From Ceratodon purpureus (taxonomy: Eukaryota; Streptophyta; Bryopsida; Pseudoditrichales; Ditrichaceae): a DNA stretch of 64,000 bases. Positions 1-64,000 of the stretch are shown one piece after another (position 1 is the stretch's first letter; each line of letters opens with the position of its first letter). The notes beneath the pieces were generated by a model, which was not told where the DNA came from, ran no database searches, and worked only from the letters and a program-made list of their open reading frames with translations. A program made the position numbers and the translations under genes. The stretch spans positions 24,831,752 to 24,895,751 of the forward strand of contig CM026421.1 of the NCBI GenBank assembly GCA_014871385.1, read 5' to 3'.

Positions 1-1426
1 ATACAATACATAAATGCAAATGAGTCTATGTAGCCTTCCCCCCAAACAAATACTACAAAACTTCCATGAAAGAGATGCTCTAGCTTCTGAACGACCAGGC
101 AAGGGATGATCAGTTAGATTGCAACTTCACTGATACATGAATGTCTGAAACCAAAAGATGAATGAATGTCGGATCGAATGAATGTATTCGAAGGTGATTG
201 ATGTTGGACGGAGGAGATCCTAGAAAGACGGTGCGTTGGGGCAGGTTGGGCGGAGCTGGGCCCCGGCCCCACGTCGAAGTGAAATGCAACGTTGCGCGTG
301 GCCCGTATTTCAGCTGACAGCCGCGCTATACTAGGGCCAATAATCTGGGTTACTGTACTCAACTGTACAAGAAAGACACAGTCCTGAATTAATTCTTGGC
401 CGGGCCTCTCTGCATCCTTTCGCTGGAATTGATTATTTTCATCGCGGCAAACATTCGGAGAATAAGTTCGAGGTTGGAAGAGACGCCCTTCGACATGACA
501 CTGATGGCCAGGAATGATTCACAGCACTAATTCGTCTGGTCGCTCGACAAAAGCTGCGCTAAACTTGCATTACATTCCAATTATACATTTGTTGTTAAAG
601 ACTTAACCGTCTGATCAACGAGCGGTTCCAAAGAGGTGCAGCCAGTGGTGACATTCCACAAGGTCCCTGGCATATCTGGGGACATGTGGATTTAAAAAAA
701 CATATCTCAAAAAGATGGACAGGTTTTAGAAAATGTATTGCTTTTTGGATGTGTCAAATTTACCTACTGCAGGTTCTAAAAATAAACATTTAATTGTTTT
801 AGTTTTTTGAAAAATAAAAAAATTATACAAATATCAATAAAAACATACCATACATGAAACATGTATATAAGCATAGTAAACTTAAACTACTAAAACTCAA
901 TTTAATATTTTAATCACCACTTATTTTTTATTTATTTATTTTGAGTCAAATGGTAAACGTTCCATTGCAAAGAGAAAATAGACCACTGCAAAGAATCACC
1001 ACTTATTTGGAGTTAAAACTCTAATCATGTGACTAAACACCAACTGAGATTCGATGTTCATTTCAAATTCCTGTATACATTACTTGAATAGAACAAGTAC
1101 CTACAAAAGTTAGAAAACTTACCTTCTCAACACTAACCATTCCAGAGTGTTTTACCACTCTGCTCTACGGCTTTGCTACTGCTATGCCATTATGCAAACA
1201 AGCAATCTATAGAAAGAGCCCTGGGATAGGGCATACATGGGACATGGCATGCTAGGCATTACATGCAAAATGGGGTCATGAAAAGGCCGTGTAAGCCTGC
1301 CCTTTCCAGGTGAACTCCCTGCTGCCCCCCGCACTGTCGCTGGCAGCGGGTGCAAGAGTCGCTGCCCGCACAGAACTGCGTCGCGCACTGTGAACAATCC
1401 TCCGAGGAATAATTCTTGAGACATGA
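1..1426. other. AT-rich stretch without a recognisable gene
   Basis: Short open frames exist on both strands but none resembles a known protein or shows intron-exon structure. About 350-490 is one copy of a dispersed repeat listed separately. The GC content rises at about 1290-1400 without recognisable coding content. Confidence 0.5.
350..490 (+). repeat. dispersed repeat, copy 1 (partner at 22300-22440)
   Basis: About 120 bp aligns in the same orientation with 22300-22440. Shared blocks include GGAGAATAAGTTC and the surrounding cctgaatt / attcttggcc-type sequence, with roughly one base in five changed. It has no terminal inverted repeats of its own and no coding potential, so it is probably a fragment of a larger old transposon. 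Confidence 0.6.
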
Positions 1427-1600
1427 ATGACTTGTCTCGGGGTTTGGTCCCAAGTGGGCAGATGGTGTCAGCCCGGCACTGTAGATTGTGCTCTCCACAC
1501 GCCTCGCTCGGAGGTCATTGGTTCGAGCCCCCGTGGCGGTTGCTGGCACTACGGTGGCACAGCCGATGCCATGTCAAAAAGTACGCGGGCAGCGCTTGTT
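1427..1600 (+). mobile_element. possible tRNA-derived SINE head
   Basis: A perfect pol III B-box-like motif, GGTTCGAGCCC, lies at 1520-1530. It is preceded by an arm resembling a tRNA variable/T-stem region (gaggtcatt) and, about 60-80 bp upstream, by A-box-like sequence (tggtcccaagtggg). The segment does not fold as a full tRNA by eye and no 3' poly(A) tail or target duplication was seen. A chance B box in GC-rich sequence is the alternative. Confidence 0.3.
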
Positions 1601-1697
1601 TTTTTCTCTCCCGTGCCGCTTACACGGCCTTTTCTTGACCTCTTTTTGCACCTAATGCACGGTCAACTTGCAATGCATTACAATGGAGCTGGACTAA

Positions 1698-2124
1698 GAG
1701 CATCTACACCCTGCTACAAATGCTTGGCCACGATGCTCTATTGCGGGCTTGAGCTCCTTTGAGTCCCACACTGGCACTCTAGGAACGGACATGGCGCTCA
1801 AAAAACCAGCCAGACTCCCTAGTTTGATGTACTTGAGTTGGGTTTGGCGCGCCCCATTCTCGCTCATCTCGTGTTTGATTTCGTCCTAATATTGGCAGAC
1901 TCCCTCCCTGGTTGAAAAGCACAAGCCCACATTCTCATTCCCTTGCCAATTACAGGCTTTGTCCTGCCTCTTCAACCGGTGGCTGTCAAACTTTTCAATC
2001 ATGTTGTCAGGCTTTTAGTGAGGAGGGGTGCGGGACACCAAATTTGGCGAGTCGCAAGAGGACACGAGGGCCATGGAAAAGACATTCCACGCCTCTCGCA
2101 TTTGGAGCAGGGGTGCAGATGCTC
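1698..2124. mobile_element. PIF/Harbinger-like MITE (TAA-flanked), 427 bp
   Basis: The left end reads GAGCATCTACACCC and the right end, reverse-complemented, GAGCATCTGCACCCC. These are imperfect terminal inverted repeats of about 20 bp. TAA stands directly outside both ends (1695-1697 and 2125-2127). A 3-bp TWA duplication with such ends is typical of PIF/Harbinger (Tourist-type) MITEs in plants. No transposase frame is present. Two more members are at 22560-22997 and 37043-39144. Confidence 0.7.
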
Positions 2125-2127
2125 TAA

Positions 2128-4290
2128 GCTCCAATGTTGGGCCGTCATGGCAAGCTAGCTGTGTGACTTGAGCCCTTCAAATTTTTGAGATATTTTATTG
2201 TATTTATTTTCATACTTATATTTTATGATAATTTTGTGTATTTTTTGTGGAATGGTTTCTTTCATTTTGATACCAATTTTGTCATAGATTGTTTTTTTCA
2301 TTGCCGTTCTATGGATAGGTTGTTTTTTTCATTACTTTTCCATGGATGGGTTGATTTTTAAATTATTAATTTGGAAGTGGATTGCATTTTCAATTCAAGG
2401 TTTTCGGATGTGGACGGGGGAAAATGATGGAAAAAAATCAACACTTTAAAGATACTATAGCTACAGCTAATATAATAAAGAGTCTCAAAGGTGTATCAAT
2501 GATGTGCGGTAGTGCATGTAAATATTTAGAAGATTTGTCGTTGTCTAGAATAGAAATTGCATTGTAAAGTACTATAAAAGAATGTGACTTATGTCTCTTA
2601 AAAAAAATGGTATAATTTATGGAGATCCTCCGGGCTACTATAGTAAGGTGCAGCTGCGGTACCTCTTCTAATAAACTTTGATCAATTCTTTGATGCATTT
2701 CATTGTATTGATTCCTTGAAATTCCAACATTTGCATGCGTTAATCATTAATGATGCAATTGATAATTAATTCTCAAAAAACTAACCATCTTGAAATAGAA
2801 AATTGTGCTTTTTATGATAACCTGATATTTTACTCTTGCATCTTGGCAACAACATTTGATGGCTTTTCCATCACACAACACAATTTTCTGAACTACAATC
2901 TAGACATTTATGCCAATGGCCTTTTCTAGAAATGACATTGTGGTCTTAAAACAACAAAAGGACTTTCATACCATCTATTAGCGACGCTTAATCATTTTGC
3001 GCTGCAACGCAGCAGAGAGCTATTTGATGGATTGTTTTGTAATCCCAAATAAGTAGGGTCTTATTCTAACATAATAATATAGACATGGATTTGCTTCACC
3101 CCTTCCACCCCCTCTTGAGCTTGTAGTCCGAGCCACCCTCGATGATATCATATGCTTCGCAAAAATTGAATTTAGTGAGAACATGTCTTTATCCAAATTC
3201 CTTCATCCAATAAATGTCTTTGTGTTGAACGATCACATTGTTAATGATATGCTTTGTAGAAACAAAGGGAGATTGATCCTCACTTATGACCTTGATAAAG
3301 ACAAACTATAACCACTTCTATTGACTTTTTACAAGAACTTTGTAGGACACATTTAAAATGGAAATTTTCCTCTAATTGGTGAATTGGTCTCGATCACTTC
3401 TTTTGTGCAAGAGATTGATCATTTTCTTACTCATATGTGAAGGGAGGGAGCCATCTTTGAAGGGGTTTACCACCACATCGATAAAGTCTTCATAATCATT
3501 ATTCAAAGAAGATCATAGAATTTTATTAAAAGATTGATAGACCTCAGGTTCTTTTCTTTAGCCATGTCGTCTAGTCTTCATTTTAGATTAGTGTAGGTAA
3601 TAGGCCCTGGGAGGCTAACTTGCATGTCTAGAGTAGAACTAAAGATGATGCAATGAAAAATACGATTTGTTACCTAACAAGCTGCATAGTTATCCTCTGA
3701 AGCCTTATACAACAAAGAATCAAAGTCATGGCATATGGTGTATACAAGACAATCTTGCACAATCTCGTCATTGTTATTGCATAGTGGTGCAATTGTAGTC
3801 ACATTGTTCCCACATGTATCAAGTTGTAGAGAAAATATTGACGCAAAGTTGGGCTTCTTCCATCGGAAGCAATTATGCACATTGTTTGTATAAGAGCTAG
3901 TACTATTGGTCACAGCACCTTGTGTTTAGCAAAGAAGAAAGTCGTCCTGCGTTGCTTGTATTAGATCCGAATAAATCCTCTTTTAACGACTTGCAACCAA
4001 CACTTGTTAAGCTTATGCTAAATTAATGTTGATATGAAGGTTCTAGTTAAACCACTAATGAAACATAGCAATGGTTGGATTTGGTGTTGTCTTTCTACAC
4101 AATATAGACTTCAAGCAAGAAGGTTCTCTAAGGCAACAACTCAAAGAAGAAATAGAGACGGTTTAGATGGGTCAAAATCCAAAAGTCACTCTATTGTCTA
4201 TCATTTCAAAAAAAATCATCTTAAATGGTGAGCAAGGTTGTTTAAAAAATTCAATATGAATTCAATATTTTAAAAAGAATGTATTTTCAT
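2128..4290. other. gene-free stretch, old repeat debris
   Basis: No recognisable protein in any frame. About 3070-3135 resembles the dispersed repeat near 6060-6240 (shared gatttgc-c-ccacccc block following an ATAATA stretch). The 2640-4030 part is less AT-rich and could be a decayed coding remnant on the - strand, but no family could be assigned. Confidence 0.4.
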
Positions 4291-5558
4291 TCACAAGAAG
4301 AAAAGCCCCTCAACTACACCAAGATGAACACCAAAAAGAGGCTTAATTTTATTTTTTCCAAATGGTGTACTAAGATTACTGCTTGGTGTAGTTGGTCACC
4401 ACTCAAGCCTATTACAGGGCGTCTAAAAAGGAGCATATATTGTTTGCATGGGTCCACTTGAATAGTAATTGGCGTCCCCACCCATGTGACTCACACCGTA
4501 TATTTAAGTGGCCGTGTGGTGACCAATTGTTGTGGTGAATTTGTGGGTGGGTAAAATTATATTGAGTAACATATAGTGGATGATTTGTATTTATGTGCAT
4601 TCTTATTGTAATAGCTTGGTTGATATGACGTCATATATACTTCCAATACTTCCCTGTCACAACACCACCAAATTCTTTCACAAATCTTGACAAAGTAGTA
4701 ACCTTTAGTGACCTTCACAAAATAGTGATACAACACAACAATGCATCTTCGCTAGGCAGCTCCTACATGTGTCAAGAAGGAAATGCAAGTAATTAACCAA
4801 GAGGAAATCAACAGCCTGCTAAATCAGCAACATAACGAACGCTAATTGCCGCTGCAGCACCCTGCGTCCCGCAACATTGCAACCATGTGAGGGTGCCGCG
4901 GAGCTTCGGCGAGGGTGAGGGTGTTGCGGAGGTGAGGAGGTGAGGGTGTTGCGGAGGTGAGGAGGTGAGGGTGCTTGGGAGGTGAGGAGGTGAGGGTGCT
5001 AGGGATGTGAGGAGGTGAGGGTGCTGCTGAGGTGAGGAGGTGAGAGTGTTGTGGAGGTGTGGAGGTGACAGTGCTGCGGAGTTGAGGAAGCGACGGTGCT
5101 ACGGAGGTGAGGAGGTGAGAGTGTTGCGAAGGTGAGGAGGTGAGGGTGCTGCGGAGGTGAGGAGGTGAGGGTGCTGCGGAGCTTCGGTGAAGGTGGACAG
5201 GCTTTTCTTGGTGCATCCGTTGTTTGTCACCGGCTGATATGATGGATTCTAAACCTGCATGCAAAGACAACTATAGCACAAGTGGTCCATGATTCATTAC
5301 CAAGGGCCCCACAAATGGATTTTTTAGGATAATGTGAGCGGTTCGTTTTGGAACCTTGCAAAAATGGAATGCGTCCGCATTGGACGAGGGCTTGACACAA
5401 GACAGGAAGCCGAGATTTCCAAGGAAAACGGAAATGGCAATGCACATTACACCAAAAGAATCCACTGACCAATGGAGTGCGCCGCTGAGAATAGATTTAC
5501 ACCAAATGAATTTTTTGGTGTAATGTTTTGGTGTAGTTGTCACATGTTTCTACTAGTG
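4291..5558. mobile_element. CACTA-like non-autonomous element (probable)
   Basis: The right end, read inward on the - strand from 5558, starts CACTAGTAGAAAC, very like plant CACTA (En/Spm) termini, and continues into CAACTACACC. The left end at about 4291 reads CACAAGAAGAAAAG and also continues into CAACTACACC at 4311. Repeats of the TACACCAAA type recur near both ends, as expected for subterminal CACTA motifs. An extra inverted copy of the terminal motif ends near 4397. The left terminus is degenerate and no clear 3-bp target duplication was found. The interior holds a minisatellite and no transposase. Confidence 0.45.
4903..5195. repeat. 25-bp minisatellite (about 11-12 units)
   Basis: The unit is close to GGTGAGGAGGTGAGGGTGCT followed by GCGGA. 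It is repeated head to tail with substitutions and bounded on both sides by a gagcttcgg sequence. Because 25 is not a multiple of 3, the - strand frame across it (4842-5270) reads a 25-residue super-repeat rich in Ser, Pro, His and Leu, built from three successive units in three frames. That frame is a by-product of the repeat; there is no independent sign of a gene. Confidence 0.85.
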
Positions 5559-6246
5559 AATGTAAGGATAGTTTGTCACATTGGTGCATCTTATTAGCGC
5601 GGTCTTAACATGTTGAAATCGCCTTATAGGAGCTAGAGGTGGGTAGCTCAAAGTTGAAAGATCATTTATCTGGTCCACATGCAACAAACAATGTAAAGAG
5701 ATGTTTTGAGCCCTAGCGGAAGCCTTGGAAAAATAGCCATTGTACTCAACTTTTGACGTGAAACTATGATAGATATTAACTATGCCCCAAAAGAGCTAAT
5801 TAATGTAATGACGACTCTATCACAATCCCAAATAAAAATAAATATATACTTACAAAAATAAAAATAAACATGTGGAACCTCAAAATAGGTTGGGCCAAAA
5901 ATATGGACTCAACCAAGTCCGGGCTTGGAGCCATGCTTGTTAAGAAAAAGTAAAGAGACTCATTATTATGTCATATAGATGTGGCATTTAGGATCTCTTT
6001 ATTTCTCCCCTTCGAGTGTGGCTTGGTTGCCATGTGTGGTGGATTTTTTTTTTCTGCCTTTTATCCATTTTGGTATCCTCTTGTCTTTTTCTAGGTTTTT
6101 TTCTAAATTTGGGACCACAGGCCTGAATTTACCACGCGGAGATCCTATTGGTATCAATAGGACCCTATTATAGCATAATAATAGGAACAAAGATTTGCCC
6201 CACCCCTCAAACTCCCTCCCGAACCTAGCCTCCGAAATGGGGGGAT
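5559..6246. other. gene-free stretch with a dispersed repeat at 6060-6240
   Basis: Nothing coding is recognised. Positions 6060-6240 match 15305-15480 in inverted orientation, including gcaaatctttg/ttcc-ctattatt and the phased caataggacc/ggtcctattg block. A shorter relative lies at 3070-3135. Confidence 0.5.
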
Positions 6247-6250
6247 TTAA

Positions 6251-7179
6251 CCCCTAAGTGCCCAAGCATGTTTTGGGTCTCGAAACCTCCAAAACAGTGA
6301 TTTTTGACCACCTTATAGAAACGACAATTTGAACCAAATAAATTTTCTTTTTTTAGACATCCAGCCGTAAGATCTTGTACTTAACCTTTTTTTAAAGTAC
6401 TGATAAACTTTTCAGCCGTTGGATGTTTATCGTCTTAGAGATTATAATATTCAAAGTTGCAGCAAAACTTTTTTTGGGCATTGGTTGAATGACATAGTCA
6501 AAATGGTGCAAAGGGGGAGTTGAAGATTGTTACCCCAAACATTTTGCTCATATTTTTTTCCATGTAGGTAATCAAGTTGAGTACCTCCATGGAAAATTTG
6601 AAAGACTCATTCCTTTTTTTGGCTCTCATAAAAATTATTTTCTAGAAGCAGGTCTAAAATCGTTGATATAGTAAAACATGCATGACGTCACGTATATTTA
6701 GTTTTAGAAAAATCTGAACGGTGGTTAGGTGCCTTTATAAGTTTTTGATTTTTGAAAAAAATTATTTTTGAAAAATTTCAAAATCTCAAATTTTGACAAA
6801 TTTTGAAAGAATTTATTCAAAAAATACTGAAAATATTGAAGCTTGTCTTTGTAATTTTTAGAGGCTGCCCTTGTAAAATTGGTATATTTTTTGACTTGGG
6901 TCTCTTTGGAATTTCAGTGGTGGTTTGGTTATGAACATATTTCAAGAATTGTTTTTCAAAAAAAGCCTAATTTTAAGCTGCCCGTTTTGGACTTGAAACC
7001 TAAAATTTCTAGATGAAGGTCTTCAAATTGGAATTTGGCTTTGCAAATTTTACCACGTACACTTTGCAGTACAGGGAGCATCCAGTAAAAATATTAGGCA
7101 AAAATATTAATTTTAACCCCTTTATCTAGACTGACCGAAATAGCAAAAAGCCGTTTTGGCTTTCCTGGGCACTTAGGGG
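6251..7179 (+). mobile_element. TTAA-flanked CCCCTAA element, subfamily A, 929 bp
   Basis: It starts CCCCTAAGTGCCC and ends GGGCACTTAGGGG, so the ends are inverted repeats of about 13 bp. TTAA lies outside both (6247-6250 and 7180-7183). The motif CCGTAAGATCTTGTAC lies about 115 bp from the left end; this is the polarity used for all members. TTAA duplication plus CCC-type termini is the hallmark of the piggyBac superfamily. No transposase is encoded. Internal sequence matches 8760-9688, 27718-28612 and 59810-60738. The subfamily letters A-F are my own. Confidence 0.85.
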
Positions 7180-7183
7180 TTAA

Positions 7184-8463
7184 ACACTCTCGGGAATTCA
7201 TCACTAGGAAGGTTACGCGGCCAAGAAATGGCATCTTCATGTGATCCTCTTTCCCTCCTATATTCTTTCTGCAGCACCTTGGTGCTTGGTTCTACTTCAA
7301 GGTAATAAAATTTATTCCTAATATCCTCAAGAAGAAAACAGTGAGTTACCACACGTGATGAACAAATCACTTATTTTAATTATCATTTGTTTGAAACAAA
7401 CAAATTACTTAGGAATGCAGCTTGCAAGCTCATCACGGAATTACATGATTAGGATCCTAAGTTAATTCTCTCAAACTTTGCCCTGCTATCGTGCACTCAA
7501 TGCCCCGCCAGTTTTCTGGCAAGCTTTATACACGGAAACGAATGCCGTATATTAAGAGACACTTGGCAGCCTCCATGTCCATGCAGCCAGATTTAGGACA
7601 AGATGTTATTATACTTTTCAATTCAATTCAATATAATTTACCTTATTTTATTTGGAAACATTCTATTTCTATTTCTTCCGAAAAGTGCCACAGAAGGTTG
7701 CACCATCAGTCAGAGGGCATCAGAATTCGGAAATGCGAAAATGTTCTTCTTCTATATACTGTAGTATTAAAACTGAAGTCAGAATACAGTACTGTAGGTG
7801 TTTAAATGTGGAAAGGTGATGGTTTCGAAATACAGTAATTCACAAACTGATTCACATAATTGAAAGCTGGGTGACAAAACAAAAAACAAATCTCTGTTGT
7901 AAGCTCTGTTGATACCACAGTACCCTTTTGAATTAAACTACCCCCCAACTTCTAGCTCCAGCTGCCCTCGGCGTCACCAAGTCAAGCGCCGAGCCATGGG
8001 TCACTGATCTCAGCCCATTTTCTGCTGCCCGGGAAGAGTAGGCATACCTGCCAAGTGGGACGTTTTGTCGGTGGAGGCCGTGTGAATGGTAAAGTAAGAT
8101 TTTATAAAATGATTTTGTTCTCTCGCTCCGTCCTTTATGAGCTTCGCTTGTCTTTCGTCTCTTGACGCTCTGTATGATTTCCATAACACGGTTATGTCAT
8201 AAAGATCAGTCTTCATGGGATCATGGGAGAAGTCTTCACCTACTTGACGATTTTAACTTGTTCGTTTGGATGATTCACAACTACAGTAGAGAGTTCTGTT
8301 GCATGCAGAAAGTTGCTTCCTTGTTCCTTACAGCTTCCTGGCCCCATGGTTGTGGAGCGTGTAAGTGGTCCACCCCGGAGGATGAGACCATGGATCAAGT
8401 TGTGTATTTCACTCTTTTATTAGCGTAAAAATAAAATTACCATAACATCATTGAAGGTTTGTT
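7184..8463. other. gene-free stretch
   Basis: Base composition is more balanced at 7930-8400 than in the surrounding DNA, and open frames of 60-100 codons occur on both strands. None shows a recognised motif or plausible splicing. It could hold exons of an unrecognised or decayed gene. Confidence 0.35.
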
Positions 8464-8467
8464 CTAA

Positions 8468-10211
8468 CCCCTAAAGGACGGAGGGGTATTTCCACAGTTT
8501 TTGAGTATCTACAGTGCTATTCTTGCATTTTCCAAAGTAAGAGAAATTTGAGAATTACCATAAGCAATTTAACCGTAAGATCTTTGAAAGTAGTGGGCTA
8601 CCCAAATGTATACCAAATTCTGGGTTTGGGGAAGGAACGGATTAAGAGATAATAACATGTGAAGTTTGGAAGATTACTTAATTTCTAGAATACTAACAGT
8701 GTGTTTCCATGGTTGATTGAAATTTGCTACTTCAAAATTTATAAAAACTTGGTAATTAACCCCTAACTATCCTTAAAACCCAAAATGGGTTTTTGCACTT
8801 TCGGGCAGCCCAGATGGAGGGGTTAAAAGTAATATTTTTTTTCAAGATTTTTACTGGATGCTCCCTTTACGGTAAGGTCTATGTAGTAAAAATTTTGAAG
8901 CCAAATTCCAATTTTAGAACCTTCATCTAGAAATTTTAGGTTTCAAGTCCAAAACGGGCAGTCTAAAATTAGGTCTTTTTACAAAAACAAAAATTGAAAT
9001 ATATTCATAACCAAATCACTATACAAATTCCATAGTGACCCAAGTCAAAAAATTTACCAATTTTACAAGGGCAGCCTCCAAAACTTACAAAGACAAGCTT
9101 CAAAATTTTTAGTAATTTTTGAATTTTTCCTTTAAAAATTTGTCAAAATTCGAGATTTTTGAATTTTTGAATTTTTTTTTCTTCTGAAAATCACAAATTT
9201 ATGAAGGTACCTACTCACCGTTCAATTTTTCTTTAGCTCACAAATTGTTTTTGTAATGCATGTTTTACTATTTTGTCAATTTTATACCTTCTTACAGAAA
9301 ATAATTTTTATGAAGGTCTAAAAAGCGTTTTTTTGGCCTAAATTTTTGCATGAGCATACCTAACCTAGTTAGCTACATGGAAAAAAATGTGACCAAAATG
9401 TTTGAAGTAATAATCATCAAGTCTCCCTTTGGCCCATTTGCACCATGCCTCTCGGCTAAGGCCCAAAAAAATATCTGCTGAAACTTTGAACACTACAATC
9501 TCACTAATGAAAAACATCCAACGGTTGAAATTTGAATCAGTTCTTGCAAGTAGGGTTAGGTACAAGATCTTACGGTTGAAATTCCAAAAAAAGATAAAAA
9601 ATTTGTTTCATATCCTCGGGAAGGCATAGTGGTAAAAAATCGCAGTTTTGAGGATTGAAGCTCTCAAAAACACAAGGAAATTTAGGGGTTAAAGCTGATT
9701 CTTTTCTATAGTATGTTAGAAACATGCACATTTTTTTACAGATTTTTCCAAGTTACCAATTTGGAGAAAATGGGTTTCATATAAGTTTCACTCTGAATTT
9801 TAATTTTTTCAACATGGCACTTTTTGGCAAATTCAAAAGGGTTTTTGATAAATCCAAAATGGTGAAGCCATAAAGTAGTGGTCATACAAGCATTTCCAAA
9901 AAAAAAATGCTAAAAAAAAAATCCACAAGCAGAGATCTTCATTTTAGTGCACAATGTGCTCAAAGTACAGTTGAAACATTGTCTCTCTAGAAACACTAAC
10001 TTCACTGTAGAAACATAGGACCGACCCATGTTCTTTTTTTTTCTAAAATCAGGTTTTCATTTTTTCACTAAAATTTCAGCGTATTCTTATTGCCAACTTG
10101 ATTTTAAATAGGTTAGGAACAAGAAACACTCAAATCTGACTCTTCTAGGGCATTTAACATGATTTTCTATTTATGGCGCAACCCAAAAGTGGTTGCTTCG
10201 TCCTTTAGGGG
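8468..10211 (+). mobile_element. CCCCTAAA element, subfamily F, CTAA-flanked, interrupted
   Basis: The left end is CCCCTAAAGGACGGAGG and the right end, reverse-complemented, CCCCTAAAGGACGAAGC, so the inverted repeats match over 13 bp. Outside both ends stands CTAA (8464-8467 and 10212-10215) instead of TTAA. CTAA is a known minor piggyBac target. The shared motif AACCGTAAGATCTT begins at 8571, 103 bp from the left end. A complete subfamily A element (8760-9688 with its TTAA pair) is nested inside; without it the element is about 811 bp. Confidence 0.8.
8760..9688 (-). mobile_element. TTAA-flanked element, subfamily A, 929 bp, nested
   Basis: Terminal sequence CCCCTAACTATCC on the left and AAATTTAGGGG on the right, with TTAA at 8756-8759 and 9689-9692. 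It is very similar along its whole length to 59810-60738 in inverted orientation, so both look young. The motif AAGATCTTACGGTTGAA lies about 111 bp from the right end. It is inserted inside the element at 8468-10211 and is therefore the later arrival. Confidence 0.87.
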
Positions 10212-10215
10212 CTAA

Positions 10216-10861
10216 AATAATTCAATAAAGATGTAATAAAACCAAAAAAAATATAGTGCCAGTAAAAAAATACCATAAAAATGAATTTTTTACTTTGAGC
10301 CATTTGAAGTCTTCTTAGTTAATTTGTTTTGGAGAAGAATTTTTATTTTTATTTTTTTTCCTTGGAAAAAATTGAATATTTGTTCTATAGGTGGCAAACA
10401 TGCTACGGTTCCAATTGAACTTCACCTTATTCATGTGGTAGATGAAGGTAAGTGTCTACTACAACTAAATAAATAAATAAATAATAATTTAGTGACAATT
10501 CAAAATTATTGAAATTTTTTAAAGCATTTCAAGTAGAAAATTTATATCAATTTTAAAACACACTATATAACTTTAAATTTTGTGCTTCAAAACACAACGA
10601 ATAATGCTATGGTGTATCATGTATGAAAAAAATTATTATACTAAAATTAGGAAAGATGGTTTTTGTGGTGATATATGATCAAGTTATATCGATTGTGAAA
10701 TGCTCGACTTAATAAAATTTGATTATAAAATTCAAAATAATCATAAGGTAAAATTTACAAAATACATTTACTTAGGCCACCACAAATGTGATAATGGAAT
10801 TTTTAATGGCCTAAAAGAAGAGTTGATAAAATTAATTTGAAAATCCAAAATAGACTACATG
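10216..10861. other. AT-rich spacer
   Basis: Very AT-rich, with a short AAAT microsatellite near 10466-10485. No coding, RNA or terminal-repeat signal was seen. Confidence 0.5.
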
Positions 10862-10865
10862 TTAA

Positions 10866-11786
10866 CCCCTAAACTCCCAGGCAACCAAAATGTGGTCGCC
10901 GGCTATTTTGGGCAGGGTCCCACAGTGGTAAAAATAACTTTCAAGTTTTGAGATTTTGCATGTGGATTCTCTAGGTCATTACGTACATGCCAAGCTTTGT
11001 TTCATAAGATTTGGTTATGTAATGCAAAAGTTATGAATGGTTGAAGGTAAAAAATCTCAACGGGGGCAGCCACAAAAATTTTCAAATATATTTAAAAAAA
11101 TAAAATAAAAATATCATCATTTTGTAGAGATTCATATTCGGATAGAATGCTTTGATTAGTCCATTCGAACAAGTGAGGTAAAAGGTATGACAATTCATGT
11201 TATGCGGGCAGTTTGGTCAAATCTTCATGAAAAAAAACTTCAATAGCTCATTTTGAATACAATTTTGACAATTTTTCAAAAATAAAAATCGTAAAAGTTT
11301 TTTGTTATGTATCACATCATTTCTACTATTGAAAGTAATGTTATCCACTTTTATGTGGATGTAATTAGCAATTTAGTTTTTCCTTGTATTCTACATTGTA
11401 TTTTGATTTACATCTTTTGAATATGAAAATCTAGGTTTTTTCATTTGATATTTTTTGTGTATATTCTCAAGTCATTTTTATATTAGAATATATGGAGTTG
11501 TCCATTTCAAATTTGTTAAGCATATTTTTTGAAAATTCATTGAAAGTGCGATTTCAGCTTTTTGAAGGATTGAAAAAAACTTGTTCTTTAATTTTGAACA
11601 TTACGATCTTGCAATCGGTGTTGTATTTTTCTCTAAAATTTTGGAAAGGAATGTCTCAATAAGTTAGCTATAAGATCCTACGGTTGAAATTGCAAAAAAA
11701 TATGACAAAATTGGAAAATCTAACTTGCTTCACAAAAGAGTGTTGAAGGCAGTTTTCAATGTGAATTCATGGTAGGCATTTAGGGG
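10866..11786 (-). mobile_element. TTAA-flanked element, subfamily D, 921 bp
   Basis: It begins CCCCTAAACTCCCAGGCAACC and ends GCATTTAGGGG. The left flank is TTAA (10862-10865) and the right TCAA (11787-11790), one base from a perfect duplication. The motif AAGATCCTACGGTTGAAATTGC lies about 110 bp from the right end. The left 60 bp contains the complementary stretch ccaaaatgtggtcgcc and gctattttggg. Its only relative here is 51816-52422, which is internally deleted. Confidence 0.78.
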
Positions 11787-11790
11787 TCAA

Positions 11791-12815
11791 ACCATATTTA
11801 CAACTTTCTTTATGTTGTTGCGCCTTCAAATATAATAAAAAATAGTCTAACCAACTTCAATTATACATAAAAAGATGGCAATTTATCATGATTTATTGTT
11901 TATAAAGAATGACATAAAAATGTGAATAGATAGCTCTTACATAAAATTTGCCATAAATTGGCAATATCCAACAATTGGGTATTAAAACAAGGTGTATAAC
12001 TTTATGACACAATAATAGCTTTTTCTCATTTGAATCCCTAATTTTGTGAATGCTCTCCACTTCTCTCTACACTCTCTTATCACATGTGAGTCAAACCACG
12101 TTTGATATACTATATGTTGTAACTATCCTTCTCTATCTCTACAGCTACAAGATCAAAAACTATTGGTTTGAGTGAACATATGGATGGAACTTATTTGCAC
12201 ACAAAGGGACTCGCACTCCCTTCCTCAACTTTGCCAAGTTTGAATTGTCATCTTAATATCAATGTTATATGTAGAAGCTCATGTGCCATTACACCAATTG
12301 GATTCAAAGTAGATAATGAAAAAAAATTAATGGAATTATTGTTTAGAACATCTTCAAGTCCGTGGATTAACCCCTAAAATTCCTTGATAATACATTGATA
12401 AATACATTCTAAAACATCAGTTTTGAATATTTAAAGAGAGATTGATTTTATCAATTTATTTATTTATTTATTTAAATTCAACCATGATATCTTGAATTCA
12501 ATAATTAAAAATGCTTGTTTCAATATAGTTAATCTGGAAGTCACCTTGAATTTTGAAAGACATTATGTGATTTGCTATATTGTGTTGTTATTACTACTAT
12601 TAAATTCTACTCCAAATATGGTCATATCAAATAATTTTTCTCTCTATTGGATAAAATGGTCGATCAACATATAGATTGACTTTAAATTAGTCATAGTATG
12701 GATTTGAGATGAGCTATGTAACAATTAGGGGATTAGAAACATCCCCCCCTCCCCCCCCAAGTTGTAGAAATATATATAGATGGGATAAATATGTGAAAAA
12801 ACTTTTCCTCTCTAA
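11791..12815. other. AT-rich spacer with one orphan element end at 12371
   Basis: At 12367-12370 TTAA is followed by CCCCTAAAATTCCTTGA, which resembles the motif-proximal end of subfamily C (compare 62240). No matching right end was found, so this is probably a truncated copy. The rest is AT-rich with TTTA microsatellite near 12455-12475 and a C-rich run near 12742-12760. No gene was recognised. Confidence 0.45.
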
Positions 12816-13728
12816 CCCTAATTGGTCGTGATCATTTTCCGCCAAAAACACTCCAGAAACTATTATTTCAGAAGCAAGAGTGAATAAACAAAAAATAAAA
12901 TTGCTTTTGCATCTCTAACCGTAGAATCTTACTCAAGACTTTTAAAAGATCATGCACAATTTTTTTAAATAAATTTAACCGCGTGCATTAGAGGATTGTA
13001 GAGTTTGAAGTAAGAAACAAAGTTTTTTCTATCCTTTCAAAACAAGTTCAACTAACTTTGACTACTCTTCGAGTAAACTTTTTCGACTATACATGTTGGG
13101 AGTTTTGTACTAAAATGATGTACATGATGTTATTTGTGCACTTAATTTTAGATTTAACAAAGAGGTGTAGCATTCTAAAAAACATTGTATAAGGAACACG
13201 GGTTTGTGTTATTGTTAATACTCATTCTATTTTATTGATAAACTATTTTTTGTTAGAATAAAAATCCATGCGGTCAAAACATAGGTATATGTCTATTCTT
13301 GAGGTAAAAAAAAGAAGAGAATAAAATAAATTGAAAAATCTCTATCTTCTATGTGATAAAGATTTTTTTTTTTTCATGGTTGGCCGGAAAAAACGATAAA
13401 ACTTTGGCTCCTTATAGAATGAAATCTTCCACAGTATAAGAATTTATTTTTGATTACCTCAAATCCAATCATGTTTAATAGTCACTTGCACTAAAAGTCA
13501 TAAAGGTAGTTGAAGGTGTATCAAAATTTTGGAGCTGTCCAAGAAGTAGAAAAATTTGATTCAGGCACCATAAACAAAAAATTTCAATGTCTAGTGCAAA
13601 AAAAAATATACTCCCACGAAGCTCTTGCGATTCCCTATGTCTACAAAATTTTTATGAAACTTATTGGCATCGTGAGAACTTGCCCAAAATTTCAAAAAGC
13701 CCATTCTAGGACTTTAACCGTTTAGGGG
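12816..13728 (+). mobile_element. CCCTAA element, subfamily E, about 913 bp
   Basis: The left end reads CCCTAATTGGTCGTGATC (one C short of the consensus), after CTAA at 12812-12815. The right end reads CCGTTTAGGGG and is followed by TAAA, which is CTAA or TTAA after a single-base loss. The motif variant AACCGTAGAATCTT starts about 104 bp from the left end. The body matches 61015-61936 closely, and 43613-44527 more distantly. Confidence 0.72.
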
Positions 13729-13732
13729 TAAA

Positions 13733-14367
13733 GATTTATTCCGTATATAAACATATAATCCTAAATTATAGTTTTATTTATATCATCTCTTTTTTTGCAC
13801 GGTTTCTGGAATTACTATGCTAGTTCTTGCAAATATGGTTTCCTTGTGCTCAGACCAGTTGAATTAATTCTTTAGATTCTGGAATCTGCACCACTCGCAA
13901 TGGACAGTCTTATGATCAACCCTGCAAACTTTCAGCACGTAGTTATACCAAGCATAACATTGGTAGACTGGTTGGCTTGGCACTGTTCTCAGGATATAGG
14001 GCACACAGAGTCCTCAGTTACACAATTATATAAACTCTAGAAAAATTCATGGGATATTCAACTTACCTACTACCTAGTGACAAACGCATGATTGGACTTT
14101 GAAGACCATAGCTCAGCAGCAGCTTCAAAATCAGGAGCAGTGCAGTCTAATCAATCATGGAGCAAAGTCATAAAGTCAGACATAAGTAACAATTTTAACA
14201 ATTTTTGGTACCCAAACAATAAACCTGGCCTTTGTCTTAATAACGAGGTGGGCCCTCCCCCTCCTCCTTCCTTGTCCTATTATTAGGAAGCTTGTGGCCC
14301 TTTTTTTTATTAAATTTCATATTTTTAATGGAATCACGCACTCTAAAAATAGTGTTGATGGACCCAC
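13733..14367. other. gene-free spacer
   Basis: No coding or repeat family was recognised. Positions 13830-14100 are less AT-rich than the surroundings but contain no supported gene. Confidence 0.4.
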
Positions 14368-14371
14368 TTAA

Positions 14372-15186
14372 CCCCTAAACGGCCAAGGGTGTCTTTGCTC
14401 AAAACTGCCTCCAAATAGTCCCTTTTGAAAGCAAGCCAGATAGTGCAAAATTGGAACCAATTTTGGTATTTCCAACTATAAGATCTTGTATCTAACTATT
14501 ACGTTTACATGCCTACCAAATCTCACACTCTCATTCCTTACCATTTGAGATATCATAACATTCAAAGTTGAAAAAAAAATTTTTTTACCCTGCAAAACGG
14601 GGATAGCAGTATTTTGGGGTCCTAAAAAACCATTTCTTAGATTAGATTTGGAATGGGCCTCTTTAGATTCTTGTTCCGAGGTGAGTTAGGTACATGTCCA
14701 CAAAATCTCATTCCCATGCAAGGTGTAGAACTTTGAGAAAATCATCAAATTCCACAAGGGGGTATGCTGAAATTCACATACAAAGGCCGTTTTTTTACAA
14801 TAAAAATAGCATATGAAAAATTCTTGGATTGAAAATCCAAACGGTGGAAACATGCTTTAGTGTGTCTTCTATATATAGGAATTTTATATTTTTGGAAAAA
14901 CTAAAATCTCAATTTTTGGTGGAATTTCAAAATTTCGTCTTTAGGCAGATTTGGGCAGTTTTGGGCAGAAATTGCTGCATTCACAGTGGCTGAGAGCTCG
15001 CCAGTGGAAGGGCGTTTTATGCTCAGAGGAGCATAACTTTTCCTCACTTCATCCAAAAAAAATAAAAAAATATCCCCATAAACCTTTTTCCACAAAAAAA
15101 TTCAAAAAAATTCAAGTAAATTTGATTTTTTAAGAACCTGCATAAATTTCAAATACACCCATTCTAGGACAATGGCCGTTTAGGGG
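14372..15186 (+). mobile_element. TTAA-flanked element, subfamily B, 815 bp
   Basis: It starts CCCCTAAACGGCC and ends GGCCGTTTAGGGG, a perfect 13-bp inverted repeat, with TTAA at 14368-14371 and 15187-15190. The subterminal motif (here ctataagatcttgtatc) lies about 103 bp from the left. The gggcag decamer array of this subfamily is short here, about three units at 14944-14970. The closest relative is 37285-38144. Confidence 0.85.
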
Positions 15187-15190
15187 TTAA

Positions 15191-15845
15191 TTAATTTTAA
15201 TATTTTTTATTTTTTATTTAAATTTTATTTTTTCCATCAACAAAATAACTATAGGGGACTTTTTGCCCTCTGCAATGGGATCTGTCTATTTTCCCCCATC
15301 AAGCGCTGACATAGAGGCCAGGCTCGGGGGGATAGAAGGGGAGGGGGCAAATCTTTTCCCCTATTATTTTCCTTGAGTGGGGGTCCTAGTGATCTCAAAG
15401 GGACCTCCTTGGGGTAATTTGGAGCCTACAGCCCTAAATTTATATTAAAAAAAAAAACCAAAAAAAGACCCCAGGACCCCTAAACAGGGAGGGGCAGCAA
15501 AATGAAACCCACTGAACGTAGCAACCGAACCATCGGTTGCAACTCTCGATGGAGGAAAATAAAGAGACCCCATGCAATGGGATCGCTGGTTTGGAGGCCC
15601 TTGTCATAAAGACGACGGTGAGGTTTGTTGCTATGGTGCATACATGGCGAAAGTTCTCCAACATTTGCTTCCCACTTCTCATGTGCAAGGCAAAATGTCT
15701 CTTTACAATATAAATATTAATTAGAACATGTACCTACCTCCAAAATTTAATGGTGATAGGTATTGACAAAGAACAAACCACAACAAATAAAACACATACT
15801 TTATTATTTCCATCAAATCATCTTTCCCCTTTAGTTCAACTTTAG
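15191..15845. other. gene-free spacer with a dispersed repeat at 15305-15480
   Basis: Positions 15305-15480 are the inverted partner of 6060-6240. The remainder shows no gene or element terminus. Confidence 0.45.
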
Positions 15846-15849
15846 TTAA

Positions 15850-17147
15850 CCCCTAAAGGACAATTTTCCTGGAATGGGCTTTTTAAAAATTTGGGCAAGT
15901 TCCTAGAATTCCAATTTAATTCCTAAATCTTTGAAAAAAATAATGTAGGTAGGCATTTTGAAGAGGGTTGTGAAATTTTTTATTTATTATTTATTTTTGA
16001 ACATACTAAAAAAAAGTTACGAGGTTTTGAGTGTCAAAAGCTGCATTCAGCCAAACTTCAAGCAAGCTCACAGCTACTGTGAATGCAGCAAATTCTGCCC
16101 AAAACTGCCCAAAATTGCCAAAATCTGCCAAAATCTGCCAAAATCTGCCTAAAGACAAAACTTGGAAATTCCACCAAAAATTGAGATTTTGATGTTTTAC
16201 AAAAATAAAAATTTCCATGTATAGAGAAGGCAGTAGAGCATGTTCCCACCGTTCGGATTTTCAATCCAAGAATTTTTCATATTCTATTTTTATTGTCAAA
16301 AAACGACCATTGTTTGTAAATTTCAGTATACCCCCTAAGGTAGTAATACCATAAACCAAGACCCCCCAATAACCTGTGTAGTAGACTTATTCTGAAACAG
16401 CACCAACAGAAATCATGATCCTTGATTTTTGGTACAATTAGATAAGCGTTGAGATTTTTTGTGAATCGTTGATATACCTGACGAGCGTTGAGATCTTATA
16501 TTGGTTTTGGGTAGAGTTGCTTTTGGAATAGTGCCTATGCCAGTAGCAGACTTTACGAAGTCTACAACACAAGAAATGGGGTGGACAAACTTTTCAGCTA
16601 AATTATTTCTAAGAAATTGTATTTTCATCAGAAAATTATGAAAACAACTTCTATCATTCTGTTTTCAACTTGTCTATGTACTTGCAATAATTTCCTGAGA
16701 AAATGATAGTTCAAATTGCTCAAAACTCCTTATTCTATCGGTTTATGGTATTACTACCTTAGCGGAAAATGATTTTTTTGGCAACCTTCCACAACTTTTT
16801 TTAATATAATTTTTTAATACAATTAGCTAACTTAGTATTCTTTGACGTGCATCAAAACCCTCAAAATCCATAATGTAAAAAAATGGATTTTTGGGCCTTC
16901 AAAACTTTGTTGTTCCCTTTTTGCGCAGGGAAAAAAAACTTGTTTTTCAACTTTGAACGTTATGATCTTGCAATTGGTGAGGAATGACTATGTAAGATTT
17001 GGTGGACATGTAGACATAGAAGTTGGCTACAAGATTGTACGGTTAGATGCACTAATTAAGACTTCAACTTTGCAAAATCGACCTTGCTTTGAAGAGGGGC
17101 TGTTTCTGAGGCAGTTTTGATGAAAAATACCCTTAGAACTTTAGGGG
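15850..17147 (-). mobile_element. TTAA-flanked element, subfamily B, interrupted, 1298 bp
   Basis: The ends are CCCCTAAAGGACAATTTTCC and GAACTTTAGGGG, with TTAA at 15846-15849 and 17148-17151. Without the 422-bp TA-flanked insertion at 16338-16759 it is about 874 bp, in line with sisters at 34828 and 35916. The decamer array (about six units of the ctgcccaaaa type) is at 16094-16150. The motif copy near the right end is changed to aagattgtacggtta. Confidence 0.85.
16338..16759. mobile_element. Tc1/mariner-type MITE, TA-flanked, 422 bp, nested
   Basis: Perfect 20-bp terminal inverted repeats, AGGTAGTAATACCATAAACC, are flanked by TA on both sides (16336-16337 and 16760-16761). The sister TTAA elements at 34828-35688 and 35916-36795 carry the unoccupied site (ccccctagcag and ccccctagtgg) with a single TA, which directly confirms a 2-bp TA duplication. 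The interior has no coding potential. Confidence 0.9.
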
Positions 17148-17151
17148 TTAA

Positions 17152-19310
17152 TCATGAGCTACAACAAACAGCGAAATAAACAAATTTGTGGGAACTACTT
17201 ATTTATGTGTTTTCATACCTAACATGTGGTACCTTAAGAATAATGACGATAATGTACCTATTGAATGTTGTGCAATTGGTCTAGTATGTCATTTGGTCTA
17301 AGAGTATGTATTTTACACATTTCAGTGGCTCTATACTTTAGGTTATGGAAAAACCTTTTTTTTTTTCTCCAAAATATCCCTCCTCCATACATGTTTAAAG
17401 ATTATGATAACTTCCACAAAAAATTACACAAATTTGGTGTGACAAAGGGAGATCATGATGTATACATCAAACCACTTGAAGATGGTGAACTTTTCACCAA
17501 TCAAATTCAAACTTCATTAGTTGAAGTACTTTATTGGTTTGGGTAACAATATTATCTTGTAGTCATTAACAAGTCGAAACTTCTAAAACACATTATTCAT
17601 TAAAACCGCACTTGACTAAGTGCGGCTTTACCATCTCAAAATTTCAATTTCAAATGAATTTGCAACACATAGCATTGATTTTTGGATGACATAGAAGGTA
17701 AATATTTTGTCTTGAAAAAATCAATACAACTCCATTAATCAGACTTAATCATATTATAGAAGACATTTATTTCCATAAGGTTGGTAAAATTATTGTACAT
17801 TGTATACATATTTGTATAAAATATTTAACAAACTACATCCTTTGTTGATGCAAATACTCCATTATTTTTTATTATCAACTGGACTCATAACTTTTATTAT
17901 TGCAATCTTTCACCAATTTTAAATTTTTACCAACACCTATAAAATGTTAACTTGCCACAAGTTTATTTGAATGCAATATACGATTAATTGTTGATTTTTA
18001 CAAGGACCTAATTTTTTTAAACACTTTCATTAAAAAAATGTTAAATATGCAATTGAGTAATATTTACCGTATATTATAGAAGTTCGTGGTAAGTTTATAT
18101 CCAATATTTCAAATTTTATATTAATTCTCAAGTTAACGATGATGCTATATATAATCATTTAGTAAAAACTTTGAAACAAAACACAACTAAAACATGATTT
18201 TCAATATCCTAGACACTGCGTATATATATCTCCAATTCAAGGTCTTATTTCTTATCAACACCTCTCTTCAATACCTACTTTTGAGAAGTAACATTTATTT
18301 TATTTTACATCAAATATACTTACAAATGATAAAAATTTGGAAAAACATTTGAGACTCTCACCTTAAAATATGAAGCGCTCAAATTAAAAAAAAAAATCTA
18401 CAACTCTTAAAAAAACCCATATAAGGTGATTTTCTTTTAACTTTGCATGAAGGAAGGGAAGTAATAGTAGAAAGGAGAAGAGGTGGTCAAAGGCCACTAA
18501 TCTCCCCTGGCTTTCAACCCTTGACATTGGTGGGCATTGCAGTAGCTCAGCCTTAAATTTACAAATTCCTTATAGCCAAAATTTTATAGTCGTCTTGTGA
18601 GCACTACGACGGGTTGCGGACGTGCTTGCGATTCCATAGGTCTATTGAAAACAAACAATCATGCATGTAAGATGCCTCTACGCCTTTTTAAAAAAACAAT
18701 TGATTTAAATTCAATTTATTATCTGTAAAACATAAAACAACGAGAGTCTATGAATGGAAGGAGATGAAAACGATCTGCTAGTGCTTGTCTTCATTTATCC
18801 AAATCTATTTTATTGTGGTGATCATTCAAAACGATGATCATGGTAAGTGATATGTTAATAATCTTGAAAATAATCATCATGTTCTATTCAAACTTAAATT
18901 GAGTGATAAAAAGCCCAAAGATGAGGCATATGTATTATAGATTGGCGTGAACTTTTGGTTTTTTCTTATTCATTTTTGTGAAAATTTTATGTTTAATTTT
19001 AGATTTATATGGATATAGTCTTAAAAATTAAAATTAATTGTTTTTTATGTTAATATTGAATAAAAGATCAATCTTCTAAAATTTATTTTTTGAAGTAATT
19101 TTAGGGAGAAGGGGTTTTTTTATTATCTTTTTTTAAAGAATATGTATAGTAGAAGAAGTGGGAGTGTTTTTTCAATTTTGTTTGTATATATATTTTTTAA
19201 TTTTAAAAATTATAATTGTAGTGGTCATAAGTCAAATTGAAAGTACTGAATTAAGTTGTATGAATTTTAGATTGAATATTTGAATTTTAAGGAAGATTTA
19301 GTTAATTTTG
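17152..19310. other. long AT-rich stretch without a recognised gene
   Basis: A 93-codon open frame at 17265-17546 (+) matches no family I recognise and lacks flanking exons. The rest is very AT-rich. No element termini, tRNA or array were seen. Confidence 0.4.
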
Positions 19311-19680
19311 AGTAGTGTGACTTATGCCTTAGAAGGGCATTAGTCACAATAGTTACAATATGTTAAATCTTCTATAACTCTTTCATACAAAAATCTAATT
19401 AAAAAAAACTTTTTGTCATACTTTTCACATTGTATAAAAACTTCAAAAATTAATTATGTAATCATTATATTTTTTTCACAAGTGTTTACATCTTTTAAAT
19501 TTTTATTGTAATAAAAAAAAAGAATAAAACTATTGCATAGAGTCCAATTGTTTTTGGGAATATCATGTACAAGTAAAAAAAAAACTAATAAAATGTTTTG
19601 TTAGAATATTAAAAAAAAAAATGAGTTTTTTTAAAAGATTTGGTATGTTGTGACTAATGTGACTTATGCCATAAAGGGGA
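19311..19680. repeat. pair of palindromic repeat arms around a 250-bp AT-rich core
   Basis: GGCATTAGTCACAATAGTTAC at about 19335 begins an arm of roughly 36 bp. It is repeated in inverted orientation at about 19636-19671, ending GTGACTTATGCC. Outside each arm the sequence turns back on itself after six bases (GCC-ttagaa-GGG and GCC-ataaag-GGG). The same arms meet head to head at 38328-38427. This could be a small TIR element of about 336 bp. Confidence 0.6.
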
Positions 19681-19997
19681 GATACCTGGACGCCTTGGAT
19701 CCAGATCTAAAGGTGGAGTGATTTTAATGGACTCCAAGTAAACTAGAGTACATATAGTGAAAATCAAGTGACCACTATAAATTCACTTTATGAGCAATTG
19801 CCTTGGCACTTTTACTTATTTTTAGAAATTGGAGTAAGGTTATGAAAAACAAATTATATGTGGTTAATCATAGAAAAAATCCACGTAAAGTGATAGTTCT
19901 CCATTGCCTTATCTAAAGTGTATTCACGCCTTTTTATGCATTGGCTATTATTAAGCCTCATTATAATATAATAATGTTTTAAACCACTTTTTTTTAA

Positions 19998-20949
19998 CCC
20001 TTAAAGGACAATTGCCCTAAAATGGGCTTTTCTAAATTTCGAGCAGGTATCTATGACTTCAATTTAAGTCAAGATTTTTTGAAACTTTTTGTAAATGTTT
20101 GCTGTAACAAAGACTTTGAGAGATTTTATTTTTAAATTTTTTTTATTAATTAATTAATTAATTTATTTTTCAATTAGACATCTAAAAAATAGTTATGGTG
20201 TCCAAAGTGAAAATTTATGTTCAGTGGGCAATTCAAGCAACCATCATAAATACATCTATTACCTCTAAAATTATTTTTATAAAAACGTAATGTCATCTTT
20301 GAAATTTCCAAAATAGAAACTTCTTTGAGTTCAAAATGTTTACTCCACAAAATATCAAAGTTTCCACACCGTTTTCGGCAGTGTACCAAAAAAGCTTCTT
20401 CTTTCTTTCATAAAAGTTGCAAAGTTTGTTTCTTTAGGTTTTTTCTTTTTTTTCACTTAAAGGGTGGACATCAATCTTTACTTAGGCCGTTTGGATTGGG
20501 ACCATATGAAATAATCAAATTTCTAGGAAAGAAATATGAATTAGCATTCTCATGTATTCAACTTAATAAAAATACTTTTTTCAACATGCTACACTTCTCT
20601 TTTATGTGTAGTTTTTTTAATACAATTAGCTAACATAGTTTTCTTTGTCATGCACCAAAACCTCCAAAATCATAATCCAAAAAATCTAAGAAAAAAAAAG
20701 TTAGAGTGTATCAACCTAGTTAAACATTGTGTGAAAAAAAGTTTGTTTTCAAATTTCAATCGCTATAATCTTCTAATTTGTTTGGTCGATTATGATGAAA
20801 TTTATTGAGCTATTCACTACAATAATCTAGTTGAGGATCTTACAGTTATAATTAGAAACTACTGATTTTTTAGTTATTCGTGTTTTTTGCATAGGAAATG
20901 GTAGTTTTGGAGCTTTTTTTGGTGAAACATAGTCAAGGAACATTAGGAG
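19998..20949 (-). mobile_element. TTAA-flanked element, subfamily C, 952 bp
   Basis: The ends are CCCTTAAAGGACAATTGCCC and GGAACATTAGGAG, each one or two bases off the consensus, with TTAA at 19994-19997 and 20950-20953. The motif (gatcttacagttataatt) lies about 100 bp from the right end. Co-linear with 24464-25399 and 33573-34492. Several substitutions in the ends suggest an older copy. Confidence 0.8.
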
Positions 20950-21139
20950 TTAAGAAGATATATATGTGATATTGAGTTGTGATTGCATTATAAGCTGTAG
21001 AGTTAATTTTTGAGATGATTGTATGTGTTCGCGTGACTTTGTTTAGGGTAAGGTGTATTATTCTTGTTGAAATAAGTTTGTTTGGTGTTGTGGGTAGGTT
21101 GAGTGGTATAATCTTTTGAGAAAGATGAAGACTAGATCG

Positions 21140-22095
21140 TCGATAGGTGTTGAGAAAAAATGAAGAACTGTAATGTCACCAAAGCCATTGGATAGGCCTC
21201 AAATATTGACAAAGATAAGATGAGACTGTTAGAGCAGCTGGTTAAAAAAGATCGTTGTAGACCACTTACTAAAATTACAAATGAGATGACATAGACTACA
21301 AAGGTTAGTATTAATATTGTCAGGAACGTTTCGCAAACTCTTGGTTACAGAAGCCATGTTGCAGCAAAAAAACATTTTCTCAATGACAATCACAACTCCC
21401 ACTAACAAGCACAATTCTCAGTGACAAACACAAGAAAGACATACTAGCATTTGCGAGAGAGTATAAAAACTGGAGTGAGGAGGATTGGAAGAAGGTTATT
21501 TGGACTGATGAATCATCCTTTGGAATAAGAATGAGTCCTAGACAAATTAGAGTGTGGCGAAAGGCTTATGAGAGATATTCAGAGAAATGTCTAGCACCAA
21601 CTTTCAAGTCTAGGTGTACTTTGGTGATGGTTTAGAATGCTTTTAGTGGCTTTCATAAGGCTCATTTGGTAATCATACGTTTGGAGAAGCGAACTGCACG
21701 TGATTTTGTTGAAATTATTTACGAAGGTACTTTGAATGGGTTTTATTCTTTCCATGATCATCGAAACAAAATGATACTTATGAAAGATGGCGCTCCATGT
21801 CACTCCAACAAGATGCTAAACGAGTGGAGCTAAGCTCATGGTATGAAGAAGTTGGAGTGACCAGTCAACTCTCCAGATCTAAAGACTAAACCTAACAGAG
21901 AACCTATGGATGATAATTAATGACGATGTTCAGAGTACATCTCAGGCACACAATAAAGAAGAATTGGTGGAATTTATTTATAGAATATGGGGAGAGATAC
22001 CTTCAAACCTCTTGCAAAACCTTATTGCTACCATGCCTGCACGTATGAAAAAAGTAATTAGTGCAAAAGGTGGTAGTACTAGATTTTGAACATTA
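21140..22095 (+). pseudogene. Tc1/mariner-family transposase pseudogene
   Basis: The conceptual translation around 21478-22090 carries family landmarks. W-K-K-V-I-W-T-D-E-S-S-F contains the first catalytic Asp, M-K-D-G-A-P-C-H the second, and N-S-P-D-L followed by a garbled ENLW-like block marks the third acidic residue. The order and spacing fit the DDE/D transposase fold of Tc1/mariner. In-frame stops (for example the TAG at about 21634, a TAA in the S-N-K-M-L-N-E-W-S block, and TGA and TAA codons after it) and loss of the third motif make it non-functional. An N-terminal helix-turn-helix region is only weakly traceable from 21140. No terminal repeats were found. Confidence 0.82.
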
Positions 22096-22299
22096 TATAA
22101 GAGAAATCAATTTGTGTGTTGATTTTTGGTTTTTCCTTGTGAGAAAATTTTATTTTTGAAATAGAGTTTAAAAGCTACCATTTGCAATTTTTGTGCACAA
22201 AATTCTATGAAATTTTGACTCCGTATGAGCTTACCAAAGTAACAATTCTATACATGTTTCAGAAGTTTTTTTTAGTAAATCACTTATCCTTCATGTAGG

Positions 22300-22440
22300 A
22301 TACTGTACAGTACAAGAAGCACCACATTCCTGAATTTATTCTTAGCCCTCTTAGCATCCTTTTGTTGGAATTGAATATTTTCATTGCGGCGAACATTTGG
22401 AGAATAAGTTCAAAGTTGGTGTTGGCAACTGCCATATGAG
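22300..22440 (+). repeat. dispersed repeat, copy 2 (partner at 350-490)
   Basis: It shares GTACAAGAA, then cctgaattta/attcttagccc, then GGAGAATAAGTTC with 365-485, in the same order and orientation. It stands just downstream of the Tc1/mariner-like pseudogene but has no evident link to it. Confidence 0.6.
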
Positions 22441-22559
22441 AGGGGAGGTGAAAAAAATTCGCCCAATTAAAGGAGTTGGCATGTTATATCACCTTGTGCT
22501 TCTCCTTCATGCCAGAGTAGAGTAATGGCAGAACATAAGAAGTTTTGTTACATTAGTAA

Positions 22560-22997
22560 GAGCATCCTCAATAGCAACATAAATATCGCACGCCAACGGG
22601 CATTGGCGAGCCCTCTCACAAAACAGTAGGCCAATAGAGATTGTATGACCCACATCAACCAAGCGGGCCACGCCACATATAGCCCTCTCCCGTCAAATAT
22701 TTGATATATGGAGGGAGATGCAAAAACCCTCGCTAAACTCAGTCAACCGAGCAAATACCAATAGACAGCCTGTGCCATCTGATATTCAATGAGATCCATG
22801 CTTGTCTATGGGGACCACAAGCTAAGCGGCCACTGCTCAAATGCCACGTCGATGGCGGGATTGATCCCGCGGCCTCCCAGCGAGGGCTCATTGGGGTGGC
22901 CCGGGTGGGGACCATGTACAACCAACTTGCTGTATTTCAGCGATCTTCCAAAGCCAACTTAGAAGGTGGGCTTGACGTCCCACTATTGAGGATGCTC
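22560..22997. mobile_element. PIF/Harbinger-like MITE (TAA-flanked), 438 bp
   Basis: It starts GAGCATCCTCAATAG and ends CTATTGAGGATGCTC, a perfect 15-bp inverted repeat. TAA flanks both sides (22557-22559, 22998-23000). It belongs to the same group as 1698-2124. The interior is relatively GC-rich and non-coding. Confidence 0.8.
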
Positions 22998-23000
22998 TAA

Positions 23001-24459
23001 CAATTGTATCATGCACTATGACACCTTTATAACATATCATGTAGATATAACTACCTATAAATTTTCAGAGGTCACTTGTAGGGATCATAATTTTTTTAAT
23101 TTTTTTTTTAAATTTTTTTTTTTTTTTTTTTGAGTGCACACCGCTGCCGAACAAACTGAGAAAGGCAAACCTTTGTCATAGTTTTCTGCCTTTCCATAGA
23201 CATGTTGTTTTTTCAATTACCTTATAAGTTTTTGGTATCTACTATCTAGAACCTGAGTACGATGGGATCATTAAATGAGAACAAGTTAACCAATAATCAT
23301 GTCAGATTAGGTGGATTTCTCACACACATAGTTTGTGGCAGTATGGTCCATTTGCATCTACTTCTACTACATTACTACTTTTTTTGGGAAGAGTCTTATT
23401 TTCAATTATGTGCCCTTCTATTTACCTATTATTAAGACCTTAGTATTTGGAGCTTTGAAAATTCATAAAAAGACCAATACAACTTCAAAAGATTTGATTT
23501 TTCTTCCATGTTCTAGTTGATTCCACGACCTTTGGGTTTTTTTTTTTCATCCATTGTATCATTTGACCAATAGAATGCTCCAATTTTGTTAGTTATTTGT
23601 CACTTTACCTCATTTTGGTCTGGGTTGTACATGGAGTATTCTGAGATCAGGTCTTAGACTGCAGAGGGTAAAAGCTAAAAAAGGAATAATAGATTAGAAT
23701 GATTAAGAGGGATTTCCAGAGGAGGCACGGTCTGGTTAAGTAGTCAGAACATGGGAAACTAGTGTATGACTTGCTAGGACTACCAAGGCCAGGGAAGGGT
23801 GACGGTTAAGCTTCCGTAGCTAAGGAAGTCACCTGAGAGCCGAGGCCTCTTAGATGACCAAGTAAGCCAAGGGGGACTTGGGAGTTACAAACGGAATGGA
23901 GAGCATGTTAGATTTGGAAAATTGTAGTAGAGGGAGAGAGTCAGGGCAAGCAGTGAAACAAGGAATTCAGACTTTAGATCATCAAGTACGGTAGTTTAGC
24001 AAACACAACAACACATACAAGTTTATTGCTTTGCTCAATCGTTCAGTAACAACAAGTCCGATGCTCTGGGGTAGCAAGGGGGAAGGATTGTAGTCTAGGG
24101 GGGAAATGACCTAAGGTCCTCAACAGTGAGTGTACTGCCTATAGAACTAGCTTGGAGGCCGTGGGAAAAACGAGAGATTTTTGCTCTTGTGCTACTGCTA
24201 ATTCTTAAACTAGTTTAATCCCGCTATTATTGGCTGTGACCGTGCGTCTATCTCCATGTTCGCCACGGTGCTACTCTTCAACTCCCTGTTCGCAACCGTG
24301 CTGCTCTTCAACTCCCCGTTCGCGATGGTGGACCTTCAACTTCCGGTTTAGCCATGCTGATACTTCTCTAACTCTTAGTTTGCCATGAAGCCCGTGCCTT
24401 GGATGGATAACACCTCAGAGCTATCTTCTCTTGGAATATGGCCATGTCGGATTTTCTCA
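23001..24459. other. gene-free stretch with a degenerate ~30-bp tandem repeat at 24253-24390
   Basis: Poly-T rich sequence at 23095-23132 is followed by unassigned sequence. About four imperfect head-to-tail units at 24253-24390 each contain a core like ctc-c-GTTCGC--cGGTG and end in CTTCAACT. The 23640-24440 part could be a piece of an LTR or other retroelement, but no reverse transcriptase, primer-binding site or LTR pair was seen. Confidence 0.4.
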
Positions 24460-24463
24460 TTAA

Positions 24464-25399
24464 CCCCTAAAGGACAATCTTCCACATTTGGGCTTTTTTA
24501 GAATTCGGGCATGTACCTATGACTTCAATTTAATTCAAGATTTTTTGAAACTTTTTGTGAATGTTTGCCATAGTAAGGACTTTGACGGCATCTATTTTTT
24601 TTTATTCAATTAGACATTTAATAAAAATATTTATGGTACCCAAAGTGAAATTTGGTGGTCGGTGGGCAGTTTGAGCAGCCATGTTGAATATATTTGTTAC
24701 CTCTCAGATTTTTTCTATAAATACTTAATGCTGTCATCTTTGATATTTTTTAATAAAAAGCTTCTTTCAGTACAAAAGGTTCACTCCACAAAATATCAAA
24801 GTTTTTTCAGCGTTTCGGCCAATGTACTAAAAACACTTCTTCTTTCCTTCATAAAAGTCAGAAAATTTGTTTTTTTAGGTTTTTTCTTCTTTTCACTTAA
24901 AAGGATGGACATCAATCTTTACTTTGACCATTTGGATTGGGACTTTATAACATAATGAAATTTCTAGGAAGGAAATATGAAATAGCATTCTTTTCTATTC
25001 AACTCAAAAAAAGATTTTTTTTAACATGGTACACTTGTCTTTTGTGTGTAGTTTTTTTTGTACAATTAGCTGACATAGTCTTCTTTGTCATGCACCAAAA
25101 TTTCCAAAATCCATAATGCAAAAAACCTAAGGAAAAAATAGTTGGAGTATGTCGATCCAATCAAAAATTGTGTCCAAAAAGTATGTTTTTAAATTTCAAT
25201 CATTATAATCTTCTAATCTCTTCTAATCTTTACGATTGATTATGATGAAATTTATTGAGTTATCTACGACAATAATTTGTTTGAAGATCTTACGATTAGA
25301 GATAGAAAATAATGATTTTTTAGTCATTCATGCTTTTTACTTTGGAAATGGCAGTTTTGAAGCTTTTTTTGGTGAAACATAATCAAGAAACTTTAGGGG
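24464..25399 (-). mobile_element. TTAA-flanked element, subfamily C, 936 bp
   Basis: The termini are CCCCTAAAGGACAATCTTCC and GAAACTTTAGGGG, both at consensus, with TTAA at 24460-24463 and 25400-25403. The motif (gaagatcttacgattaga) lies about 100 bp from the right end. A short local duplication (cttctaatct twice) occurs near 25209-25225. Confidence 0.85.
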
Positions 25400-25628
25400 T
25401 TAATTTGGATTGATTCAATTATTATTTGTTATGTGTGTTTTTGTTACACTATGAAGATTTGTGTCAATGAGGAAAGGTTACTAGATGCAGTTTCTACGCT
25501 TGTAGTTTACTACATAGTGTCCTAGGTGTGATTTTTGAATTAATTAATTAATGGATAAAGCTAGTGGGGCCTTTCTTGCCACATGGACCCCCTTGAGGGG
25601 ATGCCATGTGGCATTTATAAATTAAGGT

Positions 25629-25892
25629 CGTGTGAACTGCTCTTGAAGATGTAATCTGCATACAAAGGTGAATCTATGGATTCAAAAGTAACAACATACA
25701 TTTACTAAATCTATGTTATTAAAGAGTCTTGCTCTTTGGATCAATCCAATAGAGCCAGAAGCATGGACTAGTTCCTGTATCAAAATTGCTGAATTGAAGT
25801 CACCTTTTGCATGAACTGCTCCTGAAGATGTAATCTGCATACAGAGGTGAAACTATGGATTTGAAAGTAACAACACACATTTACTAAATGTG
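25629..25892 (+). repeat. 84-bp direct repeat, two copies 180 bp apart
   Basis: About 25629-25712 and 25809-25892 both run from tgaactgctc through GAAGATGTAATCTGCATACA and aaagtaacaacA-ACATTTACTAAAT, with fewer than ten differences. The spacer is unrelated sequence. Confidence 0.75.
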
Positions 25893-27713
25893 ACCAGGCC
25901 AGTTAGGATTCACAAGATAGAAGAGGAATTCAGACATGGGGTGGGAGGTGCCCAAGCAGCAAGAAGGGTGCGATGCAATGGCATGCAGCATAGATTTAAT
26001 TCCTTTCATCAGATGCTCTGCATTGGATCGATGATCCAGAAGCATTAAGGATTGATTGCAATGATGTAAAGAAAAATCACGACCAAATACCACAACTCCA
26101 ATGGCATCACCTGCAAAGATCTATCAAGCAGGAGTTTGCAGGCGGATGATCAAACAAGAATGTACATGCATTGACGAGATAATCACGAATCCATGGAAGG
26201 CAATCGAAAACCGCAAGGCTCTACAGGAATTGCACGACACATTATTGAAGATGTGTCCATTAAAGCATCACGACAGGAGAAGACCTATCCGCGCCCATTT
26301 CGAGATGACTCGGCTCCTGGATCCTACTCCTCCACCAAGCAACAATAATGAATGCTCTAACCTATATCTGCAAGTCCCAATTTTGTAACACCAGGCAATT
26401 CTGAATGTCCATCTCCACCTCCACAAAATTTGAGTCCTAAAACATCAGAGAAGCCCGAGTCCTGCAACCCTAAAACTCTAATGAAACTCAGAACATAACA
26501 TGCATACTAACCTGGAGAGTGATGTTGCGGTAGGGAGATGAGCGCCTCCGAGACGCCGAGAGAGCAAGTCGGAGGGTGAGGGTTTGATTCAGAATGGCAA
26601 GATAAGTGCAACAATGGGAGGGGCTGCAATCCTGTCGCCTTTCCTTGCACTCTAATGGGAGGGCCACTGCCATTGCCGCTACTCACAAACTCCCCTCCAC
26701 CACTTCCCAACCTTGTCACCTCTGTACCCAACCCAAAATCCAAACTCAACCCCCCAAAACCTAAACCCAACCTCCCAAAACCTACAAAATCCCCAAAACT
26801 CCCCAAAAAACCTCCCAACTAAATCAAACCCATTGCAATTCACACCACTGGCAACAAGCTGACTGCACCCCACATATGAACATACCTCAACAAACCACCC
26901 TAAACCTCACTGCAACGAGGCAAATTCAACATACAGAGTTAACACCCCAAACCCTAGCACCTTAAACCCCAATCAGCGCCTCCGTGGACCCTATTAGTGC
27001 CCCCTGGATATTAATTAATGAAATCCCGAGTGGTTTGCAATTTTGGGGACATAGTGTCAATGAGGAAAGGCTACAAGATGCGTACATTTTTGTCCATGAC
27101 GTTTAGGAGTGTTGTGGATTGATCTTGTTAGTTTTGTGGACTTAGAGCTTGAATGCTCCAGGCTTCCTTTGGCTAATCTATGACCATGGGATGAATCCGG
27201 ATTTTGGAACAGAATATAGTTTTTTTATACCAAAAGTTTAGGGGCTTGTACCCATACAGTTACTCTATAAAGTAGGTCAGAAGTGGTTTGACTTGCATGT
27301 GATTTGAAAAAGAAGAGGAGAGTTTTGCATTACTCTACAGTGAAATTTTTCTTCTACAAAATTCATTTTTACACGTATACAATATCTTGCATGGCATAAA
27401 CTAGGAGGAAATAGGGGCCAAGTTTTTGGAGTTGTAGAAAAAATATTAAAATATTGATTCAATAGTTTTTAAAATATTTTTATGAAGAAGAGTTCAGCCC
27501 GTCGGCAAGAATTTGGATTTCTATTCTCATTGGACTCAAATTCTCATTGAGAGGCAAAACTCTTGGTGCCAAAGCTCTCAAAAAATGTTGCCTTGTAGAC
27601 ATTTTCAAGGCCTTTGGTCTGTGATCCATAATGTGAAACCCCATGGACCGATTTTCAACTCTAGACCAATAGGATTGCTAGAATCGGTTACTGCCCCTAG
27701 TCTGAAACGCCCC
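25893..27713. other. unassigned stretch; weak open frame at 26101-26388
   Basis: A 95-codon frame on the + strand at 26101-26388 has balanced composition, but no motif or homologue is recognised. It is followed by C-rich, A-rich low-complexity DNA (26690-26980). A 35-bp block near 27050 (gtcaatgaggaaagg) repeats one near 25464. A real but unrecognised or decayed gene between about 25900 and 26700 cannot be excluded. Confidence 0.3.
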
Positions 27714-27717
27714 TTAA

Positions 27718-28612
27718 CCCCTAAAAATCCAGGAAAGCCGAAATGGGTTTTTGCTATTTTGGGCAGCCAAGATGAAGGGGTTAAAATTTATATTTTTGCC
27801 TAAGATTTTTACTGGATGCTCCCTATACTGCAAAGTATATGTGGTAAAATTTTCAAAGCCAAATTCCAATATTAAGACCTTCATCTAGAAATTTTAGGTT
27901 TCAAGTCCGAAACGGGCAACTTAAAATTAGGGTTTTTTTAATTTATTTTTTTTGAAATATTTTCATAACCAAACCACCACTCAAATTCCAAAGAGACCCA
28001 AGTCAAAAAATAAACCAATTTTACAAGGGCAGCCTCCAAAAATTACAAAGACAAACTTCAAATTTTTGAATTATTTCTATTAAAATTCATCAAAATTTGT
28101 GATTTAAATTTTTTTCAAAAATAATTTCGCTTAAAAATAAAAAATGTATAAAGGCACCTAACTACCGTTTAGATTTTTCTAAAACCAAGTATACATAACG
28201 TCATACATGTTTTATGATATCAACTTTTTTAGACCCGCTTCTAGAAAATATTTTTTATGAAGGTCCTAAAAAAGGAATAAGTCTCTAAAATTTTTCATGG
28301 AGGTATCCAACTTGATTACCTACATGGAAAAAAATATGAGCAAAATGTTTGGGATAATGAACATCAAGTCCCTATTTTCACCATTTACCCTATGTCGTTC
28401 GGTTAATACCAAAAAAAACTTTTGCTGCAACTTTGAACATTATAATCTCACAAATGATAAACATCTAACGGTTGAAAATTTCATCAGTACTTCCAAAGAG
28501 ACTAAAGTACAAGATCTTACGGTTAGATGTCTAAAAAAAGGAAAAAAACTGGTCCATACCGTCATTCCCACAAAGCGGTCAAAAATGACAAAAACGGCTG
28601 GATGTTTAGGGA
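27718..28612 (-). mobile_element. TTAA-flanked element, subfamily A, 895 bp
   Basis: The left end is CCCCTAAAAATCCAGG after TTAA (27714-27717). The right end reads GGATGTTTAGGGA before TTAA (28613-28616), so the final G is mutated. The motif AAGATCTTACGGTTAGATG is about 90 bp from the right end. It is about 35 bp shorter than the other A copies through small deletions. It lies roughly 0.9 kb upstream of the GAD start codon. Confidence 0.82.
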
Positions 28613-28616
28613 TTAA

Positions 28617-29523
28617 ATTCAATATGGTAGAACAACCAAAAATGGCGCAGTGCCGAAAATGTAGCTCTAGTCATCTTCCCTCAGAGGTACATAATAGCTT
28701 CCCTACCCAACAGTACCATGTACTGATGGAAAACATCATAGGGTGCCATTTTAGGGCGTCATTTTAGGAACACCTATGAATCCATCTTCAAAAATTCATA
28801 ACTAATTGTAGAAGAATCCAAAAATGATGATTCCACTTGCTCCAACTTTTTAATTAGTTTCCCCATGCATGAAAATTATTTGCACTACTAATTTCGCAGT
28901 AGATTCACCAGGCTGAAATTTGCGCCATTTTCGGTTGTTCTACCATATCTCATGCATACAATGCACAACTCATGCATACAATGCACAGCACAGATCTCCC
29001 CATTCTTCAGGACCTTGTTAGTCAAATTCCACTTCACTGGCTCCGAAAACTCAGCTGCAATTGCTAGAGAGTGAGAGCAACTGCCCTTCATGCAAGGAAC
29101 TTATGTTTCCCTGTGAGGTAGCAGGTCACTTTAAAGTTCCTTGACTAACATCTGGACTTCCCATGACGCCAACGTGGCAGCAGCCCAGTGCCCCTTGCCA
29201 CTTGTTGAGTTGATCCTTAATGAAACATGACTCTGCATCGGCTTCCCATTCTGCTGTTTGAGGTGATACATGCCTCTCTATCGGCTTCCCAATCGTGAGT
29301 CATGGGATAATGAGGAATTTCGGAAGATTTTGCGTGCAGGTTCGCCGCTTCGCCCCCTTGCAATAAGAAGAGGACCGTGCCAGAGGATAGAAGCAAGTTG
29401 TTCAACGTCGTTGAGTTTGGAGAAGATAGTCTCTCGGGAGAAAGTCGAGTAAGGACAGCAATTTATTGATTTGGTGGCTCGGTGTAGTACTGTTGCTATC
29501 AGTTAGAGTCTTGAAGCTGCACG
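28617..29523 (+). promoter_or_regulatory. 5' flank of the glutamate decarboxylase gene
   Basis: This interval separates the TTAA element from the GAD start. No unambiguous TATA box was found. Two imperfect copies of a block containing atcggcttccca occur about 42 bp apart (29227-29254, 29269-29295). An in-frame TGA at 29512-29514 lies just before the ATG. The transcription start cannot be placed by eye. Confidence 0.35.
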
Positions 29524-31988
29524 ATGACGTTGTCCAAGACATCCGACCGCGGAGACGAAGCTACAGTCGACTCTGTGTTTTCTTCACGCTATGGGCAAAG
29601 TTCGCTTCCCAAGTATGAACTCAGTCATATTTCAGATGTGAAGTAGAGTAAGCAACAGTTGTTTTGTGATCATGATGCAATGCAGCTTCCCATCAATATC
29701 AATAAGGGTGACGTTGTTTTGATCTGAAGTGTAAATCACCAGTGAATGAATACGTTCCATCTGTGGTTGATTCAGGTATAGGCTGCCGGAAAAAGAGATC
29801 CCCAAGGATGCTGCTTACCAGACAATAAGCGATGAGCTCATGCTGGACGGGAATCCGCGGCTGGATCTTGCGTCATTCTGCACAACGTGGATGGAGCCCG
29901 AGTGCGACAAGCTCATTCTCCAATCGCTTAATAAGAACTACATTGACATGGATGAGTATCCTATCACCACCGAGCTGCAGGTAAAGACATTTCCAAAGAA
30001 ATCGAAAACTTAGTACCGAATTAGAGTCAATGTCCTGCAATGTCACCAAATTATATGGATCTGTTTTGGTGCAGGATTTGAAATTCAGCTAGTATGAAGT
30101 TGATGCTGAGCAATACTGAATTTTCTTATGTGTGTCCTTGAGATGTATGTCCTTGAGAGGAGTTTGACTTATCTATACTCTTTCGCAGGACCGGTGTGTG
30201 AACATGATAGCTCACCTGTTCCATGCGCCCTTGGGGGATGGCCAACAAGCCATCGGAGCTAGCACAATCGGATCTTCTGAAGCCGTCATGCTGGCAGGCT
30301 TGGCAATGAAACGCAAATGGCAGCTCCAACGCAAGGCAGCCGGAAAGCCATATGACAAACCCAATTTCGTCGCCGGCTCAAATGTCCATGTCAGTTGAAT
30401 ATTATCTTCCCTGACCACTACAATTCAACTCTTTGTAGCTGAGGGAATGACTAAATCATGATTGTCAAAGACACCACTAACTGAATCCTGATATTGGCGT
30501 ATAGGTGGTTTGGGAGAAGTTCGCATCCTACTTCGAGGTGGAACTCAAGAACGTGAACTTGAGAGAAGACTTTTACATAATGGACCCTGAGAAGGCAGTT
30601 GAGCTCGTGGACGAGAACACCATTCTCGTATGCACAACCTTTGGCTCCACATACAATGGCGAATTTGAGGATGTGAAGAAGCTGAATGATCTGTTAGACA
30701 AGAAAAATGCCGAGCATGGGTGAGTACTTGACCTAACCTAAGATTACATCTCTCTTCATTGTGCATCTGTTTCATATGTATCTGTGTGCTCAACTAACAT
30801 TCATGTAAATTGTGCTCGAAGGTGGAACGTACCGATACATGTGGACGCCGCAAGTGGTGGCTTCGTTGCGCCATTCATCTATCCTGACATTGAGTGGGAC
30901 TTTCGGCTGAAATGGGTGAAGAGCATCAATGTCAGCGGCCACAAATACGGACTAGTGTATCCAGGAATTGGATGGGTCGTGTGGCGCAGCAAGGAAGAGT
31001 TGCCGGAGGAGCTGGTTTTCCATATCAATTACCTCGGCACCGATCAGCCAACATTTACTCTAAATTTCTCAAAAGGTACAGAGGATAATCACTCCATTCC
31101 TTCATGATCCATTGCCGTCACATCCGAGTTCCCAACTCTAGCAACGACAATATAATCATGTACTATACAATGACATCTTCACATATCTGGAACGTCGCCT
31201 TCATACATATCTTCACCATTTAGGGTTTCGAGCTTTACTCTTTCTCACATTTCTGACGGGTTTGGTGATGGAATCGCAGGAGCCAGCCAGGTGATAGCTC
31301 AGTATTATCAAATGATCCGACTCGGGTTCGAGGTAAATATCAATCTTCTCTAGCTCCCACACGATTTCGAAATCACAAAATTCATAAACACAAGCAGTCA
31401 TTACATTTCAATTCACTAAACCTAGGTTGGGCTGGAGTACAGGGCTACAAGAAAGTGATCACCAACTGCGCCGAAAACGCGAAAATCTTGTCAGACGCCA
31501 TCGAAGCAATCGGCAAGTTCAAGCTGCTCTCGAAACCCGTCGGCGTCCCACTTGTCGCGTTCGCCCTGAAAGACGAGAGCGAGCACGACGAGCACGACAT
31601 CGCCGGCGAGCTCCGCCGCTACGGCTGGACCGTGCCCGCCTACACCATGGCACCCAACGCGCAGAACGTGACGCTCCTCCGCGTGGTGGTCCGCGAGGAC
31701 TTCAGCCAGGGCCTGGTCGACAGGCTGGTGACCGACATCAAGCGCGTCCTAAAAACGCTGGACTCTCGCCCATCCAAGCTGGTGCAGTCAGTCGCAGACT
31801 CCTTGAAAGACGACGACAAGGCCACAGCCGAGCACGTGATCAAGTCTAGCAACAAAGCGCGTCATCACGAGACCCATGATCACGACGTCTCCAAGCATGT
31901 CTCAGTGTTCTCCGACGAGCACAACAAGAAGGGCCACTTTAACGTCAACAAGAAGCACGGACTCCGCAAGTCAAACGGCGTCTGCTGA
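29524..31988 (+). CDS. GAD: glutamate decarboxylase, seven exons, 520 aa
   Basis: Cytosolic PLP enzyme that converts L-glutamate to GABA and CO2. Exons by GT-AG junctions that keep frame: 29524-29612, 29776-29980, 30189-30389, 30505-30719, 30822-31075, 31280-31332, 31443-31988 (1563 nt including TGA). An in-frame stop 12 nt upstream supports this ATG. The PLP lysine is Lys278 in [10 protein letters not shown]. The upstream H-V-D-A-A-S-G-G block and D-E-L-M-L-D-G-N-P near the N terminus are typical of plant GAD. The length is in the usual range (about 490-520). Oddity: the C-terminal tail (about residues 455-520) is His/Lys-rich and lacks the Trp of the canonical calmodulin-binding helix, although it still ends S-N-G-V-C. 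The last exon is clearly GC-richer than the surroundings. No disruption was found. Confidence 0.97.
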
Positions 31989-31998
31989 ACACCATCTC

Positions 31999-32118
31999 TT
32001 CGATCGCCATCGTCTCTCCCCCTTCGATCGCCATCATCTCTCCAACTTCGATCGCCATCGTTTCTCCGATTTCGATCACCGTCGTTTACTCGACATCGAT
32101 CGTCTCTCTGAACCGTCA
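31999..32118 (+). repeat. 24-bp tandem repeat just after the GAD stop codon
   Basis: Five units with an exact 24-bp period start at 31999, 32023, 32047, 32071 and about 32095. The core is TTCGATCGCCATC. They fall in the presumed 3' UTR, beginning 11 bp after the stop. A 24-bp period keeps any frame open, and one frame reads an 8-residue repeat rich in D, R, H and L. That frame differs from the GAD frame, so it would be translated only after a frameshift. Confidence 0.85.
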
Positions 32119-33568
32119 CGGAATCATGTGCATGCAGGTTAATTTCTTCAAGTTTTTTACGTAATTGTAGACTTGTCTGATCGAATGTTTTATTAATCAC
32201 TGTAAAACTAGAAGCCTGTAGATTCAAGTAATTATCAGACTATGCGATGGTGATACGGGTTTTGTACACAAAGAATTTCATCGAGACTGCAGGAGTGTAT
32301 TGTAAGTTGAGTGTTTTGGTGAGTGCGGTGATGGAGTTGAGTTAGCTTTACGGTGTTTGCAAGGTTTAGATTATTGTTATTATTGTGATTATGTACTTTG
32401 TGTATATACAGTACAGTTGGTTTATTGGTACTGTACTTGGAAAATAAATAAATATTGTTGCATGCAAATACTGTATGCATTGAGCTTTTTTGAAAGAATT
32501 ATTCTGGAAAGCCTTGGTCTCTGTCTCCATCGAGAATAATGAGGATTAGAATATGAATCTCAACACCAAGTTGTTAATATGATCTCAAAATCGTACGTCA
32601 AATATTTAATTTTTTTAGGGAAAAATAAAATTAGTCTTCCAAAATTTTGATTTTTTGGTTTTAGGTTTTTTTTTCTTCAAAAAACTAAAAATAATCGTAA
32701 ATGAATTAAATGTAGACAAATATCAGATAAAATAATTTCTCATATTTTTGTTCCTCCATCTTTTCTAATTCTTTGTTTTCTTTTTTTAGAATTATTTATG
32801 GACGAAGCAGCGAAGCTCGTATCAATGTACAATAGTGTTTTCTCCTTGTCGTTGTTATAGTCCTGACAATTTCTACACTCATCTGTGAGTATGGTTTTCT
32901 TGCTCCAAGGGATAATTAGACTTTTTTTCATTGCATTTGTTTCAAAATGGATGTGGTGTATCATGTGCGTTTGCTCAGAATTGGTTGTGGTCAAAATGAT
33001 GAAAGGTGCCCCAGTTGGAAGTTAGATATGAGTATGGGCTCCTCAACCTTTCTTTAGCCGGATTCAGTGGTTGAAAATATTGAAAGTCTTCCTTGGAAAA
33101 CATGCCATAGATTTTGGAGCACCTCGTTCTGCACTTGTCCTGCACCCTAAATGAAAGGACAAGTCATGATGTCCAAATATAATATGTAAATGATATGTTA
33201 TGTTATTTCCTTACCACTAAGGTATACACACCTACAACCAATAACTTAAGCGTTTCAGCATAGTATATCTTGGGTTATCAAGAAGGAGTTATTTTTTGTG
33301 TGTAGGAAAATAAGGTTCATGAAGATTGAGTTTTTTTTTTAATAATTAATTAAAATTATTACAATTTTTTTTGTTCAAAAGTTGGTCACAACCCATTTCT
33401 AACATATAGCTTCACCCATGACCGACAACAACAAGAGTAGTGAACAAACATAAGACTATCTATTTCCATAACACTCAAATTGCAATCATGAGTTATTTTC
33501 ATTGCTCATGTAGAAAAAGAAGAGGATGAGCAATGAAAATATGATTTCAGATAAAGAAGAATATATTT
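32119..33568. other. 3' flank of GAD, no gene
   Basis: Overlapping AATAAA signals at 32443-32452 are candidates for GAD polyadenylation, about 455 bp after the stop. Beyond 32540 the sequence is AT-rich with no recognised gene or repeat family. Confidence 0.4.
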
Positions 33569-33572
33569 TTAA

Positions 33573-34492
33573 CCCCTAAAGGACCATTGTCCTAGAATGG
33601 GCTTTTTTAGAATTCGCGCATGTACTTGTGACTTCAATTAAAGTTGAGATTTTTGAAACTTTTTGTGAATGTAGGCCATAACAAGAACTTTGAGGGAATC
33701 TAATTTATTTTTCAATTGGACATTTATAAAAATAGTTATGGTATCCGAAGTGGAAAAAGTTGTTCAATGGGCATTTTGGGCAGCCATGCTAAATACATCA
33801 ATTACCTCTAAAATATTTATATAAATACTTCATGATGTCATCTTTGAGGTTTCCCAAAAAAAACGACTTTGAGTGCATAATGTTCACTCTATAAAATATC
33901 AAAATTTTCTCATTGTTTCGGGCAGTGTACTAAAAAACTTTTTCTTTCCTTCATAAAAGTTTGAAAAAAATATTATTTTAGGTTTTTTCTTTTTTTCGGT
34001 GAAAATATGGACATCAATCTTTACTTTGACCATTTGGATTGGGACATTATTGAATAATGGAATTTCTAAGAAAGAAATAAGATTTAGCATCCTTATGTAT
34101 TCAACTTAATAAAAATATTGTTTTCAACATGCTACACTTGACTTTTGAATGTAATTTTTTTAACATAATTAGCTAATTTAGTCTTCTTTGACATGCACCA
34201 AAACCCCCAAAATCCATAACGTAATAAAGCTAAAGAAAAAAAAGTTAGAGTGTGTCAACCTAGTCAAAACTCTTGTCAAAAAAGTTTGTTTTTAAATTTC
34301 AATTGTTATAATCTTCTAATTTCTAGGGTTGATTATATTGAAATTTTTTGAGTTGTCTATTACAATAATCTAGTTGAAGATCTTAAGGTTATAATTAGAA
34401 AACAATGATTTTTTAGTCATTCAAGCTTTTTACCCTGGAAATGGCAGTTTTGGAGCGTTTTTTGGTGAAACATAGTCAAGGAACTTTAAGGG
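33573..34492 (-). mobile_element. TTAA-flanked element, subfamily C, 920 bp
   Basis: The ends are CCCCTAAAGGACCATTGTCC and GGAACTTTAAGGG (one change from TTTAGGGG), with TTAA at 33569-33572 and 34493-34496. The motif (gaagatcttaaggttata) is about 100 bp from the right end. Close to the other C copies throughout. Confidence 0.84.
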
Positions 34493-34827
34493 TTAATCAA
34501 AGAAGAAGATCTTGAATGCTCTCATAAATGTGCTAAATACTCCTAGATCATGTTACTTTTCAAATAACATCATATATAGTTGTATGATTACCACATTGTT
34601 CATCAAAGGAGCATCAAAATTTCACAATCTAGTTAAGGTAAAATTCTCTAACCGATCACCCCAAAATCAACCAGTAGACGAGTACTCCTCGAACTGTTCA
34701 TGCCCATGCCCATAATCTTTTATTGCTCCTATCATGCCTCATATTTGGAATTATATTTTTATTCTATTTAAAGAGAGCTGATTAAATTAATTGAGTAGAT
34801 ACCTTGAGTCATTGATTCATGATTTAA

Positions 34828-35688
34828 CCCCTAAAGGACAATGTGGCAAAATGGGGCTATTTTGGAGTTTGGGCATGTACCTGCGGTTGCAATTTGAATT
34901 CAAAATTTATGAAAATTTTAATGAAAGTAGGCCTTGGTGAGAGCTTCGTGTCACTATTTTTTATTCTCAATTCCGATGTCGGAGTGAAAAGTTATTCACC
35001 TCTGAATCGCAAAATCTCCTCCAAGGGCAGTCAGTTAGCCAATGAGAATGACACTGAATGCGGCAAATTCTGCCCAAAACTGCCCAAAACTGCCCAAAAT
35101 TACCAAAATCTGCCCAAAGACAAAACTTTGAAATTCCACCAAAAATTGAGATTTTGATATTTTTCAAAAATAAAAATTTCTATGTATAGAGAAGGCAGTA
35201 GAGCATGTTCCCACCGTTCGGATTTTCAATCCAATTTTTTTTCATATGCTATTTTTATTGTAAAAAAACGGCCTTTGTTTGTGAATTTCAGTATACCCCC
35301 TAGCAGAAAATGATTTTTTTGGCAACCTTCCACAACTTTTTTGAATATGATTTTTTTGCTTTAATTAGCTAACTCAGTCTTTTTTGATGTGCATCAAAAC
35401 CGCCAAAATCCATAATGCAAAAAAATGGTTTTTTAGGCCTTCAAAACTCTGTTATTCCCTTTTTGCGCAGGGAAAAAAAACTTGATTTTTAACTTTGAAC
35501 GTTACGATCTTGCAATTGGTGAGGAATGAGTGTCTTAGATTTGGTGGACATGTAGACATAGAAGTTAGCTACAAGATCTTACGGTTAGATGTACTAATTA
35601 AGACCCCAAGTTTGCAAAATCCACCTTGATTTGAAGAGGGGCTGTTTTCAGGCAGTTTTGATGAAAAATACCCTCAGAACTTTAGGGG
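34828..35688 (-). mobile_element. TTAA-flanked element, subfamily B, 861 bp
   Basis: The ends are CCCCTAAAGGACAATGTGGC and AGAACTTTAGGGG, with TTAA at 34824-34827 and 35689-35692. It contains five decamer units of the ctgcccaaaa type at 35068-35118. It keeps the unoccupied TA site at ccccctagcag (about 35295-35305) that the 422-bp MITE fills in 15850-17147. The motif AGATCTTACGGTTAGATG is near the right end. Confidence 0.86.
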
Positions 35689-35915
35689 TTAAGGTTCAAC
35701 CGTAACTAACAACTAATAGAGCGCATGCGGATAAAAAGGAGAGGCTACTGATCAGTTTAAGGTCTTAGACACTTTTGACTTCAAAAATTTGTAGTAAATT
35801 CATTTTTTGAAATTTAGTTATGGGAATTTTTACAGTCATTCTCCCTCTTGTTTTCCCATTGAGAAAAAATTACAAATAATACACAACAAGACCACAACCA
35901 TACTAGATCCCTTAA

Positions 35916-36795
35916 CCCCTAAAGGCCCACTGTCCTGGAATGGGCTTTTTTCAAATTTGGGCAGGTTCTTAGAATTCCAATTTAATGCCTAAATCGTTGA
36001 AAATAATAATTTAGGTAGGCATTTTGAAGAGGTTTGTGCAGAATTTTTAATTTTTTTTTTTTTAACATACTCAAAAAGAGTTATGGGGTTTTGAGTGTCA
36101 AAAGCTGCATTCAGCCAAACTTCGGGCAAGCTCACAGCCACTGTCTATGCAGCAAATTCTGCCCAAAACTGCCCAAAACTGACCAAAATTGCCAAAATCT
36201 GCCAAAATCTGCCAAAATCTGCCAAAAGCCGAAACTTTGAAATTCCACCAAAATTTGAGATTTTGGTATTTTTCAAAAATAAAAATTTCTATGTATAGAG
36301 AAGGCAGTAGAGCATGTTCCCGTTGTTCCGATTTTCAATCCAATTTTTTTCATATGCTATTTTTATTGTCAAAAAACGGCCTTTGTTTGTAAATTTCAGT
36401 ATACCCCCTAGTGGAAAATGATTTTTTTGGCAACCTTCCACAACTTTTTTGAATATGATTTTTTTAACACAATTAGCTAACTCATTCTTCTTTGACGTGC
36501 ATCAAAACCCCCAAAATCCATAATGCAAAAAAATGGTTATTTGGGCCTTCAAAACTCTGCTGATCCCTTTTTGCGCAGGAAAAAAAACTTGTTTTTTAAC
36601 TTTGAACGTTATGATCTTGCAATTGGTGAGGAACGAGTGTGTAAGATTTTTTGGACATGTAGACATAGAAGTTAGCTACAAGATCTTACGGTTAGATGTA
36701 CTAATTAAGACCCCAAGTTTGCAAAATCCACCTTGCTTTGAAGAGGGGCTGTTTTCAGGCAGTTTTGATGAAAAACACCTTTGGGCGTTTAGGGG
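35916..36795 (-). mobile_element. TTAA-flanked element, subfamily B, 880 bp
   Basis: The ends are CCCCTAAAGGCCCAC and GGGCGTTTAGGGG, with TTAA at 35912-35915 and 36796-36799. It lies only 220 bp from the previous copy in the same orientation. It has about seven decamer units (36158-36228) and the unoccupied TA site ccccctagtgg. The motif AGATCTTACGGTT ends about 102 bp from the right terminus. Confidence 0.86.
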
Positions 36796-37284
36796 TTAAG
36801 GGCCATTCAAACCATTCACAGTTTGAGGGCATTCTACCTTAACCTAAGTAAGGATTCAGCAAGCCAATTCAGACATTGTAACCCATCACAAGAGCACACT
36901 ACTATTTTAATATTCTAAACTATACACAAGGGCTATTTAGGGTTGCAAACTTTGCTGTAATTATTATTGCTCAAGAACAATGTTTTAAGGGTAATGGTAG
37001 CAAGTGAAATTGCACTAACCCCCTTAGTAAACTACCTTGTTAGAGCATCTACAGTAGTGACCCTCAAGCCGAGGCTCAAGAAACAGTTTTCTAGCCTCCA
37101 AATTTAAGATTTCACCGTCCGCAGTAAAGGGCCCTAACCGGTGCTCTCCAAACCGGACTCGCCCTGATTTCTGCCCTCCACCTATCCCCTACAACATGGC
37201 TACTAGGTTGTCTCCCTCCCTCTCTTCCTCTGTTTTTCGGAACAAAACTATGTCAAGTGGATGTTTTTGGGCATTTTATTTTAA

Positions 37285-38144
37285 CCCCTAATTGACCAAG
37301 GATGTTTTTGCTCTAAACTGCCACCAAATACTCCCTTTTGAAAGCAAGCTGGATAGTGAAAAATTGAAACCAATTTTGGTATTTCCAACCGTAAGATCTT
37401 GTATCTAACTTCTATGTCTATGTGCATGTCAAATCTCACAATCTGATTCCTTACCATTTGAGAGATTATAACATTCAGAGTTGAAAAAAAAGTTTTTTTT
37501 ACCCTGCAAAAAGAGGACAGCAGTATTTTGGGGTCCTAAAAAACCATTATTTTGAGTTAATTTGGATGGCAACTCTTTAGATTCTCGTTCCTAGGTGAAT
37601 TAGGTACATGTCCACAAAATCTCATACCCATACAAGGTGTAGAACCTTGAGAAAATCATCAATTTCCACAAAGGGGTATGCTGAAATTCACATACAAAGG
37701 CCGTTTTTTTACAATAAAAATAGCATATGAAAAATTCTTGGATTAAAAATCCAAACGGTGGAAACATGCTCTAGTGGCTCTTCTACACATAGGAATTCTT
37801 ATTTTTGGAAAAAAATAAAATTTAGATTTTTGGTGGAATTTCAAAGTTTTGTCTTTAGGCAGATTTGGGCAGATTTGGGCAGTTTTGGGCAGTTTTGGGC
37901 AGTTTCGGGCAGAAATTGCTGCATTCACAGTGGCGGAGAGCCTGCCCGTGGAATAGCGTTCTATGCTCAGAGGAGCATAACTGTTGCTCACTTCATCCAA
38001 AAAAAATAAAAAAAATATTCCCATAAACCTTTTGAAAAAACCATTTTCCACAAAAAAATTCAAAAAATTTGAAGTAAATTTGAATTTTTAGGAACCTGCC
38101 CAAATTTCAAAAACGCCCATTCTAGGACTTTGGTCAATTAGGGG
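37285..38144 (+). mobile_element. TTAA-flanked element, subfamily B, 860 bp
   Basis: It starts CCCCTAATTGACCAAGG and ends TTGGTCAATTAGGGG, a 14- to 15-bp inverted repeat, with TTAA at 37281-37284 and 38145-38148. The motif AACCGTAAGATCTTGTATC begins about 103 bp from the left end. The decamer array, about six units of the gggcagtttt type, is at 37858-37912. Nested in the Harbinger-like element. Confidence 0.87.
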
Positions 38145-38327
38145 TTAAGTGCTATTGGCTTGTTGTTGCGTATGGGATTTTGCAAAATGGATACTTGTTG
38201 GGAGCAGATGGAAGCTGGTTGGGCTGCAATAATGGATGATGAAGAGGAGAGTGACTTCATTGGTAATATTTATTTAGCACGATTAGATGATTATCGATGC
38301 TTTGGATGATTGTGTGAGTAAACATGT

Positions 38328-38427
38328 GAGAGTTACGGGAGATTTAGTAGGTTGTGACAAATGTGACTAATGCCCAAAAAGGTCATTAGTCACAATAGTC
38401 ACAACCTACTAAATCTCCCCTAACTAT
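38328..38427. repeat. near-perfect 100-bp palindrome
   Basis: Two arms of about 46 bp are separated by caaaaa. The left arm contains GAGATTTAGTAGGTTGTGAC, then a short variable stretch, then GTGACTAATGCC. The right arm is its complement with about four differences. It could form a long hairpin. Related half-arms occur at 19311-19385 and 19630-19680. Confidence 0.85.
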
Positions 38428-39147
38428 CAAACGTAAAGCCTTTAGTTTCTCAGATTTTAAATGGAGTTTCAATACCATGTAAAACATGTGCCACTAAAGT
38501 TTTGTTAGCACTGGACGCTTTTATAACTTTTTACGACTTTTAGTAACTTTTTACGACTTTTAGATCGTAAATACTCCCAACTCCTCCAAAACTAAAAAAA
38601 GACTGGATAATATCCAATAATTAATATTGAAATATTTATTTAGCACCATTAGAAGATTATTAATGCTTTGGATGATTTTGTGAGCCAAAATTTCAACATG
38701 AATTATTGTAAAAATAGTATATAGTAATTTAAAATTTTAACAACAAAAATGTTTTTAGGGTTTAAAAAGTATTTCTTGGATTGGATTAGGGCCCCTAGTT
38801 CTGCACTTAGGGATCCCAAGTCATTGGATTTCATTATCACATGTAAATTTTTGGATCATTGCAAGTCCTATGCCAATGTCCCTCCATGTCGGCGCAGCCC
38901 CTACATCCGTGCATAGTTCCAACTCAACCAAATTAGGCATTGATGCCTCCCTTGAGCCTAACGACTTCCTTATTGTGAGGTTTACGGTGGGAAATCTCAC
39001 TTGCTTGGTTGACGAGCGGGGTAGACATTTAAAGGGGCCCGAAGCAGCGTTTTCCTTTGGCGAACACCGGTGCGGGAGGGAGAGTAGTGCAGCCCCGCAA
39101 TGTTCAGCCGGGTCCAAGCTTGAGCAGGACCGGTGTGGATGCTCTTA

Positions 39148-40125
39148 TCACATGCAAGGCTCGGGCAGGGCAGGATACCCACCATTCTAGTACTTTCCTC
39201 AATGAATTGCAGGATGAAACTTGTCCGATTTGGGTTACGTCCAACTTGAGAATCCATTATTGTGGCTCGTGTGTTGATTTTCTTTCAAAATTTCTCATAA
39301 ACCTTGGCCATACCTTTCAGGCTTATTCGTTGCTTCCCTCGTTCACGGCAACAACGTCTGCAAACTAAAAGAAACGTCAACTTCATCAATTATCATTTGT
39401 TCCTCAAAATGCAATCAGACGTTAAACTTGGAAACAAATAGAAATTCCAGATTGGGCACATTTAAACATCTAATTTCTCCAGTCTCAATTAGCTCAATGA
39501 ACTTCAGTTCGAAGTTGCAAATTCTATGAATTATCCTTTGTGAACCCTTATGACGTTGAAAACAAAACTGGATCTAAAATACTAACGATGAAAGAAAATC
39601 TCTTAATTGAAAAGGCGTGATGAATAAACCAAGTATGATCTTATGCCAGATCCGTTGGCATACTCCTTAAGGTGGTGTTGGTCACAGTAATGAAAATGTT
39701 GTGTTCATAGCCATCAATCGGTATATGGCAAATGTTACAAACATACTCACGAGATTTGACGATGACAATTGCAAAAATTGGCATTGCCTCGAACCGAGTT
39801 GGATGACAGTAAGAGGTTGGCTGAGGCGGCAAGAAGGAGGCTGGAACGGGTGTTAGCGGGGTTGCCGGGGGCACAAATTAGATCATTGTTTGGCGCTAGT
39901 GAGCACTTAGTGGCTAGCAATTTGATCACGAACGGCACCGGATTTTTGAGAACTAGCACGTCGAAGACACAAGCGAGACATGTAGAGCAGGAAACAAGCC
40001 GCACCTGCCATGGTCCTTCGGCTTCCGTAGCACGTACCTGTAATACCTGCAACTTGAAGCACTTTCATAATTCCGTGAAATTCATCAAGCTTGACGAAGG
40101 TCACTCTGATTAAGTTGAATCTTGC
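39148..40125. other. gene-free stretch upstream of segmental copy A
   Basis: Open frames of about 100 codons (39769-40113 on +, 39747-40052 on -) overlap each other and match nothing known. A short gap-free alignment with copy B cannot be traced here. Confidence 0.35.
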
Positions 40126-40710
40126 GAAGAAGATTAAGCTACAGTGTGCAGTTCATATAAAAAATGCAAATTATGGTGCATCCAGTATCAACACTATAGG
40201 ATCTGCAGGAGTCCTTGATCTCAAACCTGCTCAACGATCAACACCGAAATTACAAGGAGCCACATCCCATTTCGATAAGCCGCTAGAGTCGACCCCGCTA
40301 GCTCAAATTGTTTCACAATTACCTCCATCAGCAAACCACGTTCCCGGGTGTCCGCTGTGTCCCACGATAGTTGCGACGTCGACATCCATCACAATTAGCC
40401 TCCAGAGCACAGTGATCCTAATTCCCTAGATACAGACGATCAGTGGGTATAACAATTGTTGTTTCGCACAATATAGCGGTGATCACTGTAACAACCACGG
40501 CCAGAAATCCCATGTTTATAAGCAGCTATAGTATACCCTGCAACCAAAAATAATTTAATTTAATTGTTGAACCTGTTTTGCACCAGAATGCCCAACAGAA
40601 TATAACCCGACAACCCAGCGAAGCCGAGCCAAGACCACTAAAAGGAGGAAAAAAAGAAAGCGACACGGACTAATCATCACGGAGACCAGCATATAATTCA
40701 AAACTAACCA

Positions 40711-40720
40711 AATATATATA
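40711..40720 (+). promoter_or_regulatory. candidate TATA box of Stig1-like gene A
   Basis: AATATATATA lies 206 bp upstream of the ATG. The equivalent position in copy B (55915-55924) reads aatatacaaa, so the TATA-like run is shortened there. Spacing to a transcription start cannot be verified by eye. Confidence 0.45.
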
Positions 40721-40925
40721 GACCACGTTACTGCATCCCGGATGCCAATTGTGGCCTCCAGCATTACGTAGCACTTGCATCGTGCATACAGTGCTTCTTC
40801 TCTACCGACGATCTGTGAGGATAAGAATAGCCGTCCCGCTCCGTACTAACTCGTCGAGTCCCGGCCTGCGGTCCACGGTGTTGTCTGTGTGATTGCTACC
40901 ACCCAACTACAATCACTACTGCACC

Positions 40926-42313
40926 ATGGCTTCCACTGGTGCTGCTGCCAACGCAGTGATCATCATCGGCGCAGTACTGCTCCTCTGCAGCCTTCACATT
41001 GGTGCGTGACTGATTGTTGGCTGCACAAGGAAGATAAGGGTGTGAGTTTGATAGACTTTGATTTCAGTTGCTGACCGGTTCATTGTAAAAATTGTTGTGC
41101 AGATGCCAAGCCGAGGTACAACGATGTGGACAACTGCGGGAAATGCAAACACAAGTGTCCGCGGGCGCCGCCCCACAGCGAGCGGACATGCAAGAACGGG
41201 AAGTGCGGCACGAAATGCAAGCGGGGATGGCTGGACTGCGATCAAAAGAAGGCCAATGGGTGCGAGGTGGATGTGAAGACTCTGAAGACCGATGTCAAGA
41301 ACTGCGGTAGCTGCGGGAACGTTTGCCCGGTGCCACTTTCTAACCAGTTTGGAACTGGTGTGGCTACTTGCACCAAGGGCGTGTGCGGACATACACTGAC
41401 TTGCGCAACGGGTTTCGCGGACTGTGACGGCGATCCCAGCAATGGGTGCGAGTTGGATGTGAAGAGCAACGTCAATAACTGCGGTAGCTGTGGCAGCGTT
41501 TGCCCGACAGGTCAGTTAGGTCAGTTGGCTACTTGCACCGACGGCATGTGCGGACTTGAATCGACTTGCGCAAAGGATTTCGGGGACTGTGACAGCGATC
41601 CCAGCAATGGCTGCGAGTCAGATGTTAGGAGCGACGTGAAAAACTGCGGTAGCTGCGGCAAAGTTTGTCCGGTACCACTTACGAATCATGGTAGTGGTGA
41701 GGCTACTTGCACCGACGGCGTGTGCGGATACACACTGACTTGCGCAAAGGATTGGGCGGACTGTGACGGCGATCCTAGCAATGGCTGTGAAATAGATCTT
41801 GCGGGTATTTTTTCAAGCATATATAATTGTGGTAGCTGCAATCATGTCTGCCCCCCCTTCCAGAACTCGACCATTTGGTCCATTTGCGATGCTGGTGTTT
41901 GCGGTTATGAGTGCAATTTTTTCCTAGGAAACCTTGGAAATTGCGACAATGATGTTAGTAACGGCTGTGAAACAAATCTGGGCAGTAACGACGTGAATAA
42001 CTGTGGGGGTTGTGGTCAAGTCTGCACTACTCCTCCCAGGGGCCAGATTGCTTGCAATAGAGGTGTCTGCACAGGCAACTGCCTCAAAGGATTTTATGAG
42101 AATTGCGACAGAAATCCGACCAATGGCTGCGAAACCTCTGTGTGGTCCGACGTAAATCATTGTGGAAGCTGCGGAAATGTCTGTCCCTCTCCTCCCAACG
42201 CCACCCCTAGTTGCAGCTTCAACACGTGCAAGTTCACCTGCAATGCCGGATTCTCGGACTGCGACTTGGTTGCAAGCAATGGCTGCGAGGTCCATGGCGT
42301 CTGTCCACTTTAA
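40926..42313 (+). CDS. secreted Stig1-like cysteine-rich repeat protein A, 428 aa
   Basis: Two exons, 40926-41001 and 41103-42313, with a 101-bp GT-AG intron. The context caccATGGCT is a good plant start. Residues 1-27 form a signal peptide (hydrophobic core V-I-I-I-G-A-V-L-L-L) with likely cleavage after D-A at 26-27. The mature part is seven modules of about 50-60 residues, each with N-C-G-x-C-x-x-x-C, followed in most by C-x-x-G-x-C and D-C-D-x-x-x-S-N-G-C-E. The C-G-x-C-G-x-x-C core resembles plant Stig1 (stigma-specific protein) domains, and the longer D-C-D-NGCE pattern also occurs in bacterial secreted repeat proteins. Probably apoplastic and disulfide-bonded. Function is not assignable beyond that. 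Confidence 0.9.
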
Positions 42314-43608
42314 TGCGTAGCTTCGTTGACATCATTTGGAGAGCTGCTTGCTTGTTAGAAATAGATCAAGCTTGAGATCGATGCCAATCGAGCACTAAAT
42401 TCCGTCGCGGGAGGGCTGAGAGCGTCATAGGGGAAGCTAGAGATCTCTTTGTTCTTGTCTTTGGCTACTTTGATCATAGTTAACATGCATTTCAGTTCTG
42501 TGTGCTTAATTTGATAGAGTTGGGTCATGTGTTGGGAGGCCGTTTCTGGTTTGCAATGAAGGAAGGGGCGTTTGTTTCGTGCTGTGTGTGTTTACATGTT
42601 GCGGCGTGTACCATTGAGTGATAAGTTGGATGCTGTGTCGTAATTTGAAGCTTCGTTTCATTGGCGATGTTTGAAATCACCTTGACTTTGTTGTTTTAGG
42701 ATTCGGTTGCTGTTTGGGCTGAGATGGTTTAATCCGTTTTGCTGCCAAGATTTTTGTTGTTTGGATGCCAATTTGGGGGTCATTGCTGGATGGTATTGAT
42801 CCAATCTCCAACTGTTATTTTAAATTCTTCTGTACAGTTTGGATTCAAAGAAAGGGGATGATAAGTTAAATTATATACTTTGTTACATGTTGAAATGATC
42901 AATGAGTAATACCCAATATTTAAACTTTATTTGTGAATAGAAATTAATTTGATATGCTTAAGCAACTAAAATGGAAGTACTCTTGAAGTTAAAGATCTGT
43001 ACAATATATGCCATTTTTTATTCTTAAAGATGTCTAAATTTATTTCCTTCTTGAAGTAAAGACCAATATTTTATTTTATTTTTGTTACATGTTTATGATA
43101 AATCAATAGACTTATATTGAATTAATAACTATAGTTTCTAAATCAAATATAAGATCACTTTACAAATAATTTGTTGAAAGTTTTATTTCAATTGTTGAAT
43201 ATCCTTCCTTGTGTATACAAATTGATTTCTTGTATCCTTCAAATGCCCTCCACATAAATGTTTCTAAATGCTTGTGAAGCACTTTTATAGAATGAAGGAT
43301 GTAGATGATTGAACTGAGGTTTTGTATATAAATGAATTCTTAGTTGGTTGTTATTAATTGTCCATAATATAATAAATTCAATATGATCAAAATTGATAGT
43401 GTCATAAATTACTCAAAACTTATTCAAACAAGCCAAGCTAAGTAATAGTTTTAGAGCCTTTCCCACGCCAATTCCAAAGAGCTAAAAAACAACACCAGAC
43501 AATTAATATTGTAGGAAACATCATCTTTTAAAGATTGGAATCTATTCATTTCATATTTGAATATTTTTTATCAAAGTATGCATCTTGTGGCCATATTTCA
43601 ATCATTTA
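42314..43608 (+). other. 3' flank of Stig1-like gene A
   Basis: Non-coding. It aligns with copy B in blocks at 42314-42960 and 43197-43480. The junction ccaaagagct at 43474-43482 is the unoccupied counterpart of the TIR element at 59266-59531. Confidence 0.6.
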
Positions 43609-43612
43609 TCAA

Positions 43613-44527
43613 TTCCTAAATTTCCTTGACCATTTTTCATCAAAAAACTTTCAAAAACTGCCAATTTTTAAGCGATGAGAAAAATAACCAAACAATAATT
43701 TTCTTTGTATTACAAATTGTAGAATCTTGCTTAGAATTAATAGAAGATCAAGAAAAAAAAAATTAATTTAATTGCACAACTTGGAAGATTGTAGGATTTG
43801 AACTTAAAGTCTATCAATTAGGTTTAGGTACCAAAAAAATAAAAAAATTCTATTTGTCTTCTCTTTTTGTTAAATTTTTCCCTACACAAGATGAGTCTAG
43901 TTTTACACTAGTATGGTATACATGATATTGATTAGTTACACACCAAATTTTAGATGTTGCAAAGGAATGTAGCATTATAAAAAAAATTGTGAATGGAACA
44001 TGGATTCATGTCATTGCTGATCCTCAATTTGCTATTTTTCATCCTATTTTTTATAGAACCTTAATTTGTATAATTAAAAAAAGGTTTATATCTATGCTTG
44101 TAGTGGTAAAAAATTTAAAAATGAGAACAAAATCTCTACCTTTCATGAAAATTATTTTTGCTTTTATATATTTTTTGCATCTTGACCAAAAAGGATAAGA
44201 AAAATTTGATTGTGCATGAAATGAAAATTTTCTACTTTTGATCAAGTAATTTTTGACAGTGTCAAAGACTATCAAGTTAATTATTTGTAAGAAATCCTGA
44301 AGATAATTGGAGAATATAGCAAAAAAGTAAAAGCTACTCAGTGAACATGATAAAATGCTCAAGTACCATAAACATTTTTACCAATGTCTAGTGCAATATA
44401 CCATTATATATATAATAAAGCTTTTGTGATTCTTTCAATGTACAAACAAATTCAAAAAAAATCATTTAAATTTAACATTGTAAGAATTTGCCCGAAATAC
44501 TATTCCATAACTATTGTGTATTAGAGG
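43613..44527 (+). mobile_element. old, degenerate TTAA element, subfamily E, 915 bp
   Basis: The left end reads TTCCTAAATTTCC after TCAA and the right end TATTAGAGG before TTAA (44528-44531), so both are eroded forms of CCCCTAAA and TTTAGGGG. The body follows 61015-61936 (the accatttttcatcaaaaaac and gaagattgtaggatttga blocks). It predates the segmental duplication because part of it is also in copy B. The TTAA at 43737-43740 is the empty site for the element at 59810-60738. Confidence 0.65.
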
Positions 44528-44880
44528 TTAAAAGCCCTAAGACACTACTATACAAGTGATATTGGTAGAGATATGAACTTTTCAAATGAAATTATATTAA
44601 TTAAAATGTTCCCATTTTAATCAAAAATTACTCAAATCTTGTTTAAGATATATGCATCTTGTAATGCACGATGGGATTTTTTGAATCGATCCAAATCAAA
44701 TGTTATCTACAAATATTCAATGAGAAATAAACAATTAAAAGTGCAGATTGAGAATTTGGTTGTTTACAATGATAAAAGATTCAAATTACTATTCCTATAA
44801 GACACTATAAGTTTAAGCCATCCGTATCCAACCAAACACACATGACTGATCAATAGACTTTACCATTTTTGAGAAGCTTT

Positions 44881-45730
44881 GAATTTATTTCAAACAGATT
44901 TTAGAATTAAATATTTAGAAAGATCTCAAAGAAAATATATAATATGACTGGTTGGAAGAGAATCGTAAGGGAATATTTTTGTAGTAGCACCATGATCAAT
45001 TTGCTTGGGGAGGATCAGCCCCCACACTCGTACCCTCGCGGATGGAGTGCGGGGGTTCATCCAACCCCTCCCTATCCTAATTCGGGTTCATCCAATCCCT
45101 CTCCATCCTAACTCTGCTCTCCTGCCTCTCGTTCCCGCGTTCTCAAAGAGCGCATCTCCTCTTGCTTGAATCTGTATTCTCCGTCGCCCTCGCCTTGGTT
45201 GACGTCGTCGTCGCCCTTGCCCTCGTCGCCCACATCACCCCTCTCCTGTCGACATCAACGTAGCTCTAGCAGTCCAACATCGCCCTTCCTTACAGATTTA
45301 TTAATTTGATTTTTTGATTCCTTCACTCTTTTCATAGCTTGTTTTGTATATTTTTTTTGTATTTTGTTTTGATTGTTTTTGTGGCTTTCACCTTCGAATT
45401 GCAATTTCTAATTAGATATGTTTTAGAATTTAGAATTGTATGTTTTAGAATTCTTTGTTATGTTTTTGTAGATTGAAGTGTAGGTTCAAGAAGAAGGAAA
45501 GGAATTTGGGAGTTTGAATTAGTATTAGGTAAGAAAAATAAAAGCCTTAAACTTGTAACAAATGATTTTTAATGTATGTTGATGCAAGCTATTTCCTACA
45601 TTTGTCTTGATGTTTGAATTTACATTGGTTCAAAGTCATTCAATTTTTGTATGTATGGATGTGTTGAAGAAATGTATGGATTGTATTTTCATTTTGTAGG
45701 ATTGTATTGATGTTGGAGAATTATGGTTTA
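44881..45730. other. unassigned, with a GC-rich block at 45010-45290
   Basis: The block is C/T-rich with CpGs and contains a small direct repeat (gggttcatccaa-ccctc twice). It could be a former promoter or 5' UTR, perhaps of the decayed frames at 46253-47427. No protein was recognised. Confidence 0.35.
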
Positions 45731-45983
45731 ATGACCATATTTGTTATTTTGAGACAATTTCATAACTTTGAGACCTTTTGCCTACAATTTCAGCAATTGT
45801 TTTGAAAAATTTTGAATTTTTTTTTACTTTCAAATTATAGATTATTGTCGACTCGAGGATAATATTTCCATATATAGTAAAAATGTTTTTCATAAATATA
45901 GAATCAATCAAGAAATCAATGAAGAATCTAAAGTCAAGCATTAAATTGAGACTCTGAAAAGTCTCAATTTAACGAATATGGTT
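45731..45983. mobile_element. TIR MITE, about 253 bp
   Basis: The left end contains GACCATATTTGTTATTTTGA and the right end, reverse-complemented, AACCATATTCGTTAAATTGA. These are inverted repeats of about 23 bp. Same family as 59266-59531. The target duplication is unclear. Confidence 0.6.
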
Positions 45984-46252
45984 TAATTAAGGTTTTAGTT
46001 ACTTTGGTCACTGTATGAACTTCTGAAAGTCTAATATAGATGAGTTTTAGGTGAATGTTTATTGTAGGCTTATCGTTTTTGTATTACAAAGTACTAATTA
46101 TCAAGTTCTATGCTCATTTGCAATTATATTAAATCTTGGAGTATTCTTTTAAGTGTTTGCAATCCTTTTGGATTTAGAATTATGGAGTTTTGAGTTTAGA
46201 AGTTTTAATATTACGTAAAACTAAATGAGTTTTAATTGTGATCTTTGGTAGC

Positions 46253-47427
46253 CATTGTGAAGAGGAATAAGAACGGATATGAAATACCTAGAGTGGTGCC
46301 CAACTTGGATCCTGCATTAGAAATAATGCATTGGTCCAAAGGTAAAGATAAGAAAGACCCTTATGTATGCCTTGTAAGTATGAATAATTAGAGCTGTCTA
46401 TATGGACTTTTTAAAAATAAGTTTTTCTTCAATTCTCACATGAAGTATTATCATAAGTTGGATTTAGGCAAATGTATGGCTGGTCTAAAGGAACGAGAAG
46501 TCCAAGAAGAAGAAAAAGACTACCAAAAATTGAAATTTGAAAATCATGACTACATCTTATTTGAGAGAGAAGAACGAGTTTGAAAAGAAAAAAGAGGCTT
46601 GGACCATGGGGGCTCAAATTTCTTGGAAGAAATTGGAGGAGAGTGGTAGGATGGAGCCACCTCTAGGGCAATGCTCACTCCTTCTTAGTATCATCAAGAA
46701 TGCTGAGAAGTAAGAGGAGTCTCTTGGGGTAGAATCTTTGAGCAAAGGTAATCTAAACTTCTTTAAGACTAAGAGTTTGCACAATACTGATAATCTTGCA
46801 GATTTTGTGAGAAGAAATCCTCAAAAAAATAAAATTGTCACCAAGGCATTTCAAGAGAGTTTTTTTTATGCCAAGTGGCAAAAGAATGAGAAGGAGAGAA
46901 AGGGCTTGGTGGCTTCTATTGTAAAATGGCACCGTGCCAAGACTATGAAGAATATGTGAGTGTAAAATTATTCTCTTCTTCTAAGTTTTAATATTGATTA
47001 TATTTATATTGAAAGCTATACATTTTTATAATTTTATGTATTAATTCAATTTTTTGTATATAGTATCATCACGGGGGAGGAGAAATGAATTGCAAGATAC
47101 TTGTTTTTTGAAGACCAAGTTCTATGAAATGGAGAATGTGTCCAGAATGAATCGTGTGGAGGTTGCATGCGATTCATATCGTACCAAATATGGCCTAAGT
47201 GATGATATCTTGGTAAGCAAAGAAGATGAAGTTGAAGAGGAAGTTTTTTAAGAATCAATTGAAGAAATCGATGATGATGGTGATGAAGAAGGATATGCAG
47301 AAATGGTGGAGGAAGTGAAGAAGGAGAAGGAGAGAGAAGACAATGGAGGTGAAGATGGAGGAGACGATGGAAATCATGGAGAAGGAAGTGAAGTAAGAGA
47401 AGACCATGGAAATAGAGAGGAGGTTTA
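46253..47427 (+). pseudogene. possible decayed protein gene, family unknown
   Basis: A chain of + strand open segments (46253-46396, 46738-46959, 47054-47251, then an acidic stretch to 47427) has protein-like composition but is broken by stops and frame changes. One segment has an N-S-H-M-K-Y-Y-H pattern reminiscent of a zinc-finger His pair. The end is a Glu/Asp/Gly-rich tail. It may be a cargo or partner frame of the neighbouring MULE. I cannot assign a family. Confidence 0.35.
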
Positions 47428-47639
47428 AGGTTCTACATTGCATTAGTATTTTTTTATTTTAAACCTTTCTTATTGATTGAATGGTTTCCAATATCATTGT
47501 GATGGTTGGAACAATATTGTGGAATATGAGACATTAATTTTTGCACATTAATGTCTTATTTGGAATGAGAATTTTGAGATTTATTTGGGTTTTTTAAAAC
47601 ATTATTCTTTACATAAAGTTTTTCCATTATTTCCAAGAA

Positions 47640-48160
47640 AATGATTTATTATGGATATTGCAAACGAACTTGTGTGTTAATTGTAAACTTTCAAAATATG
47701 TGTATTTCCAAGTCAAAGGTTGCAAAGGTCTTGTAATTTAGAGATTTTATTTTTTTGTTATAAATTGATTCGTGATGGGTATTTTTTATGTCCCGAAGTT
47801 TGTGTGATATATCAAAGCTCTTTAAGATAAATACTGGAAAAACTATGACCGTAAAAGTTTTGAAATCAGAGATTTAATTATTGAGCCAAAACTGCTTCGT
47901 GATGGGTATTGCACTTAGGTCATGTGATCTTTCAAAATGTCTTTGAGATGGGTATTGCCCTAAGCTCATGAGATATTTCCAAATCTTTTTTATATAGGTA
48001 TTGCAAAATCAAAGACCTTAAAGCTTTAAAATTAAAGATTTAATTATTGTATCCAAGATTATTTTGTGATGGATATTATCATAAAGCTCATGTGATATTT
48101 CAAAATCTCTTTGGAGATGGATATTGCAAAGTCCATTTCTCCAAGCAATTGCAAGTCAAT
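47640..48160 (+). repeat. degenerate tandem repeat, left array
   Basis: Several diverged units of roughly 50-60 bp are built around GTGATGGGTATTGC, then aagctcatgtgatatttcaaaatctctttgaga. The same unit occurs in opposite orientation at 52475-52580 and 53565-53830, on the other side of the MULE pseudogene. Confidence 0.65.
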
Positions 48161-49199
48161 GATGGATTTTTTATTTTTTTTTAAATGAAATTTGCAATAG
48201 GTATGGACATAAAGCTTAAATAAGAGTTTATAAGTTATTGAGATTACGGTTTGGATGGTTTCTTTTAAAATTTTACAAGGCATATAAACTAGAGTATCTG
48301 AATTTTTTGCCAACATTAAAAAAAACATTTGTCAATATACAATGGTACTTCTTATATTAACCTTTAATTATTAGAGAAATAAGCACTTTAACAACAAAAA
48401 ATGTCCACTAAGAATTACTACAACGTTGTATTTTTTTTATTTTTTTTGGGTGGACATTCTTCTCATAGCTATTTCTCGGTAATCCTACCTTTGAACAATC
48501 AACGAGTCCATACCATCATCGACTACCTCGAATACAATTTGAGGGTACAAACTCCCCGCATCTTGTTGAGCCTAATCCATCTAACGTTTGTGACTGTTAA
48601 AGGGATTTTTTGCCTTTTTATCTAGGAGCAGTAAAACATGAGCAGTAACAGTAAACTGCTAGTTAGTTACTGCGTTTTTCTTAGTTACTGCGTTTTGGAT
48701 GAAGTTTTGACAGTCGGATGAAAAATTGACTCGGATGAAAAACGGACAGATTGGTGGCGACGGTTAGGGTTTGGGGGGGGGGGGGGGGGGTAGTGAGGAG
48801 TTAGGCCTTGGCGGCTCTCACTCCCTCTCTCTCCCTTTGTAGATTTGCTTTGGCTATGGAGCTTAGATGAGGATTAGGACGTTAGGAAGTTGTTGGGTAG
48901 TAGGAGCAAGACAGTAAGGGGCAGAACTGATTGTATATGACAAGCTTTTATTGCTGAAACTATAACTCTTTGAATACATTGGGTTTTGGGTACATTGAAT
49001 GCTAGGGTTTGTTGGGAATGAGTGTTGGGTTGTTGGATTAGTGGCATTGATGGCAGTTTTACTGGAGCAGGAGCAGGGTTTGTTGGGTGCAGCATGGGGG
49101 CAGGATCTCTATAGGCATCAAAGTAAAGGGTAGTATTAATTTTTGTGGGTTTCCCTTACGACTTGGATCAGTAGACTAGCTTTCAAAGGGTGAGCTAAA
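48161..49199. other. unassigned, contains an 18-base G run at 48773-48790
   Basis: The homopolymer G run lies in a slightly GC-richer block (48700-48850). No gene was recognised. A short imperfect duplication (tagttactgcgttt twice) lies near 48660-48695. Confidence 0.45.
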
Positions 49200-51591
49200 T
49201 CACCCTTTAACAGTGACCACGTTTGTCATCATGGCTTGGAGATGTTGCACGAATTCTAAACCACCTTCTATTAGTAATTCTCTGGACTCTTCTACAAATT
49301 TATCAGTGACTTGTAGAGATTCTTTTATAGAAAGTTGGATTTATCTAGCCCCTTCTACATGTGTAGATATACCACCTCCATCAAAGTCTTGTAGAACAAA
49401 ATTGACCTCTATGTTAATAATATCCTCGACATATTTTTCATCTTCATCTTCGTCGAAGTCTTTAAATGGATCTATTAAAATACTATGTTCAAACATAGTT
49501 TGAAGCCCTCTACGTAGCAAACCATAATAAGTATTAAGGAATTCCAACATGTCATTCCACAAAATATATTGAAAAACTTGATAATAACAAGTTGATGTTT
49601 ACACACGTTCCCACGAATGGCCCATTCACTAAAACATGATGACATACTTGGTGTAAGCATCCAAAATGTCATACCATCATCTAAGGGCATTTTGACACTC
49701 CACCTGCCAAACTCCTTCAATTGTAGAATATCTTTGAACATGTTTGATAGGTATAGCCTTAACCTTATCTACTCTGCTTGCCACAATCTTTTCAACGTGC
49801 TTATTCAACACAAATTCGTTTATCTTCCTTCCATCATTGTACATGTAATGTATCTTTATTGGATTAGTCAACCGCCATACTATGGAATCCATCCTTCTCC
49901 CCCAAAGCTGGTGATTGTTAATCTTCATCCATCTCTTAAGAGCAATATGATATGACTCAATGCTAGCTTGCGTGTCTTGATTCGAATGGGGGTTTCTTCG
50001 TTGACCAATAAGATATGTCTCTTAAAAAAAATACAATACAAAATGTTGCATTAGTATATATGTTTGTATATAAAATGCCAGACTTCTATAAACAGTGTTT
50101 TCACTCTATAAATCTAAGAGAATTGAAAGAATTGGAAATAGAAATATTAATTAATTTTTGAAATGATACAAAGAGAAACTCACATTGATGGTCATAATGA
50201 ACCTCAATGTACTTTTCCATACTTTTGATATATAAAAATTGGAACATAGTTTTGCTCCATACACGAGCACGCTTCAAGAAATCCTCCTCTGCTTCTTGGT
50301 ATTTAATGGGCATGTTCAAGAAAGAATGCAATTACTGATACATAAGCTCTCTCAAAAAACCTAGATTGAGTACTTAGGTCCAACTGTGGTTTTTCCAATT
50401 CTTTAGAACATGGAAAGCAAATAAATATATAGGAATCTCTGCTTCAGGCTAAGCCCATTTCAAAACATTCCTCTATTGTACAACATCTTCAACAATAATT
50501 CACGATGGTAGAAAATCAAATCTTGTACCTTTCATGATTCTCCAAAAAGGTTCTAGCCACAATACTAAATCCTCCTCTAATGATCGGCTACTTAACATCC
50601 ATGCAATAGGAATGTCATTTCTCCAGTAATTAAAGACAAGCAAAGAATAAAGAGGGTATTGAGAGACATTTATACCAAAAGTTGCATCCATTGCAATGGC
50701 CCCATTATGTCCATATTTTAGCATCATTTCTTTTTGCGAAGGAGTTTGAATACCAATAATAAAAGGTAAATTGGTCACGTCATCCTTATCATTCCACATG
50801 AAGACATTCTTATGATGCACCTTCATCTACATCTTCACACTTTCAAAGTCATTAGGGTGTCGGTACAAGACTCCCACCTTGAGTCTACTCTCATAATAAT
50901 CAATGTCTCGTAGCTCTACAAAATCATCACGGATCTCAAGACACTTCATCTTCCTCCTCTTAATCTAATTCCGTCTATGCTCCTCATAAACTTATTTGGT
51001 AATGAATCCTATTCTTAAACGTATTTTGATCCATTTTTTTAACTGAAGGGACATTCTTGGTTGATAAGTTGACTTTCTTCCTATAGAATGTTTGTCTTCT
51101 AATCCATGTACAAGTGTCCCGTCTTCCTTATTGTGGTCAACATAGTGATAAGCAACCTCAGCAACATCCGGCCTCAGCAAGAATTGCTTGATAGAAAATC
51201 TAGCTAGGCATCCTTATTTTTTTGAATGGAAATGAGCATGATGCCTTCTATGATCTTTAGGACCGAAAGGACACTTATAATAAACATGCTCAATGTAGGA
51301 GTCTACCTGAGGCCTTAACACATGTGTTTCTTTGATCCTCTCAGCAACGTTCCATCCCGCTTCTATTCCACCTTCACATGTTTGTCCCTTCAAGAAATCT
51401 TCCACTTTGTCAAAGGGAATGTATGCACATATGATAGTAGTCGTGTTTCCATAGCCTTTTCCTGCTCTTTGCTTCCATACAAGGTCTTGAAAGGAAATTG
51501 GTCCTAAGGGGGGACTTTGAGGTACAATGGAATCTTCTTTTCGCTGAGACATTTTGTAATCTACACATGGAAATAATACATAGTACATCAA
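49200..51591 (-). pseudogene. MULE-type transposase with SWIM zinc finger, decayed
   Basis: Read from 51591 downward, frames give an N-terminal Cys/His-rich region (Y-Y-K-C-P-F-G and R-R-H-H-A-H at about 51240-51290). A MULE catalytic block follows, A-M-D-A-T-F-G-I-N with Y-P-L-Y-S-L-L-V-F (about 50640-50710). Then comes an E-S-Y-H-like helix (about 49960), and a SWIM-type motif W-A-I-R-G-N-V-C-K-H near 49610. This domain order is that of Mutator-like transposases and their FAR1/SWIM relatives. Multiple stops and frameshifts separate the blocks, so no intact enzyme is encoded. The inverted tandem arrays on both sides may be its terminal regions. Alternatively it is a decayed host SWIM-domain gene. 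Confidence 0.72.
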
Positions 51592-51815
51592 ATAATTAAA
51601 ATCATAAGTATAATCAAAGAAGCCTAAGTAAATAAATTATCAAATTATAAAGAAAATAAAATTAAAAGCGATATGAACACAAAAACAATCATACCTAAAC
51701 AAAACAATGCACCTTCATAACTGAGCACCATCACAAAGCTTAAATTAGATTTATCATGAGAACTTGAAATTATTTTCAAGAGAAGCATACATAGACAACC
51801 CTCATAACTCTCTAG

Positions 51816-52422
51816 CCCCTAAATGCACTGGCGACCAAAATGTGGTCGCAGCCTATTTTGGGCAGGCTGCTACGGTGTCAAAAATAATTATTAAGTTTTG
51901 AAATTTTGTATTATTTTTGATTATTTTTGAAAAGTTTTGAAAAGTTTTTGGTTACTTGTTACATCATTTTCACTATTGGAACTGATAATATCTACTTTTA
52001 TGTAGACAAAATTAGTAGTTTAGTTTTTCCCTCTATTCTACATCTTATTCTAATTATTTATGGTTTGAAGATGAAAATCAAGGTTTAATGTTTTGAATTT
52101 TTTTGTGAAGAATCTCAAGTCATTTTTTAAATAGAATATTTAATTGCCCATTCTAAAATTTTAAAGCATATTTTCTGAAAATTCGTTGAAGCCAAGATTT
52201 TAGTTTTTTGAAGGATTGGAAATAACTTGTCTTGGAAGTTCAAACATCATGATCTTGTGATTGGTTTGGTTTCTGACTCTAAGAATTTGAGAAATAGCTT
52301 TTTTAGGAGTTATTTATAAGATTCTATGGGTGAAATTGCAAAAGAATGTTATGAAATTAAAAAAATCAGCTTGCTTTACAAAGAGGTATCAAAAGACATA
52401 AATTTTCAAGAGCATTTAGGGG
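51816..52422 (-). mobile_element. CCCCTAAA element, subfamily D, CTAG-flanked, 607 bp
   Basis: It starts CCCCTAAATGCACTGG and ends AGAGCATTTAGGGG. CTAG stands outside both ends (51812-51815, 52423-52426). It is related to 10866-11786 but lacks about 310 bp of its interior. The shared motif is eroded to agattctatgggtgaaat. It lies upstream of the MULE pseudogene. Confidence 0.75.
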
Positions 52423-52474
52423 CTAGACAATATCCATCATGAAGACCTTATAAATTATATCATGACCTAGAAAA

Positions 52475-53830
52475 CATACCCATCATAAGCTAACTTTGAA
52501 TTGAATCACAACTCTTTGAGCAATACCCATTATAAGCTAACTTTGAATTGAATCACAACTCTTTGAGCAATACCCATCATGTCTAAGTTTTTAAGCAAAA
52601 ATATTTATCTATGATCGCACTTCATGGTTTCCTAATGACTCTATGATAAAGAAAAAAAAAAAATTAAAAAAAAATGAGAAATTTCAAGCACATAACAACT
52701 TTGAATGGCACACTATAAATTGGGGCCAATACCCATCATAGGCCCGAATGAAGTTATATCACAAAACGTTGAAACAATCATTAAAATAAGCACACTTAGA
52801 CATACCTTCTAAGTCCTCAGATAATAGGGGGAGAGCACAATAAAGTGGACCACAAAGTGCAAAATGTGACCACTAACAAGTGAATATGGAGTGTGCTGTT
52901 TTTGAAGGCTCAAAGCTGATTTTGAGGATTTTGGTGTAGTTTTTGAGCATTTTAGTCACTTTCTAAGGCGTCATAAGGTATCTTACACACACCTTCATAA
53001 AAAGAACATCCTGAATTGAAACTAAATTTGACCACTACTCTAAATCATGAAAATGAACTTTTCCAAAGTCTTGATTTCTTCATTTGGGGCCCTCTATTGT
53101 CTTTAGATGATTTTTTTTTCAATTTAAAAAACAATGTTCGGTGAAAAAAAAGTGACAAAAAGTATCGCGGAAAAGACCCTCTTAAAAAGCATCCTTGCGA
53201 TACTTTTGGAACCCTAAATCAATCAATGAGTATATGAATTGACTATTTTAGGATACCTTTTAAACATACGGAGGGCCCCGCGAAATTAAAAGTGATTTCG
53301 GACAAAACTCTAAACCATTTTGTTCACTTTTCCAAATGAGTCCATTCACTTTGCCCGAGTTCGACGTCTCCGTTTTCCATTGTAAACTCAATGTCCTCTC
53401 TCGCAACTTTGGGAAGTTGAAGAAGATCAAGTCTACTTTCCGTATCCCAAACTCAATCTTGCATCGACATAACATAGATCCCACTTTCCTTAGTGTTTAC
53501 AGAAGGGGCTGAAATTGGTGAAAAGATAAGCACTTTTTTGGTTCACTTTATTGTGCTTCCCCCCAATACCTATCATGAACATAATTTTAAATCCATCGCC
53601 ATCTTAAGGGTTTACTTATCTTGGCATTACCCATCATAGAGCGATTTTAAAATGTATCACAATCTCTTGGAAATACCCATTATAGAGATTTTGAAATGCA
53701 TCATGTCTTCAAGGAGATACCCATCATAGACTACATATGAGATAAATCACAACCACGTGGAGGAAATACCTATCACGGAGATACTTTAGAATACATCACA
53801 ACTCTTTAAGCCATACCCATAGTGATTTCA
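52475..53830 (-). repeat. degenerate tandem repeat, right array (interrupted)
   Basis: Positions 52475-52580 hold two nearly identical 47-bp units (ctaactttgaattgaatcac and caatacccat). Positions 53565-53830 hold about five more diverged units with tacccatcatag. Both are reverse complements of the 47640-48160 units. The element 52827-53564 splits the array. Confidence 0.65.
52827..53564. mobile_element. TIR element in the right array, 738 bp
   Basis: The left end GGGGGAGAGCACAATAAAGT and the right end, reverse-complemented, GGGGGGAAGCACAATAAAGT continue as inverted repeats for about 35 bp. AATA stands outside both ends (52823-52826, 53565-53568), a possible 4-bp duplication. No coding sequence and no superfamily assignment. 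Confidence 0.65.
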
Positions 53831-54689
53831 TTTCTACAAAAAAATGATAACTCTGCTTTGTGTAATCATTCTATAACACCTATAAACCTAGCAAATAAAA
53901 AACTATTAAATCGTTACAACAATATGCCGTTAAAATATAAACCATTCAAATGTGCATATTTTTTTAATGGATGCAATAAAATGAAAACAAATAAAACTAA
54001 TGAGTTAAAGGTTTAAAACATACCCCATTCAAAACTTCAATGGTGCTTGACTTACAAATCTCCTTAGAAACCACAAATAATATCCACTCCAATTTATGTG
54101 CACAAAAAGTTTTAGCTCCTCTCATTTTACTAGTTAGGAGGCAATTTCAAGTTGCAATAGTTCTTTTAAATGGAGGTGGGTTCATAAGGATGATTGCACA
54201 ATAAGGCCAAAAAGCCCCATTCATCCACATGTCAAGGTAACCATGGGTTCGAACCATGGGTTATAAGAAACCAAACGGACCATTTACGGAATACATCCGG
54301 TAAGGTATTAGACTGTGGGGGTTGATTCTCCCTGGCCCACTCGTGTACAGATTTTCCCAGCTGGTGTCGAATTGCTCAAGAGCCGAGATCATGGTTAATT
54401 CTCGGGAGGTGTGAGCACCCGGATTAGAACTGGCGTTAATCCTACATAATCTATATCGCTATAGAACCCAATCACCAAATGCTACTTTTCGTAGCGGCTA
54501 CAGGCAACCCCTCTAGCTCAAATAGTTTATTTCGCTATTTCCTTTGGGACAAAACTCGCAGAACGCCAACAGCATAAACCCCACAAACCAGCGAACCAGA
54601 GCCCCGCTCGAGAGGCGCGAAATCATGTTTCGGTCATGAAGGGAAGCAATGGGCAAAGGACATTCACAGTCGAAACCTGCGAAAGAAGA
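53831..54689. other. unassigned, with a possible SINE at 54177-54480
   Basis: GGTTCGAACCATGG at 54246-54259 is a perfect pol III B-box core. A weak A-box-like sequence lies about 65 bp upstream and about 200 bp of GC-richer sequence follows. Positions 54500-54600 resemble the promoter-proximal blocks at 40555-40640 and 55744-55850 (aacagcataaaccccacaaaccagcgaa). This suggests a third, partial copy of the Stig1 gene upstream region. Confidence 0.35.
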
Positions 54690-56127
54690 TCGAAGTGTGC
54701 AGTTTGGGTTCATTAGGTGTATACTAAGTTACATGCATTGGTGCATCCAGCATCAATATCTTTCGGATGAGGAGTCATCGGTCTCAGACCTGCTCATTGA
54801 TCAACACTGTTGAAAAATCCAGTTGATTGTCAATACTTAAATTTCACGGCCAATTACAAGTAATCAATGGTTGCTAGCAAGTTGAATCCTGACGTAAGTT
54901 TCTAACGAATCGACACGATAATTCTCCCGCTACCAATAAGCTGCCAGATGGTTCATCAACAAGCTGGAAGAGTTTCAAAATCAGCGACTGTCTTACGATG
55001 ATCCATCAACGAATACGTGAACATCAAGAGAAGAATATCGTATTGTCCGAATACGGGCAGCACTTTCAGATAAGTTATCGTACTACTTCAGAAAGCCACA
55101 TCCATCATGGACATTGTGAAACAAGCTGCAAACTACTCGGTGCTTGATTGACTGCAAACTTGCAGAGGACGTTCAGATTCCAATCTTGAATCATCAAAAC
55201 CACCAAATACATGAAATCATCGCTCACATACATACGATCGTCACTTGCAACTCATTAGTACTACCAGAAACCCGAGAGCTAAAAAACATGAATATAAGAC
55301 ACTAAAAATGCACGGACCCACATCCCATTTTTGTGCGCCGCTAGAGGCAACCCACATCCCACTTTCAAATGTAAAACACCAGCGCTAGAGTCAACCCCCG
55401 CTTGCTCAAAACGTTTCACTGTACAATTATCTCCATCTCCATAACACGTTCCTGCATTCGGGCGCCCACTGTGGCCAATACTAATTGCGACGTCATCATC
55501 CGTCACAGCTAGCCTCATAAGCACAGCAATCCTTTCCTACACACCGACGATCTATGGATACTAGAATAGGCGACTGGGACTGTTGCGGTGACCACAATAA
55601 CTTTCCGGGAGGGGTAGATCACCATTTGACCGACGCACACCTGGAATATAATTACTATTAGTTCTTCATACATTCAACATAACGCAACCCCATCACAAAC
55701 TACCACGCTCTCACATCCCATTCTAATAAGAGGCTAAAGCCAACCCCGCCACCTTAAACCGTTTAATTTTATTAAAGTTTTGCAACATATTGGAGTAAGA
55801 CTCCAGCAGAAAACAACCCCGCAACACAGCGAAGCACAGCTAAACCCAGAAGGAGGGACGAAAGAAGCGACACGGACAAATCACGAAGAGCAGCAATTGA
55901 ATCAAAACTAACCAAATATACAAACGATGTTCCTACATCGCGGATGCCAATTGTGGCAACCTGCATTACGTCGCACTTGCATCGTGCATACAGTGCTTCT
56001 TCTCTACCGACGATCTGTGAGGATAAGAATCACCCTCTTGCTCCGTTCTCACTCGTCGAGTCTCGACCTACGGTCCACGGTGTTGTCTGTGTGATTGCTA
56101 CCACCCAGTTACAATCACTACTACACC

Positions 56128-57513
56128 ATGGCTTCCACTGGTGCTGCTGCCAACGCAGTGATCATCATCGGCGCAGTACTGCTCCTCTGCAGCCTTCACA
56201 TTGGTGCGTGACGGATTGTTGGCTGCACAAGGAAGATAAGGGTGTGAGCTTGATAGACTTTGAATTCAGTTGCTGACCGGTACTTGTGGAATTGTTGTGC
56301 AGATGCCAAGCCGAGGTACAACGATGTGGACAACTGTGGGAAATGCAAACACAAGTGTCCGCGGGCGCCGCCCCACAGCGAGCGCACATGCAAGAACGGG
56401 AAGTGCGGCACGAAATGCAAGCGGGGATGGCTGGACTGCGATCAAAAGAAGGCCAATGGGTGCGAGGTGGATGTGAAGAGTCTGAAGACCGATGTCAAGA
56501 ACTGCGGTAGCTGCGGGAACGTTTGCCCGGTGCCACTTTCGAACCAATTTGGAACTGGTTTGGCTACTTGCACCAAGGGCGTGTGCGGACATACACTGAC
56601 TTGCGCAACGGGTTTCGCGGACTGTGACGGCGATCCCAGCAATGGGTGTGAGTTGGATGTGAAGAGCAACGTCAATAACTGCGGTAGCTGTGGCAGCGTT
56701 TGCCCGACAGGTCAGTTGGGTACTGGTGCGCCTACTTGCACCGATGGCGTGTGCGGACTTGCATCGACTTGCGCAAAGGATTTCGAGGACTGTGACAGCG
56801 ATCCCTCCAATGGCTGCGAGTCAGATGTTAGGAGCGACGTGAAAAACTGCGGTAGCTGCGGCACCGTTTGCCCGGTGCCACTTTCAAATCAGTATGGAAC
56901 TGGTGCGGCTACTTGCACCCGAGGGGTATGTGGATACACACTGACTTGCGCAAAGAATTTCGCGGACTGTGACGGCGATCCCAGCAATGGCTGTGAAATA
57001 GATCTTGTGGGTGTTTCTTCTGGCCCCGACCACTGTGGTAGCTGCGATAATGCATGCCCCGCCTCCAAGAACTCGACCGCTTGGGCGTACTGCAATGACG
57101 GAGTCTGCACTTTTGAGTGCAATTTTTTCCTAGGGCTTGGAAATTGCGACAATGATTACAGCAACGGCTGCGAAACGTATCTCCTTAACAACGTGAACAA
57201 CTGTGGGGCTTGTGGTCAAGTCTGCACTACTCCTCCCAAGGGCCAGATTGCTTGCAGTGGAGGTGGCTGCGCAGGTAACTGCGTCAAAGGATTTTATGAG
57301 AATTGCGACGGGAATCCCAACAATGGCTGCGAAACCCTTGTGTGGTCCGACGTAAATCACTGTGGAAGCTGCGGAAATGTCTGCCCCTCCCCTCCCAACG
57401 CCACCCCTAGTTGCAGCTCCAACGCGTGCAAGTTCACCTGCAAGGCCGGATTCTCGGATTGCGACTTGGTTGCAAGCAATGGCTGCGAGGTTCAAGGCGT
57501 CTGCCCACTTTAA
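56128..57513 (+). CDS. secreted Stig1-like cysteine-rich repeat protein B, 428 aa
   Basis: Exons 56128-56203 and 56303-57513 with a 99-bp intron. It has the same structure, signal peptide and seven modules as the paralogue at 40926-42313. Exon 1 encodes an identical signal peptide, the first three modules are almost unchanged, and most differences fall in modules 3 to 6. Copy B gains residues in two loops (G-T-G-A-P-T and S-N-Q-Y-G-T-G) and loses the same number between modules 5 and 6, so both proteins are exactly 428 residues. All core cysteines are kept, which suggests both genes are under selection. Likely role: extracellular disulfide-rich protein, function unknown. Confidence 0.9.
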
Positions 57514-59265
57514 TGCGTAGCCTCGGTGACATCATCTGAAGAGCTGGCTTGTTAGAATTAGTATATTGATGCCAATTGAACACTGAACTCCTTCGCAGTA
57601 TTGCTGAGAGCTTCATCAGGCAGCTAGAGTTTTCTTTGTTCTCGTCTCTGGCTATTTAATTGATAGTTAACATGCATTTCAGTTCTCTGTGCTTTGATAG
57701 AGTTGGGTCATGTGTTAGGACGCCGTTTCTGTTGGCAATAAAGGAAGAGGTGTTTATTTCGTGCTGTGAGCGTTTGCATATTGTTACGTAGTGTACCAAG
57801 TGAGTGAGAACTTGGATGCTGTTTTCGTAATTCGAAGCTTCGTTTCATTGGCGATGTTTGAAATCACCTGAACTTTGTTGTTTTAGGATTCAGTTGCTGT
57901 TTGGGTGGTGTAAGATAGAGATGTTGTAAGTTAATCTGTTTTGCTGCCAAGATTTTCGTTGTTTGGGAGGTCTTTGCTGGATGGTATTCTTCCAAACTCC
58001 AATGAATATTTTAAGTTTTATGACATTCTTGTGCTCAGTTTGAATATATAGAAAGCGAATGGTAAGTTAATTTATATGCTTTTTTGCACATTGAAATGAT
58101 CAATAAGTAATTCTTAATGTTTGAACGTTATTTGTGAGTAGAAAGTAATTTGATATATCTCATCAACGAGAATCAAATACAAATATTATATAAATCTATA
58201 CGGTTAGATCTACCATTCTTATTACCGATATTTTTCTATCATAATTACAAAAACCAATAAGAACGATCAAGAATTACAACACCAATTTATAAATTTTTGG
58301 TCGACTTATGTCTTATGCAACTGATTTGTTGCATTCTTATAAATCTAGAAATTTATTGTACGATTCTCTAAGGATTAACAATTTCTAGAACTTAGAAGCG
58401 AGCATATGTGAAAGGACTAAAAGTTAATAAAAATCATTATAAAATTGATATTTTAGGCATTCAATAACAATATTGAAAATTTTCAGCCAATGAAAAATTG
58501 TTTTAGTCAATATGCTATATATAAGCATGCTACTAATTGGAATTGAAACTTCAAGAATTTCATTTAAATCAAATTTTGACCATTATTTATGCAACAAAGT
58601 GATTTGTATCAAGGTACTACTATAGTCATCAGTTTTATTTACTTTGGTTAATTGTAAAAAGTAGAAAATTGTTCTAGAATTAAATCCAAAGTGATTGTGA
58701 TTTGCGGTACAATATTTGCTATTTTTCATCATTTAAAAGGGCTAAAATTATTTCTTTTTTGATTTGAAAGGCCGATCAATTTTATTTATTTATTTATTTA
58801 TTAATAGTTGATTAATTGTATTATGTTTAATTAAAGCTATAGTTTCTAAATCAAATACAAAACGGCTTTACAAATAACTTATTTATTTGCAAAAGCTAAG
58901 AATTTTTTAAGATCCTACCTTGTGTATGAAAATTGATTTCTTATATTCCTTGAATGCCTTCTATACAAATGTCTTCAACTGCTTGTAAAGCAGTTTTATA
59001 GAAAGAAGGATGTTGAGGATTGAACCTAGGCTTTATGCATAAATGATTTCTTGCTTTAGTTGTTATGAACTCTCCACAATCTACTTTAGCGCAATAAATT
59101 TCAATACTACTAAAATTGATAGTGTCATAAAATACTCAAACTTGTTTAAATAAGCCAAACTAAATTCTGATACTACTAAAACTAATAGTGTCATAAAATA
59201 CTCAAACTTGTTCAAATAAGCCAAACTAAGTAAAATCTTATAGATTTACTGAAACCAACTCCAAA
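57514..59265 (+). other. 3' flank of Stig1-like gene B
   Basis: Non-coding. It matches copy A in blocks at 57514-58160 and 58910-59100. Positions 58160-58780 have no counterpart in copy A that I could align. The TTTA microsatellite at 58779-58802 and the 66-bp tandem duplication at 59104-59230 are local. Confidence 0.55.
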
Positions 59266-59531
59266 TTATGACCATATTTGTTATGTTGAGACTTTTCGTA
59301 GTCTCATACGGAGTGTTTATCCTCAATTCGAGGATGAACCACTTTATTTCTTTATTAATATTTTTTTATAAATAAGTAACAACATCAACTTTTAGACTTT
59401 TGTCTTAGGATCACTATTTGAGTATTATTTATTTTCTTTTTCAATTATTATATTTCTAAATGAAATTTCCAATAATTAGCATTTTATCTCAAAATTAGTA
59501 AAATGTCTCAATATAACGAATATGGTCATAA
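59266..59531. mobile_element. TIR MITE, 266 bp, absent from copy A
   Basis: Inverted ends TTATGACCATATT[T/C]GTTAT match over 27 bp with two differences. In copy A the flanks are joined directly (ccaaagagct at 43474), so the insertion postdates the duplication. The target duplication is not clear: TA is possible if 3 bp were lost in copy A. Same family as 45731-45983. Confidence 0.8.
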
Positions 59532-59681
59532 AGAGTTTTAAAACAACAACATACAACTAATATTAAAGGAGATATCATCTTCTAAAGGTCGGAATTCTAT
59601 AAGTCTGTATCCTTATCATTTCATATTTAAATCTTTTGAGCAAAGTATGAATCTTCTTGCCATTCTTCAAACATTAATTGA

Positions 59682-61010
59682 TTCCTAAATTTCCTTGACC
59701 ATTTCTCACCAAAACAACTTCAAAAACTGCGATTTTTTAAGTTGTGAAAAAAATAACCAAAAAATATTTTTCTTTGCATCACCAACTGTAGAATCTTGCC
59801 TAGGATTAACCCCTAAATTTCCTTGTGTTTTTGAGAGCTTAAATCCTCAAAACTGTGATTTTTTACCACTATGCCCTCCCGAGGATATGAAACAAACTTT
59901 TTAACCTTTTTTGGAATTTCAACCGTAAGATCTTGTACCTAACCCTACTAAAAAGAACTGATCCAAATTTCAACCGTTGGATGTTTTTCATTAGGGAGAT
60001 CGTAGTGTTCAAAGTTTCAGCAAATATTTTTTTCGGCCTTGGCCGAGAGGCATAGTGCAAATGGGCCAAAGGGAGACTTGATGATTATTACTTCAAACAT
60101 TTTGGTCACATTTTTTTCCATGTAGCTTACTAAGTGAGGTATGCTCATGCAAAATTTTAGGCCAAAAAAACGCTTTTTAGACCTTCATAAAAAATATTTT
60201 CTATAAGAAGGTATAAAATTGATTAAATAGTAAAACATGCATTACAAAAACAATTTGTGAGCTAAAGAAAAATTGAACGGTGAGTAGGTACCTTTATAAA
60301 TTTGTGATTTTTAGAAAAAAACATTTTTAAAAAATTCAAAAATCTCGAATTTTGACAAATTTCTAAAGAAAAAATTCAAAAATTACTAAAAACTTTGAAG
60401 CTTGTCTTTGTAAGTTTTGGAGGCTGCCCTTGTAAAATTGGTAAACTTTTTGACTTGGGTCACTATAGAACTTGATTAGTGATTTGGTTATGAAAATATT
60501 TCAATTTTTATTTTTTTTAAAAGACCTAATTTTAGACTGCCCGTTTTGGACTTGAAACCTAAAATTTCTAGATGAAGGTTCTAAAATTGGAATTTGGCTT
60601 CAAAATTTTTACTACATAGACCTTACAGTAAAGGGAGATCCCAGTAAAAATCTTGAAAAAAAATATTAATTTTAACCTCCCCATCCAGGCTGCCCGAAAT
60701 AGCCAAAACCCATTTTGGGTTTTAAGGATAGTTAGGGGTTAATAAAAGATTATGAATAAAAAAAATTATTCAATCTAATTGCGCAAATTAGAATTTTATT
60801 GAATTTGAAGTAGAATAGAATTTTTTTGAATTTTTCTTTCTCTCTTATACCTAAATATGATTGGTAGACTTTGACTTCTTTTTATAATAAAATTTTCAAC
60901 TATACAAAATGAGCCGGGATTTATATTAGTGTCGTTTTACCTTATATTAATTATTTGCACATCAAATTTTAGAGGTCGCAAAGCAATGTAGCATCAAGGA
61001 AAAAATGTTG
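59682..61010 (+). mobile_element. old subfamily E element, copy B remnant, interrupted
   Basis: The counterpart of 43613-44527. The first 124 bp (59682-59805) and a further 268 bp (60743-61010) flank the inserted subfamily A element. It stops at the TTAA where 61015-61936 begins, so its distal half is missing here. Confidence 0.6.
59810..60738 (+). mobile_element. TTAA-flanked element, subfamily A, 929 bp, with empty site known
   Basis: The ends are CCCCTAAATTTCCTTG and AGGATAGTTAGGGG, with TTAA at 59806-59809 and 60739-60742. The motif AACCGTAAGATCTTGTACC begins at 59921, 111 bp from the left end. The orthologous position in copy A (43737-43740) has one TTAA and no insert. Nearly the same sequence as 8760-9688, inverted. 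No transposase frame. Confidence 0.93.
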
Positions 61011-61014
61011 TTAA

Positions 61015-61936
61015 CCCCTAATCGTCTGTGACCATTTCTCACCAAAAACACTTCAAAAACTATCATTTGATAAGCAAGAGTGAAGAAACCAAAAATAAAA
61101 TTGCTTTTGCATCTTTAACAGTAAAATCTGACTTAAGACTTCTAATAGATCATGTACAAAAAATTTCAATAAATTTGACTGTGTGGATTAGAAGATTGTA
61201 GAGTTTGAAGTAAGAAACATTGTTCTTTTTTATCCTTTCAAAACATTATGAGATGACTTTGACTTCTCTTTGAATAATTTTTTTGCACTACACATGTTGG
61301 AGGTTTTGTACTTATGTAATGTAGATGATGTTAATTACTTGTGCACCAAATTTTAGATTTAAGTAAAAGGCGTAGCATTGTGAAAAACATTGTATAAGGA
61401 ATATGGGTTCATGTTACTGTTAATACTCATTCTATTTTTTGATAAATTGCTTTTTATTAGAATAGAAATCCATGCGGTCAAAAGAAAGGTCTATGTCTAT
61501 TCTTGAAGTTCAAAAAAGAAAAGAAATAAAGAATAAAATCTCTATCTTTTATGTGATAAAAGATTTTATTTTTTTTGTGCTTGACCGGAAAAAATGAGAA
61601 AACTTCAGCTCCTTATAGAATGAAAATCTTCCATAATATAAGAATTTGTTTTTGATAACCTCAAAACCAATCATGTAAGTTACTTGCATAAAAAAATCCC
61701 AAAGGTAGTTGAAGGGTTTATGAAGATTTTGGAGCTGCCTAAGAAGTAGTAAAATCGCTTCAAGCACCATAAATATTTTTTCCAATGTTTAGTGCAATAT
61801 AAATTATATTCTTGTGAAGCTCTTACAATTTTCCATATCTACAAAAGAAAATTAAAAATTCATTCCAAAATTTGACATTGTAGGAACTTGCCTGAAATTT
61901 CAAAACACACATTTCAGGACAATGGCCATTCAGGGG
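61015..61936 (+). mobile_element. TTAA-flanked element, subfamily E, 922 bp
   Basis: It starts CCCCTAATCGTCTGTGACC and ends GGCCATTCAGGGG, with TTAA at 61011-61014 and 61937-61940. The motif is weakened to aacagtaaaatctgac, 102 bp from the left end. It sits exactly at the junction between direct copy B and the inverted segment that follows. Confidence 0.82.
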
Positions 61937-61940
61937 TTAA

Positions 61941-63781
61941 GATGTGCTTATATACTGATTTTTTTTTCAAAAATAGAGAAATCTATTGATGAATTGTAGG
62001 TGCATGGTTGGCTATGGATGGCATGATCTTATAGGATCTTATAGGAATACTGATTTGAATTCCTTATTGTTGTAAATAACCAAATTCTCAATCAGCACTA
62101 TTAAATGTCTATATTTCATTGAATATTTAGAGACATAATTTGATTTAGGTTTATTGAAAAAAATCTCATTGTGCACTATAAGATGCATATATTTTAAACA
62201 AGATCAGATCAATTTTTGATGAAAATGTGAACATTTTAACCCCTAAGGTTCCTTGACTATGTTTCACCAAAAAACGCTTCAAAACTCCATTTCCAATGTA
62301 AAAAGCATGAATGACTAAAAAATCATTATTATTAAATTCTAACCGTAAGATCTTAAAAGATATCATTGGAGTAGATAGCTCAGAAACATTCATCATAATC
62401 GACCGTAGAGAATAGAAGATTATAGCATTTGAATTTTGAAAACATACTTTCTTGACACAGTTTTTAACTAGGTCGACACACTCTAACTTTTTTTTCTTAG
62501 GTTTTTTGCATTATGGATTTTGGGGGTTTTGGTGCATGACAAAGAAGACTAAGTTAGCTAACTTCATAAAAAACATTATACACAAAAAACAAGTGCAGCA
62601 TGTTGAAAACAATATTTTTATTAAGTTAAATACAAAAACGTGCTAAATCATATTTCTTTCCTAGAAATTTCATTATGTCATAATATCACAATTTAAACGG
62701 TCAAAGTAAAGATTGATGTCCATCCTTTAAGTTAAAAGAAGTTTTTTTAGTACACTGCTCGAAATAGTGAGAAAACTTTGATATTTTGTTGAGTGAACCT
62801 TTTGTACTGAAAAAAGTTTCCAAAAATCACGACTTAAATTGTAGTAACATGTACATGCCCGAGTTCTAAAAAAGCCCAAATGTGGATGGTTGTCCTTTAG
62901 GGTTTAATTTATATAATTTCATTTAAAAGCTAATAAGTTTCTTAGAGATCTTTGGCAAGTTCTTACAATGTCAAATTTAAATGAGGTTTTTTGAATTTTT
63001 TTGTACATTGAGAGAATTATAGAAGCTTTATAAGCATCTAATAATTTCTTTCACTAAAAGTGAGAAGAATGTTTTTTTTACAGTGCTAGAGTTATTTCTC
63101 TTACTCATTAAGTAAACTCTTAATTGGCTTTGAGATTATAAAAAGTAAAAATAAAAATCTTACATTGTGGGAGATTTTTATTCTATAATGAGCTGAAGTT
63201 TTCTCATTTTTTTTGGTCAAGTTGAAAAAAAAACTCTTTCCTTATCAAATAAAAAATAGATATTTATTTTTTATTTTTATTTTTATTTTTATATTTTTTT
63301 TCTACTTCAAGAATAGACAAAAATCTTTGTTTTGATAGCATGGATTTGTATTTTAACTAAATATGGTTTATCAAAAAAATAGATTGAGTATTAGCAATAA
63401 CATGAACATATGTTCCTTATACAACTTTTTTACAATGTTACACTTTTTTTAATCAAAAATTTGGTGCACAAGTAACTAATATTGTGTACATTATATTGAT
63501 ACAAAACCTCTAACTTATGTAGTGCAAAACATTGACACAAAAGAAGTCAAAGTTTACTAATCTTGTTTAAAAAGGATTTAAAAAAACAATGTTTCTTACT
63601 TCAAACTCTATAATCTTTTAATCCATGCGGTTGATTTTATTGAATTTTTTTGCGCATGATCCTCTAAAAGTCTTTAATCATATCCTACGGTTTAAAATGC
63701 AAAAAAATCTTTGATTTTGGTTTGTTTACTTATTCAGTAATGGCAGTTTTTTTAGTGTTTTTGGTGAGAAATGGTCATGGT
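61941..63781 (-). repeat. inverted copy of the distal part of segment A
   Basis: From about 61974 the sequence is the reverse complement of 44880 back to about 43630. Shared blocks include ggatggcat/gatcttatagg, ccaaattctcaatc-gcac and caagatgcatatat. The 62930-63781 part is the old subfamily E element in reverse, missing its outermost left end. The TTAA element 62240-62903 interrupts it. Confidence 0.75.
62240..62903 (+). mobile_element. TTAA-flanked element, subfamily C, 664 bp, with empty site known
   Basis: It starts CCCCTAAGGTTCCTTGAC and ends GTCCTTTAGGGT, with TTAA at 62236-62239 and 62904-62907. The motif AACCGTAAGATCTT begins at 62341, 101 bp from the left end. About 270 bp shorter than other C copies, by internal deletion. 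The unoccupied counterpart in copy A (44601-44604, opposite strand) has one TTAA. Confidence 0.88.
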
Positions 63782-64000
63782 GTTATGGTGGATGGTTTTA
63801 CATTGAAATACATCTTCACTATATGATTTCAACGTTTTTACTTCAAAAAATTGTTATTATTTTAATATTAGAAATAAAATTACGGAGATTTTTGCATTCA
63901 ACAAGAAGGCTTCTGTTTGTACACATGAAAAACCGTTGTCAAATTATAAACCTCAAACACATATGCTAAAATCCTTATTTGATTGGTTATAAACCCAAAC
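63782..64000. other. AT-rich end of window
   Basis: No gene or element end was recognised. Confidence 0.5.

What the first reader, a model, noticed from the sequence alone, without database searches (positions are those of the whole stretch)
6247..62907. Large TTAA-flanked, CCCCTAAA-ended element family with piggyBac-like features in a plant-like genome
About twenty elements in six subfamilies share only the terminal CCCCTAAA/TTTAGGGG, the flanking tetranucleotide and a subterminal motif. Together they fill roughly 18 kb. TTAA targets and CCC-type termini define piggyBac, a superfamily described mostly from animals and seldom from land plants. No transposase is seen here, so an autonomous partner must exist or have existed elsewhere.
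Basis: partly seen in the sequence, partly recalled or inferred. Interest (0 to 1): 0.9.

Follow-up and report, generated by a model that had tools for sequence, protein, structure and literature searches.

The report
Moss piggyBac transposons and miniature relatives
The repeated sequences in this plant window are short passenger copies of piggyBac, a jumping-gene type best known from animals, and the same genome (probably a moss) holds larger copies with an intact-looking enzyme, some so alike that they probably jumped recently.

Summary
The window carries 18 delimited elements (16.0 kb) ending in CCCCTAAA-like repeats; 14 have TTAA on both sides, one CTAA/CTAA, one CTAG/CTAG, two imperfect flanks. 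TTAACCCCTAAA occurs 9,407 times in the 362.5-Mb genome, against 128 for the reversed control. The missing autonomous partner was found: five elements of 5.3, 5.9, 6.1, 6.4 and 10.5 kb, delimited at both ends, with CCCCTAAA ends and TTAA flanks, encode transposases matching Pfam DDE_Tnp_1_7 (E 1e-80 to 5e-71); the two tested match solved piggyBac and piggyBat. The genome has at least 116 such domains, 93 without a stop. Two copies are 99.95% identical over 6.1 kb with different flanks at the end compared, so movement was probably recent. Forty scored places match one nested element's joined flanks across the junction. Genome size and a 110.5-Mb contig fit the moss Ceratodon purpureus (inference). 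PiggyBac is already reported from plants: a new member of a known kind, notable for abundance and apparent recent activity in a land plant.

The parts
6251..7179 (.). non-autonomous piggyBac element, 929 bp, TTAA/TTAA; cluster with 8760, 27718, 59810
8468..10211 (.). non-autonomous element with target duplication CTAA/CTAA; contains the nested element 8760-9688 (811 bp without the insert and one TTAA)
8760..9688 (.). non-autonomous element, 929 bp, nested, TTAA/TTAA; flanks joined without it match 40 scored places of the genome across the junction
10866..11786 (.). non-autonomous element, 921 bp, TTAA/TCAA; related to 51816-52422
12371..12814 (+). lone TTAA-CCCCTAAA end without a mate (partial element)
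12815..13728 (.). degraded element (ACCCTAAT...TTTAGGGG, flanks TCTA/TAAA), related to 61015-61936
14372..15186 (.). non-autonomous element, 815 bp, TTAA/TTAA; one end 81% identical over 180 bp to an end of autonomous element L030
15850..17147 (.). non-autonomous element, TTAA/TTAA, with an unrelated insertion of about 0.4 kb
19998..20949 (.). non-autonomous element, 952 bp (CCCTTAAA...ATTAGGAG), TTAA/TTAA
   Evidence: (right end read from the printed sequence)
24464..25399 (.). non-autonomous element, 936 bp, TTAA/TTAA
27718..28612 (.). non-autonomous element, 895 bp, TTAA/TTAA; 93% identical to L020
33573..34492 (.). non-autonomous element, 920 bp, TTAA/TTAA; end 80% identical over 117 bp to autonomous L029
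34828..35688 (.). non-autonomous element, 861 bp, TTAA/TTAA; 95.5% identical to L025
35916..36795 (.). non-autonomous element, 880 bp, TTAA/TTAA
37285..38144 (.). non-autonomous element, 860 bp, TTAA/TTAA; end 81% identical over 181 bp to L030
51816..52422 (.). non-autonomous element, 607 bp, target duplication CTAG/CTAG
59810..60738 (.). non-autonomous element, 929 bp, TTAA/TTAA; 94% identical to 8760-9688
61015..61936 (.). non-autonomous element, 922 bp, TTAA/TTAA
62240..62903 (.). non-autonomous element, 664 bp, TTAA/TTAA
63147..63777 (.). fragment related to 61015-61936 (opposite strand)

Best explanation
These are non-autonomous (miniature) piggyBac transposons moved in trans by piggyBac transposases encoded elsewhere in the same plant genome. 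Shown: CCCCTAAA ends and subterminal sequence shared between miniature and autonomous copies; 4-bp, mostly TTAA, target duplications; transposase genes with the DDD residues; near-identical copies at different sites. Inferred from the known piggyBac mechanism: the transposase binds the ends, cuts the element out with TTAA hairpins, re-inserts it at a TTAA-like site, and the old site closes without a scar. That one of these transposases moves the window copies is inferred from the shared ends.
For: L029 (1351-6679) and L030 (861-6723) carry TTAA-CCCCTAAA ends and frames of 1,023 and 1,050 codons with DDE_Tnp_1_7 at E 4e-80 and 1e-80, matching PDB 6x67 and 9c0f. A third lineage was delimited at both ends at C1:21369496-21375895 and C5:17358026-17364139, with homology beginning just at TTAA. 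A fourth, C1:1275836-1286355, has a 16-bp inverted repeat starting CCCCTAAA, TTAA on both sides and a 903-codon DDE_Tnp_1_7 frame. The DDD positions and the C-terminal Cys/His pattern are in 8 of 8 aligned transposases of this genome. Ends are shared: L030 with 14372, 37285 and L024 (about 81% over 180 bp), L029 with 33573 and others, both ends of the third lineage with L022. Genome-wide: at least 116 domains, 93 without stops, and 9,407 TTAACCCCTAAA. The empty-site join matches 40 of 40 scored places (295 candidates): 34 cover all 400 query bases, six start at base 2-3 or end at base 380-399, all cross the junction at base 200. L007 and L038 show one 4-bp copy at the site.
Against: Target use is not strictly TTAA: CTAA/CTAA and CTAG/CTAG duplications occur, and 17 of 77 ends have another flank (decay may explain some). 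The relatives at the empty site read CTAA, not TTAA. Miniature and autonomous copies share only the ends, at 72-81%, so no miniature was traced to one parent as a deletion, and no close autonomous partner was seen for the cluster 10866/51816. Not all piggyBac copies belong to the system: L049 and L050 show no CCCCTAAA at their homology border. The part before the core is about 430-510 residues in three frames, against 108-133 in the solved relatives. zf-Tnp_2 stays below its Pfam cut-off. No expression or movement was observed.
Confidence: 0.96

Rival explanations
1. The elements belong to another superfamily with 3- or 4-bp or TTAA target duplications (Kolobok, Sola, PIF/Harbinger), and the resemblance to piggyBac ends is superficial.
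For: Non-TTAA duplications (CTAA, CTAG) exist; TTAA duplication alone is not diagnostic (recalled). A PIF/Harbinger transposase (DDE_Tnp_4, E 9e-36) lies 3-7 kb from a CCCCTAAA end in L040.
Against: Five delimited elements with the very same ends enclose DDE_Tnp_1_7 transposases. The L040 transposase lies within its own 22-nt inverted repeat (2259-2280 / 7808-7829, reading ACCCCCTTTACACC inside, with TAA on both sides), not within CCCCTAAA ends.
Confidence: 0.02
2. The system is an extinct fossil: the miniature copies are old and no transposase is functional now.
For: Many window copies are 75-85% alike; 23 of 116 scored domains hold stops; several ends and flanks have decayed.
Against: 93 of 116 scored domains are free of stops. 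L051 and L052 are 99.95% identical over 6,100 bp and L053 about 99.1% to L051, with different flanks. Three lineages keep a plausible start exon, intron and long second exon.
Confidence: 0.2
3. Contaminating animal or fungal DNA supplies the transposases, which are unrelated to the repeats of the window.
For: piggyBac is best known from animals; the genome held here is unnamed.
Against: The 116 domains lie on all of C1-C13 and on C53; C1 also holds the window. The transposase elements share ends with the repeats of the window.
Confidence: 0.01

Closest known systems
piggyBac of Trichoplusia ni (PDB 6x67/6x68)
   Same: TTAA target, CCC-type ends (recalled: T. ni ends start CCCTAGAAAG), DDE_Tnp_1_7 core with DDD plus a further D, C-terminal Cys/His-rich region
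   Different: region before the core several times longer with Gly-rich repeats; apparent two-exon gene; elements of 5.3-10.5 kb; ends CCCCTAAA; some CTAA/CTAG targets
piggyBat of Myotis lucifugus (PDB 9c0f)
   Same: core matches at E 2e-25 (L029) and 3e-27 (L030); TTAA flanks (PMC11707139, passages)
   Different: low overall identity; host
PiggyBac-like elements reported from plants (survey PMC4438587; fern table in PMC6890710)
   Same: same superfamily in plant genomes (passages)
   Different: the fern table lists PiggyBac with the figures 1,230 and 122,417 and 0.00%; here at least 116 nearly full transposase domains and 9,407 exact ends in 362 Mb
Plant MITEs (PMC12550479, PMC12595863)
   Same: short non-autonomous DNA elements in high copy number
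   Different: term searches of the two main texts found no mention of piggyBac or TTAA; group averages of MITE length there are 156-251 bp (passage), window elements here are 607-952 bp apart from two with inserts

Membership tests
piggyBac superfamily | transposase with the DDE_Tnp_1_7 core | tested here: met
   7 of 7 transposase frames scanned are over the cut-off; 116 of 116 scored genome matches; 0 of 14 control genomes
piggyBac superfamily | three catalytic Asp in the core (DDD) | tested here: met
   8 of 8 aligned transposases of this genome (TIDEM / MDNFF / RGVDVADQL in L029, L030); one search aligns them with 6x67. In L031 a pattern scan found the first and third motifs but not the second; it was not aligned
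piggyBac superfamily | C-terminal Cys/His-rich domain | tested here: met
   Cys/His pattern in 8 of 8; Pfam zf-Tnp_2 only below its cut-off (15.7 and 17.7 bits against 24)
piggyBac superfamily | TTAA target duplicated on insertion | tested here: met
   14 of 18 window elements; 60 of 77 ends, 4 of 81 predicted dropped; five delimited autonomous elements; minority CTAA, CTAG
piggyBac superfamily | short terminal inverted repeats beginning CCC | tested here: met
   CCCCTAAA at both ends of miniature and autonomous copies
piggyBac superfamily | seamless excision restoring TTAA | not testable with these tools
   empty-site relatives show the site before insertion, not excision
PIF/Harbinger | DDE_Tnp_4 transposase within the CCCCTAAA ends | tested here: not met
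   the one found (L040) has its own inverted repeats and TAA flanks
Kolobok / Sola | own transposase type within the CCCCTAAA ends | not tested
   no model of these was searched; the transposases found are DDE_Tnp_1_7

The most novel reading that the evidence does not exclude
A land plant, probably the moss Ceratodon purpureus, carries a piggyBac system that is still moving: several autonomous lineages with complete-looking genes and a long N-terminal extension, one of them a 10.5-kb element that also carries a B3 DNA-binding domain frame, driving thousands of long miniature elements, with target choice relaxed to CTAA and CTAG. It could be an endogenous plant piggyBac system usable in a haploid moss.
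Probability: 0.45. Interest if true: 0.75.

Novelty: new member of a known kind. Interest (0 to 1): 0.55.

Why it matters
PiggyBac is known and engineered mostly from animals; its use in plants is described as still limited (PMC10794571, passage). A plant genome with over a hundred piggyBac transposase domains, most of the scored ones without stops, near-identical copies and thousands of miniature relatives gives plant-adapted transposases and ends to test. It also suggests that piggyBac can be a large DNA-transposon load in a land plant, in a haploid-dominant moss if the host is named rightly. And it explains a repeat family that a generic annotation could leave as unknown.

Tried and rejected
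Sola/Kolobok-type origin was considered from the CTAA and CTAG duplications and dropped once DDE_Tnp_1_7 transposases were found inside the same ends. L024, a 2.0-kb element, was read for ORFs: nothing over 145 codons. Beside single or distant ends I fetched L031-L048 (L031 and L032 overlap). Ten of their frames, not all, were scanned against Pfam: one piggyBac transposase (L031), one PIF/Harbinger transposase with its own ends (L040), one frame next to it with a sub-threshold Myb-like match, a B3 domain (L031), RNase H (L034), DUF4218 (L048), and four without a match at E 0.001. L049/L050 are a different piggyBac lineage. A tree of 28 proteins (midpoint root, 7 of 25 inner branches open, some long branches) puts L029/L030 and L051/L054 in one group of 11 rows (100/97) with unnamed database proteins, and L049/L050 apart; with no organism names nothing was concluded on ancestry or horizontal transfer. 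Genome counts of CTAACCCCTAAA, CTAGCCCCTAAA and TTAGCCCCTAAA were asked for and never answered. Structure prediction was not run, as loci from the fetch from genomes are not named among its permitted inputs. Bouallegue 2017 and the Ceratodon genome paper are not held.
Full report
What is there. The window lies at C1:24831752-24895751 of a 362.5-Mb genome in 151 contigs. Exact TTAACCCCTAAA occurs 10 times on the + strand and its complement 6 times; the genome's density predicts 1.7 for 64 kb, so the window is a dense patch. I delimit 18 elements, 16,047 bp with the nested one counted inside its host: 14 with TTAA on both sides, one CTAA/CTAA, one CTAG/CTAG, two with imperfect flanks (the right end of the element at 19998 was read as 20949 from the sequence printed, where the table row used a wrong end). 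Sixteen are 607-952 bp long; two are longer through inserts (1,298 and 1,744 bp). No stop-to-stop frame over 165 codons overlaps them. They form four BLAST clusters, with the host element best counted as a fifth kind.

More than chance. In the whole genome the 12-mer is found 4,663 times forward and 4,744 times in reverse, against 70 and 58 for the pattern read backwards. To find ends without using the terminal bases, I searched the window and 19 fetched loci with bases 13-110 of known ends as probes. Of 81 predicted ends, 77 have at least 6 of 8 bases of CCCCTAAA within 5 bases of the predicted place, and 60 of the 77 are preceded by TTAA; the rest are CTAA (4), CTAG, TTAG, TTGA, TTTA (2 each) and five singles. 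Three biases should be known: each locus had been chosen for holding an exact end, the probes come partly from the same ends, and the end was refined towards the motif.

The autonomous partner. From the 100 places listed I fetched four neighbouring + to - end pairs 5 to 11 kb apart. L029 1351-6679 holds a frame of 1,023 codons and L030 861-6723 one of 1,050. Both hit DDE_Tnp_1_7 (E 4.4e-80 and 1.4e-80), T. ni piggyBac 6x67 (E 3.6e-29 for L029, 7e-28 for L030) and piggyBat 9c0f (2.2e-25 and 2.7e-27). They are 68% identical over 637 aligned columns. The third pair, C1:1275836-1286355 (10,520 bp, L031/L032), has a 16-bp identical inverted repeat starting CCCCTAAA, TTAA on both sides, a 903-codon frame with DDE_Tnp_1_7 at 5.2e-71 and a frame with a B3 DNA-binding domain. 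The fourth (L034, 7.0 kb, unlike ends) has no frame of 180 codons or more wholly between its ends. The three catalytic Asp positions, a further Asp three residues after the third, and a C-terminal Cys/His pattern are present in 8 of 8 aligned transposases of this genome (L029, L030, L049-L054). L029, L030 and L051 each have an upstream mini-exon starting with ATG (MPRKNSLSWKGKE, MPRRGARSWRGKE, MPTQRSRKRGKQ), a GT...AG intron and an in-phase second exon (read by eye). The core domain starts at residue 465, 513 and 439 of these frames, after Gly-rich repeats; in 6x67 and 9c0f the match starts at residues 132-133 and 108-116.

How many and how young. A search of the genome with PF13843 scored 116 of 998 candidates; all 116 pass the cut-off, 93 have no stop within the match (my count from the table), and they lie on C1-C13 and C53; none of 14 control genomes has a match. 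This is a lower bound, and it does not say how many belong to the CCCCTAAA system: of the eight loci read for ends, six (L029, L030, L051-L054) have TTAA-CCCCTAAA ends, L049 and L050 do not. L051 and L052, 13.5 kb apart on C1 in opposite orientation, are 99.95% identical over 6,100 bp. L053 (C5) is about 99.1% identical to L051 and lacks some 0.26 kb; L054 (C6) is 98.4% identical over 3.2 kb and less elsewhere. At the same TTAA-CCCCTAAA end the four copies continue into four different flanks. Both ends were reached for two copies: C1:21369496-21375895 (6,400 bp) and C5:17358026-17364139 (6,114 bp), TTAA on both sides, with homology beginning exactly at TTAA. This is what recent cut-and-paste movement leaves.

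Linking small and large. The left end of L030 matches 14372-15186, 37285-38144 and L024 (about 81% over 180 bp); an end of L029 matches 33573-34492 (80% over 117 bp) and, more briefly, others; both ends of the L051 lineage match L022 (72% over 230 bp and 80% over 87 bp), a member of the cluster that holds 6251, 8760, 27718 and 59810. For the cluster 10866/51816 no match was found to these three lineages; that of 12815/61015 has a 105-bp match to L030 (77%) and a 50-bp match to L029. The other autonomous copies of the genome were not compared.

Empty site. Element 8760-9688 sits inside element 8468-10211. The joined flanks (200 + 200 bases, one TTAA kept) match 40 of 40 scored places across the junction at 87-92% identity (295 candidates; 34 cover all 400 bases). 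In the two held copies, L007 and L038, the site reads CTAA once. This supports a 4-bp duplication and suggests either insertion into a TTAA variant of this family or into CTAA followed by change.

Another transposase nearby. L040 holds a PIF/Harbinger transposase (DDE_Tnp_4, E 9.3e-36) some kilobases from a CCCCTAAA end. It lies within its own 22-nt inverted repeat at 2259-2280 and 7808-7829, with TAA on both sides of the inner ACCCCC-type ends, so it is a separate element and does not speak for a Harbinger origin.

Mechanism. Known piggyBac biochemistry (recalled; target and hairpin also in passages of PMC11707139) supplies the steps not seen here: binding of the ends, TTAA hairpin intermediates, seamless excision. 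I hold the identification as piggyBac at 0.96 and the full reading of a still-moving system at about 0.45; only the recency of some transposition is supported by data.

Host. A 362.5-Mb genome with a 110.5-Mb contig (C6) agrees with what a review says of Ceratodon purpureus: sex chromosomes each over 100 Mb, about 30% of a 360-Mb genome (PMC8000587, passages). The name is an inference; no marker gene was compared.

Known or new. PiggyBac in plants is not new in itself: PMC4438587 lists it among superfamilies found in all groups (passage), PMC8086355 and PMC10813416 say plants (passages), and PMC6890710 tabulates a trace in a fern (passage). In the open library, piggyBac with TTAA and 'moss genome' and with 'mosses' and 'DNA transposons' returned no paper. 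PiggyBac with 'bryophyte' gave 12 (11 listed, two opened: in the moss-genome paper the word was 'piggybacking'; the other is the fern paper). PiggyBac with Physcomitrella and transposase gave 6, of which only the fern paper was opened. Other listings were opened in part. The key survey and the Ceratodon genome paper are not held, so priority is not established.

Noticed in passing
G000 contig C6 (110.5 Mb): Only 19 of the 116 scored piggyBac domains lie on C6, which is 30.5% of the genome (binomial P 0.0004). Only best-scoring copies were listed, so decay on a sex chromosome could cause the same bias.
   Followed up: partly
L031 1284-2042 and 5989-8697 (C1:1275836-1286355): A 10.5-kb CCCCTAAA-ended, TTAA-flanked element holds both a piggyBac transposase frame and a frame with a plant B3 DNA-binding domain: possible gene capture, or a gene caught between nested elements.
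   Followed up: partly
L040 2259-7829: A PIF/Harbinger element with its own inverted repeats and TAA flanks, a DDE_Tnp_4 transposase and a frame with a sub-threshold Myb-like match.
   Followed up: partly
window 16338-16757 approx.: Unrelated small inverted-repeat insertion (GGTAGTAATACCATAAACC ... reverse complement) inside element 15850-17147, a second kind of miniature element.
   Followed up: no
window 41075-42313 and 56257-57513: Two long, similar frames of a Cys-rich repeat protein (NCGSCGxxC ... NGCE units) without a Pfam match at E 0.001; apparently a duplicated gene within the window.
   Followed up: partly
window 31269-31988: Frame with a weak match to the C-terminal part of pyridoxal-dependent decarboxylase, below its cut-off; perhaps a glutamate decarboxylase exon.
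   Followed up: no
L049 and L050: A second piggyBac lineage, 94% identical copies on C10 and C3 over 3.6 kb, about 34-37% identical in the core to the CCCCTAAA-ended lineages and without such ends at the homology border read.
   Followed up: partly
P0001 (protein search hit): A JGI protein on a 3.5-kb contig is 87% identical to the L030 transposase, so a close relative exists in another public data set.
   Followed up: no
element ends, window and genome: CCCCTAAA resembles the plant telomere unit CCCTAAA (recalled); probably coincidence, not pursued.
   Followed up: no
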